Below are positions 1 to 64,000 of a stretch of 64,000 nt of DNA, in pieces. The notes beneath the pieces are model-generated. The model did not search any database. It saw only the letters and a list, made by a program, of their open reading frames with translations, and was not told where the DNA came from. Numbering within the stretch: the first letter of the stretch is position 1; every line of letters begins with the position of its first letter. The translations under genes and the position numbers were made by a program. The stretch comes from Anabaena sp. PCC 7108 (GTDB lineage Bacteria; Cyanobacteriota; Cyanobacteriia; Cyanobacteriales; Nostocaceae), in NCBI RefSeq assembly GCF_000332135.1, contig NZ_KB235896.1:1871403-1935402 (forward strand), in the 5' to 3' direction.

Positions 1-601
1 CTAAACAATCTACAATTTGAGGAATAAAAGGCAATATATGACTTATACTATGCCAATCTTGAATCTGACTACATATAGGTTGTAGATAACTTAGTAATTT
101 ATCTCTTGAATTTTCAAATTCATGAGCAATACTCAAAGCAAGATAGACAATAGTATCGGGTCTGGTCACAATTTCACAGCCATATTGATTATCTGGTAAG
201 CGATAAGTGGAATTGTCAGGTAATGCCGTTAATTTAATTTCTATACTTCGTAAACAAGCATTATCTTTATTCAGATCATGGGTCACTAAATCAACTCTTG
301 GCAATTTACCAACTACTATTTTTCTATAAGGTACATAGTCGCTTTCAAAAGAAAAAAACAAATTAGGAGAAAGAGGACAAATACCCAATATTTGAGAAGT
401 ATCTATTTCTTGATGCTGAATTTTTAATTGCTTGTCTAAGGTTAAATAATTTAGTTTAAGTCCTTTTTCGTGCATATAACAAGCCAATGACACAGGAAAA
501 GAATTATTAAATTGATTTTTACCCCAACTTTCTCTTTGAGAAAAGTCTCTATTAGAATGAATTAATCCAAATAAACCTACTTGTAAATTATCTGGTTGCA
601 T
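1..601 (-). CDS. HindVP-type type II restriction endonuclease (3' end outside window)
   Basis: The reading frame is open from an ATG at 601 to the window edge (200 residues), so the C-terminus is missing. The opening (GLFGLIHSNRDFS, ESWGKNQF) and the block LPRVDLVTHD followed about 16 residues later by EIKLTALPD match my memory of the HindVP family, whose founder recognises GRCGYC. D104 and E121-x-K123 fit a PD-(D/E)xK nuclease core. An in-frame stop lies about 45 nt upstream and there is no other ATG, so the start is well supported, although no strong ribosome site is visible. The partner methyltransferase is not in the window and would be expected just beyond base 1. The recognition site cannot be told from sequence. 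Confidence 0.75.
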   Translation of the reverse strand, partial: MQPDNLQVGLFGLIHSNRDFSQRESWGKNQFNNSFPVSLACYMHEKGLKLNYLTLDKQLKIQHQEIDTSQILGICPLSPNLFFSFESDYVPYRKIVVGKLPRVDLVTHDLNKDNACLRSIEIKLTALPDNSTYRLPDNQYGCEIVTRPDTIVYLALSIAHEFENSRDKLLSYLQPICSQIQDWHSISHILPFIPQIVDCL

Positions 602-720
602 TAGATCAATTTTGATAATATGCTCACATAACAATTTCAGTATAAATTAATTTATTGATATTTAGCTGATTTCTCGATTTATAATCACTCATCATCAAAA
701 AAGTACAGTAACTATTATCT

Positions 721-2499
721 ATGCTCAATCAAACCTATACAACCGATGTCCTAGTTGTCGGAGGAGGAACCGGCGGAACTGCGGCGGCTATCCAAGCGGC
801 ACGAAGAGGCGCTAAAACCATTCTTGTGAGCGAATTTTCTTGGTTAGGCGGAATGCTAACCGCAGCGGGCGTATCTGTACCAGATGGTAACGAATTAGAA
901 GCATTTCAAACAGGATTATGGGGTGCATTTATACAAGAATTACGCCAACGACAACCAGGAGGATTAGATAATAGTTGGGTGAGTTTTTTCAGTTATGAAC
1001 CGCGTATAGGTGCGGAAATCTTTGCTGACTGGGTAAAGGAATTACCTAATCTACAATGGATATCAGACAAAGTCCCCTTAGAAGTGTTGCGTCAGGGAGA
1101 CTGTATTACAGGTGTACGCTTTGCAGACTTCACTGTCAACGCCAAAATTATTCTTGATGGTACAGAATTAGGAGATTTATTAGCCTTAGGTGAAGTACCT
1201 TATCGTTGGGGTTGGGAACTAAAGTCACAATGGGGAGAACCTAGCGCACCAGAAAGTTGTAACTCGCTTACCGAAAAATATCCCATACAAGCGCCCACTT
1301 GGGTGGTTGTAATGCAAGATTTTGGGGAAAGTATCGCTCCAGAAACTGCCCCTGCTCCTAATTATGATCCATCCTTATTTATAGGGGCTTGGGACGACTA
1401 TGGAGTAGAGAGATTTTTAAATTATGGTCGCTTGCCAAGAGGTCAGTTTATGATTAACTGGCCTATTTGTGGCAACGACTACGGCCAAAAAGCTAATCGG
1501 TTGATAAAGTCAGACTCAGATAGACGTGAGTTTGCCCAAGAATGTTTCTGGCATAGTCAAAACTTTGCCCATTTTATCCAAACTCAGCTTGGTCGGCGTT
1601 ACGGTTTAGCAGAAGGTGTTTTTCCTAGTTTCTCTCCAGCTTTTGCGCTGCATCCTTACTATCGGGAAAGTCGCCGCTTAGAAGGACTATTTACTCTCTG
1701 TGAGCAGGATATTCTGCCATTAGCAGGGGGTAGAGTCGCAGCAAAATTTGATGATACGGTTGCTATTGGTAACTACGCCAACGACCACCATTATCCTGGT
1801 GATAAGTTCTCACTGCAACCTAAATCTATCCGCTGGGGGGGACGTTGGACTGGAACTCCCTTTACTATTCCCTATCGTTGTCTAATTCCAGTGACTACAG
1901 ATGGTTTGCTGGTCTGTGAAAAGAATATTTCTGTGTCCCACATTGCTAATGGGGCAACCAGACTACAACCAGTTGTTATGAGTATAGGTCAAGCAGCGGG
2001 TATGGCAGCTGCTCTATGTTGTGAGTTAGAATGTCAACCCAGGGATTTGCCAGTTAGAACGCTGCAAGCAGCTTTATTAACTGATGAGCGATTGCCTTCG
2101 GCACTGCGCTCCGCGCAATCGCCTGCGGCAATTGTTCCCCTGTTTAACTTATCAACCAATCATCCAGACTGGCTAGACTGGCAAATTCATTATTTGGACA
2201 ACCCAGAAGCATATCCCATTAGTGGTAATTGTCCTCGTTTATTGGTTAATCCGTATGATTACTTGAATCTTGATTGTTTCATAGGCATTTTTAATCGCCT
2301 AGAGCAACAACGCTACACATTTACTATCACCAACTCAACTGAATTTTCACCGAAAATTTGGCAGATTGTTACCTTGAAATCCCATATTGATGAGCAACTG
2401 CAAGCCCTTCCCCCTCAAGAAAAGCTCACTATCTGGGGACGAACAAACTCATCTGGTAACTGGCTACTCGTTGAATATATCGACGAAGTATCAAATTGA
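721..2499 (+). CDS. FAD-dependent oxidoreductase (FAD_oxidored family)
   Basis: The 592-residue protein opens with a dinucleotide-binding fold, VVGGGTGGTAAAIQAAR at about residues 12-28, and a flavoprotein C-terminal motif around SIGQAAGMAAAL (about 422-433). This is the PF12831-type layout found in putative xanthan lyase-like or succinate dehydrogenase-like flavoproteins; the substrate is unknown. It diverges from the restriction endonuclease gene across a 119-nt gap. Residues around 456-471 (ERLPSALRSAQSPAA) are encoded by a palindromic cyanobacterial repeat, which looks like an in-frame insertion near the C-terminal domain. Everything else is open and full length. No signal peptide is visible, so it is probably cytoplasmic. 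Confidence 0.75.
   Translation: MLNQTYTTDVLVVGGGTGGTAAAIQAARRGAKTILVSEFSWLGGMLTAAGVSVPDGNELEAFQTGLWGAFIQELRQRQPGGLDNSWVSFFSYEPRIGAEIFADWVKELPNLQWISDKVPLEVLRQGDCITGVRFADFTVNAKIILDGTELGDLLALGEVPYRWGWELKSQWGEPSAPESCNSLTEKYPIQAPTWVVVMQDFGESIAPETAPAPNYDPSLFIGAWDDYGVERFLNYGRLPRGQFMINWPICGNDYGQKANRLIKSDSDRREFAQECFWHSQNFAHFIQTQLGRRYGLAEGVFPSFSPAFALHPYYRESRRLEGLFTLCEQDILPLAGGRVAAKFDDTVAIGNYANDHHYPGDKFSLQPKSIRWGGRWTGTPFTIPYRCLIPVTTDGLLVCEKNISVSHIANGATRLQPVVMSIGQAAGMAAALCCELECQPRDLPVRTLQAALLTDERLPSALRSAQSPAAIVPLFNLSTNHPDWLDWQIHYLDNPEAYPISGNCPRLLVNPYDYLNLDCFIGIFNRLEQQRYTFTITNSTEFSPKIWQIVTLKSHIDEQLQALPPQEKLTIWGRTNSSGNWLLVEYIDEVSN
2085..2134 (+). repeat. Palindromic repeat inserted in frame in a coding region
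   Basis: The segment has the form GAGCGATTGCC-TTCGGCACTGCGCTCCGCG-CAATCGCCTGCGGCAATTG, with GCGATTGC and GCAATCGC arms around a GC-rich centre. Repeats of this form are scattered widely in Nostoc-type genomes. Its GC content is far above that of its surroundings, and it keeps the reading frame of the FAD enzyme. Confidence 0.6.
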
Positions 2500-2509
2500 T
2501 TTTTTTGCA

Positions 2510-2523
2510 GTCAAATACAATAC
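2510..2523 (+). promoter_or_regulatory. NtcA-binding site upstream of patX
   Basis: GTC-N8-TAC, one base off the GTAN8TAC consensus and keeping the GT-N10-AC core. It lies 14 nt upstream of the DIF1 motif and 77 nt upstream of the patX ATG. This is the arrangement described for patX genes in heterocyst formers. Confidence 0.65.
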
Positions 2524-2537
2524 TTTTTAACAAATTG

Positions 2538-2565
2538 TCCGGATGATCATACAAAAGTTAAGTAT
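2538..2565 (+). promoter_or_regulatory. DIF1-type (TCCGGA) promoter of patX
   Basis: TCCGGA at 2538-2543 stands where a -35 element would be, with a weak -10 candidate (TAAGTA, 2559-2564) 15 nt further on. The motif is 57 nt before the patX start codon. DIF1 motifs mark promoters induced in differentiating heterocysts in Anabaena PCC 7120 (established knowledge). Confidence 0.7.
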
Positions 2566-2600
2566 CAGTGAATTAGAGAGTTCTAAAATAGACATCTACT

Positions 2601-2837
2601 ATGCGTGCTGCCATTTCACTTTTAGTATCGAGTCTGGTATTCGGCTCCTTAGCTTTTAACTGCGAAGCGGTACTCACTCGCCTTTCCTACCTGCTCATTG
2701 CTACTTCTGGTTCACAACAGCTACTCGCTGATAAGCCTAAAACTAGTCCTAACCAACCAGAAACGCCAGCACCTCATCGCGGTAGTGGGCGCAAAGAGTC
2801 AATGGGATATTCCAGAAATATCTATTCTGTTGTTTAA
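2601..2837 (+). CDS. patX: PatX, RGSGR-containing heterocyst inhibitor precursor
   Basis: This 78-residue protein has a hydrophobic, export-like N-terminus (about residues 3-35), a Pro-rich linker (SPNQPETPAPH) and the pentapeptide RGSGR at residues 60-64. That is the published two-part signature of PatX, which delivers an RGSGR peptide that restrains the master regulator HetR and so spaces heterocysts. PatS, the other RGSGR protein, is much shorter. The DIF1 motif and NtcA-like box upstream independently support the call. It probably acts as a processed peptide passing between cells; the cleavage site is not visible. A 14-residue tail follows RGSGR. Confidence 0.85.
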   Translation: MRAAISLLVSSLVFGSLAFNCEAVLTRLSYLLIATSGSQQLLADKPKTSPNQPETPAPHRGSGRKESMGYSRNIYSVV

Positions 2838-2940
2838 CAACCGTAGCGTCAGTCCGCTTGTGGGAGAATTAGTTGCCAACAAGGGAATCAAATTACCGGA
2901 TAACTGGATGTTCAACATCTCTTCCACGATTTGTCGAACA

Positions 2941-3110
2941 GAGACATAGACAGTTACAGCACTACACAGCTAATCAACCGTTTCAAATGTCATCTTCTTT
3001 GACAGAAATATAGACAGTTACAGCACTACACAACCGTTCCAGATTTCATCTTCTTTGACAGAGATATAGACAGTTACAGCACTACACAATTCAGCAACCG
3101 TTTAGTATTT
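2941..3110 (+). repeat. Three-copy direct repeat downstream of patX
   Basis: A 23-bp core beginning ATAGACAGTTACAGC occurs at 2946-2968, 3010-3032 and 3066-3088. Shared flanks (GACAGA before; CAACCGTT and ATCTTCTTT after) make units of roughly 56-64 bp. The copies lie just after the patX stop, so they may be in its 3' untranslated region. Function unknown. Confidence 0.75.
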
Positions 3111-3804
3111 TCTAAAAATATCTGGTAACTGCGGCTATCCTGGCGTGTATTAGTGAATCAGTGACTCATATATATGCTAGTCCAGCCTTCTTCAACCACT
3201 TCTACTTTGCACTAGGCGTATATAAGTTGGGAAGGCTCATGGCAATAGGGTGAGCAGGAAAAGCGGGTAAACAGGGGGAACAGGTGGAAAATCAGACTGT
3301 TCTTTCTGTAATTAACCCGTCTATGTTGGTGTGGTGGACTGCTAAGATTCATCAGCCTGAAGAAAATGAGTATTCATAGTTGACTTTAAGCTGGCTTATG
3401 AGCGATGAAATACCTGCTCACAAAGTGGGCTTGTATTTTCATATCCTACTTGCTCAACGCTCTAGATTATCTTATAGCAAGAGACAGGGCGATTAGGACA
3501 CGAACTGATTATAAAACCTAGACACCAAAAGACTTTTCAGCCTCTTATCTGTCACTTGCTTGTTATCGTCAATCAATTTAAAAAATAAAGCGTTTTCACA
3601 GGGTCAACTTTAAAAATATCAAATAGGCTTAACCCGTCTCAACTCCTTTCCCTAATGGAGATGCTTGGTGTACAAGCAGCCTAACAGGGAAGGGATTTAC
3701 AGACAGGTTTTAAGTTTAATTAACCTTTCGTGTTGCCGCACATCGTGGAAATAGCGATCGCTATTTTCATGCAATTATGAATTTATATTAAGAAAATCAA
3801 TTCC

Positions 3805-3835
3805 GTAACATAAGCTACAGAATTTTTGCTATATT
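3805..3835 (+). promoter_or_regulatory. NtcA box overlapping the gifA promoter
   Basis: A perfect GTAACATAAGCTAC (GTA-N8-TAC) at 3805-3818 is followed by a -10 candidate TATATT at 3830-3835. The box covers the place where the -35 would be, and its centre is only about 30 nt from the expected start of transcription. An activator normally sits near -41, so this placement fits repression, as known for gif genes. Confidence 0.8.
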
Positions 3836-3891
3836 GGGAAGTGAAAGAATAGTTAACCATATATCTATAAAAAATACAGAGGAGTGTAGTT

Positions 3892-4092
3892 ATGTCTATT
3901 CAAGAAAAATCCCGTGCGTTAATGGTACGTCAACATCAACAAGTTAAAAACCGTCAACAATCAATGTTGATGCGTGCCGCACAAGAACTTGGTCTTCCCG
4001 AAGAAATATCCCACTACTGGAACCCCATTCAAGGGAAGATAGATTCTACTACCCAAAGCCTTTATAGCAGCAGTCATGCTTCTATGAGCTAA
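3892..4092 (+). CDS. gifA: Glutamine synthetase inactivating factor IF7 (GifA)
   Basis: This 66-residue basic protein matches the IF7 family: an N-terminal block with ARALMVRQHQ-like character (SRALMVRQHQQ), KNRQQSMLMRAA at about 19-30, and a Ser-rich end. IF7 binds type I glutamine synthetase and blocks it when ammonium is plentiful. It is intrinsically flexible and acts through its Arg residues. A strong ribosome site (GAGGAG) lies about 10 nt before the ATG. The gene converges on glnA across a 99-nt gap; the same gifA/glnA pairing is known in Anabaena PCC 7120. The NtcA box over the promoter implies it is switched off during nitrogen starvation. Confidence 0.9.
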   Translation: MSIQEKSRALMVRQHQQVKNRQQSMLMRAAQELGLPEEISHYWNPIQGKIDSTTQSLYSSSHASMS

Positions 4093-4133
4093 GGTTGTGC
4101 ATTTCGTGTGATTCCCAAATGACGAGGTTCAAA

Positions 4134-4157
4134 AAAGCCACCCCAGAGGGTGGCTTT
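4134..4157. terminator. Bidirectional terminator shared by gifA and glnA
   Basis: Perfect 10-bp stem AAAGCCACCC / GGGTGGCTTT around the loop CAGA, with A-rich sequence on the left and T-rich on the right. It works as a factor-independent terminator for both strands and sits between the two convergent stop codons. Confidence 0.85.
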
Positions 4158-4191
4158 AAAAGAGTTACTAAAAGTTACGGATTCTAAGCAA

Positions 4192-5607
4192 TTAGCAATC
4201 GTAATACAAGAAGAATTCGTAAGGATGAGGACGCAACTGCATCTGCTTAACTTCGTTAGCCAGTTTGTAGTCAATCCAGTTTTGGATGAAGTCTTCGGAG
4301 AATACGCCTGTATCTGTCAAGAAAGCGTGATCGTTTTCGAGCGCTTCTAATGCCAATTCTAAAGAACCTGGAGTGGAAGGAATTTTCGCCAATTCTTCTG
4401 GAGAAAGTTCATAGATATTTTTATCTAAGGGTTCACCAGGATGGATTTTGTTCTTAATACCATCAATACCAGCACAAAGCATGGCAGCAAAGGCTAAATA
4501 GGGGTTAGAAGTGGCATCTGGACAACGGAACTCTAACCGCTTGGCTTTGGGGTTATCTCCAGACAGAGGAATCCGCACAGAAGCAGAACGATTACCTTGG
4601 GAATAAGCCAAGTTTACAGGTGCTTCATAGCCAGGTACTAGACGTTTGTAAGAGTTTGTAGTGGGGTTGGTGATTGCCAACAGTGCTGGTGCGTGCTTGA
4701 GGATACCACCGATGTAGTAGAGTCCCATTTCACTCATGCCAGCGTACTTGTCACCTGCAAACAGAGGTTGACCACCTTTCCAAATAGATTGGTGACAGTG
4801 CATACCGGAACCGTTATCGCCAAAAATTGGTTTTGGCATGAAGGTGACGGTTTTGCCGTATTTTCTGGCAACGTTCTTGATGACGTATTTGTAAGTCATC
4901 AACCAGTCAGCAGCTTCGATTAACTTACCAAATCTAAAACCAAGTTCGCACTGACCACCAGTTGCAACTTCGTGGTGTTGCTTTTCAATGGGTACACCAC
5001 AGTCTTTCATAGTTAGCAGCATTTCTGTCCGCATATCTTGAAAGCTGTCTGTTGGTGGAACAGGGAAGTAACCTTCTTTGAAGCGGGTTTTATAACCGAG
5101 GTTAGGGCTTTCCTCTCTACCAGTGTTCCAACGACCTTCTACGGAATCTACGTAGTAGTAACCTGAGTTGGCGGTTTGGTCGTAGCGGACATCATCAAAG
5201 ATGAAAAATTCAGCTTCAGGACCAAAGAAAGCTGTATCACCAAGTCCGGTAGAAGCGAGATAATCTATTGCTTTTTGAGCAATAACACGGGGGCAACGAT
5301 TATACCATTCGCCTGTACGGGGTTCTTTAATACTACAAATGATACTTAGAGTTGGCTCTTTCATGAATGGGTCGATCCAAGCGGTGTTGGGATCGAGTAC
5401 CATTGTCATGTCAGATTCTTCGATACCTTTCCAGCCCCGAATACTAGAACCGTCGAAAGGCACACCATCAGAGAATGAACTTTCATCAATTTGATCCTGG
5501 TACATGGTCAAATGTTGCCAAGTCCCTGGTGTATCGATGAATTTCAGATCAATCATCTGAATGTTTTTGTCTTGAATCATCTTCAAGACTTCTTTTGGTG
5601 TTGTCAT
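4192..5607 (-). CDS. glnA: Glutamine synthetase type I
   Basis: The 471-residue enzyme makes glutamine from glutamate, ammonium and ATP, the entry point of nitrogen into metabolism. It aligns from memory almost end to end with Anabaena GlnA: DGSSIRGW (substrate loop), [22 protein letters not shown], the ATP-site region [19 protein letters not shown] and [10 protein letters not shown] use the ATG at 5607 rather than the frame opening at 5628, because an AAGGAGT ribosome site lies inside the seven extra codons and homologues begin MTTP. It is a dodecamer in the family. Control is likely double: NtcA activation of its promoter and binding of GifA, encoded next door. Confidence 0.97.
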
Positions 5608-5969
5608 TGTTACTCCTTCTGTACCCAATTTCCTAAAGTAAAACGAAAATCTGCCAAAGCATCTTCAGCCTGCTATGCTAACCCAAGTTGTGACACACCA
5701 CCTGGAATATCGTAAATACTTGACTTGAGGTGATTTTGTAGTGTTTGTTACAGATGATCCCGATTACAGGTTATATTAACCTTTCTTCATCATCTGCACA
5801 AAACTGGAAATATCATCTCATGGGGGTCAACTTTGGCATAGAATCCTTAAATAGCGGATGGATCGTTTTTGTGCCGCATCTATTGTTTATGGCACAAAAG
5901 TTTACTGGTGCATAATAGCTGCCAAATAAATATCAAACCATAGATAGTTAATGATTGGGAGAAAAAAGA
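5608..5969. promoter_or_regulatory. Divergent glnA-apcF control region
   Basis: A 362-nt gap between divergent genes. It contains the glnA NtcA promoter near its middle. No clear -35 is seen for apcF; an A-rich GGGAGAAAAAAG ribosome site precedes its ATG. Confidence 0.6.
5709..5751 (-). promoter_or_regulatory. NtcA-activated class II promoter of glnA
   Basis: Read on the minus strand, GTAACAAACACTAC (5751-5738, perfect GTAN8TAC) is followed after 23 nt by TACGAT (5714-5709), which fits the TAN3T -10 hexamer of NtcA promoters (the usual spacing is 22-23 nt). The leader to the glnA ATG would be about 95 nt. Confidence 0.8.
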
Positions 5970-6479
5970 ATGCGCGATGCAGTTACAACTTTAATTAAGA
6001 ATTATGACGTAACCGGTCGTTATTTTGACCGGAATGCAATTGACAGCCTCAAGTCTTACTTTGAAACCGGTACAGCAAGAGTACAAGCGGCAGCTGCAAT
6101 TAATTCTAATGCAGCGGCTATTGTTAAACAGGCTGGTGCTAAGTTATTTGAAGACTTACCAGAATTGATTCGTCCTGGTGGAAATGCCTATACAACTCGT
6201 AGATTTGCGGCTTGTTTACGGGATATGGATTATTACCTGCGCTATGCTACTTATGCCTTAGTTGCTGGCAATATGAATGTGTTGGATGAACGTGTGTTGC
6301 AAGGACTCCGGGAAACCTACAATTCTTTGGGTGTACCTATTGGTTCAACAGTTCAGGGCATCCAGATTATGAAAGATATCGTCAAGGCACAAGTTACAGC
6401 TGCGGGTGTGGCTAATACTGCTTTTGTGGATGAGCCTTTTGACTATATCACTCGTGAATTGAGTGAGATTGATGTTTAA
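5970..6479 (+). CDS. apcF: Allophycocyanin beta-18 subunit (ApcF)
   Basis: The 169-residue phycobiliprotein of the phycobilisome core begins MRDAVTTLIKNYD, as ApcF does, not with the MAQDAITS-type start of ApcB. The conserved GGNAYTTRR segment (methylated Asn in the family) and AACLRDMDYYLRYATYAL with the phycocyanobilin-binding Cys are present. ApcF replaces one beta subunit in the terminal-emitter trimer and helps pass energy to photosystem II. The ATG at 5970 is chosen over an upstream TTG because it follows a GGGAG ribosome site and matches homologues. It is divergent from glnA, the same order I recall in Anabaena PCC 7120. Confidence 0.93.
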   Translation: MRDAVTTLIKNYDVTGRYFDRNAIDSLKSYFETGTARVQAAAAINSNAAAIVKQAGAKLFEDLPELIRPGGNAYTTRRFAACLRDMDYYLRYATYALVAGNMNVLDERVLQGLRETYNSLGVPIGSTVQGIQIMKDIVKAQVTAAGVANTAFVDEPFDYITRELSEIDV

Positions 6480-6489
6480 TATCTAAATT

Positions 6490-6541
6490 TTGGCGATTAG
6501 AAATCGCAGCTACACAATCAAAGTCCGTTTGCGCGGACTCA
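6490..6541 (+). repeat. Dispersed two-hairpin intergenic repeat
   Basis: Contains GGCGATTAGAAATCGC (a small palindrome) followed by AGCTACACAATCAAAG and a second GC-rich arm pair, GTCCG...CGCGGAC. Repeats of this type are common in Nostoc-group intergenic DNA. It lies directly 3' of apcF and could stabilise or end its transcript. Confidence 0.6.
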
Positions 6542-6672
6542 GTAGACATCGCACTTTGGCTTTTTGGCAAGGTGCGTTTACTTTTTTTAATATAAAAAAT
6601 GTTTATTGATGCACAAATGTATTTAGTAGTATAAAATTTAAGACACACAGATACTTTTATACAAATCTTGAT

Positions 6673-9600
6673 ATGTTTATTCTTGATGATGTCATCGGAA
6701 CATTAGTTGGAAAAGCAACAGATAAAGTCTTAGATAAACTAGATCACAGTGAAACTAGATTAAAGATTTTAGATAAATTTGGCTTGAAACCAGATGAACC
6801 ACCTAATGATTTTGATGGAGTTTATGTCTATACTTTAATTGAGTATGGTGTAGGTAAACCAAAAGTTATTTTACAGTTATTTAAAGAAAAAGAAATTAAA
6901 GAAGAATTTCAGCAAGCATTTAGTCAAAATAAAAGTTTTAATAGTCAAACATTAGATGGCTTTATTCAAAGTTCTGATATTGGCGATAAAATCACAGACC
7001 AAAATATTGATTATCGTCGAGAATTGGCTGAATTTGCTAGATTATTCCTTGAAATTGCCAAACGATCTAGAACAGCAACGGAAATTTTACAAGACCATAA
7101 ATTAGATAGTTTACAAAATAGTTTAAATCAAGTTCGGGAACAAATCAATCAACTGAGTTTACCAGAAATTCAAAAACAAATTGCTCAATTAGTACAAAGT
7201 CAACAGCAATTATTACCACCTGGAGAAATTGTCAGAGAAACAGCATTATCTAAACAATTAAAAAAATGGTTTGAAACACTGGGGTATAAATTTGAAACTT
7301 ACAAAATCTTGGAAAAAGAATATTTTGAATGGATTATTAATATTCCTAAACGGCGAGGATATGATCGCATTTTGATTCACGGAGTTGAAGCAGAAGCGGG
7401 AATTAATGATATTAATGCAGTCAAACAAGCTGTAGAAACTCACAAGACTGATGAAGGTTGGATTGTCGCACCACGTCGAGTTAGTAAATTAGCCAGAGAA
7501 GAAGTTAAAAAATCTGAAAATGAACAGATTTTTTGTTATACCTTTGATGAATTAATCGAAGTCGATGCTGATTTTACTGGTTATTTTGAGTGGTTAGAAA
7601 ATGAAGTTAAAAGCAGAGGAATTGATAAATATTATGTTCCCTTAGCTTGTACCAAAGAAGAAATTAACCCTAGAACTAAGCAGCGAATTGGCGTTAGTCA
7701 TTATGGTCAAGAAGATGGTTGGATTGAGCGTTATATTAATGAATGGTTGGCTGACCCAGTAAAAGAACATTTATCCGTTTTAGGGGAATTTGGTACAGGT
7801 AAAACTTGGTTTGCTTTCCATTATGCTTGGTTGGCTTTACAAAAATATCGTCAAGCGAAAGCAGAAGGTTTACCTATTCCGCGAATTCCTTTAGTCATTC
7901 CTTTAAGAGATTATGCCAAAGCGGTGAGTATTGAATCTCTATTTTCTGAGTTCTTTTTTCGTAAACATAATATTGGTTTATCGGGATATTCTGCCTTTGA
8001 ACAACTCAACCGCATGGGGAAATTGTTATTAATTTTTGATGGCTTTGATGAAATGGCTGCACGGGTAGACCGTCAAGCGATGATTAATAATTTCTGGGAA
8101 TTAGCAAAAGTAGTTGGAACAGCAGGAACAAAGGCAATTTTAACTTGTCGGACTGAACATTTTCCAGAAGCGTTAGAAGGACGCACACTTTTAAATGCCG
8201 AATTACAAGCTTCTACTAAAAATTTAACTGGAGAAACGCCACAATTTGAAGTTTTAGAATTAGAAAAACTTGATGATGAACAAATTAAAAAAGTACTTGA
8301 GTTTAAAGCTAAACCAGAAACCGTTGCTAGTGTAATTAACAATCAACAATTATTAGACTTAGCACGTCGTCCGGTGATGATTGATTTAATTATGGAAGCA
8401 TTACCGGATATTGAAGCTGGTAAGCCTGTGGATATTTCCCGTGTTTATCTCTATGCAGTGCGCCAAAAAATGGAACGGGATATTAAATCGGCACGCACTT
8501 TTACCTCAATAGCAGATAAATTATATTTCCTGTGTGAACTTTCCTGGGAAATGCTATCAACTGATAGGATGACTTTGAATTATAAAGAATTTCCAGATTT
8601 GATTCGTAGTTATTTTGGTGAAACGGTACAGGAACAAAAAGATTTAGACCATTGGCATCATGACATGATGGGGCAAACAATGTTAATTAGAAATGCTGAT
8701 GGCGATTATTATCCTGCCCATCGGTCATTATTGGAGTTTTTTGTATCCTATAAATTGGGACGAGAATTAGGGATTTTAGCAGCAGATTTTCAGGATGTTG
8801 TGGAGGTTCTTCCCTACGACCAAGGAACAACAGATTTAAGTCAAACTTTCGGAAAAACTCTATTAGCCAAAGCTGTGTTAGATTTGATGTTTCCCATGTT
8901 GTCAACAACAGCAGATCAACGGTTATTAGCAGAGGTCAAAGCCACGAAAGGTAAAACAGAAATTGAAGCCGGTTTCAGTGGTAGTAATGCGGTGCAGTTG
9001 CTACTCAAAGATAGTCGGCTGGCTTTAGAAAAACAGGATTTGAGTGAGACAGTTATACCTGGTGTGAATTTTGGTTTGGCTAGTTTGTATAATGTCAACC
9101 TGACTGGGGCAAATTTAACAGAGACTTTTTTTGCTAAGGCATTAGGATCAGTTTATTCCCTTGCTTTTAGTCCAGATGGAAAATACCTGGTTACAGGAGA
9201 TAGTGACGGTAGAGTTCAAATTTGGAATGCTCTAACAGGACGGGAAATATTGGCACTTTTAGGTCATAGCGATTGGGTTTACTCAGTAGCCTGGAGTGGA
9301 GATGGTCTAAGCTTGGCTAGTGGTAGTTTTGATAATACGGTAAAACTGTGGGATGTGCAGTCTGGGGACTGTGTGCAAACCTTAGAAGGTCATGGCAGTG
9401 GGGTTAGGTCAGTAGCCTGGAGTGGAGATGATCAGACCTTGGCTAGCGGTAGTGATGATCATACGGTAAAACTGTGGGATGTGCAGACTGGGGAATGTTT
9501 GCGGACTTTACAGGGTCATAGCGATTGGGTTTACTCAGTAGCCTGGAGTGGAGATGATCAGACCTTGGCTAGTGGTAGTGTTGATACAACAGTAAAACTG

Positions 9601-10992
9601 TGGGATGTGCAGACTGGTTACTGTGTCGGGACTCTACAGGGTCATAGCGGTGCGGTTTGGTCAGTAGCCTGGAATGGAGATGGTCTGACCTTGGCTAGTA
9701 GTAGTGGTGATAATACGGTAAAACTGTGGGATGTGCAGTCTGGGGACTGTGTGCGGACTTTAGAGGGTCATAGCAGTGAGGTTATATCAGTAGTCTGGAG
9801 TGGAGATGGTCTAACCTTGGCTAGCGGTAGTGATGATCATACGGTAAAACTGTGGGATGTGCAAACTGGGGACTGTTTGCGGACTTTACAGGGTCATAGC
9901 AGTGGGGTTATATCAGTAGTCTGGAGTGGAGATGGTCTAACCTTGGCTAGTGGTAGTTATGATCAAACGGTGAAACTGTGGGATGTCCAGACTGCGGACT
10001 GTTTGCGGACTTTAGAGGGTCATAGCAGTGGGGTCAGGTCAGTAGTCTGGAGTGGAGATGGTCTAACCTTGGTTAGTAGTAGTCGTGATAATACCGTGAA
10101 ACTGTGGGATGTGCAGTCTGGGGATTGTATCGCCACCTTTGAGGGTCATAGCAATTGGGTAAACTCAGTAGTCTGGAATGGAGATGGTTTGACCTTGGCT
10201 AGTGGTAGTCATGATAAGACGGTGAAACTGTGGGATGTGCAGTCTGGGGACTGTATTGCCACCTTTGAGGGTCATAGCAATTGGGTAAACTCAGTAGTCT
10301 GGAGTGGAGATGGTTTGACCTTGGCTAGTGGTAGTTTTGATAAGACGGTGAAACTGTGGGATGTGCAGTCTGGGGATTGTGTGCAAACCTTAGAGGGTCA
10401 TAGCAGTGGGGTTAGGTCAGTAGCCTGGAGTGGAGATGGTCTGACCTTGGCTAGTGGTAGTGGTGATAAGACGGTGAAACTGTGGGATGTGCAGTCTGGG
10501 GACTGTATTGCCACCTTTGAGGGTCATAGCAATTGGGTAAACTCAGTAGCCTGGAGTGGAGATGGTCTGACCTTGGCTAGTGGTAGTGGTGATAAGACGG
10601 TGAAACTGTGGGATGTGCAGTCTGGGGACTGTATTGCCACCTTTGAGGGTCATAGCAATTGGGTAAACTCAGTAGCCTGGAGTGGAAATGGTCAGACCTT
10701 GGCTAGTAGTAGTCATGATAAGACAGTGAAACTGTGGGATGTGCAGTCTGGGGACTGTATTGCCACCTTTGAGGGTCATGGCAATTGGGTTTACTCAGTA
10801 ACCTGGAATGGAGATAGTCAAACCTTGGCTAGTGGTAGTAATGATAAGACGATGAAACTGTGGAATTTGCAGTCTGGGGACTGTATCGCTACCTTTGACC
10901 ATAGGTTATATGCAGGGTTGAAGATTCAGGGAGTCAAGGGGTTAAGCCGGGCGGAAATATTGACTTTGAAGGCTTTGGGGGCTGTGGAGTAG
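6673..10992 (+). CDS. NACHT-family STAND NTPase with 14 WD40 repeats
   Basis: A 1439-residue signalling NTPase. Order: N-terminal region with coiled coil (1-190); a domain (about 190-310) whose EAEAGINDINAVKQAV and DEGWIVAPRR blocks resemble a degenerate restriction-endonuclease fold; NACHT with Walker A GEFGTGKT (371-378), Walker B LLIFDGFDE (about 452-460) and a TCRTEHF sensor; a helical linker; a short pentapeptide-like stretch (VNLTGANL); then 14 WD40 blades of 42 residues (825 to about 1410) and a conserved tail. Such proteins oligomerise when the repeat sensor binds a ligand; bacterial relatives act in antiviral defence or cell death. The ligand is unknown. The N-terminus resembles no effector I can name. 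Confidence 0.85.
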   Translation: MFILDDVIGTLVGKATDKVLDKLDHSETRLKILDKFGLKPDEPPNDFDGVYVYTLIEYGVGKPKVILQLFKEKEIKEEFQQAFSQNKSFNSQTLDGFIQSSDIGDKITDQNIDYRRELAEFARLFLEIAKRSRTATEILQDHKLDSLQNSLNQVREQINQLSLPEIQKQIAQLVQSQQQLLPPGEIVRETALSKQLKKWFETLGYKFETYKILEKEYFEWIINIPKRRGYDRILIHGVEAEAGINDINAVKQAVETHKTDEGWIVAPRRVSKLAREEVKKSENEQIFCYTFDELIEVDADFTGYFEWLENEVKSRGIDKYYVPLACTKEEINPRTKQRIGVSHYGQEDGWIERYINEWLADPVKEHLSVLGEFGTGKTWFAFHYAWLALQKYRQAKAEGLPIPRIPLVIPLRDYAKAVSIESLFSEFFFRKHNIGLSGYSAFEQLNRMGKLLLIFDGFDEMAARVDRQAMINNFWELAKVVGTAGTKAILTCRTEHFPEALEGRTLLNAELQASTKNLTGETPQFEVLELEKLDDEQIKKVLEFKAKPETVASVINNQQLLDLARRPVMIDLIMEALPDIEAGKPVDISRVYLYAVRQKMERDIKSARTFTSIADKLYFLCELSWEMLSTDRMTLNYKEFPDLIRSYFGETVQEQKDLDHWHHDMMGQTMLIRNADGDYYPAHRSLLEFFVSYKLGRELGILAADFQDVVEVLPYDQGTTDLSQTFGKTLLAKAVLDLMFPMLSTTADQRLLAEVKATKGKTEIEAGFSGSNAVQLLLKDSRLALEKQDLSETVIPGVNFGLASLYNVNLTGANLTETFFAKALGSVYSLAFSPDGKYLVTGDSDGRVQIWNALTGREILALLGHSDWVYSVAWSGDGLSLASGSFDNTVKLWDVQSGDCVQTLEGHGSGVRSVAWSGDDQTLASGSDDHTVKLWDVQTGECLRTLQGHSDWVYSVAWSGDDQTLASGSVDTTVKLWDVQTGYCVGTLQGHSGAVWSVAWNGDGLTLASSSGDNTVKLWDVQSGDCVRTLEGHSSEVISVVWSGDGLTLASGSDDHTVKLWDVQTGDCLRTLQGHSSGVISVVWSGDGLTLASGSYDQTVKLWDVQTADCLRTLEGHSSGVRSVVWSGDGLTLVSSSRDNTVKLWDVQSGDCIATFEGHSNWVNSVVWNGDGLTLASGSHDKTVKLWDVQSGDCIATFEGHSNWVNSVVWSGDGLTLASGSFDKTVKLWDVQSGDCVQTLEGHSSGVRSVAWSGDGLTLASGSGDKTVKLWDVQSGDCIATFEGHSNWVNSVAWSGDGLTLASGSGDKTVKLWDVQSGDCIATFEGHSNWVNSVAWSGNGQTLASSSHDKTVKLWDVQSGDCIATFEGHGNWVYSVTWNGDSQTLASGSNDKTMKLWNLQSGDCIATFDHRLYAGLKIQGVKGLSRAEILTLKALGAVE
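9145..10908 (+). repeat. 14 tandem 126-bp WD40-coding units
   Basis: Each unit encodes 42 residues ending in TVKLWDVQSGDC...GH. Units 8-13 share long identical DNA stretches, including wobble positions (for example GACTGTATTGCCACC and GCAATTGGGTAAACTC), which points to recent duplication or gene conversion. Unit 1 is the most diverged. Fourteen blades would make two seven-bladed propellers. Confidence 0.9.
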
Positions 10993-11069
10993 GATGAATG
11001 CATTCCACGAGAACAGGATGACAGTAAACTAAAACTATGAGTTACTGAGCGATCGCTAGACATTAAATT

Positions 11070-11504
11070 ATGGAAGAATTATTAACCCTGAAAGAATTGC
11101 TTCTGCAAGGAAATGTCCAAGAAGCATTGGTGATAGTTGAAGAATTAGAAGAAATGAGTCGAAATGATATTATTAAGACAATTCGCAGTTATGCAGTAAT
11201 TTTATTGTTGCACTTGATTAAACAAAAAGCCGAAAACCGAACAACTCGCTCTTGGGAAGTTTCAATTAGAAACTCAGTCCGAGAAATTCAACGCGAAAAT
11301 AAACGTCGTAAATCTGGAGGTTATTATTTAACCAAAGAGGAGCTTTTAGAAACTTTAGAAGAAGCTTATTTAAACGCTATTGATGAATCTTCCCTAGAAG
11401 TAAAAGAAGGTTTGTATGAACCAGAAGAATTAGAAAAGGTAGTTAATAAAAAAGAAATTATTCATCATGCTTTAAGTCTAATATTACCAGGAGAATCAAA
11501 TTAA
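11070..11504 (+). CDS. DUF29 family protein
   Basis: This 144-residue protein has the layout of the DUF29 family, common and multi-copy in cyanobacteria: an N-terminal helix pair, LLLHLIKQKAENRTTRSW at about 46-63 (a His/Trp-containing core of the family), and C-terminal acidic helices. Function unknown. It starts 77 nt after the NACHT gene and its stop codon touches the start of the tlyA gene, so the last two are probably one transcript. A HIP1 site lies just upstream. No ribosome site is evident. Confidence 0.65.
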   Translation: MEELLTLKELLLQGNVQEALVIVEELEEMSRNDIIKTIRSYAVILLLHLIKQKAENRTTRSWEVSIRNSVREIQRENKRRKSGGYYLTKEELLETLEEAYLNAIDESSLEVKEGLYEPEELEKVVNKKEIIHHALSLILPGESN

Positions 11505-12323
11505 TTGGTCAAACAAAGACTCGATACGCTATTAGTAGATTTAGGTTTATGTCCCTCTCGTCAACAAGCACAACGGCTAATTCAAGCTGGGGAAGTGACA
11601 GTAAATCAACAGATGATTGATAAAGCTGGGACTGAAGTTGATATTAAAGCCCAAATTCAAGTTAAAGAACGTCCTCCTTTTGTTTCTCGTGGTGGTGAAA
11701 AACTCGCTAAAGCTTTAGAATTTTTTGGAATTCCTGTAGCTGGACGTATGTGTTTAGATGGGGGAATTTCTACAGGTGGTTTTACAGATTGTTTATTACA
11801 AGCTGGTGCAATTCAAGTTTATGGAATTGATGTTGGCTATGGACAAGTTGATTGGAAAATCAGAACTGATGAAAGAGTAATTTTAAAAGAACGGACAAAT
11901 TTAAGACAGTTAAAACCAGAAGATTTATATAATGAAAATGCGACGCTTCCTGATTTAGCGGTGGTGGATGTTTCGTTTATTTCTTTAACTAAAATTTTAC
12001 CTGCATTATGGCAATTAACGCAAGCACCCAGAGAGGCTGTATTGCTTGTGAAACCTCAATTTGAGGTCGGTAAAAATCGTGTAGGTAAGAAAGGTGTGGT
12101 GCGTGATTCAAAAGATCATGCTGATGCAATTTTTCAGGTATTAAAAACAGCTTTGGAGTTAGGTTGGAAATATAAAGGTTTAACTTGGTCTCCTATAACT
12201 GGGCCAGCCGGAAATATTGAATTTTTGCTGTGGTTGGGAATGGAAAGTGAGACACCAGCACCCGATTTAGAGGTGATTCAGGAAATGACTAAACAAGTAG
12301 TGGATGAGTTTATAAAAAAATGA
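11505..12323 (+). CDS. tlyA: TlyA-family RNA 2'-O-methyltransferase
   Basis: A 272-residue protein with an N-terminal S4 RNA-binding domain (about 4-65: RLDTLLVDLGLCPSRQQAQRLIQAG) and an FtsJ/RrmJ-type Rossmann methyltransferase (CLDGGISTGGFTD, VVDVSFISL, LVKPQFEVG). TlyA methylates ribosomal RNA in mycobacteria; cyanobacterial members are usually annotated the same way or as hemolysin A. Translation appears to begin at a TTG directly after the DUF29 stop (TAATTG), with GGAGA about 10 nt upstream. The residues after it (VKQRLD) match family N-termini, so the rare start is real and coupled to the upstream gene. Confidence 0.88.
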   Translation: MVKQRLDTLLVDLGLCPSRQQAQRLIQAGEVTVNQQMIDKAGTEVDIKAQIQVKERPPFVSRGGEKLAKALEFFGIPVAGRMCLDGGISTGGFTDCLLQAGAIQVYGIDVGYGQVDWKIRTDERVILKERTNLRQLKPEDLYNENATLPDLAVVDVSFISLTKILPALWQLTQAPREAVLLVKPQFEVGKNRVGKKGVVRDSKDHADAIFQVLKTALELGWKYKGLTWSPITGPAGNIEFLLWLGMESETPAPDLEVIQEMTKQVVDEFIKK

Positions 12324-12333
12324 TGCACAATTA

Positions 12334-12539
12334 TAGGACTTACGCACTGTAAGAATCTGCCATGATGTGAATGAACGAAATTGTGTCGTTTTCGCCTTTG
12401 GGAATAACTTATTGAGTAAGGTTAAGGTGCGTCAGATAGAGAGAATCTGTTTTTTGTGAAAATATCGTGTCTGACGCACCCTACAAGAAATATAATTCAT
12501 ATTACATATTTGAGGAATATTGTCAATGCGTAAGTCCTA
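12334..12539. mobile_element. MITE of 206 bp with 13-bp terminal inverted repeats
   Basis: The perfect 13-bp ends TAGGACTTACGCA (12334-12346) and TGCGTAAGTCCTA (12527-12539) are flanked by the direct repeat AATTA (12329-12333 and 12540-12544), a likely target duplication. An inner 11-bp inverted repeat, GGTGCGTCAGA (12426-12436) / TCTGACGCACC (12470-12480), lies inside. No coding capacity. The right AATTA also belongs to the decamer array, so the duplication could be chance. Confidence 0.75.
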
Positions 12540-12540
12540 A

Positions 12541-12611
12541 ATTATTAGAAATTATTAGAAATTATTAGAAATTATTAGAAATTATTAGAAATTATTAGAA
12601 ACTATTAGAAA
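12541..12611 (+). repeat. Decanucleotide tandem array (ATTATTAGAA)
   Basis: Six perfect copies of the 10-mer ATTATTAGAA (12541-12600) and a seventh with one change, directly abutting the MITE. It lies between the convergent tlyA and CP12 genes. Confidence 0.9.
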
Positions 12612-12640
12612 CTTGGTAGGGGTTTAGCAATGCTAAACCC
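12612..12640. terminator. Possible terminator hairpin 3' of CP12
   Basis: GGGGTTTAGCAATGCTAAACCC (12619-12640) forms an 8-9 bp stem (GGGTTTAGC / GCTAAACCC) with a very small loop. It lies just past the CP12 stop and could end transcripts from either side; the T-run is weak. Confidence 0.55.
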
Positions 12641-12649
12641 TGAGATAAT

Positions 12650-12925
12650 TTAAATATCGTAAATCAAACACTCTAATGCGTCTGGATACATTTCGCAGTA
12701 GGTTTCTAGGGCTGTTTTACGATGTTTTGCTTGTTTTTGATGTGCCTTTTCAGCTTGTAATTCTTCGACAATATCCCAAGCTACTGCACAATTAGAGGAG
12801 TTACTTCCATTTTGATCACAGGTTGAACGAGCTTCTGCAATTGCTTCAAGAATTGCTTGCTCAATAGTTTTAGTGCTATTTTTGTTAGTATTACTAGCAG
12901 CTAAAACTTCGTTTAAAAATGTCAT
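12650..12925 (-). CDS. CP12 family Calvin-cycle regulator
   Basis: CP12 binds GAPDH and phosphoribulokinase in the dark and locks both enzymes in an inactive complex, released by thioredoxin. This 91-residue copy has the N-terminal Cys pair (C36, C46), the signature AWDIVEELQ (49-57) and the C-terminal Cys pair C77/C86 ending in LIYDI. Its N-terminus is about 15 residues longer than a standard CP12 of about 75, and the last residues differ from the usual VYED-like end, so it may be a paralogue. A ribosome site AAGGGTG lies about 7 nt before the ATG. Confidence 0.85.
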   Translation of the reverse strand: MTFLNEVLAASNTNKNSTKTIEQAILEAIAEARSTCDQNGSNSSNCAVAWDIVEELQAEKAHQKQAKHRKTALETYCEMYPDALECLIYDI

Positions 12926-13209
12926 GACTTTTCACCCTTATTGTTGAGTAAGATCAAGATTTACTGCAAAGTTCAATCTGTACTTAAGTATTTTTTACTC
13001 AGCACTGTTTGGTTCTTGTTGTATGAGAAGATAGGAATGTAGAGAAAGTATTAGAACCAGTTAAGAAACTATTCTCAACGGTAACAATTTAAAAAAATAT
13101 TTTTAGTTAATTTATATACTTTTTTGGACATGATCAAAAAGAAATGTCTTATTTATACCTATTCAAAATTTAGTCTGTAGTTGGGAATATGAAACTGTGC
13201 TAACTGAAA

Positions 13210-14604
13210 TTAAACATCTCCAAAGGTTCCACCCAATTCTTGCCGTAAACGATACAAAATTGTATTTTTGTCAACCTGCGATAGAATTTCTTGAATAACT
13301 GTATCAGCGCCTAATTGTCCCCAAGTACAGCCTTTTTCTAGATATATTTGTGCGGCTTTACCGACAGTATAAGCACCATAACCGGCAATTCCACCTTGAG
13401 CGATACCTCCGGTGAGCTTTGCTATTGCACTCCCAGCAAAAGTAGTAATATTCACAGGACTATCACCACTAACTATAGCAGCGGTACTATTGCCTAAACC
13501 TAACATTAAACTACTGCCGATTTCTCCTAACAATAAACCACCAGAACTGAATAAAATGGTTTTTAATAATTTACTAGCTTCATAGCTTGTCATGGGTAAA
13601 CCATATAATCTAGCTAAAGAACGAATCAAAGCTAAATCGGTGATTAAACCGCCAAGAATATCTAAAATAGGAATGGGATTTAAACCAATAGCGAGAGCTT
13701 TATATTTAGTAAATTTCCAAATGATATCTTCTGCTTCTTCTTCACGAATATCAATGGTTTTACTAGCTATAACTGCTTCTGCTTCCCTTGCTTGGATAAG
13801 TGCATTTAAAGCTAAAAGCGATCGCCCTTCTCTATTAAGTATATTCAGAATTGTTTGTTTCAGTTCCTCAACCTGCGGTGGTGGTGTTTCCCATTCATAA
13901 CTCACAGTTCCATCTGGGTATTCTACTCTAACTTCCATTGATGCAGGTTCAGCCGCTACCATGACAATTTCATCAGGTAGTAGAGGTTTTTGTTGAAGAT
14001 TTCCTGCACCCAATAGTTGTAAATTTTTGTAAATGGTCTTTCTGTCTGTATCTGGGTACAAATCGATTTTGTTAAAAACTAAAATCAGTGGTTTTTGGGC
14101 TTGTCGTAATTCGAGCAATCCTTGATACTCAGTTCTAGTAATATCTCCAGAAACAACAAACAAGATTAAATCTGCTTGACGAGCTACTTCTCTCGCCATT
14201 TGCGCCCTTGCTTCCCCTTCAATTTCGTCTAATCCGGGAGTATCAATTAATTCAACTAATACCTTTCCTCCTGGTTTCCAGCGTACTGAACGAGGCCATT
14301 GAGTTACTCCGTTTAGAGGGCCAGTTTGGAGAATTTTTTCACCTAGCAAGGAATTCAACACTGCTGATTTTCCGCGACTCACTAAACCAAAAGCAGCTAT
14401 CCTGACTACGTTGGAGTCTAACTTGTTGAGTGTGGTAGTTAGAACTTCTATTTCTGGTTTTACTAAACCTGCTAATTTTTGGTTTGATGATAGCTGTCCT
14501 GACTTGCGGAGATATCCATACCAAGATAATGCCTGTCTAAGACTAGCACGGGCGCGGTTCAAATGGGTTTCTTGCAGGTTTCGTACTGCGTTAGGTTGAG
14601 ACAA
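13210..14604 (-). CDS. Era/dynamin-like GTPase with C-terminal DUF697-type domain
   Basis: A 464-residue GTPase with G1 GLVSRGKS (73-80), G3 DTPG (121-124) and G4 NKID (178-181). The C-terminal third is Gly/Ala-rich and hydrophobic (about 310-440), as in DUF697 proteins that contact membranes. The family is widespread in cyanobacteria; its cellular role is not settled (membrane or chloroplast-type GTPase by analogy). It stands alone between CP12 and a small membrane-protein gene, all on the minus strand. A HIP1-type site lies inside the gene (near 13820). Confidence 0.8.
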   Translation of the reverse strand: MSQPNAVRNLQETHLNRARASLRQALSWYGYLRKSGQLSSNQKLAGLVKPEIEVLTTTLNKLDSNVVRIAAFGLVSRGKSAVLNSLLGEKILQTGPLNGVTQWPRSVRWKPGGKVLVELIDTPGLDEIEGEARAQMAREVARQADLILFVVSGDITRTEYQGLLELRQAQKPLILVFNKIDLYPDTDRKTIYKNLQLLGAGNLQQKPLLPDEIVMVAAEPASMEVRVEYPDGTVSYEWETPPPQVEELKQTILNILNREGRSLLALNALIQAREAEAVIASKTIDIREEEAEDIIWKFTKYKALAIGLNPIPILDILGGLITDLALIRSLARLYGLPMTSYEASKLLKTILFSSGGLLLGEIGSSLMLGLGNSTAAIVSGDSPVNITTFAGSAIAKLTGGIAQGGIAGYGAYTVGKAAQIYLEKGCTWGQLGADTVIQEILSQVDKNTILYRLRQELGGTFGDV

Positions 14605-14692
14605 GGTGGCGCAAATAATAGATTACATATCCATTTATATCGAAATTTATAGTTTTTTATAAATTAACTTTGAATACTTCAGATATCTTAAT

Positions 14693-15091
14693 TCAGAATG
14701 TAGGGCTGTGTTCACTATCCCAGCATTTATTATTTTCCCAACTTCTACCAGAATTTTCACATCGGGATGGATTGTTGATCCAAGGAATAGAGGTTGGGTA
14801 ATACGAAGTTCCCATATTGCTTATATCACCTACGTCGATAGATATGGGAGAAGAGAATAAGGGTATGACCAGACGCAAAAACGCATAAGTATCAATAGGT
14901 ATGGTTAGTATAAATACATAAACTATTATATTTTTAATAGACCAAGAGCTTTTGTAAGCAGGATTTTTAGAGTTCTTGTCGGTTTTTAATGTTTTGCGAT
15001 TTTTGTATAAAAACATAAATAGTATCTTAACGTTGTTAGACTGCTCAAGGAGAAATTTGTTTCTTGAGAAGTCATTATTAAGCATTTCCAC
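14693..15091 (-). CDS. Small membrane protein, function unknown
   Basis: A 132-residue reading frame with one membrane segment (about 51-75, IKNIIVYVFILTIPIDTYAFL) and a patterned C-terminus, CENSGRSWENNKCWDSEHSPTF-like, in which two Cys, two Trp and a terminal Phe recur as in small cyanobacterial proteins. The conserved-looking tail, and a frame that fills most of the gap, argue it is real. The DNA is very AT-rich and no strong ribosome site is visible. I do not recognise a named family. Confidence 0.5.
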   Translation of the reverse strand: MEMLNNDFSRNKFLLEQSNNVKILFMFLYKNRKTLKTDKNSKNPAYKSSWSIKNIIVYVFILTIPIDTYAFLRLVIPLFSSPISIDVGDISNMGTSYYPTSIPWINNPSRCENSGRSWENNKCWDSEHSPTF

Positions 15092-15563
15092 TTAAAAGTC
15101 AAAGATAAAAATAACAAATATTTAAATTTGCTGACTACTTAGTTATGCAATTTACTAAAAAATAAAAATCGTATTTGTCACTAAAATGGCTAAAAGTGCC
15201 GATTTATAAAGATTAAGGGTAATACGTAAGTAAACAAACTTATTGCATTAAAAGTAAATTAATACACTTAAAAATATTACGAGTTTTCAACTACGTATAT
15301 TATTATTTTAGGATATAATTAAATGTAATTATATTTATTTATAATAAAAATGTAATATTATAGCGAGACAAAGTTACTATGCATCACTACAAAGGAAGTT
15401 AAAAAATAGGCAAAAATATACGTGATTGTTTTTTTGGATTTTTAGTTCTGTGAAGCGGTATTATGTTCTCCCAAATCAATATCTATGTTTCTAAAGAAGG
15501 ATAATTTACCAGTTAAATTGTGCAACAATTAAAGTTAGGAACACCTTGAAAGGAGGTGGAACC
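15092..15563. other. AT-rich gap before the BtuF-like gene
   Basis: A 472-nt stretch of very AT-rich DNA with no gene seen. I looked for a cobalamin riboswitch and saw none of its conserved boxes. It carries the strong AAAGGAGGTGG ribosome site (15549-15557) of the next gene. Confidence 0.5.
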
Positions 15564-16490
15564 ATGACACATAAAAATATAAGAATTGTTTCTTTAATTC
15601 CTAGTGCGACGGAAATTATCGCCACACTGGGTTTGTCTAAAGCTATTGTAGGGCGATCTCATGAATGTGACTATCCCCCGGAAATAGCCAATGTACCTGT
15701 GTGTACTCAAGCACGTTTGAACAGCAATGCTCCCAGCAATGCTATTGACAATGATGTAAATAAAATATTGCAATCTGCTCTGAGTATTTATAAAATCAAG
15801 TTTGATGTTTTAGAGAAATTGCAGCCAACGCATATTATCACTCAAGATCAATGTGATATTTGTGCTGTAAGCTTACCAGAAGTTGAAAAAGCTGTCACTC
15901 AGCTTACCCACAGTTCACCGCAAATTATCTCTTTGCAGCCTAACACACTAAAGGATGTGTGGGGTGATATTGAACGAGTTGGTCACGCTTTTGATGTTGA
16001 TTCAGTAAAAATACTGGAAAACTTAGAAGCAAGAGTTAGAATTTGTAACCGTAAAATTCAAGGGCTATTTATCACAGAAATGCCTACAGTCGCTTGTATT
16101 GAGTGGACTGATCCTTTAATGATGGCTGCAAATTGGATACCTGAGTTAATCAACTTAGCAGGTGGAAAAACCTTGTTTAGTGTTACGGGTAAACCTTCTG
16201 CACAGTTGGACTGGAAAACATTGGTTAATACTAACCCCGACGTAATTATTTTTATGCCTTGCGGTTTTGATTTACAAAAAACTCACGAAGAAGCAAAATT
16301 ATTAACTCAACGTCCAGAATGGCAAAAACTGCACGCTGCTAAAACAGGTAGAGTGTTTGTGACCGACGGTAACGCTTACTTTAACCGTCCTGGTCCGCGA
16401 CTGGCTGATTCTGTGGAAATTTTAGCAGAAATTTTGCACCCAGATATTTTTCAATATGGTTATAGAGGTACTGGGTGGGAGCCTTTATAA
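15564..16490 (+). CDS. BtuF-like periplasmic-binding-fold protein (cobalamin-binding type)
   Basis: The 308-residue protein has the helical-backbone binding-protein fold of BtuF/FecB proteins: RIVSLIPSATEIIATLGL at the start, GRSHECDYP (45-53 by frame), ITQDQCDICAVS, LINLAGGKTLF and NPDVIIFMPCGFD. The cobalamin-binding branch has this SHECD...QDQCDICA pattern. No signal peptide is present, so it may be cytoplasmic or act as an unconventional salvage protein; no transporter genes are adjacent. The ATG at 15564 is chosen because a near-perfect Shine-Dalgarno sequence (AAAGGAGGTGG) ends 6 nt before it, inside the six extra codons of the frame. Confidence 0.75.
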   Translation: MTHKNIRIVSLIPSATEIIATLGLSKAIVGRSHECDYPPEIANVPVCTQARLNSNAPSNAIDNDVNKILQSALSIYKIKFDVLEKLQPTHIITQDQCDICAVSLPEVEKAVTQLTHSSPQIISLQPNTLKDVWGDIERVGHAFDVDSVKILENLEARVRICNRKIQGLFITEMPTVACIEWTDPLMMAANWIPELINLAGGKTLFSVTGKPSAQLDWKTLVNTNPDVIIFMPCGFDLQKTHEEAKLLTQRPEWQKLHAAKTGRVFVTDGNAYFNRPGPRLADSVEILAEILHPDIFQYGYRGTGWEPL

Positions 16491-16836
16491 GACTGAAATT
16501 ATCTCATTTAACCACCAAAAACAGCAATTCCGTAATACTTACTGCGTACAGCTACATTCGTTGTCTGCGCCCTTAACTAAGTAAATTGGCGTTAAAAATT
16601 GTCGTTGGGATAAGGCAGGGGGCTGCTCTTGCAGGGGGCTGCTCTTGCAGGGTGCAGGGGGAAAAAGGGTTTTATTCTGCCTACCTGACTTGAAAATAGA
16701 TTTTCATCCCTCCTGGTGTACGCAGTTCATGATGGCTACTTATCTAAATTATTATGGCACTAATTGCGGGAATAGAGTTTTTGTAACATCGGTGCGTTAA
16801 GTGTTAAAATAGTTAACGCACCCTAACTAGTGATAA
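16491..16836. repeat. Repeat-bearing gap between convergent genes
   Basis: Holds two copies of a CAGGGGGCTGCTCTTG unit (16616-16650) in a G-rich patch and an inverted repeat GGTGCGTTAA (16791-16800) / TTAACGCACC (16813-16822) 3' of the rsh gene. The hairpin may terminate rsh. No gene seen. Confidence 0.65.
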
Positions 16837-19113
16837 TTAGCCTTGTAACTCTTCAACTTGGCCTACACGACGGATGTTAAGAATATCACTCATTTTCTTA
16901 ATTTGTACAAATAAGTGTTCTAATTGTGAGCGATCGCGGATATCAATACCCAAATCCATTAAAGCCGGTTGTCCCAAAGCAGTTTTCACATTTGCATGAC
17001 GCACATTGATACCTTGATCACTCAACCGCGATAAAATATCTTTTAATATTCCCACTCTATCAAGTGTCTCAATTTGAATATCAATAGGGTAAGTGTGAGG
17101 ACGGCCGTGATTTTCTAAAGCTGAGTTCCATTTCACTGGGACTAAGCGTTCACATTCCACATGATCCACATTATGACAGCCTTGACGATGGATAGATATA
17201 CCCCTTCCCCTTGTCACCACACCAATAATCCCTTCCCCAGGAATCGGCGTACAACAACCAGCCACATGATAAACTAAGCCTTCTACGCCAATAATTGGTG
17301 AATCACTAGCACGGGAAGTAGTTGGTGGCGTATCCCGTGCAGTTTTTGATGTTGATTCCTTGGGTAAAAACGGGATAACATCAGCCACCGGTTGATCTGC
17401 TTTCACCACATCTCGCCAGCGATTTAATACTAGGTTTAAAGTAATTTCTCCATAACCTAAACCCGCGAGTAAATCTTCAACACTGTGATAATTACACTTT
17501 TCGGCGACAGTCTGCATCGCATCAGATTTCAGCAAATTATCAAAACCAGTTTTACCAAGTTCCTTTTCTAATAAATCTCTTCCCCGCGCCACATTTTCTT
17601 CTCGGCGCGATCGCTTGTACCATTGTTTAATTCTATATTTCGCCGCCGAAGTCCTGACAAAATTTAACCAATCCAAACTAGGATGGCTATTCTTTTGAGT
17701 AATAACATCAACAATATCCCCATTTTGCAACCTTGTTGATAATGGCACCATCCGCCCATTCACCCGCGTACCTGCACAATGGTTCCCTACCTCTGTATGA
17801 ATTCGATAAGCAAAATCTATACTCGTAGAACCGGGACTTAGAGGAACCACATCCCCCTTAGGGGTGAAGACATAAACATCATCTTCAAATAGATTGTCTT
17901 TAACACTATCTAAATATTCTTGCGCGTCTTTTAGATCACTTTGCCATTCCAGCAATTGCCGTAACCAAGTAAACTTTTCATCTGAACCCGTTAATTGGTT
18001 ATTAGTGGAACCACCTGTTTCTTTATACTTCCAATGTGCTGCAATCCCATATTCAGCAACATGATGCATATCCACAGTCCGAATTTGCACTTCCAAAGGG
18101 CGACCGGTCAAACCAATTACCCCAGTATGCAACGACTGGTAACGGTTCGGTTTAGGCAATCCAATATAGTCTTTAAACCTGCCAGGAATGGGGCGAAAAG
18201 CATCATGAACCACAGCCAAAGCCCGATAGCATTCCTCATTAGTTTGCACAATTATTCGCAGCGCTGCCAAATCATAAATTTCATGAAATTCTTTTTGCTG
18301 CTTATGCATTTTTTGATAAATGCTATAAAGATGTTTGGGGCGGCCACTAATATCCAAACACTGGATTCCGGCTTGCTGCAACCGTTCCCGCAAAACGTTC
18401 GTAGTTTTAGCCAGTTTTTCTTCCCGCGCTGTTCGTTTTTCAGAAACGTGCTGCTGAATTTCACGAAAAGCCTCCGGTTCCAAATACTTAAACGCCAAAT
18501 CCTCCAATTCCCATTTAACTCGCCATATTCCCAAACGATTGGCTAAAGGCGCAAAGATATCTCGCGTTTCCTGGGCGCTACGGCGGCGGCTTGCTTCTGA
18601 CATATACTGCAAGGTTCGCATATTATGCAAACGGTCTGCCAACTTCACCACAATTACTCGAATATCTTTAGCCATTGCCAAAAACATTCGTCGGAAATTC
18701 TCAGCTTGGCTTTCAGTTTTGCTAGTGAAATTGATTTTAGAAAGTTTGGTGACACCCTCCACCAATTGCCGTACTTCTGCCCCAAAATGCTCTTCTATTT
18801 CTTCAATTGTAACTTCTGTATCTTCAACTACATCATGAAGAAATCCAGCTGCTATCATAGCAGGACTGCCGCCCAAATCTCTCAGCAAACCAGCTACAGC
18901 GACTGGATGGGCAATATATGCTTCTCCAGATTTACGGTACTGCCCTTGATGGAGTTGATAGGCAAATTGGAAAGCGCGACAGATTAAAACCATATCACTA
19001 TGCGATCGCTCAATTTCCGGTTCGGTGTTTTTTGCTGATGTTTCTCGTAAACATTTCTTAAGCCATTCCGGAAGACTGACATCAACTGAAGAATTAAGAA
19101 GTAAGCTGCTCAT
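16837..19113 (-). CDS. rsh: Bifunctional (p)ppGpp synthetase/hydrolase (RelA/SpoT homologue)
   Basis: A 758-residue stringent-response enzyme. The HD hydrolase domain has HPVAVAGLL and FLHDVVEDTE (H93-D94 pair). The synthetase domain has YDLAALRIIV and GRFKDYI (311-317), with the RxKD loop (R312-D315) of bifunctional enzymes, not the ExDD of synthetase-only RelA. Then come a TGS domain (about 410-470, DVYVFTPKGDVVPL), a helical/zinc-finger-like region with CCTPIPGE, and a C-terminal ACT domain. It makes the alarmone under starvation and degrades it otherwise, and appears to be full length. Confidence 0.95.
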   Translation of the reverse strand: MSSLLLNSSVDVSLPEWLKKCLRETSAKNTEPEIERSHSDMVLICRAFQFAYQLHQGQYRKSGEAYIAHPVAVAGLLRDLGGSPAMIAAGFLHDVVEDTEVTIEEIEEHFGAEVRQLVEGVTKLSKINFTSKTESQAENFRRMFLAMAKDIRVIVVKLADRLHNMRTLQYMSEASRRRSAQETRDIFAPLANRLGIWRVKWELEDLAFKYLEPEAFREIQQHVSEKRTAREEKLAKTTNVLRERLQQAGIQCLDISGRPKHLYSIYQKMHKQQKEFHEIYDLAALRIIVQTNEECYRALAVVHDAFRPIPGRFKDYIGLPKPNRYQSLHTGVIGLTGRPLEVQIRTVDMHHVAEYGIAAHWKYKETGGSTNNQLTGSDEKFTWLRQLLEWQSDLKDAQEYLDSVKDNLFEDDVYVFTPKGDVVPLSPGSTSIDFAYRIHTEVGNHCAGTRVNGRMVPLSTRLQNGDIVDVITQKNSHPSLDWLNFVRTSAAKYRIKQWYKRSRREENVARGRDLLEKELGKTGFDNLLKSDAMQTVAEKCNYHSVEDLLAGLGYGEITLNLVLNRWRDVVKADQPVADVIPFLPKESTSKTARDTPPTTSRASDSPIIGVEGLVYHVAGCCTPIPGEGIIGVVTRGRGISIHRQGCHNVDHVECERLVPVKWNSALENHGRPHTYPIDIQIETLDRVGILKDILSRLSDQGINVRHANVKTALGQPALMDLGIDIRDRSQLEHLFVQIKKMSDILNIRRVGQVEELQG

Positions 19114-19409
19114 ACAAGAGAGATTATAAGTTTTTGGTGGATTAAGTGAGATATAGACGCAAATTACAGCATCTCCCCAGAAGATGCTGTTGCCCTACAG
19201 ACGGGTAGAAAAAACAGTGTGAGGATGACTTTCTAATTGCCTGTGATCATCATCCATTGCAGGTGTCGAGGCATATAAGACTGAGTATCCATAGATGACA
19301 AACAAAGCCTCAAACTGTAATTCGAGGCTTTTAGTTTGATTAAGTCCTTAAAAAAGTTTATTCTAGAAGAAAATTTTCTTGACATTAATACTATCTTAAC
19401 TAGCACTGG
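19114..19409. other. Divergent rsh-patD gap with two hairpins
   Basis: Holds a 9-bp stem ACAGCATCT / AGATGCTGT (19166-19190) and a hairpin AAGCCTC / GAGGCTT followed by TTTT (19305-19332). As both flanking genes point away, the second looks like an orphan terminator and may end a short unannotated RNA. A TTGACA lies at about 19379-19384. Confidence 0.5.
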
Positions 19410-19763
19410 ATGTCTCTAAATCTTGATAAATATCAGGAATTTGCAACATTTCTAGAGCAACTACGCTCTGATGTTAACAAAAATCAAGTAGATGCTCCTA
19501 CCCTAAGGCAGCGTTTAGGCGCTTTGCATCAATTTTTTATCCAACAAATTGTGCCTTTAGGCGATGTAGAATATCGAGAGCAGTCTTACCAAACTGAAAT
19601 GAGTAAGCAACTGCGTCTTCTGGAAATAGATGTGATGTTTTTCCAAGGTGCAAAGCAGTCAGCAACAGCACAAGCTAGGCTTAAAACTATTGAAGAACGC
19701 TTAACAACTTTAATTAGATATTGTCATGCCATAATCCAACCAGAGCAGAAGGGGGAAAAATAA
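19410..19763 (+). CDS. patD: PatD-like heterocyst frequency control protein
   Basis: A 117-residue, all-helical, soluble protein. The blocks LRQRLGALHQFF, QIVPLGD and KQLRLLEIDVMFFQGAKQS match my memory of proteins annotated as heterocyst frequency control protein PatD in Nostocales. In Anabaena PCC 7120 PatD limits how many cells become heterocysts and its gene is regulated by NtcA. I do not see a GTAN8TAC box upstream here. The call rests on sequence memory, not an alignment; the alternative is an uncharacterised conserved cyanobacterial helical protein. Confidence 0.6.
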   Translation: MSLNLDKYQEFATFLEQLRSDVNKNQVDAPTLRQRLGALHQFFIQQIVPLGDVEYREQSYQTEMSKQLRLLEIDVMFFQGAKQSATAQARLKTIEERLTTLIRYCHAIIQPEQKGEK

Positions 19764-19870
19764 CGACTGCACTCCTTTTTCTTGGTCTAACTACATAATG
19801 CCACTTATAACTTACTTGAAACTGCTACCAAAGTAACAGGAAAGTGGTAGGTTGATTTCAGCAATAGTTT

Positions 19871-19907
19871 AACCCAACAACAAATTAGATTTTCGGAATG
19901 TTGGGTT
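19871..19907. repeat. Inverted repeat AACCCAACA / TGTTGGGTT
   Basis: Nine-base perfect arms at 19871-19879 and 19899-19907, a common dispersed intergenic hairpin in cyanobacteria. It lies between patD and the zinc-ribbon gene and could end patD transcripts. Confidence 0.6.
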
Positions 19908-19946
19908 GACGTGAAGAAATCCAACTTATGTAAGTGTAAAAATTAT

Positions 19947-21188
19947 ATGTTTGATAGAATACGTCGTTTTTTAAGTCAATTTTTTCATAATTCTCAAACA
20001 ATCAATAATGAACCTGTAAATAAGGTAAGTTTGATTGTAATTATCCTAGTTGATATTTTCATTCTAATTAATGTTTTTACAGGTTTAGATGATATTAGTA
20101 GATGGCATCTCAGTCCATATCAAGCTTATCCATGCTATTCAGAATGGGATAGTTATAAAAAACAACCTACTATAGATAAAGATTATGAAATTATCAAGAG
20201 TTCATTGCCATACAATACAACTAGTCAAACCAAATTTAAGCAAAATTATCAACAAGAAGAACTAGGACATTTAGGTAAAGTTTCAGAAATATGTTTAAAT
20301 TATGGTGAAGCTAAAGATCAACTAAATAATGCCGAAAATCGCCAAACTCTAATCAGCATAAATCAGACACAAGATAATATCAATAAATTACAAAAAGCAA
20401 ATTTAACTATTAGGAATCAATATGATTCAACGCTATTAGAAAAAATTGCTGGACAGTCTTCAGGAAATTCAATTAATCAAGTTGCAGCAGAAAAAGCCAA
20501 ACAAGAGTTAGATAAAAATAACCGCAAAATTTCTACATTTAAACAAAAAATAGCTAATCTGCAAAATCAACTGGTGACCAAACCAGAAACTATTAATTTC
20601 TTATCTTTTCTCAAAGATGAAACTAAATTTACAGAAGTTAAAAAAGGCTATGAAAACGCATCATTTTGGTATCCCAGTCTCCAACTGATATTTCAATCTA
20701 TTTTTCTCATACCTCTAATTATTATCGCTTTATTAGCACATCAATTTAGCGTCAAGAGAGGATATGGACTGATAGCTTTAATTAGCTGGCATTTGCTGGT
20801 AATATTTCTAATTCCGTTGATTTTGAAAATCTTTCAATTTCTACAAATTGGCGTAATTGCAGAGTTCATTTTCAATATTATCAGTCAAGTCTTTGGTAGC
20901 TTGCTGTTTCTAATTAGTTATGTTTATATCTTTTTGATTCCTCTCGTTGGTTTTGGACTAATCAAATTCTTACAGACAGTTGTCTTTAATAATAAATCTC
21001 AAGCTACTAAAAGGGTTCAAAAATCACAATGTATTAACTGTGCAAAAACCATTAAAACTCATGATGCCCATTGTCCTCATTGCGGATATTATCAATATGT
21101 TGAATGCCATAATTGCCATAATTTAACTTACAAAAAGTTGCCTTATTGTTATCATTGTGGTGCTGATCAAAATCATAGTCATTCTTAA
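19947..21188 (+). CDS. Membrane protein with coiled coil and C-terminal zinc ribbon
   Basis: 413 residues from the ATG at 19947 (a GTG 12 codons upstream is possible; neither has a clear ribosome site). Order: one membrane segment near residues 28-46; a long polar helical, coiled-coil-like region; three or four membrane helices (about 240-345); and a C-terminal double zinc ribbon with paired cysteines (CINC, CPHC, CHNC, CYHC), typical of zinc_ribbon_2/DZR. Function unknown. The fold suggests a membrane-anchored protein whose metal-binding tail faces the cytoplasm. Confidence 0.65.
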   Translation: MFDRIRRFLSQFFHNSQTINNEPVNKVSLIVIILVDIFILINVFTGLDDISRWHLSPYQAYPCYSEWDSYKKQPTIDKDYEIIKSSLPYNTTSQTKFKQNYQQEELGHLGKVSEICLNYGEAKDQLNNAENRQTLISINQTQDNINKLQKANLTIRNQYDSTLLEKIAGQSSGNSINQVAAEKAKQELDKNNRKISTFKQKIANLQNQLVTKPETINFLSFLKDETKFTEVKKGYENASFWYPSLQLIFQSIFLIPLIIIALLAHQFSVKRGYGLIALISWHLLVIFLIPLILKIFQFLQIGVIAEFIFNIISQVFGSLLFLISYVYIFLIPLVGFGLIKFLQTVVFNNKSQATKRVQKSQCINCAKTIKTHDAHCPHCGYYQYVECHNCHNLTYKKLPYCYHCGADQNHSHS

Positions 21189-21230
21189 AGAACCCCACCC
21201 CAACCCCGCTTGCGAGGAGGGGGCTAAGAT
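21189..21230. repeat. GC-rich dispersed hairpin
   Basis: CCCCACCCCAACCCCGC followed by GCGAGGAGGGGGC forms a short GC-rich hairpin of a type scattered in cyanobacterial intergenic DNA. It follows a stop codon by 3 nt and may act as a terminator. Confidence 0.5.
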
Positions 21231-21335
21231 ATATCTCATTCAAGTGCGCTATAGAACAACTATTTTCACTAATCTGATAGACTATCCTAAATTTAAGATT
21301 TTATAGAAGTTGTAGCGTCAGGCTAATAATTAACT

Positions 21336-22985
21336 ATGAGTGAAGCCTTATTTAATGTTGAAAATCTCTGCGTAGCTTATCCCCAACGCCACGGAGAAGA
21401 AGCAAGCTGGGCGGTTGATAATGTATCTTTTACACTCCAAGCAGGTGAAAGAATGGGTTTGGTGGGAGAGTCTGGTTGTGGTAAATCTACTATTGGTAGG
21501 GCAATAATGAAGCTGTTACCTTCTTCTAGTCGTGTTGAAGGTCAAGTAAATTTTCAGGGACAGCCTGTTTTAGATTTAACACAAAATCAGATGCAGAAGT
21601 TTCGGGGTGAAGCGGTGGCTTTGATTTTTCAAGACCCAATGACGCGCCTTGACCCGTTGATGACAATTGGTAATCATTGTATTGAAACTTTACAAGCCCA
21701 TTCACCGGAGTTATCAAAACAGCAAGCGAAAGAAAAAGCTTTAGCGACTTTGGCAAAAGTGAAAATTCCTGCTAGTCGTTGGAGTCAGTATCCCCATGAG
21801 TTTAGCGGGGGAATGCGTCAACGGGTGGCTATTGCACTGGCTTTACTTCTTAATCCTAAACTGATTGTGGCAGATGAACCCACAACTAGCTTAGATGTCA
21901 CGGTTTCTGCACAAATTCTGCAAGAGTTAACGCGATTGTGTGCTGAGGAGAATATGGGATTGTTGTTGATTTCCCATGATTTAGCAATGGTGGGGGAATA
22001 TTGCGATCGCATTGGGGTAATGTATCAGGGTAAAATGGTGGAAATGGGGAAAACGGAAACTGTATTTAAACAACCTCAACATGAATATACCCGTTCTCTA
22101 TTAAAAGCAGCTTTGCATATTCAAGCAGTCAATGATAATGAAGAATTGGTAATTGATAATAGAGAAACAAGCCAATCACCAATTCTAAAAATCACAGAAC
22201 TTAAGCAATATTATAGCATAGAACCGAATTTTATTGAACGCTTATTTAAAGGAGAAGGACAAACAATTAAAGCTGTAGATGGAATTAATTTGGAATTACA
22301 TCCAGGGGAAATTTTAGGACTAGTGGGTGAGTCTGGTTGTGGGAAAAGTACACTTTCTAGAACTATCTTACAATTAATTCGTCCTACATCTGGAAAAGTC
22401 GAGTTTTTAGGACAGGAATTAACGAGTTTATCACGTCAAGAAATTCGTTCTTCCCGTAGACAAATCCAAATGATATTTCAAGATCCCCATGCTTGTTTAA
22501 ATCCCGCTATGACCGTGGGACAAAGTATAGCAGATCCTTTATTAATTCACAATTTAGCTAATACTATACAAGCCAAAGAAAAGGTTTTATGGATGTTAGA
22601 AAAAGTGGGTTTAACACCAGCAGAACTTTATTATCAGCGTTATCCCTCTGATTTGTCTGGGGGACAACAACAACGGGTTGCCATAGCACGGGCTTTAATT
22701 ACTCGTCCTAAACTGGTAATATGTGATGAACCAGTAAGTATGCTAGATGCCAGCGTGCAAACACAAGTTCTTGATTTGATGCTACAACTAAAGGCAGAAT
22801 TTGAGTTAACTTACCTATTCATTACCCATGATTTATGGTTAGCGCGGTTTTTGTGCGATCGCATAGCCGTGATGAATGGTGGTAAAATTGTCGAACTAGG
22901 ACAAACTAAACAGATTTTTTCTCATCCTCAACATCCCTACACCCAAACCCTGTTAGCTGCTGCACCTTTATTAGCAAGAGTATAA
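21336..22985 (+). CDS. ABC transporter, duplicated ATPase (oligopeptide/dipeptide type)
   Basis: 549 residues containing two full ATPase domains of the DppD/DppF type fused in one chain, as in YejF or GsiA. Domain 1: GESGCGKST (about 44-52) and FSGGMRQR. Domain 2: GESGCGKST again (about 334-342) and LSGGQQQR, each with a DEP Walker B (ADEPTTSLD, CDEPVSMLD). It would power uptake of peptides or related solutes such as glutathione or nickel chelates. The membrane and binding components are not adjacent, which is usual for scattered cyanobacterial transporters. Confidence 0.9.
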   Translation: MSEALFNVENLCVAYPQRHGEEASWAVDNVSFTLQAGERMGLVGESGCGKSTIGRAIMKLLPSSSRVEGQVNFQGQPVLDLTQNQMQKFRGEAVALIFQDPMTRLDPLMTIGNHCIETLQAHSPELSKQQAKEKALATLAKVKIPASRWSQYPHEFSGGMRQRVAIALALLLNPKLIVADEPTTSLDVTVSAQILQELTRLCAEENMGLLLISHDLAMVGEYCDRIGVMYQGKMVEMGKTETVFKQPQHEYTRSLLKAALHIQAVNDNEELVIDNRETSQSPILKITELKQYYSIEPNFIERLFKGEGQTIKAVDGINLELHPGEILGLVGESGCGKSTLSRTILQLIRPTSGKVEFLGQELTSLSRQEIRSSRRQIQMIFQDPHACLNPAMTVGQSIADPLLIHNLANTIQAKEKVLWMLEKVGLTPAELYYQRYPSDLSGGQQQRVAIARALITRPKLVICDEPVSMLDASVQTQVLDLMLQLKAEFELTYLFITHDLWLARFLCDRIAVMNGGKIVELGQTKQIFSHPQHPYTQTLLAAAPLLARV

Positions 22986-23047
22986 GGAGTTCAGGAGAAA
23001 TAAGCAGAAAGAGGAAAATGACCAATCACCAATCACAAAAGTAATTA

Positions 23048-23767
23048 ATGTCTAAAAATCCGTCTTCTAAACCTTACACAACCAATACCAATCAATCAGA
23101 TAAATGGCAAGAAAGAGTAGCGCAAATAGCATATCGCTTTAATAAACAATATCAAAATCAAAAATTTGAAGTACCAGACGAAGTCCAAGCAATGCCAATA
23201 TTTAGAGAATGGACTACTGGCATATTAAGTAATAAGATTGTATCGCCTTTTTGGGAAATTGCTCAACCTCAAAAAAACCAACATTGTTTAGATATTGGCT
23301 GCGGGGTCAGTTTTTTAATCTATCCTTGGCGAGATTGGCAAGCATTTTTTTATGGACAAGAAATTAGTAATATTGCCAGAGATACTTTGAATTCCCGTGG
23401 TTCACAGTTAAACTCAAAACTTTTCAAAGGTGTTGAGTTAGGTGCATCTCATCATTTAAACTATGTTTCTGGTCAGTTTGACTTAGTAATTGCAACGGGT
23501 TTTAGTTGCTATTTTCCCCTAGAATATTGGCAAGCTGTGTTACTAGAAGTAAAACGGGTATTGAAACCAGAAGGACAGTTTGTATTTGACATTCTCAATT
23601 CAGAACAACCTTTAGCTGAAGATTGGGCGGTTCTAGAAACTTATTTGGGTGCTGAGGTGTTTCTAGAATCTACGACAGACTGGGAAAAAACAATTAAGGC
23701 TACGGGTGCTAAAGTAATTAAACGGCAATTAGGAGAATTATTCGAGTTGTACAAAGTCAAGTTTTAA
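23048..23767 (+). CDS. Class I SAM-dependent methyltransferase
   Basis: A 239-residue protein with motif I CLDIGCGVS (about 79-87), an acidic post-I residue (GQEIS), motif II FDLVIATG and motif III LKPEGQFVFDIL. The substrate is unknown. The gene follows the ABC ATPase by 62 nt on the same strand and converges on the beta-lactamase gene with only 16 nt between the stops. It may be co-transcribed with the ATPase gene. The N-terminus is polar; no signal or membrane segment. Confidence 0.75.
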   Translation: MSKNPSSKPYTTNTNQSDKWQERVAQIAYRFNKQYQNQKFEVPDEVQAMPIFREWTTGILSNKIVSPFWEIAQPQKNQHCLDIGCGVSFLIYPWRDWQAFFYGQEISNIARDTLNSRGSQLNSKLFKGVELGASHHLNYVSGQFDLVIATGFSCYFPLEYWQAVLLEVKRVLKPEGQFVFDILNSEQPLAEDWAVLETYLGAEVFLESTTDWEKTIKATGAKVIKRQLGELFELYKVKF

Positions 23768-23783
23768 GAGAAAAATCAGGACA

Positions 23784-24632
23784 TTATAGGACTCCTAAAT
23801 CCTTCAGACTGCTGCGTGTAATTTCGATTCGGGCAGGTATATCATCTGGTTTATTGATGTCAATATTTGTGGCAAAAAAGTAGACGTTTTTGTTTTGTTC
23901 CAAATAGCCAACAAACCAACCTACTTGGGGTTTACTGCTAGTTAACCATCCCGTTTTAGCCCGCAGTGTGTAGTCTGGAGTTTTTTCCCACACCATAATG
24001 TCTTTCACAACATCCATTGTCCGTTTTGAAAAAGGTAAATTACCTTGATACAACCTTTGTAAAAAATCAATTTGCGCTTTGGGTGTAATTTTCAAAGGAC
24101 CTTGCAGCCAAAAACGATCAATGTCTGCGGCAGTACCAATTTCACGGTTGCCATAGCCAACTTTATCAATCCATTGCTGCATTTGTGCATATCCAATTCT
24201 GCGTGCTAAAACTTGATAAAACCAAACAGTTGAATTCTTGAAGGCTTGACGTAAATTTGTATCCTGATTCCAAGTCTCAAAATCTCGATGAATTCCATCC
24301 CAAGTCAGAACAGCGACATCATCTTTAATTACACCAGTTTCTAAAGCCGTCATGGCGTTGAAAATTTTAAAGGTTGAAGCTGGAGTAATTGGGGTGGTAT
24401 TACGTTGAGGATTGTGTTCATAGGTGAGGTTATTTTGGGAATCATAAATTATGATCGATCCTGCAACCCCAAATTTTTGGAAATGTCGCCCCAAGTCTGG
24501 GACTTTAACATTGACTTTTGCTGAATGTTCAGATGAGATAGAAGAAGGTTTTGCCAACACATAGATTGACCAGAAGTTAATGATGATTATGACTGTGAAG
24601 GCAAGAGTTAGAGATCGCCAAATACGAGACAA
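23784..24632 (-). CDS. Class D beta-lactamase (OXA-like)
   Basis: A 282-residue exported serine beta-lactamase-type enzyme. A signal or anchor segment (about 8-27) is followed by every class D hallmark: S86-T-F-K89 (nucleophile and carbamylated Lys), S134-T-V136, Y160-G-N162, W175-L-x-G-P near the omega loop, and K226-T-G228. Length and motif spacing match OXA enzymes rather than penicillin-binding proteins. The catalytic set is complete, so it is likely active against some beta-lactams, though a role in peptidoglycan metabolism is possible. Genes nearby are not resistance genes and no mobile element borders it, so it looks intrinsic. Confidence 0.87.
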   Translation of the reverse strand: MSRIWRSLTLAFTVIIIINFWSIYVLAKPSSISSEHSAKVNVKVPDLGRHFQKFGVAGSIIIYDSQNNLTYEHNPQRNTTPITPASTFKIFNAMTALETGVIKDDVAVLTWDGIHRDFETWNQDTNLRQAFKNSTVWFYQVLARRIGYAQMQQWIDKVGYGNREIGTAADIDRFWLQGPLKITPKAQIDFLQRLYQGNLPFSKRTMDVVKDIMVWEKTPDYTLRAKTGWLTSSKPQVGWFVGYLEQNKNVYFFATNIDINKPDDIPARIEITRSSLKDLGVL

Positions 24633-24742
24633 GATTTTCTCTCCATTTATATTGAATATAATTAACAGAATAACTGATAAATTTTACTGTAACAGTGTAT
24701 TATTTGTGAAGATTTTAACAACAATTTTCCCAAATAGCAGCA

Positions 24743-25243
24743 ATGATTATTCGCCATGCTAGAGAAACTGATTTACCTGCCATTGTAGCAATTTATAATG
24801 CTGCGGTTCCCAGCCGCATGGCGACAGCCGATTTAGAACCTGTATCTGTGGAAAGTCGTTTGGCTTGGTTTAAAGGAAGAGTCCCTTCACAGCGTCCTCT
24901 GTGGATAATTGAGACAGAAGGTTTAGTTACTGGATGGTTAAGTTTTCAATCATTTTACGGCAGACCTGCTTACCACTCAACTGCGGAAATTAGTATTTAC
25001 ATTTCCCCAAATTTTCAGGGATGTGGTTTGGGAAAACAACTGTTAACAAAAGCAATTTATGAAAGCCCAAATTTAGGTTTAAAGACTTTAGTGAGTTTTA
25101 TTTTTGCTCACAATCAACCCAGTTTAGGATTATTTACATCTTTTGGTTTTCAACCTTGGGGACATTTGCCTAGAATTGCAGATTTAGATGGAGAAGAAAG
25201 GGATTTAATGATTATGGGATTACGGGTTAGTGAGTTACATTGA
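24743..25243 (+). CDS. GNAT acetyltransferase, phosphinothricin-acetyltransferase-like
   Basis: 166 residues, a compact GNAT fold. The opening (IIRHARETDLPAIVAIYNAAV) and the acetyl-CoA loop SPNFQGCGLGKQLL (about 92-105, RxxGxG-like with Q for R) match the PAT/Bar/YncA branch, which acetylates phosphinothricin, methionine sulfoximine or similar compounds. The true substrate is unknown. It is divergent from the beta-lactamase gene; the pair could reflect resistance to natural inhibitors, but this is inference. Confidence 0.8.
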   Translation: MIIRHARETDLPAIVAIYNAAVPSRMATADLEPVSVESRLAWFKGRVPSQRPLWIIETEGLVTGWLSFQSFYGRPAYHSTAEISIYISPNFQGCGLGKQLLTKAIYESPNLGLKTLVSFIFAHNQPSLGLFTSFGFQPWGHLPRIADLDGEERDLMIMGLRVSELH

Positions 25244-25380
25244 AAATCCAAAAGTTCAAGATTTATGATATTATCTTTAGTTCGTAATTCTCATGAAAAT
25301 TGCTACACTACTCCCAACTAAACAAACACACCTAGAACATAGTCAAAGACATCTCAAATGAAGTCTGTTAGGATTGCCAT

Positions 25381-26361
25381 ATGCTAATTCTCCTCACCTT
25401 TTCTGAGAATAACCTAGAGTTATTCACCACTAGAGATGTCGATGTAGTACTGACAAAAATTGATAATTCTCGCAATATTTGGTTGCGCTGTATTAACTTC
25501 CGCGATCGCACTGGAACAGCTAGAATTATCAAGTATTTTGGACTTAATGCATCTCGTGTTGATATGATTTTCAACCATTCCTCCATAGGAATTGATGAAG
25601 ACATAGAAGATTGTTTATTTAACAGCTATGAAATTCTGACTCATCACATAAAAAATCGGGAGTTTGAGGTAGCCCGTGGCAGTATTGTCGTAGGAAATAA
25701 TTTTATCATAACCTTTGAAATTACGGAATTGAAAATATTAACCATACTCACTAACAATTTTCAAAAGCGAAATTTAGATATTCAAAAATGGGGAGTTGAT
25801 TATATTCTATATCTGATTTATAAAGATATTTTGAATAATTACCATACTGTATTTGACTATATTTCTAGAAAACTTGATGATTTAGAAGATGAAGTTCTAG
25901 ATAAATTGGGTGATGACTCAACGTATCAGAAAATTGCCACAATGAGGCAATCTACTCGTGTGGGAAGGCGCAATTTTCAAAGTATTAAATCACTACTGGT
26001 GATGATGGATTACGACGACTTCCAATGGATTACCCCACCTGTGAAGACACTATTTAATCAAGAATTAGTTCATCACATTGATAATCTCTGGCAAGAATAT
26101 CTGGCTTTGAGAACCTGGATGTCAGAATTAATGGAAATTCAACGGGATAATGTCGCCAGCAAAACTAGTGAACGAATTAATCGTCTAACTATTCTCTCCA
26201 GCATATTTTTGCCCATCACTTTTATTTCTGGCTTCTATGGTATGAACTTCAAATATATGCCTGAATTAGATCAACCTTGGGCTTATCCTGCTATTATCAG
26301 CATTATGGTATTGATTGTGATTTCTAGTATTGTCTATGCTAAACGACAACGTTGGTTGTAG
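25381..26361 (+). CDS. corA: CorA-family magnesium/cobalt transporter
   Basis: A 326-residue protein with a cytoplasmic alpha/beta domain, a long stalk helix, and two C-terminal membrane helices (about 265-285 and 300-318). The signature YGMNFKYMPE has GMN at 287-289, the ion selectivity loop of CorA pentamers, and the tail is basic (KRQRW). It transports Mg2+ down its gradient. It is a single-gene unit; an ATG with a weak ribosome site is used as start. No regulatory RNA (M-box) is visible upstream. Confidence 0.9.
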   Translation: MLILLTFSENNLELFTTRDVDVVLTKIDNSRNIWLRCINFRDRTGTARIIKYFGLNASRVDMIFNHSSIGIDEDIEDCLFNSYEILTHHIKNREFEVARGSIVVGNNFIITFEITELKILTILTNNFQKRNLDIQKWGVDYILYLIYKDILNNYHTVFDYISRKLDDLEDEVLDKLGDDSTYQKIATMRQSTRVGRRNFQSIKSLLVMMDYDDFQWITPPVKTLFNQELVHHIDNLWQEYLALRTWMSELMEIQRDNVASKTSERINRLTILSSIFLPITFISGFYGMNFKYMPELDQPWAYPAIISIMVLIVISSIVYAKRQRWL

Positions 26362-26435
26362 TCAGCAAGATTGATTACACTGCGGTAGAAATCCAGCTAC
26401 CATTTCAAATTAGGTAAAAAGTTCCATGAAACAAG

Positions 26436-26475
26436 ATTTTTTAATTTTTTAATTTTTAATTTTTAATTTTTAATT
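26436..26475 (+). repeat. AT octanucleotide tandem array (TTTTTAAT)
   Basis: About four to five copies of an 8-mer of the type AATTTTT/TTTTTAAT, lying in the 116-nt gap between convergent corA and the DUF4336 gene. The same array, ending in the same TTTTTAATTG, recurs at 55119-55148. Confidence 0.85.
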
Positions 26476-26477
26476 GT

Positions 26478-27704
26478 TTACACCTTATCCTTGGCTGGCG
26501 GCACAATACCAAATCTATTTAACCCGGCATCAATATTTCTCAATATTTTAAAATCATCTTCTGGTAAAGGATAACTATTACTACTAATAAAACCACCCAT
26601 TGGCTGTTTTTCCAAAAATGAAAATGCTTGGCGAAACTGTTGAGGTTCTGCTTTAATTGGAGCATCAAAATGGCAGGAAATAATCCAATTAAAATCCCAA
26701 CTGGCAACTTTATCAGCCCAATTTATTGTTTTTCTGGGGGCGCGATTTAAAATTAAACTTTGTAAAATTGGTGCAACAAATAAACGTCCATTTCCAGACA
26801 ATACATCAAATGAAGTTTGCCAATTTTCTTGCCACTGGAAAGGGAAAAACCCAAAATAGGCTTTTCGAGAACGTTCTGGGGCTTTCTGGGCATCGCGGAA
26901 CACTTGACCCCATGTCGGGATTGCTAACACACTCGGTTGAAAATACAAGGCAAATAATGTTACACGCTGCCATCCTTTACAGCGATTGGCTTGGGTATCG
27001 GTAACTATGTCAGAGGCTTTGTCTTTGGCGTGGTACAACAAGGGATAAGGATCGAGTTGGATGATGGCTGGTGGGTCTGCTGGTACTGAAATTATGGTAT
27101 CTGTAAGTAAGAGGGTGTGCGATCGCTTGTGGAAAAAAGCCACCTCTGCAAACTTACCAGGCCCCAAATCAATTGCTCCCAATATGGCATAATCAAAATC
27201 ATCTGCAAAAGGCGTTTCTTGGCTATTTTCTGGCAATACTTGAGTCCGTTTACCTGGTAAACCCAACCAACTCAACGGCAAATTTAGGGGAAAACTCCAC
27301 TGTTCAGGTGCAACAAATACCTGTGCATTGGGGAAACACCGCGCAAAGGGGCCAACAAATACTTTATGTTCTATTCCTGATATAGTTGGCAAAATAATAT
27401 ACTTAACATCGCCATGTACGGCTACCAACTCATTTAGCAAACCGACACATTCTCCTGTTGGTGCCACAGGTGCATAAACCAACAAACCGCCATTTTCTAG
27501 CTTAACGACAGTCATGCGAATTGGCACAACAACATAGAAAATCCCTTGTAACTGATCAAAAGTCCAAATGGTATCTTTTACAACTTCTTTACGGATTGTT
27601 CGTCGTTGACCATAAGGGTAAATTGGTACAACAGGCCAGAACCGCCATGAAAAGTCCTGGGGATTAACATTTTCTATATTAACTATTTGTTCACCGTGAG
27701 TCAC
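26478..27704 (-). CDS. DUF4336 protein (metallo-beta-lactamase-like fold)
   Basis: 408 residues. Blocks such as VVVPIRMTVVKLENGGLLVYAPVAPT, YIILPTISGIEHKVFVGPFAR and LLLTDTIISVP match the DUF4336 family, which has a metallo-beta-lactamase-like fold but lacks the classical HxHxDH metal motif. The family is common in cyanobacteria and plants and has no settled function. No signal peptide is seen. It converges on corA. Confidence 0.75.
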   Translation of the reverse strand: MTHGEQIVNIENVNPQDFSWRFWPVVPIYPYGQRRTIRKEVVKDTIWTFDQLQGIFYVVVPIRMTVVKLENGGLLVYAPVAPTGECVGLLNELVAVHGDVKYIILPTISGIEHKVFVGPFARCFPNAQVFVAPEQWSFPLNLPLSWLGLPGKRTQVLPENSQETPFADDFDYAILGAIDLGPGKFAEVAFFHKRSHTLLLTDTIISVPADPPAIIQLDPYPLLYHAKDKASDIVTDTQANRCKGWQRVTLFALYFQPSVLAIPTWGQVFRDAQKAPERSRKAYFGFFPFQWQENWQTSFDVLSGNGRLFVAPILQSLILNRAPRKTINWADKVASWDFNWIISCHFDAPIKAEPQQFRQAFSFLEKQPMGGFISSNSYPLPEDDFKILRNIDAGLNRFGIVPPAKDKV

Positions 27705-28121
27705 AAGGTTAAGGGCATCTATGTTGAAAGAGGCTATTTTTGCAGATATTTAAAACCATTGGGCAAAAGTATCCTTTTTTTTACCCAGTTTATGTATATG
27801 AAAAACCAGCCTGGTTTGAAGAATATCATGTAATCGACTCAGTTCACAACTCAAACTAATATCCACCAAACCCTGAAAATACAATTCTGGAGTTATATAT
27901 TTTGATGCAAAAATAAACGGATTTATACGGCAATTAACTAAGTAAGTACTGAAAAGCAAAGTTGCCCAAAAACCTCTTTTCTTCTGCTTCCTGCTTTTTC
28001 AGAACGACAATTTTTAATGCCGACCTCCTTAAATACACACTAAATGTCATATTTAATTGTGGAAATAGAATTTTAACTGGCAATTCAATATAAAATCTAA
28101 AATTTAAAATCGCAAATCACC
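27705..28121. other. Divergent gap before the malic enzyme gene
   Basis: A 417-nt region between divergent genes. A 69-codon minus-strand frame at 27750-27959 has no recognisable family or ribosome site, so I treat it as chance. No repeat seen. Confidence 0.5.
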
Positions 28122-29513
28122 ATGAAAAATCTAACTCCTAATTCTAGTTTCAGTGTTACCCTGCGTTTGCAAATTCCCAATCGGGTGGGGATGTTAGCAT
28201 CTGTAACACAGGCCATTGCCGCTACTGGTGGTAATCTAGGACAAATTGATTTAATTGAGCAAACCCGCCAAGAATCTATACGTGATGTTACGGTTGATGC
28301 AGCTAGTACCGAACACGCGGAAACAATTGTTCAAGGTGTAAAAATATTACCAGATATTAAAGTAATCAGTGTTTATGACCGCACCTTTAATTTACATCGG
28401 GGTGGCAAAATCAGTATTGTTAGTAGAATTCCTTTAAGAAGTGTTTCTGACTTAGCAATGGCTTACACTCCCGGAGTCGGTCGGATTTGTACAGCGATCG
28501 CTCAAAATCCAGAGGAAGTGTACAACCTGACTATCAAAAACAACACCATAGCGATTGTCACTGATGGTAGTGCTGTCTTGGGTTTGGGTAATTTGGGACC
28601 TGAAGCAGCTTTACCTGTGATGGAAGGGAAAGCCATGCTGTTTAAGGAATTTGCTGGACTGGATGCTTTTCCCATCTGTCTGGATACTCAAGATACAGAT
28701 GAGATTGTCAAAGCTGTCAAAAACATCGCCCCGGTATTTGGTGGTGTGAATTTGGAAGATATCGCTGCACCGCGCTGTTTTGAAATTGAAAAAAGACTGC
28801 GAGCAGAATTAAATATCCCGATTTTTCATGATGATCAACATGGGACAGCAATTGTCACTTTGGCGGCATTGTTTAATTCTCTAAAACTTGTGCAAAAATC
28901 TATTGCAGATATACGCATTGTGATTAATGGTGCAGGTGCGGCTGGGGTAGCGATCGCTCGTTTACTCCGCAAAGCTGGAGCAGAACACATCTGGATGTGC
29001 GATTCTAAGGGGATTATATCCACTACTCGTACAGATTTAACCCCAGAAAAACTGGAATTTGCCGTTAAAGCCCAAGGAACTTTAGCCGGTGCAGTCCAAG
29101 GTGCAGATGTGTTTATCGGTGTCAGCGCACCGGGAGTTTTGACACCAGAAATGGTACAAGGCATGACGAAAGATGCAATTGTGTTTGCAATGGCTAATCC
29201 CATTCCCGAAATTCAACCAGAATTAGCCCCTAAAAATGTCGCTGTCATGGCTACGGGTCGGAGTGACTACCCCAACCAAATTAATAACGTCCTGGCGTTT
29301 CCTGGGGTGTTTCGTGGGGCTTTAGATTGTCGGGCTAGTACGATTACTACTACTATGTGTTTAGAAGCTGCCAGTGCGATCGCTTCTTTGGTCAAACCGG
29401 CGGATTTGAATCGGGAACATATTATTCCTTCTGTCTTTGACAAGCGTGTTGCTAATGCTGTAGCTGCTGCTGTTCAACAAGCCGCACGGGAAGAAGGTAT
29501 TGCTCAAAGTTAG
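28122..29513 (+). CDS. Malic enzyme with N-terminal ACT domain
   Basis: 463 residues; converts malate to pyruvate, CO2 and NAD(P)H. An ACT-type regulatory domain (about 10-85, LRLQIPNRVGMLASVTQAIA) precedes the catalytic core with YTPGVG, DGSAVLGLGNLGP, FHDDQHGTA and the nucleotide-binding NGAGAAGVAIARLL. The layout matches cyanobacterial malic enzymes, which are bacterial-type and mostly NAD-linked by family precedent; cofactor choice cannot be fixed by eye. The ACT domain probably senses an amino acid or other effector. Confidence 0.9.
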   Translation: MKNLTPNSSFSVTLRLQIPNRVGMLASVTQAIAATGGNLGQIDLIEQTRQESIRDVTVDAASTEHAETIVQGVKILPDIKVISVYDRTFNLHRGGKISIVSRIPLRSVSDLAMAYTPGVGRICTAIAQNPEEVYNLTIKNNTIAIVTDGSAVLGLGNLGPEAALPVMEGKAMLFKEFAGLDAFPICLDTQDTDEIVKAVKNIAPVFGGVNLEDIAAPRCFEIEKRLRAELNIPIFHDDQHGTAIVTLAALFNSLKLVQKSIADIRIVINGAGAAGVAIARLLRKAGAEHIWMCDSKGIISTTRTDLTPEKLEFAVKAQGTLAGAVQGADVFIGVSAPGVLTPEMVQGMTKDAIVFAMANPIPEIQPELAPKNVAVMATGRSDYPNQINNVLAFPGVFRGALDCRASTITTTMCLEAASAIASLVKPADLNREHIIPSVFDKRVANAVAAAVQQAAREEGIAQS

Positions 29514-30109
29514 AGTTTGTTAGTTTGTGGGATGGGCATCTTGCCCGTCCTGATGCTAAAATAGATTGAATTTTTTCTCTCGCAGAGGCGCGGAGTTGCA
29601 GAGAAAGTATAAGTTATTTGTATGGGATTTTGGGAAAAAATATTTTCTCAATTATTGCGGGTCTATTCTCATTATTATTGAGAATTTTGTCAATAAATTT
29701 ACGAGTTTTGGTGATTTCAGCTAGGGGGCTTGACAGTGTTCCGAGTTTTGGGTATGCTAATGTTATATCTAGAAATCTGTTCGCGCAGCATATATAAGGT
29801 TTCTATTCATCAAGATAATTATTTCCAAAAGAAATCTTATATTTTTATTTACTATCTGGCTGATGAATTAACAGTTAGTTCATTTTTTACAGAAGGATGT
29901 ACAGGATATTATTGAATGATTTTTGGTGAGGAGTTGGTGATTTTTATTTATCAGAATCAGGATTTCCAGGATTTGAAGATTTTCAGGATGTTATTGGATG
30001 ATTTTTGGTGGGGAGTTGGTGATTTTTATTTGTCTGATAGCGAAGCGTGGCGTAGCCATATCAGGATTTCCAGGATGTGGGTTTAAAGTATGATGATAAA
30101 TTATCATTC
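29514..30109. repeat. Repeat-rich gap between malic enzyme and vapC
   Basis: Contains a GCAGAGGCGCGGAG-type repeat (about 29577-29608, inverted copy at 31229-31268) and a duplicated block: the segment from about 29910 (TGATTTTTGGTG...GATTTCCAGGATT) recurs from about 29997, the second copy interrupted by a 31-bp palindromic element (30034-30064). CAGGATTTCCAGGATT-type units recur. No gene is seen; a 61-codon frame at 29730 is unconvincing. Confidence 0.7.
30034..30064 (+). repeat. Left 31-bp inverted repeat flanking the toxin-antitoxin pair
   Basis: CTGATAGCGAAGCG...GGCGTAGCCATATCAG, an exact reverse complement of 30840-30870. Its ends CTGATA/ATATCAG also pair with each other, so each copy is itself an imperfect hairpin. 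Confidence 0.9.
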
Positions 30110-30523
30110 CTAAATAAAATCTGCTAAACAACTACCTAATTTTAAATTGTCTATATTTTCAAAATCACTATCATAGGTAAATAAAATTAAATCATGTTGA
30201 ATTGCTGTAGATGCAATCCAAATATCATTAGTAGGTATAGGTTTTCCTTTTTTTCGTAATTGAGAATAAATGAGAGCATAATATTCTGATGTTTTCTCAT
30301 CTACAGGAAATATTTTAACTCTAGGAGATTGCATGAATTTATCTAATTCATAACGATTAATTTCTGGTTTATTTCCTAATGCAAAACCTCCTAGTAATTC
30401 TCCAAAGATGATAGAATTGATGGCAATAATATCTACATTTGCAATTATTGTAACTGCTTCATTTTGATTACGTTTAAAAGCAGTATAAGCATTAGTATCT
30501 AGTAAGATTGATTTTATTGCCAT
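30110..30523 (-). CDS. vapC: PIN-domain toxin, VapC family
   Basis: The 137-residue PIN-domain ribonuclease has the acidic set D9 (LLDTNAY), E42 (FGELLGG), D100 (PTNDIWIAS) and D118/D120 (YDSDFE), which binds Mg2+. VapC toxins cut tRNA or rRNA when not held by their antitoxin. The start overlaps the antitoxin gene end by 10 nt, the classic coupled layout. All catalytic residues are present, so it is probably active. Confidence 0.88.
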   Translation of the reverse strand: MAIKSILLDTNAYTAFKRNQNEAVTIIANVDIIAINSIIFGELLGGFALGNKPEINRYELDKFMQSPRVKIFPVDEKTSEYYALIYSQLRKKGKPIPTNDIWIASTAIQHDLILFTYDSDFENIDNLKLGSCLADFI

Positions 30524-30783
30524 AACTTTTGATCAATTTCATTAAATTGTTGAGTATTAAGTAAAAATTCAGTTTCATCTTCTTTTGTCCATGTTCCAGC
30601 AAGATAATCTAAATCATGGTAAGGATAGGAATTAGAAAGATGTTTTTCTGAAGTTTCCAATGTTTCTGAATGTTTCATTTTATTTATTTTACCAGTAAAT
30701 TCTTTTATCAATTGATAAAGGTTATTTAGTTCTTGTTCTGGTATTTTGTCAATTTCTGCTTGAATCAGTTCTTTCATAGTCAT
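30514..30783 (-). CDS. Antitoxin partner of the PIN toxin
   Basis: 89 residues, acidic, with an N-terminal helix pair (MTMKELIQAEIDKIPEQEL) and a C-terminus HDLDYLAGTW, then FNEIDQKLW. This LAGTW...W tail pattern recurs in cyanobacterial antitoxins paired with PIN toxins; it probably wraps the toxin active site. Being upstream and overlapping the toxin gene by 10 nt supports the pairing. An ATG at codon 1 or 3 could serve as start. It is not of the AbrB-type VapB kind. Confidence 0.75.
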   Translation of the reverse strand: MTMKELIQAEIDKIPEQELNNLYQLIKEFTGKINKMKHSETLETSEKHLSNSYPYHDLDYLAGTWTKEDETEFLLNTQQFNEIDQKLWQ

Positions 30784-30831
30784 AGCTTTTACTGCTGATG
30801 GGAATTGATTATATTATTATATCGTAATAAG

Positions 30832-31143
30832 TTATTTGTCTGATATGGCTACGCCACGCTTCGCTATCAGACAATTGAGAAATTCATATTCGGGAAAATT
30901 GTCGTAAACTTGGACAATATGCGGATGATAGCATTTTGATAAATCTAAGGCTTCCTTTCTAAACCTCTTTTGTCTTTCCGCAAAGTCTGGTTTTTCTCGT
31001 TGTTCGCGGTTGAGGGTTTTAATCACAACCAACCTGTTTTCTTCTGTATCTTCTGCAAGATAGGTTTCACCAAAGCCACCGCCACCGATGACTTTTTTAA
31101 TGATATACTGTCCGTTCTGTAGTGCGGTGTTAGGTGTCCACAT
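30832..31143 (-). pseudogene. Truncated serine/threonine protein kinase (N-lobe only)
   Basis: Only 103 codons remain: the glycine loop GGGGFGETY (about 20-28), VVIKTL with the ATP-binding Lys, and the helix C region. The catalytic HRD and DFG motifs are absent. The last residues (IAKRGVAISDK) and the stop are translated from the 31-bp repeat at 30840-30870, so insertion of the repeat, or a deletion ending in it, cut the gene. Intact Nostoc kinases of this type run to 400-700 residues. Confidence 0.8.
30840..30870 (-). repeat. Right 31-bp inverted repeat flanking the toxin-antitoxin pair
   Basis: CTGATATGGCTACGCC...CTTCGCTATCAG, exact reverse complement of the copy at 30034-30064. Together they enclose the toxin-antitoxin operon (776 bp between them). 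This copy also forms the 3' end of the kinase remnant. Confidence 0.9.
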
Positions 31144-31274
31144 ATTGTCTGAATCAGGATTTACAGGATTTAAGGATGAACAGGATTTAAGATATATGTT
31201 ACATCTATTTGTATGTATTTAGACATCCTCTCAATTCCTCTCTGCGACTCTGCGCCTCTGCGTGAGAAAAAACC
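31144..31274. repeat. Dispersed repeats between kinase remnant and creatininase gene
   Basis: Contains TCAGGATTTACAGGATTTAAGG (related to the units at 29950-30075) and CTCTGCGACTCTGCGCC-type sequence (31229-31268), inverted relative to 29577-29608. Both repeat families are familiar from Nostoc-group genomes. Confidence 0.65.
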
Positions 31275-32021
31275 CTATTCCCCCTTCATAAATTCCAAAT
31301 ATCCCTTACTCAATTCCTCCACAGCCAAATCATAAAATTGCTTACCATGTTCTGGGGTTGCTAAATCTGGATTTGAACCCATACGGCCATCTGGATAACG
31401 TAAACGAAAATCAACAGCACTATAAATTTTATGTCCACTAGCAACTTCTGGAGAAAGATATGCTTTTTTAATTGCTTCTGGATAAACATATTGGGTAACA
31501 GCTACTTCGCTAGGGGTAGCATGAGAACCTTCTTGATTACCATATAATTCTTTAGCAAGTTTGTACACAGAACTACCCATAAACCAATTAGCAATTTGAC
31601 ATTGAACTTTTGAGGAATTGGGAATTTGTAAATCTTCTAAATGAGCGTAAGTTTCAGAAAAAGCAGCTTTGAGAGTCGCAATATTTCCCCCATGTCCATT
31701 AATAAAATAGAACTTAGTAAAACCAGCTTTGACTAAACAAGTTAAATAATCTTTAACTACTAAAATTAAAGTGCTAGGACGTAAACTAATTGTTCCCGGA
31801 AAAGCAGTATGATGTAATGCCATTGCCACATTTATTGTTGGTGCAACCATAGCTTGAGTTGCTTCCCCAACACCTTTTGATATAGATTCTGCACAAATTG
31901 CATCAGTACCAATTAATCCCGTAGGTCCATGTTGTTCCGTCGAACCAATTGGTAAAATAATTCCTTGAGATTTTTGTAAATAAGTTTCAACTTCCGTCCA
32001 AGTGCTTAAATGTAAGAGCAT
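31275..32021 (-). CDS. Creatininase-family amidohydrolase
   Basis: A 248-residue metal-dependent amidohydrolase with GSTEQHGP (about 26-33), the later metal-binding GTDAI and NGHGGN (about 109-114). The family includes creatininase, the formamidopyrimidine deformylase ArfB and the mycofactocin peptidase MftE; the substrate here is undecided. Full length for the family (230-260). The gene lies just outside the toxin-antitoxin repeat patch and reads on the minus strand. Confidence 0.82.
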   Translation of the reverse strand: MLLHLSTWTEVETYLQKSQGIILPIGSTEQHGPTGLIGTDAICAESISKGVGEATQAMVAPTINVAMALHHTAFPGTISLRPSTLILVVKDYLTCLVKAGFTKFYFINGHGGNIATLKAAFSETYAHLEDLQIPNSSKVQCQIANWFMGSSVYKLAKELYGNQEGSHATPSEVAVTQYVYPEAIKKAYLSPEVASGHKIYSAVDFRLRYPDGRMGSNPDLATPEHGKQFYDLAVEELSKGYLEFMKGE

Positions 32022-32210
32022 TTTGTATTTAAATCCATTCTGAAATCTATTATAAATGATTGTTTGTCTATTCAGTATTACTACTGAAATAAAAAATAAG
32101 TGACCATAGTGGATTTACTTAAATTGCAAAAACTATCAAAAATCAAATAATATCTTGCTAAATAGCGCCAATATTGATATTATTTTAAATAAATTAAAGT
32201 ATAAATTCTT

Positions 32211-32930
32211 ATGCTAAAGAGTTTTATTTCACAGTCTTATTTTCTGTTGATGTCTACGCTGACTTTGGGTTTCACAGTTGCTTCTCCTGATGATGTTCAA
32301 GCTCTCACCTTTGTTGATTCTTGGAACTTCAACAGCAGCAACTTAAATTCTAGTCAAGGTAATGGTACGCTAACAAGTAATTTCGTCCCTGCAAACATTA
32401 TCTACTTTACAGGTACAACAATCAATGCTGTAGGTAGTGATCCTGCTGGTCAATCTTTTGGTCTGCAAGCTGGTACATCCAATGTTAATAATAGTAAAAA
32501 TATTACACTTCAGTTTAATCTCTCACAATATTCCGACCCAATTCTAACATTTGCAACCCAGAAAACAAGTACAGGTTTCAATAATGATTTAGTTGAATGG
32601 TCTATTGATGGCACCACATTTTCAACAGTAGGAATTAGCGGCACAAATCCCTATAACCCCGCAATAAGTTTCGCTCTGCAAACTTTTGACTTCAGCAATG
32701 TTAATGCCATAGATAGTGCCTCTACAGCCTTTTTTCGCATTACTTTTGATGGCGCTACTTCTAGCGCAGGTAATAATCGAATTGACAATATACAACTCAA
32801 TGCCACTCTAAATTCCACCCCTGTTCCTTTTGAATTCAATTCTGCTTCCAGTTTAATAATTTTAGGAGGAGCTTTTGGGTTACGTTATTGGCGTAAGCGC
32901 TGCTATGATCAGCAGAGAAATTCTCTATGA
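32211..32930 (+). CDS. PFE/PEP-CTERM exported protein
   Basis: A 239-residue secreted protein: N-terminal signal peptide (about 1-31, ending near VQALT), a beta-rich middle (Asn/Ser/Thr-rich, no Cys except in the tail), and a C-terminal sorting signal VPFEFNSASSL, then a hydrophobic helix, then RYWRKR. This variant of PEP-CTERM (PFE motif) is common in cyanobacteria and is cut and anchored by an exosortase-like protein. The function of the middle domain is unknown; surface or matrix protein by analogy. Confidence 0.8.
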   Translation: MLKSFISQSYFLLMSTLTLGFTVASPDDVQALTFVDSWNFNSSNLNSSQGNGTLTSNFVPANIIYFTGTTINAVGSDPAGQSFGLQAGTSNVNNSKNITLQFNLSQYSDPILTFATQKTSTGFNNDLVEWSIDGTTFSTVGISGTNPYNPAISFALQTFDFSNVNAIDSASTAFFRITFDGATSSAGNNRIDNIQLNATLNSTPVPFEFNSASSLIILGGAFGLRYWRKRCYDQQRNSL

Positions 32931-33110
32931 GGAGATGGAGTCGCAACAAGTTTTCAGGAATACGGATACAAACAATTTACTGATACTGCAACTTTAGTTC
33001 ATAACACTCATTGCGAATCTCCAAACACAACTAACTCCGAGTAAATGATGAGATGTTTGTTTTCTGGATTGTCAACAATCCCAAGGAATAAAGAAAATAT
33101 TGGCGCTTGA

Positions 33111-33383
33111 CTAATCAAAGCAATAATGTTTTTTTACGTCTTTGGTAATTTCCCACATACAAGACATACCTGCGGGAAAAGTTACAAAATCACCTTTACC
33201 CATTTGCACTGGTTGTCCTCCATCTGGAGTTACAATTACATCACCTTCTAAGAAGTAACAAGTTTCTTGAGAATCATAAGTCCACGGGAATTTGGAAACT
33301 TCTTTTTGCCAAATTGCCCATTTATATACACCTAAATCGTTGAGATGTTCTTGAGTAGGTTGATGCTCGATTTTAATTTCCAT
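33111..33383 (-). CDS. Cupin-domain protein
   Basis: A small (90-residue) single cupin barrel of the Cupin_3/DUF861 type: ETCYFLEGDVIVTPDGG and KGDFVTFPAGMSCMWE are the two cupin motifs. Such proteins bind a metal and often act as (S)-ureidoglycine or ethanolamine-related enzymes; here the small size suggests a stand-alone sensor or unknown enzyme. It sits just downstream of the Mo-nitro_C gene on the same strand. Confidence 0.78.
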   Translation of the reverse strand: MEIKIEHQPTQEHLNDLGVYKWAIWQKEVSKFPWTYDSQETCYFLEGDVIVTPDGGQPVQMGKGDFVTFPAGMSCMWEITKDVKKHYCFD

Positions 33384-33405
33384 GCGGTGTTTGATCTAGT
33401 TGTAT

Positions 33406-33744
33406 TTAGCAGTAGGATTGAATATCTTCTCCACACTGATCTACTAAATAACACAATGCACGAAAACGCAAGCCTACAAATTCATCATACAGGGGATTTA
33501 GCTTACACATTGGGGGAATGTGAGCGATTTTACGACCAAAAACGATAATATCGCGTTCAAATGGACACTGAGCAGGAATCAGTTTGGCAATAAATTTAGC
33601 TAATTTGCGGTTCTGAATCTCCATTCCATCCAACTTTTGACGTATTGGTTGTAAGAAGTCAGATTTATTACCGGCTTGGTGGCTTTCTCCCATAGGGTTA
33701 ATCAAAGTAGGGAGAATGATAGGTTGACTATTGGTTGTGATCAT
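33406..33744 (-). CDS. Mo-dependent nitrogenase C-terminus family protein
   Basis: 112 residues whose blocks FIAKLIPAQCPFER, FGRKIAHIPPMCKLNP and LRFRALCYLVDQCGED match the Mo-nitro_C family (PF06967), small cyanobacterial proteins that resemble the tail of a nitrogenase component. The function is unknown and presence does not prove nitrogen fixation. It is followed by the cupin gene 22 nt downstream, so the two are probably an operon. Confidence 0.8.
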   Translation of the reverse strand: MITTNSQPIILPTLINPMGESHQAGNKSDFLQPIRQKLDGMEIQNRKLAKFIAKLIPAQCPFERDIIVFGRKIAHIPPMCKLNPLYDEFVGLRFRALCYLVDQCGEDIQSYC

Positions 33745-34223
33745 AATTGTAAATCCGGTTGTACTTAGATTGATGAAAGATATACCTTATTTGACTTACT
33801 CCCATGCAATTTGTTTCACAAATCTGCGTTCAAAAGATGGAAGATAAATTCAAGTAGGATCTTTTATATGGAATAAGCAGAGAACAGGTTTAACTAATGC
33901 TATTTAAACTCAGAGTATGTTGAAGAACTGTCCCGTTAAATACAAAATAACAAAGAAATAATAAAAATGGTATTACCTTAACTTATTAATTACTGATGTT
34001 GAATATTGCAATTCCATATATAGACGAGAAAATGCTTGAAAGTGGCTCTGGGCATAATTTTTATTATTAATTAATTTTCTAATCTACCTGCTTTTACTAG
34101 TATTTAGCAATGATAAGCACTACTTTTAGCGCCAAGAATATATATAAAAATATTATGTGGGTTGCATAAGCAAAGCATAAGCGTTGAACTTATGTCTAAC
34201 TTTTTAGTTTTAACCAAGTCCTA
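33745..34223. other. AT-rich intergenic region
   Basis: A 479-nt stretch with no gene, no clear hairpin and no repeat seen; it lies 5' of the Mo-nitro_C gene and 3' of the HAD gene. Confidence 0.5.
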
Positions 34224-34991
34224 TTAGGATAGGTGTGAGGTTGAAAAACTTTGTAAAATATAATTAGACAACTCGCAAAATCCTTCTCCTTCAGCCGCAG
34301 TCGTTATATAAGCAGGTTGATACTGCAACTGATTTGCATATTGCCGCACATTGGCCACACCTACAGAAATAGGGAAATAGCGACTATTAAATAAACTCTC
34401 ATCATTGGGACTATCACCAACAGTCACTATTTGTTCAGGTGAATATTCGGGGAAGTATTGACGTAGTACTTGCAACAATCCCACAGCCTTATCTTGTCCT
34501 TGGGGTTTAATGTGACACTGGACATTGCTGTAAGTAAATCCCCAACCCATTTGCTGACAAATACTATTAATATTTTGTAGTTCACTTAGGCTCAAACAAG
34601 CTACATCAAATGTCCAGTCAGTGACACGAAAGCGATTATCATCAGATTCTCTAATTTGGGGATATTGAATTTGTAATTTTTCAAAGACTTTGGCTAAATG
34701 TTGACGATGTGCAACTAAGTCAGAAATGGGGGTCAAAGCTACTGGTTGGAGATTTGGAGATAGGTAGAATAAACCGCCGTTTTCTGCCATAGCACCAGCA
34801 ACTGGCATTAAGCTACTTAGTCCACTTACCCATCCGGCTGAACGTCCTGTGACAATCAGTACCTTTACTTCAGCTGTAGCTAAATTTTCTAAGGCTTGTA
34901 ACAGTACTGATGTAAATTTTCCCTCGTTCGTCAAAGTGCCATCCATATCTGTGGCCACGAGACGAATATTCCTCAATTGCTGTAGATTCAT
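34224..34991 (-). CDS. HAD-superfamily hydrolase, type IIB (Cof/sucrose-phosphatase-like)
   Basis: The HAD signature DMDGTLT, a threonine after VLIVTGRS, a conserved Lys in KPQGQDKAVGLL and GDSPNDESLF form the full catalytic set of a IIB HAD phosphatase. I start at the ATG at 34991 (255 residues), because the 34 codons before it are hydrophobic, poorly conserved in type and not part of a HAD fold. The substrate is unknown; sugar phosphates are typical. Confidence 0.82.
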   Translation of the reverse strand: MNLQQLRNIRLVATDMDGTLTNEGKFTSVLLQALENLATAEVKVLIVTGRSAGWVSGLSSLMPVAGAMAENGGLFYLSPNLQPVALTPISDLVAHRQHLAKVFEKLQIQYPQIRESDDNRFRVTDWTFDVACLSLSELQNINSICQQMGWGFTYSNVQCHIKPQGQDKAVGLLQVLRQYFPEYSPEQIVTVGDSPNDESLFNSRYFPISVGVANVRQYANQLQYQPAYITTAAEGEGFCELSNYILQSFSTSHLS

Positions 34992-35121
34992 CGGGGTCGC
35001 CAATGTGTCTGTACATTTGAAAATTACCACAATATGTAAAAAAATATTAACATTACAGTAATTTGATATCAAAGATTGGGGCATCCTAAACATTAGGAAT
35101 CAAATCTTTCAGTTGTTAACC

Positions 35122-35901
35122 ATGCTCAGTACAATTTTTCTAGCCCAGTCTTCAGGTTCCAAGCCTCAAAAGACAAACCAAGTAGTACAAGCAAGCGATT
35201 TTCAGATACAACCGTTATTGATGGTCGCCAGTGGAGGTCTGCTTTTAGCGCTAATTGCTATGATTATCTATAGCAAGGTTTTAGTGCGTAAGTACGAGAA
35301 AAAAGTCAAGTTTGAAAAATTTCGGACGCGAGAACTAGAAAAAAAGTTGAAGTTAGCGCTGGAAACCATTCGTAAAATGGAAACTAATCCAGATTTAGTT
35401 CACTCACGAGACTTTAACCTTGATTATTTGCGAATGCGGATGTCAGAGGAGGTGTTCCATTTTGGGATTGTTAATCAGGTTAAACTCAAGATTAAAGATA
35501 AAATTTCTTCTGCACTGCGGCCACATCAATCTCAACAGGGACAAGTCGGGATTGCCAGCAATACTGGTAAACAAGTAGATGAAATTTTTGATGTTGAGCA
35601 TGAAACTGGTATTGCTCCCAACATTGTCAAGCGAGTGCTATTTCGGATTCAAATTCGGTTAATGAAGTTACCGACACAAGCTACTTCTACTACTATTAGT
35701 CAAATAATGGACTGTATAGAAACTTACCTCAGCCCTAGAGAAGATGATGATACCTGGCAACCAACTATTCAAGGTCGGATTGTCTATATGCATTGGGATC
35801 AAAAGGCTAAACCCACACCTCTGCTTGTTTTGGAACAATCTAATGAAGGTGTAAATGTAACTTTTCGGACTACTCGCCAACCAAATATTTCTGTACCCTA
35901 G
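35122..35901 (+). CDS. Conserved cyanobacterial membrane protein, function unknown
   Basis: 259 residues from ATG 35122 (preferred over an upstream TTG). One membrane helix near 33-53 is followed by a basic coiled-coil (KVLVRKYEKKVKFEKFRTRELEKK) and a C-terminal alpha/beta domain. I recognise no named family. It is divergent from the HAD gene. Confidence 0.6.
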   Translation: MLSTIFLAQSSGSKPQKTNQVVQASDFQIQPLLMVASGGLLLALIAMIIYSKVLVRKYEKKVKFEKFRTRELEKKLKLALETIRKMETNPDLVHSRDFNLDYLRMRMSEEVFHFGIVNQVKLKIKDKISSALRPHQSQQGQVGIASNTGKQVDEIFDVEHETGIAPNIVKRVLFRIQIRLMKLPTQATSTTISQIMDCIETYLSPREDDDTWQPTIQGRIVYMHWDQKAKPTPLLVLEQSNEGVNVTFRTTRQPNISVP

Positions 35902-36029
35902 TATGAGCAAACTTAAAACTTTCAGGTTTGTGTAAATAAACAGTAATTATGTATTCAAGGTGCAACTAGTGAACTTTCAACAACCGCAGAAGACTACATC
36001 TTGAAATTTATCTATGTTTCAAGGTGTAG

Positions 36030-36770
36030 TTAGCGAGGATGTTCAACCTCTTGTCCAGCTTTGTTACTTATAGCTACATTTTGGGCATCACGAGTTAAAA
36101 GACCATCTTCCATTTCGACGATGCGATCAGCGATATCTAAGATGCGGTTATCATGAGTTACTAACAAGATCGCAGTTCCCTGTTCTTTGGCTAGACGCTG
36201 CATAATTTCTACAACGTCACGTCCTGATTGTTTGTCTAATGCTGCCGTAGGTTCATCTGCTAGAACTAGTGGAGGATGATTGACTAAAGCGCGAGCGATC
36301 GCTATTCTTTGTTTTTGTCCACCTGATAAATTATCTGGGTAGTAGTTCATCCTTTCTGCTAAACCAACTGATCCCAGCATGGCTTCTGATTTACGAATAG
36401 CTGAAGATTGAGAAACTCTCGCATTTAATTCTACTGCCATTTGTACATTTTGCCTAGCCGTTAAAAACCCCAACAAATTATGAGCTTGAAAAATATAACC
36501 AATATTGCGTCGCATCCGTACCAGCTTACTTTGACTAGCTCCCAATAGTTCTTCCCCTAACAATTTCAAACTTCCTTCTTGTGCAGAACGCAAACCACCA
36601 ATTAAGCTTAACAATGTAGTTTTACCTGAACCTGATGGTCCAGTCATAATTACAATTTCTCCAGCATATATATCTAGGTTAATATCAAATAAAATTTGTT
36701 TTCTGAGGACACCTTTTCCGTAGTAATGGTTAATATGTTTGATGGAGATGACAGGTTCTTTACTAATCAT
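36030..36770 (-). CDS. devA: DevA-type ABC transporter ATPase
   Basis: The 246-residue ATPase of the DevBCA/MacB-like class has Walker A GPSGSGKTT (about 43-51), signature LSGGQKQR and Walker B LVLADEPTAALD. It energises the FtsX-like permease DevC. It is the last gene of a devB-devC-devA set on the minus strand. In Anabaena DevBCA with TolC exports heterocyst glycolipids to the envelope; several paralogous sets exist, so the exact cargo is not certain. Confidence 0.82.
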   Translation of the reverse strand: MISKEPVISIKHINHYYGKGVLRKQILFDINLDIYAGEIVIMTGPSGSGKTTLLSLIGGLRSAQEGSLKLLGEELLGASQSKLVRMRRNIGYIFQAHNLLGFLTARQNVQMAVELNARVSQSSAIRKSEAMLGSVGLAERMNYYPDNLSGGQKQRIAIARALVNHPPLVLADEPTAALDKQSGRDVVEIMQRLAKEQGTAILLVTHDNRILDIADRIVEMEDGLLTRDAQNVAISNKAGQEVEHPR

Positions 36771-36931
36771 AAATTTAGGCGATATGGGATTACATGAAAT
36801 TAGCTAGAGTTGAGAATAAATATTGGCTTAAGTGTTGCAAACTTTAGATCATAGACTATTAAGTAATCAGATATTTTGCTATTTCATATTTACTCAATTT
36901 TATCATATGCAATTTCTTCCTAGAACTTGAT

Positions 36932-38086
36932 TTAAAAAATATCTGCTGGATCAGCAGAACGTAATTTACGCATAGCAATTATGCCAGAGATAAAACACAT
37001 AATGATAGTTAATAAAAGTACCATAACAGCCCGATAATTACTCATAGCAACTGGTAAAAGAGTAGCATCTCTGGCAACTTTGTACATAACAAGAGCGCAA
37101 GCAAATCCTGGAACATATCCTAAAACTGCTAACATAAAAGCTTCTTGTAAAATGACTGTTAGCAAATAATTTTGTGTGTAGCCGATGGCTTTAAGGGTAG
37201 CATATTCAGATAAGTGATCTGTTACTTCTGTATACAGAATTTGATAAACAATTACAGTTCCGACAATAAAACCCATAATTGTCCCTAAAGTGAAAATAAA
37301 GCCAATAGCTGTACTACTTGCCCAATAATTTCTTTCAAAATCGATAAATTCTTGCTTGGTTAAAACATTAATATCTGTAGGTAAGTAAGTTCGTAAATAT
37401 TGAGTAACTACAGCTAAATCTGCTCCTGGTTTTAATTTAATTAACCCAATATCAATTAAGCCCCGCTGTCGATTACTAAATAAGCGTAAAAAATTGACAT
37501 CGCTGGTAATTAAATTACCATCAGCCCCGAAAGATGCTCCTAAAGTGAATAATCCTACTACTTTAATTCGTCTCCTTCTGACTTCTGCTGTCACCAACTT
37601 TCCCTGATCAACATCCTCAGCAATTGGTCCATATTCTAATCTAGAAGAACGGTCAAATAAAACAACATCAGGCAATTTAAGTTTATTTAAATTTTCATCT
37701 ACACCAGGCAAATCAAAGACATTAACTTCTGGATTTATTCCAAAAGTAAGAATACTCCGAGGGCGGCCTGTAATCGGATTTTTCCAGCTTGTATAGTCTA
37801 AGTATATAGGATATACTGACTGTACTTCTGGTAAATCTAATGTTTTATATAACCGCCTTTGAGAAAAGGGTTTCATTGCTAAAACAGCATTAGATTGACT
37901 GTTAATCAGAACAATGTCACCTTTTAAACTCTCATGCATTCTCACGTTACTGTAATACAATGCATCTCGAAAACCCAGTTGCATAAACATTAAAATGTCA
38001 GCAAAGGCAATACCTGATAAAGCTACAACTAGGCGAGTTTTTTCTCTGGTTAGTTGTAGCCAGGACAGAGGGATTTTTTGACCCAT
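36932..38086 (-). CDS. devC: DevC-type ABC transporter permease
   Basis: 384 residues with an FtsX/MacB layout: an N-terminal membrane helix (about 15-38, VALSGIAFADILMFMQLGF), a large extracytoplasmic domain, and three C-terminal helices (about 260-370). It opens GQKIPLSWLQLTREKTRL, as DevC does. It pairs with DevA (161 nt downstream) and DevB (82 nt upstream). Confidence 0.83.
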   Translation of the reverse strand: MGQKIPLSWLQLTREKTRLVVALSGIAFADILMFMQLGFRDALYYSNVRMHESLKGDIVLINSQSNAVLAMKPFSQRRLYKTLDLPEVQSVYPIYLDYTSWKNPITGRPRSILTFGINPEVNVFDLPGVDENLNKLKLPDVVLFDRSSRLEYGPIAEDVDQGKLVTAEVRRRRIKVVGLFTLGASFGADGNLITSDVNFLRLFSNRQRGLIDIGLIKLKPGADLAVVTQYLRTYLPTDINVLTKQEFIDFERNYWASSTAIGFIFTLGTIMGFIVGTVIVYQILYTEVTDHLSEYATLKAIGYTQNYLLTVILQEAFMLAVLGYVPGFACALVMYKVARDATLLPVAMSNYRAVMVLLLTIIMCFISGIIAMRKLRSADPADIF

Positions 38087-38168
38087 TTTCTAAATTCCCC
38101 AGCAATTATACCAAGTTTGAATTTGAGATATTGAATTAAGAATTAGCTTGATAGATATCAAGGCAAGA

Positions 38169-39608
38169 TTACTGTTTTTTCGTACCTTCATCAGTCTTAA
38201 TTTCGACAACAACCTTAGCGTTAGTTAAACCAGAAACTCTCTGGCTATACTCTGGGGAAATTGCAATTTTAACTTCTACGACTCTGGCATCAACATCAGC
38301 TGCTGGATCTGTATTTAATACATCCTTTTTGCCAATTTTTCTGCCAATACTAGTGATTGTTCCCGTTAATTGCCCGTTAAATGCGCCATTATCACTGGTA
38401 ATCGTAGCGAGTTGACCAACCCGGACTTTACCAATACTGTCTTCAGGAACTTCTGCAACAACAAACATCTGATCAGTTTGTCCAATTTCCGCAATGCCAT
38501 TAGCACTCATAACTTCGCCAGATTTGGTGTGAATTTTTAAAATTTCACCAGGGCTTGGGGCTTTGACATAGCTTAATTGCAGTTCTGCTTGCGCTTTTTT
38601 AATCAGAGCGATCGCATTGCTAATTTGGGATTGTGCTATTTGCACATCAGTAGGACGCACATCTACCAACCTGTTAAACCTAGCCCTTTCTTCGTCTATT
38701 TGCTTTTGCAAAGTGGCTATAGTTTTGTTGCGATTAGCTGTGGCTTCAATTAGTTGCTGCTGCAAAGTAGCTATAGTTTTGACTTGAGTAGCTCTGGCTT
38801 CGGCAATTTGCTGTGATAAAGTTCCTAAAGCTTGTCTCAAACTAGCTTGGCTTTCACGTAATTGTTGAGTAGCTGTAACCGCACTTAAACGCCTTCTATC
38901 TCTTTCTTGCTGAGAAATAGCGCCTTCTTTGTATAAGAAGTCATAGCGTCCAGCATCAACTTCAGCATTGCGCTGTTCGGCGCGAATTCGGTTAATCGTA
39001 GCTCTGAGACTATCTTTTTGCCCACTGAGTTCAGCTTCTAGACGTTGAATACCGGCTTGTTGAGAAAGTTTTTCACCGCTTAACTCGGCAGCAAGACGGG
39101 CAATTGTGGCTTGTTGAGCATTTTTTTCTCCGACTAACTGAGCTTGTAAACGAGCAATTACTGCTCTTTGGGCTTGAATATCTCTTGGTGAAACTGCTGT
39201 GATTTGAGCTAAATTAGCACGAGATTCTTGCAGCTTGGCTTTTGCTTCTTCCACTGCTGCCATGTTAGTATCTCGACTGTCTAAAATAGCTAGAACTTGA
39301 CCTTGCTGAACTCGCTGTCCTTCTCTGATTAAGAGTTGCTGTACTCGTGATCCTGCTGATAATCCAGAGTTGGGGGCAGCGACTTTAATCACTTCTCCAC
39401 GTGGTTCCAAACGTCCCACAGCACTAATGCTGCTGACAGATGGTGCCATGGTGACAGAGGAAGTGAGTTTTTTTAACTGTTCGATTTTAGCTGTGGCTAT
39501 AAACCCAGCAGCAATCACTACGGGAAGTGCTACAGCAACTTTCAACCAAACTTTAGATTTTTCCAGTCCCTGTTCCGTTGACTTTGGTTTTTCAGTCACC
39601 CTTGACAT
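38169..39608 (-). CDS. devB: DevB-type membrane fusion protein
   Basis: A 479-residue HlyD-family adaptor: an N-terminal membrane anchor (about 23-43), then the start of the barrel/lipoyl half (VGRLEPRGEVIKVAAP), a very long coiled-coil hairpin (about 110-330, many IARLQAQL-like heptads), and the returning half (SYVKAPSPGEILKIHTKSGE). It bridges the inner-membrane DevC to TolC across the periplasm. Length agrees with heterocyst DevB (about 470). No clear NtcA box was found in the 706-nt upstream region. Confidence 0.83.
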   Translation of the reverse strand: MSRVTEKPKSTEQGLEKSKVWLKVAVALPVVIAAGFIATAKIEQLKKLTSSVTMAPSVSSISAVGRLEPRGEVIKVAAPNSGLSAGSRVQQLLIREGQRVQQGQVLAILDSRDTNMAAVEEAKAKLQESRANLAQITAVSPRDIQAQRAVIARLQAQLVGEKNAQQATIARLAAELSGEKLSQQAGIQRLEAELSGQKDSLRATINRIRAEQRNAEVDAGRYDFLYKEGAISQQERDRRRLSAVTATQQLRESQASLRQALGTLSQQIAEARATQVKTIATLQQQLIEATANRNKTIATLQKQIDEERARFNRLVDVRPTDVQIAQSQISNAIALIKKAQAELQLSYVKAPSPGEILKIHTKSGEVMSANGIAEIGQTDQMFVVAEVPEDSIGKVRVGQLATITSDNGAFNGQLTGTITSIGRKIGKKDVLNTDPAADVDARVVEVKIAISPEYSQRVSGLTNAKVVVEIKTDEGTKKQ

Positions 39609-40314
39609 GGTATGTTGCTCGGTTATCTGAATTGTGCTGATGGAAGTAAAAAAAACAAATTAGCCGCAACTGATAACTGTGAATAGCTTCTGAGTATGAG
39701 ACGTAATTGCACTATTCGTTAAGAGAATTCAAACTCTTGAATTCACAAACTCCAGCACTCAGATCCTATTTATTTCTCAAGGCAACCTGGTATAAATCTG
39801 GTAGGTAAAAGTAGATCGGCTTAAATAATTATTGTTGGTATAAGGCAGGAGAGAAGAGTTTTTTGATCAGCAATCAGCAGGATATAATGTTACATCCTAA
39901 ATTCTTACTGAATGCTGACACTATAACAATGCAGACATCTTTTAGGTAGTAGACTATTACCAAGAGTTTCTACAACCGAAGAATGTGCTAAAAAATCTAA
40001 AATTGTCTTTTCAGAAAAGAAAAATTGGCATAGTCAAAGACCAATTGAAACATATCTGTCAAATAAAGCATTCCCAACATCAAAATTACCTTAACTTGAT
40101 TATTAACCTGTGAGCTTTCTTTAGTCATTTACACCTAAAAAAAGAACAAATTATCTCTGGGTACATATTCTAAAAAGTAGCTATGTTAATATTCCCCCTA
40201 CTGTTTTTGACTCCATTGAACTCTGGCTTAAATGAATTCTACATTTATAAGTTATGGGAAAACGTAACGGAGCTTACAGATAAAGATATGAGAAGTTAGG
40301 GAGATAGAAAATGG
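39609..40314. other. Long gap between pcyA and devB
   Basis: 706 nt with no gene. It contains a perfect inverted repeat GAATTCAA (39725-39732) / TTGAATTC (39737-39744) and a near-miss NtcA sequence GTA-N8-TAG (39801-39814). The long upstream space resembles that described for devB, where a distal NtcA site occurs, but no perfect site was found here. Confidence 0.5.
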
Positions 40315-41052
40315 TTATTGTGGTAAGTCAAATAATACAGTGGTCATGTAATTTTCTGCCCAATCTTGACCAAAGGCTTTTTCTAGTACACGACGGGTTT
40401 TATCATTTTGTTGTTGCTGGCTACAATAGTTCTGTTGTCCAGCCAAAATTGAGGCTACTTTTTCTGGAACAACAGGACTAGATAGGCTTGCTTGACGACA
40501 ATGAATGTCTAAAAAATCTTCTACCCGCGAAAGAAACATTTTTTCTTCTGCTGGGGAACTAGGACGAACAAACAGACAAAAATCAGAAAAGATATTTCCC
40601 CACTCCGGTAACTCTCGCGGTTGGGAAAAATTGAGTACAGTTAACTCGCTCAAGGCAGAATTATACTCTGCTGGTAAGATTCTATCTAAGCTTACAGGAG
40701 AAAGGTCTGCGATCGCAGCACTAATTTGACCTCTACCCCCAACTAAGTCACAACCAAACATAGGAATGTCATATTCTGGACGGGGAAACATGACGCAATG
40801 CAAAATATCTAGCATATTTCCCACCTTTGCCAGTTCTAAGTGCATTTTGCGGAACTGGGGTGTTTGATAGCAGCGATTTTCTATAATCAGTTTTTCGCCT
40901 TCTAGTCTACCTTCTACATATCCCAATTCAGCAGGCAAATTGTATGGTGATAAATCTAGATGTTTATGCCAAACTGTCTCAATACAATCAGCTAGTTGAC
41001 GAATCAGGGGATGTTGTTGCTCACGCAATGAGGGATTAGACGGAGAAGACAT
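40315..41052 (-). CDS. pcyA: Phycocyanobilin:ferredoxin oxidoreductase
   Basis: The 245-residue bilin reductase converts biliverdin IXalpha to phycocyanobilin, the chromophore of phycobilisomes and phytochromes, using ferredoxin. It matches Anabaena PcyA almost throughout: [18 protein letters not shown] near the start, [26 protein letters not shown] with the catalytic His and Asp, and ending [14 protein letters not shown] start at the ATG at 41052, because the 28 upstream codons are not family-like and homologues begin at this position. The gene is monocistronic or leads into devBCA after a long gap. Confidence 0.95.
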
Positions 41053-41149
41053 ATTATTGTTGGGCAATATCAATCTATTTCTGAGTTTACAGTCATTTTG
41101 ACGTAAATTAACCACATCTTGAGGAAAGTTTCGCACAAGAACGCAGTTT

Positions 41150-41182
41150 GTAGGCCAGGTTAGCGACAGCGTAACCCACCAT
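41150..41182. repeat. Short dispersed palindrome upstream of pcyA
   Basis: GGTTAGCGACAGCGTAACC, a small hairpin of a type seen often in Nostoc-group intergenic DNA. Confidence 0.45.
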
Positions 41183-41254
41183 TAATTTTTAACTATTCAA
41201 TGTTGTGAGGTTTCATGTTTGCTGACAACATCAACCATTTTGGTTATATACTAA

Positions 41255-41328
41255 TCGGAGCGGCGGGATTCGAACCCACGACCTCCACTACCCCAAAGTG
41301 GCGCGCTACCAAGCTGCGCTACGCCCCG
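41255..41328 (-). tRNA. tRNA-Pro (anticodon UGG)
   Basis: The complement folds as a full cloverleaf of 74 nt: acceptor CGGGGCG / CGCTCCG (one GU pair), D arm with AGCTTGGTAGC, anticodon stem CCACT/AGTGG around TTTGGGG with the anticodon TGG, T arm with GGTTCGAATCC, and discriminator A. No CCA is encoded. Confidence 0.95.
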
Positions 41329-41452
41329 TCTACTTAATTTCAGATTCTAAGTTAGTTTTTGGATTTAGGGTTTATCCAAGTCTGTGAATCTAAAACTTAT
41401 TTAAGTCACTCTTACGAGAATATCACAAGGTTAAGGAAAATAGCAAGCTTTT

Positions 41453-41818
41453 TCAAAAAACTTTGAAAATTTCTGTAGCTTGTACCAAATCTGAAACGGC
41501 AGAAGCATCCCATTTACCTTCCACGCAGCGTCCTGTATTCAGAATGAAGCGCAGACTATAAGCGTGAGCATAGCCTTCTACCTCCATCCATAATAAATCG
41601 CTTTCCGCTTCACAGGCAATTTTTTCTTCATCCATCAATTCTGCCTCTACATACTTAATGGTGTCGGCTAATTTTGCTAAAAGTCGGCAAAAGTCGTTTA
41701 ATTCCGCTTCAGTTAATTCTAGCGCCCAGTCGTCTGTACCCACTAAGCCTTTAAATTCCTCTGCGTCAGGATTCCAGCCAATCCGCCAACCTATTCCGCT
41801 TTTGATAACTCGTTGCAT
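41453..41818 (-). CDS. DUF1818 family protein
   Basis: 121 residues; the opening (RVIKSGIGWRIGWNP), the acidic core LTEAELNDFCRLLAKLADTI and the ending RCVEGKWDASAV match DUF1818, a single-copy family in cyanobacteria and plastids. Function unknown. It is on the minus strand after a run of small genes including rpoZ. Confidence 0.8.
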   Translation of the reverse strand: MQRVIKSGIGWRIGWNPDAEEFKGLVGTDDWALELTEAELNDFCRLLAKLADTIKYVEAELMDEEKIACEAESDLLWMEVEGYAHAYSLRFILNTGRCVEGKWDASAVSDLVQATEIFKVF

Positions 41819-41865
41819 AGATTCTTTTTTAACGCCAAGGGGTGCAGAGGAGATTCTTGCCTATT

Positions 41866-42360
41866 TTAATTTTGAACAGGATTAAAGATATTAACTAGGA
41901 CTTGGACGAGGTTATTGCGCTGCTTGCGGGTAAGTTTAGCTATGGCGGTGCGATCGCTCTCAATCGGATTTTGCTGTAATGTGTCATTACCTGGATAGGA
42001 GATTTGATACATTGTTTCATTGGCATTGAGATAATCCGCCAAAGTCAACTTCCAATCTAGACGATATAAAGGTGATCTACCTTTTATATAAATGTGGTAG
42101 CGAATCATCCGACTGGCTAATGTATTATTCTCAGCAACTTTCTTAGTATCTTTACTGATATATTGATTTTCTTTCGGCAGGTCTGGTAATTGCTGATAAA
42201 CTAGTTGCCAAACATCGCTAGGACTGATTCTCTGAGCTACGGCAGGTGAAATAGTAAATAAACTTGTACTTGCTGTACCTAAAATTATTACGCCCACTGT
42301 GATTAAGGTCATGATGAGGGCTGAGTTGAACCGCAAAAATAAAAGTTTTTTCTTTTTCAT
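41866..42360 (-). CDS. Exported cyanobacterial protein, function unknown
   Basis: 165 residues from an ATG at 42360 (a longer start at 42423 is possible). From 42360 the N-terminus is a textbook signal peptide: KKKK, a long hydrophobic run, and a cleavage-type AVAQ. The mature part (about 120 residues, one conserved YHIYIKGRSP block) belongs to no family I can name. The choice of start rests on the signal peptide; no strong ribosome site is seen. Confidence 0.6.
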   Translation of the reverse strand: MKKKKLLFLRFNSALIMTLITVGVIILGTASTSLFTISPAVAQRISPSDVWQLVYQQLPDLPKENQYISKDTKKVAENNTLASRMIRYHIYIKGRSPLYRLDWKLTLADYLNANETMYQISYPGNDTLQQNPIESDRTAIAKLTRKQRNNLVQVLVNIFNPVQN

Positions 42361-42447
42361 ATGCACAAGATTCTGAGATGAAAGTAATACTGAGGATTTT
42401 TTACTCAGAATGGGTAATTTCATCTCAGTATTAGTTAACGGAGTTTT

Positions 42448-42684
42448 TTAAAGTTCGCCGATAATTTCTGGCTGAGTCATTTCGTCAGACATCTCCAAAA
42501 TAGCTCTGAGTACAGGTTTCATAATCGCATCTTCGTTATTTTCAAAATCTTCATAACGCCTGCGTTTGGCTCGATTTGCTACTTGAACCGTAATCCGATA
42601 ACGATTTGAGGCGGCACTAATAAGCTCTTCAGCACGGAGCATAATCTGAGACTGAGTTGTCTCGAACTTGGAACGCTTAAGCAT
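42448..42684 (-). CDS. rpoZ: RNA polymerase omega subunit
   Basis: A 78-residue omega subunit of cyanobacterial type. The core [27 protein letters not shown] (about 17-43) matches the family; the helical C-terminus ends QPEIIGEL. It helps assemble and stabilise RNA polymerase. It lies upstream of the exported-protein gene on the same strand, with an 87-nt gap. Confidence 0.92.
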
Positions 42685-42817
42685 AGTTAGTTACTTTTGA
42701 GATTCTACCCTAGTTTAGCAGCACTAAATTACATATCTGGGAAACAATAGCAGACTTTTTTAAATCTAATTATTTAAGTTTAACATTCACTCACATCTTA
42801 AAATATACAATCCAGCT

Positions 42818-43357
42818 ATGCCTAAATACAACACCCTCAGTAGACAGAAATCACTTTTTCTTTTAATAGCCCTGAGTTTCACTACTTTTTTTCTATCACC
42901 AATCTCACCTTCAAGGGCAGAAAGTATACCGAAGCCTTCAGATGCACCACTGGAATTAAATTTACTCAATAAGCCACAAGGTTTAGTAATTACAGCTAAC
43001 ACAATTAATCCAGAAAGATTAACTATTCCTAGTTTATGGTGGGCAAAAGAAAATTCAGAAAATAAACTCTTAGATAATTGGATTGCATATCCAACTACTG
43101 AGCAACAAGCAGCCCGTATTGATTTAATAGTCAATCAGCAAATTTGGAGTTTATTAGACTATCTTGAACGTTACAACTTTGTGAACAAAATGGGCAGTAT
43201 GGCTAGGAATTTTGGTTATAACATTCGAGTTTTTAATTATCAACAAGAACCCTTGGCAACTTACACTTGTAATTTTAGCAATAGTCCAGATTTATGTAAG
43301 ATTCAAATGAGCAATCAAAGTAAGTTAGGCTTACGTCAGACCATTCAGGAAAATTAA
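42818..43357 (+). CDS. Exported protein, function unknown
   Basis: 179 residues with a cleavable signal peptide (about 10-34, ending SRA), then a soluble domain with LTIPSLWWAKENSE and RIDLIVNQQIWSLLDYLERYNFVNKMG; two Cys near the C-terminus could form a disulfide. Conserved-looking and cyanobacterial, no recognised family. It converges on the lipoprotein gene, with dispersed element copy A between. Confidence 0.6.
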   Translation: MPKYNTLSRQKSLFLLIALSFTTFFLSPISPSRAESIPKPSDAPLELNLLNKPQGLVITANTINPERLTIPSLWWAKENSENKLLDNWIAYPTTEQQAARIDLIVNQQIWSLLDYLERYNFVNKMGSMARNFGYNIRVFNYQQEPLATYTCNFSNSPDLCKIQMSNQSKLGLRQTIQEN

Positions 43358-43434
43358 AATAATTTTTAATTAGTAATTCACAATTTGTAATAATGCCGAC
43401 CCCAGTGTACTCCAACATAATTGAGTTTTTTCAG

Positions 43435-43611
43435 AGGGAACAGGAAGCAACTCTTAACAGAAAAAACTCATGTTTAAAAACATGAGATTGAAATAATGAC
43501 ACTGTTTTTTTCGTGTCACTCTCCTTGTAAAAACATCCTTTTTTTGACTGCGCTTTAAACTCTTAAACTTTAGTTTTTTATTTGTTCCCTGTTCCCTGTT
43601 AAGAGTTCCCT
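43435..43611 (-). mobile_element. Dispersed hairpin element, copy A
   Basis: 177 bp with ends of the AGGGAACAGG/CCTGTTCCCT type. Relative to copies B and C it is in reverse orientation. Shared core: GCAGTCAAAAAAAGGATG, the hairpin TGACAC...GTGTCA, the string ATTATTTCAATCTCATG and the palindrome CTCATGTTTTTAAACATGAG. It lies between two convergent genes. Confidence 0.85.
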
Positions 43612-43706
43612 CTCCTAACTATAAAATTTATTTTGCACGACTACTTAAAAGCGGGGGATTAAACCCTGAATTAGTTAAAATAATTTGCCATAGAGCCTCC
43701 GATATG

Positions 43707-44858
43707 TCATCCCAAGTTTTTCATTTTCATAAATAAAGACTCATACTGTTTTATCGTTGCCGATGGTAAAGGTAGTAAAAATTCACTTTTTTTGAGAATT
43801 TCTTGATTCTTTAGTAAGATGTGACTAAATGGTTCCTGAAGTTCAGCATTAGAAATATTTGTAGCCATAGGCGAATTAGTTTTAGTCAGTATTGCAATTT
43901 GCTTGGCTATATTTGGTTGCCAACAAAAATCAATCCATTCAGATGTTAAAGCCTTTTTTTCAACACCTGCGGGACTTACCCATAAATCTGCCCAAATTGC
44001 TGTTCCTGATTGGGGAATAACTACGGCAAGTTTGGGATAGCGATTTAGTATGGGGATGATGTCACTTGACCAACCAACTGCTAACCAAGTATCTCCAGTA
44101 ATTAGCGGTTCTAAATAATTAGTAGAATCATAGAATCTTACCTGTTGATTTAAAGCCTGTAGTTCTGTTTTCAGGGCAGGAATTTGATCAAGATTTTCTG
44201 TATTATAAGATTTTCCCAGTTTCTTTAAAACCAAACCGATGACTTCTCTGGGTTGATTAAGTAGAGAAATGCGCGATCGCAATTCACTCCGCCACAAATC
44301 CTGCCAATCCTGTGGTTGCCAATCAAATTCTTTGAATTTATCACGATTATAAACAATTACTGTACTGCCCCAACGATAAGGCGCACCCCAAACCTGTCCT
44401 TGTGGATTTAGATTCCCTTGGTCATCGCGCCGTACTACTTTTTGCCACTTTTCATCTAAACCTGACCATTCTTTAATTTGTTCTGTTTCTATGGGTTGAA
44501 TTAGTTTTTGTTCAATCGCAGCTTTTAACCAATAATCACCCAATGTCACCAAGTCAGCTTTTGGTGCTTTTTGACTGGGAATCAGGCTCAAAAATCGAGT
44601 TAATCCTTCCTGATTTTTAGCTTTTGGTTGCTGCCAAGTTTGTAATTGCTGAAATAAATTTTTAATCTGATTAATTGGAGAAAACTTTAGCTTTACCTCT
44701 GACTTTATACCTTTGCGAAATTTATTAACCACCTGACCTGGTATGGAACCTTTTAATAACTGTACGTTGAGTTGGATCTGGTTTTTTCCAGCGCACCCAA
44801 TTAGCAGTTGAGAAAAGGCAAGTCCACTTGTGCCTAGCAAAAAAGTCCTTCGATCCAT
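43707..44858 (-). CDS. Substrate-binding lipoprotein, spermidine/putrescine type
   Basis: 383 residues of the PotD/Fe-type solute-binding family. The N-terminus has a twin-arginine-like DRRTFLLG and lipobox LLIGC (about 19-23), so it is a Tat-exported lipoprotein. Conserved blocks: GAPYRWGSTVIVYNRDKF, LAVGWSSD and WADLWVSPAG. No permease or ATPase gene is adjacent. It may deliver polyamines or a related cation to a distant transporter. Confidence 0.8.
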   Translation of the reverse strand: MDRRTFLLGTSGLAFSQLLIGCAGKNQIQLNVQLLKGSIPGQVVNKFRKGIKSEVKLKFSPINQIKNLFQQLQTWQQPKAKNQEGLTRFLSLIPSQKAPKADLVTLGDYWLKAAIEQKLIQPIETEQIKEWSGLDEKWQKVVRRDDQGNLNPQGQVWGAPYRWGSTVIVYNRDKFKEFDWQPQDWQDLWRSELRSRISLLNQPREVIGLVLKKLGKSYNTENLDQIPALKTELQALNQQVRFYDSTNYLEPLITGDTWLAVGWSSDIIPILNRYPKLAVVIPQSGTAIWADLWVSPAGVEKKALTSEWIDFCWQPNIAKQIAILTKTNSPMATNISNAELQEPFSHILLKNQEILKKSEFLLPLPSATIKQYESLFMKMKNLG

Positions 44859-45185
44859 TGATTTTGAAATTTGGAACTATACTTAGTATATTAAGTAATT
44901 TTCAAAAAAGACATAGGATTTGTATTTGATTTTTGTTGAAGCAGCCTGCGCTTTACACTTAAAAAAACCCAGTAAAGATATTCATGCCTTGTTTAGCTTC
45001 GTTTCTGTTGTCCGTTAAGAGTTCCCTGTTCTCTTCCTAGGCAAATAAATATGGCTATATCTCTAGTCAGGCAGACATAAATCAAATCACAATGTTCGGT
45101 GAAATATTAAATAAATCATAAGTATAGTTAACATTGCCAGTAAATTGAATAACATAGAAAAACTATTTTCAAACTAGGGTATTAA
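44859..45185. other. Intergenic region 5' of two divergent genes
   Basis: 327 nt; contains a partial relative of the dispersed element near 45007-45040 (TTAAGAGTTCCCTGTT). No gene or promoter is obvious. Confidence 0.45.
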
Positions 45186-45560
45186 ATGGAGCCATTACAG
45201 AAACAGATACTGACCTTGAGCCAGAAATTAGATGCTCTTTGTCAGGTAATTGAAAAACTCGATCTCAAAGTATCTCAGAGGTTATCTGAGTGTTCTTTAG
45301 ATCAAATACAGACAAAGGATAATTATCAAGAAAATACAGAAACTGAACGTTATCAGTTAAAAAGACATATTAGTTTTAGTGCAGAATTAGAGCATAAGGA
45401 TGTTTTGATAGATGGAATTTGTCCAGACATGAATTTTCAACCTGGAAATAAGCAAATAACCCCAGAAATTCAAATTCAACGGCTGACAGCACAATTAACA
45501 GCAGCATACAATCGCATTGCTGCTTTGGAAGAACAATTAATGCGAGAAAGAATCCACTAA
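45186..45560 (+). CDS. Small coiled-coil protein, function unknown
   Basis: 124 residues, acidic and helical: an N-terminal heptad region (LQKQILTLSQKLDALCQVIEKLD) and a C-terminal coiled coil (QRLTAQLTAAYNRIAALEEQL). No family is recognised. Its stop is 4 nt from the stop of the convergent UPF0284 gene. Confidence 0.6.
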   Translation: MEPLQKQILTLSQKLDALCQVIEKLDLKVSQRLSECSLDQIQTKDNYQENTETERYQLKRHISFSAELEHKDVLIDGICPDMNFQPGNKQITPEIQIQRLTAQLTAAYNRIAALEEQLMRERIH

Positions 45561-45564
45561 TTGC

Positions 45565-46704
45565 TCATTGCTTACGGTTCATAATTTGACTATAACTGAA
45601 TTGCTGAAGTTGGTCTTCAATAGCTGCCAGAAGTTGATCTTGCTGCCAATCGTGACTCAGATAGGCGGCTATACAAGCGGCTCCAGCACCAACACCTTCT
45701 TTAACAAAACCCTGCTCGTAAGCTTGGAGTTGGGGATAATGGGAATCAGCAAAACTCAATTTTGTAGCTAACAGGGGAGGTATTGTCTCACCCTGATTTG
45801 TGGTTTTTTTACCTAAGCTAAGGGCTAAATCAACTGTAGCAGCAGTGGGATCTTCTGCTACCCAACGGGTTGTACCCACAACTATTGCTTCTGGTTGCCA
45901 CGTTAAAGAGTAAGTTTGAGCGATCGCTTGAATTAGAGCATAAACAGCCAGCATTTGTGTACCACCAGCTAATAAAACTCCACAACGACGACTTGCTGCG
46001 ATCGCCATCCCAGCCACTACCACTTGCATGGGATCTCCTACCGCTGCCACAAGTTGTAAAGGGTCTATAGGATTTTGGATTTTTTTTAGACCTGTTTGCA
46101 CCAGCGCCCACTTTTGTTCATGGTTACAAATAGGGTGGCTACTATTTACTTTCCCTGCTGCATCAATACCTAAACCAGATAAAATCGCTAATGCAGTTGT
46201 AGTCCCACCAACTACACACTCACTTAAAATCACATACCCATTTGAAATCTCAGCACTCAGTCGAGAACCCCACAACAAACCCTGTTTTAGCAGGTGTTTT
46301 ACCGTTGCTATTTCCATAGCCGCACCTGTACTTAAACACTTCGCAGGACTTCCACCTAAATCAATCATTGGCACAGTCGGAATATTTAGCAATCCTGCAT
46401 TAAATAAATACACTGGGATATTAAGCGCAGCAACTACAGCACGGGAAATTAACACTGGGGAAGCCCCCGCACTCAAAGGTGGTAAAGCAAACTCAGGCTG
46501 ATGTTCGGCACCGTAATATAAAAATTCAGCATCCGCACAAGCCGTATATTTGCGATCCTCTGGAGTTAAACCTGCTGCCGAAATACCAGGAAGTAAACCA
46601 GTTTCTGTAAAACCTAAAATACAGGCAAAAACAGGTGAACTACCGCGATAACGCCCTAGCCATGCCTCACTCTGTTCTATTTGTGTATAAATCTTAATCA
46701 TCAT
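45565..46704 (-). CDS. UPF0284 / CobT-like family protein (TIGR00303)
   Basis: 379 residues related to nicotinate-nucleotide:dimethylbenzimidazole phosphoribosyltransferase (CobT), which attaches the lower ligand of cobalamin. Blocks: ACILGFTETGLLPGIS, SAGASPVLISRAVV, LSECVVGGTTTALAILSGLGI and GVLLAGGTQMLAVYAL. In this subfamily the true reaction has not been established, and it is annotated as UPF0284 or TIGR00303. If it is a CobT, cyanobacteria that make pseudocobalamin would use adenine. The start is a double ATG; no strong ribosome site. Confidence 0.8.
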   Translation of the reverse strand: MMIKIYTQIEQSEAWLGRYRGSSPVFACILGFTETGLLPGISAAGLTPEDRKYTACADAEFLYYGAEHQPEFALPPLSAGASPVLISRAVVAALNIPVYLFNAGLLNIPTVPMIDLGGSPAKCLSTGAAMEIATVKHLLKQGLLWGSRLSAEISNGYVILSECVVGGTTTALAILSGLGIDAAGKVNSSHPICNHEQKWALVQTGLKKIQNPIDPLQLVAAVGDPMQVVVAGMAIAASRRCGVLLAGGTQMLAVYALIQAIAQTYSLTWQPEAIVVGTTRWVAEDPTAATVDLALSLGKKTTNQGETIPPLLATKLSFADSHYPQLQAYEQGFVKEGVGAGAACIAAYLSHDWQQDQLLAAIEDQLQQFSYSQIMNRKQ

Positions 46705-46742
46705 TAATCATCATGGTCATTTATCACTTATGCCAGGGAAGT

Positions 46743-46838
46743 TGTAATTCGTAATGCTCCCTTCGGGAGAGCTACGCTAACGTAATTCGTAATTCGTAAT
46801 GCTCCCTTCGGGAGAGCTACGCTAACGTAATTCGTAAT
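46743..46838 (+). repeat. Hairpin-plus-heptamer composite repeat, two copies
   Basis: Two copies of a unit with TAATTCG heptamers, then ATGCTCCCTTCGGGAGAGC (a strong hairpin) and TACGCTAAC. The heptamer is the same one that makes the 38-copy array at 61624, so the two loci share a repeat family. Confidence 0.85.
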
Positions 46839-46849
46839 TCGGTTATTTA

Positions 46850-46920
46850 TCCCCACGTCTCCCCATCCCCGTGTCCCCGTGTCCCCGTGTCCCCGCGTCT
46901 CCCCATCCCCGTGTCTTCCC
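46850..46920 (+). repeat. GC-rich minisatellite (CCCCGTGT units)
   Basis: Runs of 8-mers of the type CCCCGTGT / CCCCGCGT with CTCCCCAT variants, directly after the heptamer repeat and up to the stop of the DUF2232 gene. The same family lies at 61955-62065. Confidence 0.85.
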
Positions 46921-46922
46921 AA

Positions 46923-47657
46923 CTAACCCTCATAATCCATTAGTACTTGCACCCAGTGTGGTGGACGAGGAATCGGATTTCCCAAACGATCCAATAACAA
47001 CCATGCTGCCAGATGTACCACAGATAGGTAAATCAGGTTGTTGAATGCTATTAATACTACTGCCCCCACTTGAATGAGAAACACACTTGGAGTCGCTAAT
47101 ATTTCTAACTTCAGAAATATCCACTCAATAATTTCTGTCACCTGGGTAATTACATAAACCCATAGGTCTTCACCTGACAAAACTGACAGCAACCACAAGC
47201 GAAAAAATACACCAAATGTACTTAAAAGCATACCTAAGGTGATAGAAACAATCCAGGGTACACGACGATACCACGTTGCCCCCAACAGCACACCCATTAA
47301 TCCAAAGGGCATGACAAACAAAATACTGCGAACAGGCCCCATTAGCACCGCCAATAGTAAGCCAGAGGTGAGGGCAGCCATCCAAGCAGCACGTTTACCC
47401 CAGCGCAAGTAAACTAGTGCGATCGGTACTGGAAAAAATATCCGTAAAACTGGACCCAAAGGAAAATAAAAGTTAATAAACCAGATCAAACTAGCAGTAC
47501 TGGCTAAAAACGCCGTTTCTACCATCCTCAAAGGGGCATCAACCTTCAGTAAGGGATGGGTTAACGGCTCTTGTTGATCTAACTGATGACCAGAAAGTGA
47601 AGATTCAGGGGATGGATTTTCCTCCGGTTCATCTGGCACAGAATCTAAAATACTCAT
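46923..47657 (-). CDS. DUF2232 membrane protein
   Basis: 244 residues from the ATG at 47657 (a TTG three codons upstream is less likely). It has a Pro/Glu-rich N-terminus followed by six or more hydrophobic segments (from about residue 48). The layout is that of DUF2232/YybS-type integral membrane proteins, whose function is unknown; related S-component-like or sporulation proteins suggest transport. It lies 13 nt downstream of the Crp gene on the same strand, so they are probably co-transcribed. Confidence 0.75.
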   Translation of the reverse strand: MSILDSVPDEPEENPSPESSLSGHQLDQQEPLTHPLLKVDAPLRMVETAFLASTASLIWFINFYFPLGPVLRIFFPVPIALVYLRWGKRAAWMAALTSGLLLAVLMGPVRSILFVMPFGLMGVLLGATWYRRVPWIVSITLGMLLSTFGVFFRLWLLSVLSGEDLWVYVITQVTEIIEWIFLKLEILATPSVFLIQVGAVVLIAFNNLIYLSVVHLAAWLLLDRLGNPIPRPPHWVQVLMDYEG

Positions 47658-47670
47658 ACTGAACAAGATG

Positions 47671-48369
47671 TTAAATTATCATTTTTTCCAAAGCCGACAA
47701 ATCGGGAATACACATTAAATCTTGATCCCGTACAATCAAGCCTTTTTTTTCCAACCTTGTCAATACTCGTGTCACAGTTTCCCGTGCCAGTCCACTCAAA
47801 CTACTCAATTCTCGGTGAGGTAAATTGGGAATTTCTGTGCCTGTTTGCCCTCTTTTACCCTGTCCTTCTGCTAAGAATAGCAAAGTATCTGCCACCCGTG
47901 ATTGACTATCCGATTCCCGCAGACGTAATCGCCGATTTACTTGCCGTAATCGCCGTGCCATTAATTGCGCCAATCTCAGTCCCGCTAAAGGTTCTGTGTG
48001 CAGTAACTTGACAAAATCTTGAGCAGGCATACTGCCAATCATCGTCGGAGTTAAAGTAATCACATCAGTAGAACGAGGAACTTCATCTAGTGCTGCCATT
48101 TCCCCAAATAATTCCCCTTGTCCAATAATATTTAGTGTGACTTCTTTACCTTCTAAATTGTATGTACGGATTTTCACCCATCCATCTACGACAAAATATA
48201 CAGAACCACCCCAGTCATTTTCTAGCAGGATCACTTGATTGGCTGGGTGAGTACGGGTTACAAGATGGGTGAGGGCTTTTTCAACAATAGACTCAGGCAA
48301 CCCTTCAAAAAAGGGTGCTGAAGTGATCCAAGTATGAGCGGTTGTCTGTAAGCTATATCGATCTTCCAT
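47671..48369 (-). CDS. Crp-family cAMP-responsive regulator
   Basis: 232 residues of the Crp/Fnr family, very like cyanobacterial SyCRP1/AnCrp proteins. The cyclic-nucleotide domain has GGSVYFVVDGWVKIR and GEMAALDEVPRST (Glu and Arg of the cAMP-binding pocket kept). The C-terminal helix-turn-helix recognition is HRELSSLSGLARETVTRVL. NtcA, in contrast, lacks this pocket and senses 2-oxoglutarate. It probably binds TGTGA-N6-TCACA-type sites. The ATG at 48369 is chosen over a TTG two codons upstream. Confidence 0.88.
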   Translation of the reverse strand: MEDRYSLQTTAHTWITSAPFFEGLPESIVEKALTHLVTRTHPANQVILLENDWGGSVYFVVDGWVKIRTYNLEGKEVTLNIIGQGELFGEMAALDEVPRSTDVITLTPTMIGSMPAQDFVKLLHTEPLAGLRLAQLMARRLRQVNRRLRLRESDSQSRVADTLLFLAEGQGKRGQTGTEIPNLPHRELSSLSGLARETVTRVLTRLEKKGLIVRDQDLMCIPDLSALEKMII

Positions 48370-48728
48370 TAGCAAATATTTATTAAAGCTGCTATCAACA
48401 CAATAAGCAAGATCGCTGTTTTAAAAATAAGCTATCAAATAACAGCCGCTTTAAAAGAGGAAACTAAACTATGTTACACAAGAAAACGACAATATAGTTT
48501 TTTCTCAGCAATCTTCATCTTATCCATAAATTTCCATGATCGGTGATTACTTACCTCCAGTGCAGCATAACAAAAATAAATATTAACCCTGACGATGCAG
48601 TTGCATCTCTCAGTAATTCATCACATAATTGCCGTCAGAAGTCAGAGCAATAACTTTTGCCACTGAGAACTTCAGTAATTGTGAATACCATAAAAATCAA
48701 AGTACATTTCTAGCTAAGGTAATTTAAC
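48370..48728. other. Divergent gap between crp and the Hsp70-like gene
   Basis: 359 nt with no gene and no repeat seen. I saw no confident promoter elements. Confidence 0.45.
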
Positions 48729-51700
48729 GTGACTTCCCGTGTAGATGAAATTCACAAACTAATCGCAGATATTGACAACTTACTTGCCAACAGTGGCAAC
48801 CGCTTGACAAAACTACTGTCTGGTCAGGGATCGGAAGACAGAGAAGTTTTACACCGAGTTCGTGACTTTCTGATGAAACTCACTGATACTGAGGTATCTG
48901 AAGACAGCACACCTCAGCAATCTGCGACACAACCGCTATCATCTCTGTTGGCGCGATTTGTGGAGCAGGAGAATAATCAATCAGCATCATATTCTGATCA
49001 AATCCAACAGGAACAGAGCAGTGTTGTTGCTGGACAATTAAAAGATCAACTTTCGGTCTTGTTTGAACCCTTACAAGCAGAATTATCAGGACTGTTACAA
49101 GAAAGAGCGACTCTTGTACAAGAAATTAGGCAGCTAGAACAAAAGCGATTGCAAAACTACTCGTTAACGCAGCAGTTAGCAAATCAAGAGCAGATAATTG
49201 CCGAATTTTTACAAGTGCTAATAAATCGCCTAGTACCCAGTCTAACACCACATTTGAAACAAACCGTTTCTCATCCTCCTAGTTCTGCCACCGATGACCA
49301 GAACCAGAATTTAGAAGTCGCAACTGCCGCCATACCATCTAGTTTAGAATCAGCAGAAGGGTTAGACCGATTAGCTAGTCTGGCGAGAGATTTGGATCAA
49401 CGCTTGTTGTCACTAGATGGAACTGTTAATGTTGTCTTTGGCTCTCTAGAGCGTAACATCAATACCTATCATCAGTCTCTATCCCAAGCGCTGGCAAGAA
49501 TGCACAGCCAGGGGATGCAAGGTGAACAGTTGATGGTCAACTTTCTGAATAATTTGACTCAGTATTTACAACAACAATCCCTAGATCCCCAGCCTTTATT
49601 TTCTGGGGTAGATACTGACTTAGAGGTACAGCGAGTTTCGACTAGTTCTGAAATAGTAAGTCAACCTTCACCATTAATCCAGTTAGAAAATAACTCTTCA
49701 TTTCATGCTGCTGCAATAGAAGACTCTACGACTGTGGAAAATCTGGATGCAGTACTGTCATATCTTACCAGCGATGAGTTTCTAGATTCAAACCCTGCTG
49801 TTACGACTTCAGAGGAATTACAGTCAGAGGGTGTTGAAGAAAGTCTAGATGCAGTACTTTCAGAAATTACCATAGATGATTCTGTCACTTCTACCTCAGA
49901 GGGTGTTGAAGAAAGTCTAGATGCAGTACTTTCAGAAATTACCATAGATGATTCCGTAACTTCCACCTCAGAGGAATTACAGTTAGAGAGTGTTGAAGAA
50001 AGTCTAGATGCAGTACTTTCAGAAATTGCCATAGATGATTCTGTCACTTCCACCTCAGAGGAATTACAGTTAGAGACTCCTAATGCAGTAGATCAACTTT
50101 ACGCGAGTTTGTTTGGCACTGAAAATTCTACTATTTTCAGAGAGTCGATTGCTCCACCAATGATCACACCTGAGTTATCGGCTCCAGAAATAACGGAAAC
50201 TCCCAATATTTCAGAACAGAGCCACAATCCCATGACAGAATTCTCTGATGCTCTCATAGATTCCACAGAGTCATCATCTGAGTTATGGGAAAGCTTGTTG
50301 TTAACGGAGGATACACAATCGGAAGCTGAAGTTACCACCACAGATACTGCTTCCATAGAACTCGACTCTTTACCAGATCGGACTGATACGATTACAGTTC
50401 TTACTGATTTACTAGTTGATGCCAGCAGTGACCAACAAGTTTTAGATGTGTTACCTCTTGAGGATAGTTTAGAAGTTACAACTGCGGAAACTCTCATCAT
50501 GTCCTCATCAATCGAGGTGCAAACAGAGGAACAGGATTTACTTGTATCTGGTTACACGGCTGCTTCACCACAGGAAAATTTATTGTCTCTGGAAAATAAT
50601 GAAGCAAAAATTGTTCCAGAAATTGTTCTAGACGAAGAGCAGTTGCAACAATTAAATCGAGATCTAGCGGATTTTGATTGGCAGTTAAATTCTGCCTCAG
50701 CATCTCCTATTAACTCAGAAAGGTTGCCAAATTCTCTCGATACAGTTGTAAAGATAACTGAAGAGCCTAACAACCAACCAGTAGAAAATACAGCAACAGT
50801 TGCTGTTCCTGATCTGGATCTTCCTCAATTGGAAGTTGGGCTAGATTTGAATCAGACAACTGAAAAAAAAACGGAAGTCACAATTTTTTTCCAGGATGCT
50901 TCTTTGCCTACCAGTAACAATTTGAATCTTACTGCTGATGTGGCAGTCACAGACCTGGATTCAATTTGGTATTTAGGAATTGATTTGGGTACGACTGGAA
51001 TTTCTGCGACACTTTTGAATCGTTCCAGATCCGTTGTTTATCCTATCTACTGGTCAGCACAAACTCAAATAGGCGAAACTGTTTTTGATCAATCATTTCG
51101 CTTACCTGCAGAAGTTTACCTACCTACAGTTTCTATACCTCACACAGAGACTATTGAGCAGACAACACCTGCGGCTGTCGCTAAGGATAAAGTCTCTGAT
51201 AATCTGGTTCAAAATTCTCCCCTACATGAATCGCCAGAAGAACCAAAGCCTCATCTTTATTCAACACATTTAAAGCCTTACTTACACGTAGCTATACCTT
51301 ACAAGAATACCCAGCAAAAATGGGAACCTGTGTTGCAGTTAAATGAATTTTCAGCCGGACCGTTGATTTGGGTAGTGCGATCGCTCTCTAAACTATTATT
51401 AACTCTCAAATCTGATCAAACTAGTACTACTCCAGCTTTAATTGCTCATGCTGTAGGCATAGATACACAAACTTTCTCTCATATCATCAATAACGTTGCG
51501 GGTGTTGTTTGTACTTGTCCCACTAATTGGTTAGAACAATATCGCTTTAATGTGCGGGAAGCTATTCTTACCAGTAAACTTGTCTCCCATGCCCAACAAG
51601 TATTTTTTGTTGAGGAAGCGATCGCTAGTTTACTCCCAGAACTTGATAGCATCGATTCTCAACCAGTCCAAGTCAGTGACAATCAGGGCTTGCGTCCTTT

Positions 51701-52943
51701 AAAAACTAGCGAACATCCAATGCAGGGTAACACTCTAGCACTTAATATTGGCGCAACCTCTACAGAAATGGCACTGGTTGATTTACCAACTGACTTAGGC
51801 CAATTAACATACAGGGATTTTATGCTCCACAGTTTTGCCTATGCTGGTCAGGGCATTGAGCAGGATATTATCTGTCAGTTACTACTACCACCAAAATCTC
51901 GTCAACCTCGTGACCAAGCGCAAATTAACAGTAATCCTACTCAAAGACATTGGCAACCCTCTATTACTGGTTTAGATCAGATGCACTTGTCTAGTTTGGG
52001 GTTGGAAGCATTGGAACTACCGCGAGTTGGGGAACCGGATATTGCTGCTCGTCTTCGCTTCCAGCAGCGGTTAGAAAGTTCTCTATTAGGACAAGCACTG
52101 TTAGAAGCTGCTACTGCTCTAAAACTGATTTTGCAACATCAAGAATCTTTTACCCTAGAATTAGCTGATGAGTTATGGGTCTTACAGCGACGAGACTTAG
52201 AAAGCCAAGTATTCGTTCCTTATGTTCGTCGTCTCAACCGCGAACTCAATAAATTATTAGTAGCTCGTGGTATCCCTACAGAAGCTGTTAATCAAGCGAT
52301 TCTCTCTGGTGGAGTTGCTTCTGTGGGTACAGTCAATCGTTGGTTAAGACAAAAACTCCCTAACGCTAAGATTATTCAGGATTTATATCTGGGTGAAAAC
52401 GGCTCTCCTAATTGTAGTCGGGTTGCCTATGGACTAGCTATGTTGCCTCTATATCACCAGGTTTTAGAAATACCTAGGCAACAGTACACGGATTATTTCC
52501 TGTTTACTGAATTGCTCAAGCTTTTACCTGATAGTTCCCGTGGTGAGGTTATACGTTCCCTATCTTTTGGTGAAGTTCTGCAATTATTTGAAAGTCGCGG
52601 TATCAATACCCGCACTTGTCAACAACGATTACTGGCTTTTTTGGAAGGTGAACTACCTGCTGGTTTAATACCTTCTGTTCTCTCGGAAACTCTACCTAAA
52701 GATGCTGTGAGAATGCCTTTAGATTCTATTTGGTTGACCAAAAGCTCTCAGGAAAATCCAGATTATCAAGCGATCGCCTCTGCACCACTTTTTGAAAAAC
52801 AAGGAAATCTTACTTATCGACCGAATTCTCAGCAACTTTTGTCTCTGCGCCACTATCTTGATGCTATCAAAGCCAGTAGTCTGCAATCATTAGAGGAACC
52901 ATATACAGTTAATTTTGCCGTAACTGCACATCCAAAACATTAA
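48729..52943 (+). CDS. Large Hsp70/actin-fold protein with coiled-coil N-terminus
   Basis: 1404 residues, starting at GTG. Order: helical N-terminus with coiled coils (1-300), an acidic Ser/Thr-rich spacer holding three near-identical 24-29-residue repeats (about 367-445), then a split actin/Hsp70-type ATPase fold from about 748: phosphate loop 1 LGIDLGTTGIS (749-759), phosphate loop 2 LNIGATSTEMALVDL (about 1004) and the adenosine motif AILSGGVASVGTV (about 1190). Cyanobacteria-specific. It is not DnaK; the substrate-binding domain is absent. Function unknown; a filament or scaffold ATPase is plausible. A hairpin terminator follows. Confidence 0.75.
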   Translation: MTSRVDEIHKLIADIDNLLANSGNRLTKLLSGQGSEDREVLHRVRDFLMKLTDTEVSEDSTPQQSATQPLSSLLARFVEQENNQSASYSDQIQQEQSSVVAGQLKDQLSVLFEPLQAELSGLLQERATLVQEIRQLEQKRLQNYSLTQQLANQEQIIAEFLQVLINRLVPSLTPHLKQTVSHPPSSATDDQNQNLEVATAAIPSSLESAEGLDRLASLARDLDQRLLSLDGTVNVVFGSLERNINTYHQSLSQALARMHSQGMQGEQLMVNFLNNLTQYLQQQSLDPQPLFSGVDTDLEVQRVSTSSEIVSQPSPLIQLENNSSFHAAAIEDSTTVENLDAVLSYLTSDEFLDSNPAVTTSEELQSEGVEESLDAVLSEITIDDSVTSTSEGVEESLDAVLSEITIDDSVTSTSEELQLESVEESLDAVLSEIAIDDSVTSTSEELQLETPNAVDQLYASLFGTENSTIFRESIAPPMITPELSAPEITETPNISEQSHNPMTEFSDALIDSTESSSELWESLLLTEDTQSEAEVTTTDTASIELDSLPDRTDTITVLTDLLVDASSDQQVLDVLPLEDSLEVTTAETLIMSSSIEVQTEEQDLLVSGYTAASPQENLLSLENNEAKIVPEIVLDEEQLQQLNRDLADFDWQLNSASASPINSERLPNSLDTVVKITEEPNNQPVENTATVAVPDLDLPQLEVGLDLNQTTEKKTEVTIFFQDASLPTSNNLNLTADVAVTDLDSIWYLGIDLGTTGISATLLNRSRSVVYPIYWSAQTQIGETVFDQSFRLPAEVYLPTVSIPHTETIEQTTPAAVAKDKVSDNLVQNSPLHESPEEPKPHLYSTHLKPYLHVAIPYKNTQQKWEPVLQLNEFSAGPLIWVVRSLSKLLLTLKSDQTSTTPALIAHAVGIDTQTFSHIINNVAGVVCTCPTNWLEQYRFNVREAILTSKLVSHAQQVFFVEEAIASLLPELDSIDSQPVQVSDNQGLRPLKTSEHPMQGNTLALNIGATSTEMALVDLPTDLGQLTYRDFMLHSFAYAGQGIEQDIICQLLLPPKSRQPRDQAQINSNPTQRHWQPSITGLDQMHLSSLGLEALELPRVGEPDIAARLRFQQRLESSLLGQALLEAATALKLILQHQESFTLELADELWVLQRRDLESQVFVPYVRRLNRELNKLLVARGIPTEAVNQAILSGGVASVGTVNRWLRQKLPNAKIIQDLYLGENGSPNCSRVAYGLAMLPLYHQVLEIPRQQYTDYFLFTELLKLLPDSSRGEVIRSLSFGEVLQLFESRGINTRTCQQRLLAFLEGELPAGLIPSVLSETLPKDAVRMPLDSIWLTKSSQENPDYQAIASAPLFEKQGNLTYRPNSQQLLSLRHYLDAIKASSLQSLEEPYTVNFAVTAHPKH
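49827..50060 (+). repeat. Intragenic repeats encoding VEESLDAVLSEI units
   Basis: Three units beginning at about 49827, 49899 and 49986 encode (G/S)VEESLDAVLSEI(T/A)IDDSV-type blocks, the last two followed by EELQLE. A diverged fourth (VENLDAVLSYL) precedes them. The DNA is nearly identical among the three. Confidence 0.9.
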
Positions 52944-53373
52944 TTCTCTAAAAAAAACATCCTCCATAAGACATAAATAAAAGGATGTATAACGAGATGT
53001 CTAATGAACATTAACTGAACTATACGCCTACTTGAGAGTAAAAACACATTCTACTTAAAAGTGGGCGTATATTTTTACTGAACTTAATTCTCGTATACTA
53101 AGTATACTACTCAGAAACAGCAAGATTTATAACTCTATTAAGAGTTTTAAACAGCTGACTACTGTTCCCGTAGAATGTTGTAGCCACTAGCTAATTGCTG
53201 ACTGATACAGATAAAAAACATCAAAACTTTAAAATACCCTGGCTTAATTAAAAGATTGTATGAATTTCTATATTTTTGCTTTTTGGGGTATGAAAAATTA
53301 CTTATAATTAATTTAAATTTAAACTCTGAGATTTGTTTTCGTTTCTAAAAGATGCAAAAGACAAACGTAAATT
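52944..53373. other. Gap with terminator between Hsp70-like gene and sugar transferase
   Basis: 430 nt, no gene; holds the terminator at 53021-53076. Otherwise AT-rich and featureless. Confidence 0.6.
53021..53076 (+). terminator. Likely terminator of the 1404-residue gene
   Basis: Perfect 13-bp stem (one GU) TATACGCCTACTT (53021-53033) / AAGTGGGCGTATA (53059-53071), 25-nt loop, then TTTTT (53072-53076). It lies about 80 nt after the stop. Confidence 0.75.
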
Positions 53374-54081
53374 GTGTCCCTGTCTACTCTTAAAAATAAA
53401 ACCAAAAGTTACACTGTGGCTAATTTAAGTGTTCTGAACCATCTGACTGTAATTGATGTATCATCACAGTCCCTCCATCCATCAACTACTAGTACTACTA
53501 AAAGATTAATTGATATTCTTGGAGCCATTGTTGGCTTAATAATTGCATTTTTAGTCGCACTTCCCATAGCAATTGTCACTTTATTTAGTGATCCAGGTCC
53601 CATACTATATTCCCAAATCCGCTGTGGTTTAAATGGACGCAACTTTCGGATCTGGAAGTTCCGTTCCATGATCATTAATGCCGATAAACTGAAGTCTCTA
53701 GTCAAAAATCAAGCTCAAGGTCACATTTTTAAATCTACTGATGATCCTCGGATTACTCCTTTAGGTAAGTTTTTACGACGCAGTAGCTTAGACGAATTAC
53801 CTCAATTTTGGAATGTTTTAATGGGAGATATGAGCATAGTTGGCACTCGTCCACCTACTCCTGATGAAGTAATTCACTATGAACCACATCATTGGGATAG
53901 ATTGCGCGTTAAACCAGGCATTACTGGAGAGTGGCAGACTCATGGTCGTTCTCAAATCAAAGACTTTGAAACTATTGTCAATATGGATTTAGATTATCAA
54001 CGTAAGTGGTCTATCACTTATGATTTGATGCTCATGTTTAAGACTATTTGGGTAGTTTTAAACAGAAGTGGTGCTTATTAA
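53374..54081 (+). CDS. Exopolysaccharide sugar transferase (undecaprenyl-phosphate type)
   Basis: 235 residues, GTG start. One N-terminal membrane helix (about 47-70) and the Bac_transf core: KFRSMIINAD, DPRITPLGKFLRRSSLDELPQFWNVLMGDMS, GTRPP and KPGITGEWQ. It moves a sugar phosphate from a nucleotide sugar onto the lipid carrier as the first step in making exopolysaccharide repeat units. Heterocyst-envelope polysaccharide synthesis uses enzymes of this family (HepC), but the assignment here is open. Confidence 0.85.
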   Translation: MSLSTLKNKTKSYTVANLSVLNHLTVIDVSSQSLHPSTTSTTKRLIDILGAIVGLIIAFLVALPIAIVTLFSDPGPILYSQIRCGLNGRNFRIWKFRSMIINADKLKSLVKNQAQGHIFKSTDDPRITPLGKFLRRSSLDELPQFWNVLMGDMSIVGTRPPTPDEVIHYEPHHWDRLRVKPGITGEWQTHGRSQIKDFETIVNMDLDYQRKWSITYDLMLMFKTIWVVLNRSGAY

Positions 54082-54095
54082 AAAATTACAAAAGA

Positions 54096-54272
54096 AGGGA
54101 ACAGGGAACAGGGAACAGGGAACAAATAAAAAACTAAAGTTTAAGAGTTTAAAGCTCAGTCAAAAAAAAGGATGTTTTTTGAGATGCGTAGCACGAAAAA
54201 AACAGTGTCATTATTTCAATCTCATGTTTTTAAACATGAGTTTTTTCTGTTAAGAGTTGCTTCCTGTTCCCT
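54096..54272 (+). mobile_element. Dispersed hairpin element, copy B
   Basis: 177 bp, AGGGAACAGG start and CCTGTTCCCT end. Nearly identical to copy A in the reverse direction, except for a diverged stretch (GAGATGCGTAGC) where A and C read ACAAGGAGAGTGAC. It lies between the stops of two convergent genes. Confidence 0.85.
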
Positions 54273-54283
54273 CTGAAAGAATA

Positions 54284-55120
54284 TTAACCCTTGACACCAC
54301 TACCACTATCAGTTGGTACAATGTACCTCTGTAAAAATAAAAATAATAGCAACACTGGAGCAATAGAAATTACTGAACCAGCCGCTACTAATCGCCAATC
54401 TAAAGAAAACGTACCGGCAAGTTTAGCAACTCCCAAGGGTAAAGTATATAAACTTTCATCTTGGATAACAATTAAAGGCCATAAAAAGTCACTCCAAGCG
54501 CCAATAAATACAAAAATAGCTAGGGTTATTAGTGCTGGACGAATAGCAGGTAACATTATATGCCACCACAATTCTAGTTCTGAACTGCCATCTAAACGGG
54601 CAGCTTCTTCTATTTCCTTAGGCACGCCCATAAAAGCCTGCCGCAATAAAAAAATACCGAAGGCAGATGCTAAACTGGGGAAAATTATCCCTAAATAACT
54701 ATTTCTCAACCCTAACTGCACTGTCAAAATATATAAGGGAATCATCACGATTTGGAAAGGAATCATGATTGTCGAAACCATACCAATAAAAATTCCGTCT
54801 CGTCCTACAAACGATAATCTGGCTAAGGGATAAGCCGCTAAAGCACAAAATAATAGATTTAATCCCACGGTTAGCACAGCTACCAATAGACTATTATATA
54901 GGTACTGACCAAATGGTAAAGATTCCCACACCCTAGAGAAGTTGTTAAATGTGGGTTGGCTGGGTAATAACTGCGGCGGTGATTGTAGGATGTTTTCTGT
55001 TGGTGATTTTAAGGCTGTGCTAATTAGCCATAACAAAGGGAAGAGTGTAAATAGTGCGATCGCTCCTAGTATTCCATAAATTAATAACGTTTGCAGCCGT
55101 GAATTTTTTAAGTTCAGCAT
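54284..55120 (-). CDS. Carbohydrate ABC transporter permease (MalG/AraQ type)
   Basis: 278 residues, six membrane helices. The EAA loop EEAARLDGSSELELWWHIMLP (about 178-198) is the coupling segment of sugar permeases, and the N-terminus ends in a helix typical of the MalG branch. It lacks adjacent binding protein and partner permease genes. Likely sugar or sugar-alcohol uptake. Confidence 0.85.
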   Translation of the reverse strand: MLNLKNSRLQTLLIYGILGAIALFTLFPLLWLISTALKSPTENILQSPPQLLPSQPTFNNFSRVWESLPFGQYLYNSLLVAVLTVGLNLLFCALAAYPLARLSFVGRDGIFIGMVSTIMIPFQIVMIPLYILTVQLGLRNSYLGIIFPSLASAFGIFLLRQAFMGVPKEIEEAARLDGSSELELWWHIMLPAIRPALITLAIFVFIGAWSDFLWPLIVIQDESLYTLPLGVAKLAGTFSLDWRLVAAGSVISIAPVLLLFLFLQRYIVPTDSGSGVKG

Positions 55121-55148
55121 TTTAATTTTTAATTTTTAATTTTTAATT
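55119..55148 (+). repeat. AT octanucleotide array, second copy
   Basis: About three to four copies of TTTTTAAT between the permease start and the cyclo-ligase stop, identical in type to the array at 26436-26475. Confidence 0.8.
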
Positions 55149-55150
55149 GT

Positions 55151-55723
55151 TCAACTCCTCATCAACCCATTTTCTGTCACCACACCTTGTAAAGGCTGAT
55201 CCCAACTATCTACAGGGAGTTGGGATAAATAGGCAAAATCAAAAACTACCCCCATAGTAGGTTTTTTAGACCCATCAGGAGAACTCAAAAACCGGTCATA
55301 ATATCCCCCACCATAACCCAAGCGATAGCCTTGTACATCACAACCTACACAGGGAACAAGAATTAAATCTACTTCATTCATATCAATTATTTGCGCTTCT
55401 GGATGTGGTTCAGGAATACCATAAGCACCTGCATTAATAACATCATCAGGTTGCCAAAAATGCCAAACTAGGGATTTACCAACACAACGGGGAAAACTCC
55501 AGCGTTTTTCTGAGTTAGTAAAAAGTAAACTCAGGTCAGGTTCTTGTCGAAAGCTGAAAAAAGCGAGAATGGTAGTAGATTCAGTAAATAATAGCGAGTT
55601 TTGTAAATTAGAGGAAATGCGATCGCTCTTTTCTTTCCACTCTGATAATGTCATTGATTGACGCTTTTTGAGCAGAGTGCGGCGGAGTTCTGTCTTCTTT
55701 GACGGGGAATTAATTTTTGGCAA
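55151..55723 (-). CDS. 5-formyltetrahydrofolate cyclo-ligase
   Basis: 190 residues; converts 5-formyl-THF to 5,10-methenyl-THF with ATP. Family blocks: LRRTLLKKRQSM near the start, VDLILVPCVGCDVQGYRLGYGGGYYDRFL (about 118-146), which holds the substrate-binding and phosphate-binding residues, and MGVVFDFA. Translation probably begins at a TTG; there is no upstream ATG in frame and the next ATG would remove the conserved N-terminal helix. Confidence 0.9.
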   Translation of the reverse strand: MPKINSPSKKTELRRTLLKKRQSMTLSEWKEKSDRISSNLQNSLLFTESTTILAFFSFRQEPDLSLLFTNSEKRWSFPRCVGKSLVWHFWQPDDVINAGAYGIPEPHPEAQIIDMNEVDLILVPCVGCDVQGYRLGYGGGYYDRFLSSPDGSKKPTMGVVFDFAYLSQLPVDSWDQPLQGVVTENGLMRS

Positions 55724-55922
55724 TGTCCAATTTTAATGTTGCTGTTGTTTTTATTCTAGTCAAGCAAAAACCTGATGGAGTTAATTAAATCAAGTATTTT
55801 TTTAGGGTAATACTGTACTTAAAAATTCGGGGAGATTTAGACCCATAAGGGTAATGCAACCTCCCCAGATTTCAAAACCTTAATTCTTTCTTAGGTACTT
55901 ATAGGCGCTCAGTCCACTGAAA

Positions 55923-56867
55923 TTATTCAGCATTTTGACGGTACCAGTCGATGGTATTTTTTAGCCCTTGTTCAAAGCTAACTTGAGCAGTAAATCCAAA
56001 GGCTTGGTTTGCTTTTTCGATATCCAAACAACGACGGGGTTGTCCATTTGGCTGGTCAGTTTCCCAAACAATTTCACCTTCATACTCCATCAATTCTGCA
56101 ATTAAAGTAATTAGGTTTTTGATCGATATTTCATAACCAGTTCCCAAATTAACTGGTTCAGAATCGTTATAGAATTTTGTACCCATGACAATACCCCGTG
56201 CGGCATCGGTAGAATACAAAAATTCACGGGTAGGAGAACCGTCACCCCAAACAGGAAGTTGTTTTTCTCCCTTAATTTGAGCTTCGTGAACTTTGCGAAT
56301 TAACGCCGGAATGACATGAGAACTGCTGGGGTTAAAATTATCTTCAGGTCCATATAAATTCACGGGCAGCAAGTAAATACCGTTAAAGCCATACTGCTGG
56401 CGGTAAGATTGCAATTGGACTAAAAGAGCTTTCTTAGCGACTCCATAGGGAGCATTTGTTTCTTCTGGATAGCCATTCCACAAATCTTCTTCTTTAAATG
56501 GGACTGGAGTAAATTTGGGATAAGCGCAGATAGTACCCACACAAACAAATTTTTCTAAACCCACTTGATAGGCAGCATGGATTAGCTGGGTTCCCATGAT
56601 CAAGTTATCGTAGAATAACTCGGCAGGTTTTTCGCGGTTTAGTCCAATACCGCCTACATGAGCTGCTAAGTGAATGACAATATCTTGCTGATCAACAGCA
56701 CGTTGGCAATTTTCCCAAACTCGCAAATCACAATCATGCGATCGCGGTACTGTAATTTTCTCACGGTCTGCCCCGAACTGACACAGCTGATCTATCACCT
56801 GACGACCTAGAAACCCCGACCCACCAGTAACCAGAATTCGTTTGTTTTGTAGTTCTAAGACAGTCAT
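55923..56867 (-). CDS. fcl: GDP-L-fucose synthase
   Basis: 314 residues, epimerase/reductase of the short-chain fold. [11 protein letters not shown] (about 16-26) is the NADP motif; YGVAKKAL holds the catalytic Tyr-x3-Lys (about 141-145). With Gmd, encoded 25 nt upstream on the same strand, it converts GDP-mannose to GDP-fucose. It lies in the surface-sugar block. Confidence 0.92.
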
Positions 56868-56892
56868 ATTTTTATCCTTGGCAAAGTTTGAA

Positions 56893-57972
56893 TCAAAAGT
56901 GGAGAGTGCCTAGTTCCTGACGAATAGTAGCAATATCACGGGGGTGTTGTGAACCATTACCATTGGGAGACTTGCAACCTAACGCTTGTAAGTCACCTTC
57001 TACCATCAAAGCTACAAGTTCTTTAAACGTTACTGAAGGTTTCCAACCTAATATTTGCTGCGCTTTAGTAGGGTCACCAATTAACAAATCCACTTCAGAT
57101 GGGCGCAGATAACGCTCGTCAAACTCGACATAATCTTCCCATTTGAGATCCACATAACCAAATGCCAATTCCAAAAACTCTTTGACAGAGTGAGTTTCCC
57201 CAGTCGCAATCACGTAATCATCTGGCTTGTCTTGCTGCAACATCAACCACATTGCTTTTACATAATCTTTGGCATAACCCCAGTCTCGCTTGGCATCTAA
57301 ATTGCCCATATAAATATTTTTCTGTTTACCAGCAAAGATGCGAGCGACAGCTCTAGTGATTTTCCGAGTCACAAAGGTTTCACCTCGACGTGGTGATTCA
57401 TGGTTAAACAGAATTCCATTGCAGGCAAATAAGTCGTAAGATTCACGATAATTCACTGTTTGCCAGTGGGCATAAACTTTAGCACAAGCATAGGGACTGC
57501 GGGGATAAAAGGGAGTTGTCTCACTTTGTGGTACGGCTTGGACTAAACCATACATTTCCGAAGAACCGGCTTGGTAGAATCTGACTTGAATTCCTGTGCG
57601 TTGTTGATAGTCACGGATAGCTTCTAATAAACGTAGGGTTCCCATCCCTACTGCATCTACTGTGTATTCTGGTGAATCAAAGCTGACTCTAACGTGAGAT
57701 TGAGCGCCCAAATTATAAATTTCTGTAGGCTTGACTTCTTCTAAAATCCGGCGCAAGGTAGTACCGTCTGTCAAGTCACCATAGTGAAGTAATAACTTTA
57801 CCCCTTCTTTATGAGGATCTTCATAAATATGATCAATGCGGTCTGTATTAAAGGTGGAAGTGCGACGAATAATACCGTGAACTTCATAGCCTTGTTCTAG
57901 TAAAAACTCACTTAGGTAAGAACCATCTTGACCAGTGATACCAGTAATCAACGCTCGCTTTGGTTGCATCAT
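56893..57972 (-). CDS. gmd: GDP-mannose 4,6-dehydratase
   Basis: 359 residues; turns GDP-mannose into the 4-keto-6-deoxy intermediate. [23 protein letters not shown] (NAD motif), SSEMYG and [15 protein letters not shown] (Tyr-x3-Lys) are unmistakable. The start is an ATG at 57972 ([10 protein letters not shown]), not the TTG two codons upstream. First gene of a gmd-fcl pair. Confidence 0.95.
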
Positions 57973-58492
57973 ACCCAATTACCCCTTTTTGTTGTAAATG
58001 TTATTGAAGATAGGAAAGTTACAGTCCATCTGAGATAAAGTAACAGCTAATGGCTAAAATTGTCTAATAATAAACCTAAAAGTCTGAGTTGATATCTCAT
58101 GGCAAATGTAACCTATTATACTTTATTCAAAGTATTTTAACAAGTTTAGATAATTTTTATGTAAATCAAAATTATTGGTATAAATTTATATTTATGCAAA
58201 TCTTTATCAAAATTTTATTGATTATTGGTTTTTGTGAAGCTTGTGCAAAAGGTGGTAAGTAAGTGAGGGTGAATATTTATCGTTAGAATCAGGCCAGATG
58301 TAGAAGGTTTGAGTAACATTCATTTTTGTTCATTGATCAAAAAAGTCTTCCCATCTTTGTGTCAGCCCTAATTATAAGTCTTTAAATAGAAACAATATAA
58401 ATTAAAAATCAAGTAAAACCGACTTGTGATAATAAGCAGAACAGCTTATCTGTAGAGCAACTCACGCCCCCAGATAAGCTATGAGTCTTTTC
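57973..58492. other. AT-rich gap upstream of gmd
   Basis: 520 nt with no gene; it contains the gmd promoter region. No box recognised. A TTATCTG..CAGATAA inverted repeat (58445-58480) may end the downstream minus-strand sugar transferase transcript. Confidence 0.5.
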
Positions 58493-59251
58493 CTAGTATG
58501 CTCCGTTATTTTTGGGCATTATGACAACATCAATGGTTTTTAAGATGATCCATAAATCTAGCCAAAAATTCCTAAACTTGACATAGTGCAGATCTATTTG
58601 GACTCTCCGGGGGTAAGGAATATCATTACGTCCAGACACCTGCCATAATCCAGTAATTCCCGGACGGATGATTAAAATCTGATCAATATGACAACCATAT
58701 TTTGGTAATTCTTCCGCTACTAAGGGGCGGGGACCAACAACACTCATATCCCCCGTTAAAACGTTCCAAAACTGGGGAAATTCGTCCAAGCTGGTAATTC
58801 GCAAGAAATGACCAATTTTGGTAATCCGGGGGTCTTTTTTGAGCTTAAAAGTACTGGAAAATTCTTGACGCAACTCTGGGGATGTTTCCATCATTTGGAC
58901 GAGAATTTCGTCTGCATTGCTGACCATCGTGCGGAATTTAATACAATTAAATCGGCGATAGTTTTTACCAACTCTTTCTTGAACATAAAAAATCGGACCT
59001 TCTGAACTGACAGCAATCAGTAAGGCCAAAATTATGTAAAGGGGGAAAAACAAGATCAAGACCGACAGTGAAAACACAATATCAAACAGTCGTTTGGCAA
59101 ACTCTCCGTTTAAACCCTGAAAAGACAAACCTCTAGGTTGTACCTTTGGCGGTTTAGTTTTTTTACCACGTTTTGCTAAAGTATGCGTCGAAGCATTGGC
59201 ATCTTTACGTGGGTATCGCTTGCCGGAGAGGAGTGAGCTCTGGGCAGTCAT
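58493..59251 (-). CDS. Exopolysaccharide sugar transferase, second copy
   Basis: 252 residues from an ATG at 59251, with AAGGAG 4 nt upstream (another ATG is directly before it). A basic N-terminus, one or two membrane helices (about 70-95), then CIKFRTMVSNAD, DPRITKIGHFLRITSLDEFPQFWNVLTGDMS, GPRPL and RPGITGLWQVSGR, the Bac_transf core, ending NNGAY. It begins the lipid-linked repeat unit, like its relative at 53374. The two are clearly paralogues. Confidence 0.88.
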   Translation of the reverse strand: MTAQSSLLSGKRYPRKDANASTHTLAKRGKKTKPPKVQPRGLSFQGLNGEFAKRLFDIVFSLSVLILFFPLYIILALLIAVSSEGPIFYVQERVGKNYRRFNCIKFRTMVSNADEILVQMMETSPELRQEFSSTFKLKKDPRITKIGHFLRITSLDEFPQFWNVLTGDMSVVGPRPLVAEELPKYGCHIDQILIIRPGITGLWQVSGRNDIPYPRRVQIDLHYVKFRNFWLDLWIILKTIDVVIMPKNNGAY

Positions 59252-59370
59252 CATACTCCTTAATAATCCACACCACACATAGTCCCGATCTTAAAGCTAA
59301 AAGGCAGTGATTCTGGGTAAAAATTCCCAAAAGCCTAGAAAAGAAATACAGAAATGTAGACTATTTAATC

Positions 59371-60507
59371 TCAAGAGGGTCTTTTTTCTTGACATTGATA
59401 CAAAAAATCTAGATAGCGCTCTGCGAAGACTTGTCTAGAAAACTGGGTAGAGTGTAATCGTATATACTCATAATTAAAAAGATCCTGATAGACTTCAAAC
59501 TTTTCTACTGCCTCCACTAAAGCTGCTACTGTTTGTGATCTGAAAAAGATACCTGTACCTGTGTCTACACAGGTACGAATATCTTGTACAGTCTCTAAAG
59601 CACCTCCGGCACCATACGCAATGACCGGAGTTCCACAAGCTTGAGCCTCAACTAGGGCAATGCCAAAATCTTCACAAGCTGCATACACAAATGCTTTAGC
59701 ACGAGCCATGTATTTTTTGACTATATCATCGGGTTGCCATCCCAGTATTTGGATATGAGGATTTGCTATCTCACGCAGCTTTTTCATTTCGGGGCCTGTG
59801 CCAATCACCACCAATGGTCGTTTTAGTTGATTAAAAGCTTGAACAATCAAGGATACTTGTTTATAACTCACTAATCGGGAAACGATCAGATAAAAATCCT
59901 CTTTGTCAGCTAAAAAAGGACAATTTTCGATATTTACAGGTGGGTAAATGACTTCTGCTTCTCGCCGATAGCAACGCCAAATCCGCCTAGCTGTATGCTG
60001 TGAGTTGGCAATGAAGTAATCAACACGGTTGGCACTCAATACATCCCATTGACGCAAACTATGCAAGAGATATCTTGTCATCCATCCAATCCAGCCTTTT
60101 CCTAGTTTGCTCTGGTCTAGATAATCAAAAGTCAAGTCCCAAGCATAGCGCATTGGGCTATGACAATAACAGATGTGTAATTGGTCAGGAGTAGTGAGGA
60201 TTCCTTTGGCGACTGCATGAGATGAAGACAGAATTACGTCATACTGCCGCAAATCTAATTGTTCGATGGCTAATGGTAACAAAGGCAAATACTTTTGTAT
60301 ACCTTTTTGGGCTAATGGGAAGTGTTGGAGAAATGTTGTCCCAATCTGATGTTTGTATAAATAACTTTCAGGATTACTGGATTCAAAATCTATGAGCGCA
60401 TACAAATCAGCTTCAATGTGATTTAAAATTTCCTGGACAACGAGTTCTGAACCACCTGTGGCTTTAGGTGTCAGCCACTCATGAATAAGAGCATATTTCA
60501 AGGACAC
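59371..60507 (-). CDS. Glycosyltransferase family 4
   Basis: About 378 residues from a GTG at 60507; a TTG two codons further in and another upstream are alternatives. GT-B fold: YALIHEWLTPKATGGSEL at the start, YCHSPMRYAWDLTFDYL, FIANSQHTARRIW, VSRLVSYKQVSLIVQAF and the nucleotide-sugar site ACEDFGIALVEAQACGTPVIAYGAGGALE. It probably adds a sugar to the exopolysaccharide. It lies upstream of the sugar transferase gene on the same strand, with a 119-nt gap. Confidence 0.85.
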   Translation of the reverse strand: MSLKYALIHEWLTPKATGGSELVVQEILNHIEADLYALIDFESSNPESYLYKHQIGTTFLQHFPLAQKGIQKYLPLLPLAIEQLDLRQYDVILSSSHAVAKGILTTPDQLHICYCHSPMRYAWDLTFDYLDQSKLGKGWIGWMTRYLLHSLRQWDVLSANRVDYFIANSQHTARRIWRCYRREAEVIYPPVNIENCPFLADKEDFYLIVSRLVSYKQVSLIVQAFNQLKRPLVVIGTGPEMKKLREIANPHIQILGWQPDDIVKKYMARAKAFVYAACEDFGIALVEAQACGTPVIAYGAGGALETVQDIRTCVDTGTGIFFRSQTVAALVEAVEKFEVYQDLFNYEYIRLHSTQFSRQVFAERYLDFLYQCQEKRPS

Positions 60508-60700
60508 TGTTAATGTAGGGGGCAAGGGGCAGGGGTAGAAGCTATTGAGTTTTCAATTTCGATTTGATGAGGAAGCCGATGGTTCTTGATTAAACAGAAG
60601 ATGCAATCCTAGCAAAGATGTTCCAAGATGATGCTGCAACCTGATAACCTCAAAGACGAGGGTGATGAAAGAAAATAACTGACATAGGAATTGGGGTTTT

Positions 60701-61633
60701 ATGCGAATTCTGATTATTGGTGGTACTCGGTTTATTGGTGTGTATCTGACTCAGCTATTGCTGGAAACTGGACATGAGGTGGTGTTTTTTAATCGTGGTA
60801 ATTCTCCAGCACCAATGGGAGTAGGACAAATTATAGGCGATCGCACTGACTCTAGCCAATTAAAAGCTAAGTTATCACCAGAAAATTTTGATGTGATTTT
60901 TGATAATAACGGTCGGGAACTGGCAGATACTCAGCCACTGGCAGAAATTTTTCAAGGACGAGTTCAACATTTTGTCTATATGAGTTCTGCTGGAGTATAT
61001 CTTAAATCTGACCAAATGCCTCATCTAGAGGGTGATGCTGTCGATCCTAAGAGTCGTCACAAGGGTAAGCATGAAACGGAAGCTTACTTGCAACAATCGG
61101 GAATTCCTTTTACTTCTATTCGTCCCACTTATATTTACGGACCGAAGAACTATAACGAGTTGGAAGGCTGGTTTTTTGATAGAATTGTCCGCGATCGCCC
61201 GATTCCTATTCCCGGTAATGGAATGCATATCACTCAGCTAGGCCATGTCAAGGATTTAGCCCAAGCCATGACTCAGGTCATCGGTAACGAAAATGCTATC
61301 CAGAAGATTTATAATATCTCTGGCGATCGCTTTGTGACTTTTGATGGTTTAGCTCGTGCTTGTGCTGTGGCTGCTGGTAAATCAGCAGATGATCTGAAAA
61401 TTGTCCATTATGACCCGAAAAAGTTTGATTTCGGTAAACGAAAAGCTTTTCCCATGCGAGTACAACACTTTTTTGCATCGGTAACTAAAGCGCAAATAGA
61501 ATTAGACTGGCAACCTCAATATGATTTAATTTCTGGGCTGAAAGATTCTTTGGAAAATGATTATTTTCTCTCTGGGCGGGATAAATTAGAGCTAGATTTT
61601 TCTGTAGATGAAGAGATTTTAACTAATTCGTAA
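60701..61633 (+). CDS. NAD-dependent epimerase-like protein (CSP41b type)
   Basis: 310 residues, extended SDR fold. LIIGGTRFIGVYLTQLLLE (about 4-22) binds NAD and the fold resembles plant CSP41b, an RNA-binding relative; the usual Tyr-x3-Lys is not clear (KGKHETEAYL instead), so it may not be an active epimerase. The last two residues (Asn-Ser) and the stop TAA come from the heptamer array at 61624, so the natural C-terminus was replaced or extended by the repeat. Confidence 0.8.
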   Translation: MRILIIGGTRFIGVYLTQLLLETGHEVVFFNRGNSPAPMGVGQIIGDRTDSSQLKAKLSPENFDVIFDNNGRELADTQPLAEIFQGRVQHFVYMSSAGVYLKSDQMPHLEGDAVDPKSRHKGKHETEAYLQQSGIPFTSIRPTYIYGPKNYNELEGWFFDRIVRDRPIPIPGNGMHITQLGHVKDLAQAMTQVIGNENAIQKIYNISGDRFVTFDGLARACAVAAGKSADDLKIVHYDPKKFDFGKRKAFPMRVQHFFASVTKAQIELDWQPQYDLISGLKDSLENDYFLSGRDKLELDFSVDEEILTNS

Positions 61634-61889
61634 TTCGTAATTCGTAATTCGTAATTCGTAATTCGTAATTCGTAATTCGTAATTCGTAATTCGTAATTCG
61701 TAATTCGTAATTCGTAATTCGTAATTCGTAATTCGTAATTCGTAATTCGTAATTCGTAATTCGTAATTCGTAATTCGTAATTCGTAATTCGTAATTCGTA
61801 ATTCGTAATTCGTAATTCGTAATTCGTAATTCGTAATTCGTAATTCGTAATTCGTAATTCGTAATTCGTAATTCGTAATTCGTAATTCG
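61624..61889 (+). repeat. 38-copy heptanucleotide array (TAATTCG)
   Basis: Uninterrupted (TAATTCG)38 = 266 bp, in exact phase along its whole length. It is a short tandemly repeated repetitive (STRR) sequence of the class known in heterocystous cyanobacteria. Because 7 is not a multiple of 3, the minus strand is open in all three frames and gives the same peptide (YELRITN) in each. Confidence 0.95.
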
Positions 61890-62065
61890 TAAACAGGGAA
61901 CACGGAGATATGGGAACACGGAGATATGGGAAAAGAAGACAATCTCTCTTTCTCACCGCGTCTCCCCATCACCGCGTCACCGCGTCCTCTTCTTCCCCAT
62001 CACCGTGTCTCCGCGTCCCCGTGTCCCCGCGTCCCCGTGTCCCCGCGTCCCCGCGTCATCTAGTT
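61890..62065 (+). repeat. Mixed minisatellite after the heptamer array
   Basis: First two copies of ACACGGAGATATGGGA, then a GC-rich zone of CCCCGTGT/CCCCGCGT 8-mers and CCCCATCACCG variants. It runs into the 3' end of pgsA and is related to the one at 46850-46920. Confidence 0.85.
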
Positions 62066-62570
62066 GATTATTTGCAGGTATCAGATAAATTACACCTGAT
62101 ATGACGGTAAAAAAGACAGATACCCAGAAGGCAATTAAAGCTGGCTTTTGCCAAACTGGTGATAAAGGTGCAATGAGTAGGGATATGGCCACTATTTGAC
62201 TAACTGTTTTCAGTTTTCCCCAAATATTTGCACCAGTGATAGTTGTTTGATTGACTCGCCAACCTGCGATCGCTATTTCCCGTGCTAAAATTACAAATAC
62301 TCCCCAAGCAGGAATTTTTCCTAATTCCACTAATACTAATAATGGTGCTAACACCAACAATTTATCTACTAAAGGATCAAGAAATTTTCCTAATTCGCTA
62401 ATTTGGTTAAGTTTTCTGGCTAAATATCCATCTAACCAATCGGTTAAAGCGGCAATTACAAATATTGTTAAACATATCCACCTGGCTTCACTTGTGGGAT
62501 TATATAAACCGTAAAGTAAAAATGGTATTCCCAGAAGACGAGAGAAAGTAATCCAGTTAGGTAAAGTCAT
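61977..62570 (-). CDS. pgsA: CDP-diacylglycerol--glycerol-3-phosphate 3-phosphatidyltransferase
   Basis: 197 residues; makes phosphatidylglycerol phosphate, needed for photosynthetic membranes. The CDP-alcohol motif D44-x2-D47-G-x2-A-R-x8-G-x3-D65-x3-D69 is complete, with several membrane helices around it. The family core ends near LIPANN; the last 27 residues (about 171-197, AGTRGHGDAGTRGRGD-type) are translated from the minisatellite, so the tail is not native. The enzyme should still work, as the catalytic part is intact. Confidence 0.9.
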   Translation of the reverse strand: MTLPNWITFSRLLGIPFLLYGLYNPTSEARWICLTIFVIAALTDWLDGYLARKLNQISELGKFLDPLVDKLLVLAPLLVLVELGKIPAWGVFVILAREIAIAGWRVNQTTITGANIWGKLKTVSQIVAISLLIAPLSPVWQKPALIAFWVSVFFTVISGVIYLIPANNQLDDAGTRGHGDAGTRGRGDTVMGKKRTR

Positions 62571-62887
62571 AAATACAGCACACCATTCATAAAATTCTGT
62601 TAGATTTACCTATTATCAATAAAAACGGTCAAAAAGTACAGGTGAAAGTTACGACTCTGAGCAGGTATGAAGACTTTACATATGATGTCAAAATTAGTTT
62701 AAATCCCAAGCAAAATAGTCAGTTTACCAAATTATTCCTTTCGATATACATTCATCCTATCACAAGCAAAACTATCGACAGAGATAGCGTAAATTTTATT
62801 TTGCTAAACCTATAATTGAAACCTTGTGAATACTCTTGAGGCATTTGACTCAATACTAGAAATATCATATACAGCAAGGTAAGTAAT
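62571..62887. other. Divergent gap between pgsA and a small membrane protein
   Basis: 317 nt with no gene and no repeat seen; contains the divergent promoters. Confidence 0.45.
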
Positions 62888-63277
62888 ATGCATATTGATC
62901 AGATATTGCAACAAAAGGTATTAGCAAATACGACTACGAATCAGTTACTTCGCCGCGATATTCCACAGGATCAGGTACAACAGGATGGAGTAAATCTCAC
63001 GGATTTAGCAATATCTTTAAGTCCTTTGAGCTTTATCTTGATTTGGGCTATTTTTCTGGTTATTTTGCAAAAAACCCGTTCTCATTTAGACAACAAGATA
63101 GTTTTTACTATTAATGGGTTGCAGAAAGTCCCTTGTAAAAACTGTAAATTTTTTTCCAATAACCATTATCTTAAGTGTGCTGTACAGCCAGATATTGTTC
63201 TCACGGAAGAGGCTATACATTGTTCTGAATACTGCCCTAGAAAAGTTAAATTTTCCGTAAATCAATTCTTTAATTAA
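62888..63277 (+). CDS. Small membrane protein with Cys-rich C-terminus
   Basis: 129 residues. One membrane helix (about 45-63), then a soluble tail with VPCKNCKFFSNNHYLKC, ending VTEEAIHCSEYCP-like; five or six cysteines in C-x2-C and C-x3-C spacing suggest metal or Fe-S binding, or disulfides. I recognise no family name; this pattern recurs in unnamed cyanobacterial proteins. No strong ribosome site. Confidence 0.6.
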   Translation: MHIDQILQQKVLANTTTNQLLRRDIPQDQVQQDGVNLTDLAISLSPLSFILIWAIFLVILQKTRSHLDNKIVFTINGLQKVPCKNCKFFSNNHYLKCAVQPDIVLTEEAIHCSEYCPRKVKFSVNQFFN

Positions 63278-63423
63278 GTCCAATTTTGGTGTCTTTGTTT
63301 CATATCAAGTTGGGCTAATTGCGGATAAAAAATTTTCCTTATACCCATGTTAGCCTTAATGATAAGTATATCTCTAAGGACAAGCTCAAGCGAAAAACCT
63401 GACAATTAATTAATTACAAAAAA

Positions 63424-63603
63424 AGGGAACAGGGAACTCTTAACAGGGAACAGATAAGAAACTTTAGTTCTGAGTTTAAAGCTCAGTCAAAAAAAGGATA
63501 TTTTTACAAGGAGAGTGACACGAAAAAAACAGTGTCATTATTTCAATCTCATGTTTTTAAACATGAGTTTTTCCTGTTCCCTGTTGCCCGTTCCCTGTTC
63601 CCT
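63424..63603 (+). mobile_element. Dispersed hairpin element, copy C
   Basis: 180 bp, AGGGAACAGG start and CCTGTTCCCT end, same orientation as copy B. It holds three hairpins: CTGAGTTTAAAGCTCAG, TGACACGAAAAAAACAGTGTCA and CTCATGTTTTTAAACATGAG. It overlaps the 3' end of the HEAT gene. Confidence 0.85.
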
Positions 63604-64000
63604 CTGAATTTGGTGATTGATTATATTTCTCTATCAACTCCTTCACTTGAGCCATAACAAGTGGGTGTGGATCTGTTTGCAAGTGAGGGAGAATTTCTTG
63701 AATTACTCGCTGGGAAACTACACTCAAGTAGGAAATTGCCGCTTCTCTAACAAAACCTGTTGGATGGCGCAAATTTGCCAAAATTTCTGTGGTTGTCAGT
63801 CGAATATAACCAGCTTGAGCAAAATGAAAACAACAAGCTAAACACCAATCAGAAAGAAGATTTCGCTGATTAATTAGCTTACATAACCGTTCATTGACTG
63901 AAATATTTTCATATTGCCAAAACCCGGCATCGACAAGATACTTGAGCTTTTCTTGTTGTGGTCGTCGATCTAAAATGTTGAGCAATAGAGACTTGCAAGG
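63557..64000 (-). CDS. HEAT-repeat protein, 5' end outside window
   Basis: The frame is open to the window edge, so only the C-terminal 147 or so codons are seen. The residues SDWCLACCFHFAQAGYIRL and EILANLRHPTGFVREAAISYL recall cyanobacterial HEAT-repeat proteins, some of which are fused to ADP/ATP-translocase-like membrane domains. The last about 15 residues (SEGTGNGQQGTGKTHV) are encoded by dispersed element copy C, so the original C-terminus was replaced. The rest of the protein lies beyond 64,000. Confidence 0.75.
   Translation of the reverse strand, partial: PCKSLLLNILDRRPQQEKLKYLVDAGFWQYENISVNERLCKLINQRNLLSDWCLACCFHFAQAGYIRLTTTEILANLRHPTGFVREAAISYLSVVSQRVIQEILPHLQTDPHPLVMAQVKELIEKYNQSPNSEGTGNGQQGTGKTHV

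Follow-up and report, generated by a model that had tools for sequence, protein, structure and literature searches.

The three copies in the window

The window, a stretch of 64,000 nucleotides from Anabaena sp. PCC 7108, contains three copies of a short hairpin repeat, referred to here as A, B and C. All three were found at the places, and with the ends and the palindrome, that an earlier note on this DNA had reported, far above chance controls. The end sequences stand as described there; the true boundaries lie slightly further out.

Copy B (188 bp, plus strand, 54090–54277) is located between two convergent genes, a bacterial sugar transferase gene (53374–54081, plus strand) on the left and a gene for a transport-system membrane component (54284–55120, minus strand) on the right. 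Its left end abuts a TTAC (54086–54089, plus strand), the target, which is retained in the flank. A heptamer array of four GGGAACA units (54097–54124, plus strand) is followed by the palindrome H2 (54221–54240, plus strand), an 8-bp stem with a subsequent TTTTTT. H2 stops 37 nt short of the right end, and ~130 nt separate it from the left end. Copy C (191 bp, plus strand, 63418–63608) also abuts a TTAC (63414–63417, plus strand) and contains H2 at 63548–63567 (plus strand). Copy A lies on the minus strand with approximate bounds of 43430–43610. It comprises a right end CTGAA (43430–43434), H2 (43467–43486, minus strand; CTCATGTTTTTAAACATGAG, then a T run) and a heptamer-type array (~43583–43610); its left end is altered and lacks the TTAC.

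Every copy had been placed between tail-to-tail genes, which is correct for A and B. At copy C, the minus-strand ORF on the right (63557–63985) terminates 52 bp inside the element, and the ORF on the left (62888–63277) was not called by a coding-score gene caller and gave no match in a Pfam search. The internal structure also differs from the earlier description. A TGACAC...GTGTCA hairpin is not common to the copies: the 5' arm in copy B reads TAGCAC, this stretch folds no better than shuffles, and the segment is wholly missing in 7 of 65 aligned bodies (37 from the own genome and 28 other distinct sequences, leaving out copies that are irregular at their ends or contain nested inserts). Nor has copy B simply lost the stretch ACAAGGAGAGTGAC; it bears an alternative middle segment instead, which is also present in other copies.

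Family, ends and insertion history

A pattern search of the genome yielded 51 copies, and related copies were found in other Nostocaceae. The number of copies is far above chance expectation. Allowing up to three mismatches, H2 gave 50 forward and 51 reverse matches in the own genome (controls 0 and 1), which are the same sites because H2 is palindromic; the left-end pattern matched 59 times and the right-end pattern 47 times (control 0 in each case). The copies in this genome are 141–355 bp long, most of them ~170–210 bp. Orphan ends occur in 17 further stretches. They resemble truncated copies, copies that harbour nested repeats of other kinds, or left ends fused to other sequence; ~400 bp was inspected for 11 of the 12 left ends. 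A phage sequence collection contained no match to the repeat, and its exact core pattern had none in viral contigs. In the body of literature searched, GGGAACAGGGAACAGGGAAC was not found and TTTAAACATGAG occurred solely in four papers unrelated by title; the family may still have been described in print.

The left end reads TTAC|AAAARAAGGGAACA followed by 1–17 heptamer units, and the right end reads CTTCCTGTTCCCTCTGAA|. Where the left end can be read, TTAC lies immediately beside it in 46 of 50 own copies and in 34 of 40 copies from other genomes. These counts come from a neutral recount; the boundary pattern used for the duplication and flank table largely required [TC][TC]AC on the left, so the left-flank table derived from it is partly circular. 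The bases directly after TTAC are AAAAG or a run of A closed by a G. CTGAA forms the closing bases in 47/50 matched right ends of the own genome and in 38/43 of those from other genomes. Among 49 copies tested for target-site duplication, none repeats 2, 4 or 5 flank bases and one repeats 3. The base after the insertion is a C in 7/49, i.e. there is no C preference. The terminal GGGAAC and GTTCCC are complementary to each other. A wrong-strand match (L081 minus) was left out of the final TTAC, CTGAA, duplication and gene-orientation counts; it is still included in earlier boundary tables and in the gene-orientation background table. The orientation of the element is fixed relative to TTAC, with the junction directly 3' of this motif, CTGAA as the right end and no target-site duplication.

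H2 is nearly invariant across the 65 aligned bodies. Consensus folding of these bodies resulted in 12 pairs without covariation. With a structure specified in advance, three pairs are changed on both sides, a number reached by 2 of 500 shuffles. As to the compensatory change raised in the earlier note, one stem pair is altered in both arms; the covariation is weak evidence, because a control with the partners slid by one column scores nearly as high (24 two-sided cells and a score of 0.074, vs 26 and 0.075 unslid).

Four copies (L070, L089 on the minus strand, L064 and L100) interrupt tandem repeats in phase, and for L100 the uninterrupted site is present in three congeners. Copy B is absent between the same gene pair in 4/4 congeners; these are not clean empty sites, as ~45 bp of spacer differ. 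The insertions are missing at every congener locus examined (22 of 36 copy-genome pairs for nine copies). The initial suggestion of a MITE was right in substance: the element is short, multi-copy and gene-free, and its insertions are missing from these congener loci.

Gene context

For 50 copies genes were called on both sides. The flanking genes are on the same strand in 27 cases, convergent in 17 and divergent in 6, so the convergent-gene rule drawn from the window fails genome-wide; copies between same-strand genes were among the outcomes that the earlier note had named as refuting. Convergent gaps are mildly over-represented among the copies: they hold 17/50 copies, whereas they contain 22.6% of the TTAC sites (p = 0.06), make up 20.7% of all gaps (p = 0.03) and account for 17.9% of gap length (p = 0.005), for a background whose stretches overlap partly with each other and with the window and in which gaps with window copies and orphan ends were kept. 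Between same-strand genes the terminator-like strand is antisense in 19 cases and sense in 8 (p = 0.05; TTAC background 332 to 291), which is the opposite of the prediction from selection for termination.

H2 and TTTTTT of copy B form the sole terminator-like site within 53900–54400, on one strand only. An Rfam scan of the window at the gathering score returned one tRNA and no family at the copies, and a known RNA family was rejected on this basis. A dedicated bidirectional terminator, which would have a site on both strands in a convergent setting, was rejected on the genome-wide orientation count and because copy B has its site on a single strand. The broader proposal of the earlier note, that the copies were domesticated as bidirectional terminators or RNA elements and retained between convergent genes, could draw on the terminator-like H2 with its T run, on the near-constancy of H2 over the 65 bodies and on the mild enrichment in convergent gaps. 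Against it stand the 33/50 copies outside such gaps, the restriction of the site to one strand, the antisense lean in tandem gaps, the congeners that have copy B's convergent pair without the element and the lack of an Rfam match. We regard it as highly improbable.

Transposase partners and possible mobilisation

A profile search gave seven Y1_Tnp matches in the own genome, and a scan of these loci found neither end of the element nor its palindrome. A second scan covered 39 Y1_Tnp loci, of which 11 were stretches of the own genome and 28 came from relatives, with loci made for 30 of 80 matches; no Y1 gene there had both element ends or the palindrome. Single ends matched in three cases (L126, L189, L197), with mismatches or within coding DNA, and BLAST matched the heptamer alone in L193, L143 and L119, weakly in L209. 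At 28/28 Y1 matches from three further searches of copy-bearing genomes, element parts never occurred two together; there were isolated weak matches (L214, L256, L259, L262, L263, L270, L271). A palindrome near a Y1 gene, as in PATEs (palindrome-associated transposable elements), was not seen in the scanned loci apart from one 4-mismatch H2 match. The search employed shared ends as its criterion and would miss a trans-acting enzyme without recognisable ends. One locus, L145, contains a 190-aa Y1-like ORF, presumably RAYT-like, with flanking hairpins whose 3' tails are TCTGAT or TCTGAA. In the element, TCTGAA is the closing sequence beyond the outer stem, and only the TCTGA tail is shared with these hairpins.

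In the published passages on IS608, this element inserts 3' of TTAC, keeps the target in the left flank and uses AAAG as left guide; its right end is TCAA and C is preferred after the site. The repeat resembles it in insertion 3' of TTAC, retention of the target on the left, lack of a duplication and AAAG after TTAC. It differs in having no tnpA or tnpB, in its right end CTGAA, in its complementary ends and in the missing C preference. The IS200/IS605 family as a whole is described there as having neither target duplications nor terminal inverted repeats.

Among gene-free elements, the repeat shares with the PATEs of Haloquadratum (PMC3119063, in the passages describing them) the presence of multiple copies, internal palindromes, polymorphic insertions, the lack of a duplication and a boundary set by a 4–6-base target as in IS605-type elements. 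PATEs, however, have no terminal inverted repeats and have palindromes in common with IS605-type transposons, whereas the repeat has complementary ends and no such partner was found. The small mobile repeats (SMRs) in the same passages are ~110 bp or somewhat longer and, like the repeat, have complementary ends and make no duplication; their mobiliser is unexplained. Their ends are unrelated to the transposons examined, a comparison that for our element covers the scanned Y1 loci. SMR-A targets PATEs and IS605-type elements rather than TTAC, and the SMR passages mention no TTAC rule. The element is intermediate between PATEs and SMRs and fits neither definition completely. For the related Anabaena sp. 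90, the description in PMC3542288 gives 147 'type II MITEs' (77–541 bp) that lack an IS partner. Three sets of inverted repeats are reported there for one group, and no TTAC rule is mentioned; the comparison made here is one of descriptions.

We propose that the repeat is a non-autonomous transposable element that a Y1 (HUH) transposase of the IS200/IS605 type most likely mobilises in trans, in single-stranded form (probability roughly 0.6). Inserting 3' of a fixed TTAC and making no duplication is what the literature gives as the hallmark of Y1 transposition in this family. Two traits of the family are seen: insertion 3' of a constant target of four or five bases, and the lack of a duplication, the latter in the 49 copies, the in-phase repeats and the L100 site in three congeners. 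Two others are not, namely a Y1 transposase sharing the element ends (in the loci scanned) and the absence of terminal inverted repeats. The missing partner, the complementary ends and the lack of a C preference were counted against a Y1 enzyme, as were the position of H2 in copy B and the spacer difference at its congener sites. In the proposed mechanism, the left-end heptamer array and the TGTTCCC-rich right end would pair as an outer stem, with H2 and a weaker GAG...CTC hairpin acting as binding hairpins. The Y1 enzyme would cut after TTAC and after CTGAA; the cut strand would be circularised and then inserted 3' of another TTAC. Copies would persist in non-coding DNA and be depleted from divergent (promoter-side) gaps, and termination at H2 and its T run would be a by-product.

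Movement by a non-Y1 enzyme is possible, if rather unlikely: for example by a DDE transposase that uses GGGAAC/GTTCCC as its terminal repeats, which would make the repeat an ordinary type II MITE, or by an enzyme still to be discovered, as proposed for the SMRs. The complementary ends and the missing Y1 partner in the scanned loci would fit. Usual DDE elements do not leave a one-sided target, a fixed orientation and no duplication, and the duplication expected of a DDE-type MITE is lacking in the 49 copies. Also in favour of this reading are the Anabaena sp. 90 type II MITEs, which have no IS partner (PMC3542288), and the SMRs of Haloquadratum, with complementary ends, no duplication and an unexplained mobiliser (PMC3119063).

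A host RAYT-like Y1 gene might alternatively cut where the outer stem begins, at its base, which we consider very unlikely. RAYTs probably mobilise REPs and REPINs in much this way, and the tails of the L145 hairpins recall the TCTGAA of the element; beyond this tail of 5–6 bases, the hairpin flanking L145 is dissimilar to the element, in a survey that covered ~0.6 Mb. More speculatively, and improbable as a whole, the repeat may be a gene-less single-stranded DNA transposon without a surviving master copy, whose ends fold on each other, by way of their variable arrays of heptamers, to form a single branched hairpin and are cut after TTAC and CTGAA by a host-kept Y1 enzyme, perhaps RAYT-like.

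TTAC-specific insertion without duplication offers a testable mechanism for a family of cyanobacterial small repeats without a known mobiliser, and it connects a tandemly repeated heptamer with a mobile element. If the branched-hairpin transposon were true, this cyanobacterial tandem repeat would gain a role as a transposon end structure. For repeats between convergent genes in general, a genome-wide count is needed before they are called regulatory.

Copies and boundaries of the element

The three repeat copies reported in the window by an earlier note were recovered from the sequence, at 43430–43610 (copy A, minus strand), 54090–54277 (copy B, plus strand) and 63418–63608 (copy C, plus strand). 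The window corresponds to C2:1871403-1935402 in a 5.89-Mb genome of three contigs. With copy A as query, at least 42 matches were obtained in this genome (40 of 185 candidates scored). A search for the near-invariant palindrome H2, allowing up to three mismatches, gave 50 forward and 51 reverse matches versus 0 and 1 for a reversed-pattern control; since the pattern is palindromic, every site is counted twice, once per strand. Fetching the sites and removing one wrong-strand match resulted in a total of 51 copies. The left-end pattern (one mismatch permitted) matched 59 times and the right-end pattern 47 times, with no control matches in either case. Elsewhere in the window, a 1439-aa ORF (6673–10992) contains thirteen 126-bp repeats at 9136–10947, and a 14-bp tandem array is located at 61554–61952.

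Viewed with their flanks, the copies have sharp edges. On the left, TTAC is followed by AAAAGAA or AAAAAAA and then by an array of GGGAACA-type heptamers (7 to 119 nt); the right edge is formed by CTTCCTGTTCCCTCTGAA, beyond which the sequence is unrelated. A recount that did not presuppose TTAC found it in 46 of the 50 copies having a left end. The other four show TCAC (one), CTAC (one) or altered ends (two, including copy A), and one further copy lacks the left end. CTGAA is present at 47 of 50 right ends, and one more copy is unmatched by the pattern. Among 50 copies from other genomes, 34 of the 40 with a left end have TTAC there, and 38 of the 43 right ends read CTGAA. One copy of Dolichospermum sp. 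ST_sed8 (L113 and L169) has TGAC on the left and ATGAC at the right end, a pattern that would fit a joint change of the two junction sequences. In the Anabaena genome, the left end TTACAAAARAAGGGAAC is joined to differing interiors at three loci (L134, L138, L142).

Matches to the exact core pattern occur in 41 stretches from genome contigs, a count from which the strain's own genome is possibly excluded. Most belong to Dolichospermum sp. ST_sed8; the other hosts are Trichormus NMC-1, Anabaena lutea, Anabaena sp. CRKS33, two Nostoc strains, two more Dolichospermum strains and an uncultured cyanobacterium. Nine plasmid records match the element wholly or partly. With at most 13 candidates scored per genome, 26 of 59 other genomes match, all in the same family, many of them (e.g. 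the congener G001) in the heptamer part only. The GGGAACA heptamer and its variant GGGAACTCTTAACA also occur within unrelated repeat elements of other genomes (L101, L102, L103, L104, L105).

Target site and internal structure

The insertions are real. Four copies sit within short tandem repeats whose phase continues once the element is omitted: CAATTAC at L070, GAATTAC at L089 (minus strand) and at L064 (one unit on the left side), and a AAGATTTAC-like repeat at L100. Since these repeats, with their TTAC, run on in phase across the element, TTAC is part of the target. None of the 49 two-ended copies repeats the final 2, 4 or 5 bases of the left flank on its right side, and a 3-base repeat occurs in one. 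At the L100 site, the congeners where the site was found (G001, G002 and G003) align across the junction and have no gap there. The gene pair flanking copy B occurs without the element in all four congeners; about 45 bp of their spacer is absent here, so the site does not count as cleanly empty. Nine further copies were compared with the four congeners in a single search, yielding 24 loci for 22 of 36 copy-genome pairs (L092 gave no locus, and L084 and L091 gave just one flank each), and no element core was found in these loci. Because several congener gaps are filled by other sequence (L072, L076, L078, L093), L100 alone offers a straightforward empty site, and L064 comes second.

The fold of copy A beats all of 200 shuffles (z = −4.6), mainly through pairing of the two ends and through H2. 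H2 is almost without variation across 65 bodies; such constancy does not prove that pairing is under selection. As to the compensatory stem changes which the earlier note proposed to look for, one outer-stem pair does alternate (G-C in 25 bodies, A-T in 24, G-T in 13, broken in 1), which may come from subfamily descent; however, covariation is weak evidence, since the structure scores 0.075 and the same structure slid by one column 0.074. The TGACAC...GTGTCA hairpin described as common to the copies is not general. A GAG...CTC hairpin is retained in 82% of cells. The middle segment is in reverse complement in L073, L177 and L062; segments that appear inverted in place (these and L078) lie between A and T runs. 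Nested in or adjoining copies are a repeat with TAGGACTTACGCA-type ends (L062, L127, L141) and, at L088, a GGGAGCATCCCA...TGGGATGCTCCC element with an apparently duplicated TTAAACATG.

Possible mobilisers and relatives

Published work describes IS608 as inserting 3' of TTAC, which stays in the left flank, with AAAG as left guide; its family uses a fixed short target sequence and inserts without duplication. Our element obeys the same rules of target and no duplication, and TTAC is followed here by AAAAG or by a run of As that closes with G. On these grounds the reading that we prefer is transposition by a Y1 enzyme acting in trans. What speaks against it is that no Y1 gene bearing the element's ends was found in the scanned Y1 loci, that the element ends are complementary, that the palindrome is set away from either end and that C is not favoured as the base following the site. 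At L145, a gene which we take to be RAYT-like is flanked by hairpins with a TCTGA tail in common with the element; as a mobiliser it is a lead only.

Within the Haloquadratum scheme, the element would join a PATE-like target rule to features of SMRs, which have complementary ends, make no duplication and have no known mobiliser. The published account of Anabaena sp. 90 lists 147 'type II MITEs', one group having three sets of inverted repeats (PMC3542288); this is perhaps the same family.

Gene neighbourhood

Genes were called with a home-made coding-score caller, which placed a called gene on both sides of 50 of the 51 copies. The proposed confinement to gaps between convergent genes did not survive the genome-wide tally: 27 copies lie in tandem, 17 in convergent and 6 in divergent settings, and the window happened to hold a favourable sample of three. 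No copy of this genome lies wholly within a called gene. Five overlap a gene's 3' end and there provide the final codons and stop (copy C, L068, L084, L098, L099); copy C contributes 52 bp to the ORF 63557–63985.

In same-strand gaps the plus strand of the element is antisense in 19 cases and sense in 8 (p = 0.05; TTAC background 332 antisense, 291 sense). The terminator-like site at copy B, where the H2 stem of 8 bp is followed by a T run, is on the plus strand, and since this strand is mostly antisense, the lean looks like avoidance of termination.

The background was drawn from the same stretches (376 gaps, 1,037 TTAC sites). Convergent gaps, with 17 of 50 copies, make up 78 of 376 gaps (p = 0.03), 17.9% of gap length (p = 0.005) and 234 of 1,037 TTAC sites (p = 0.06). 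The corresponding values for divergent gaps, with 6 of 50 copies, are 70 of 376 (p = 0.28), 28.2% (p = 0.011) and 284 of 1,037 (p = 0.016). This distribution fits selection against harm to coding and promoter DNA.
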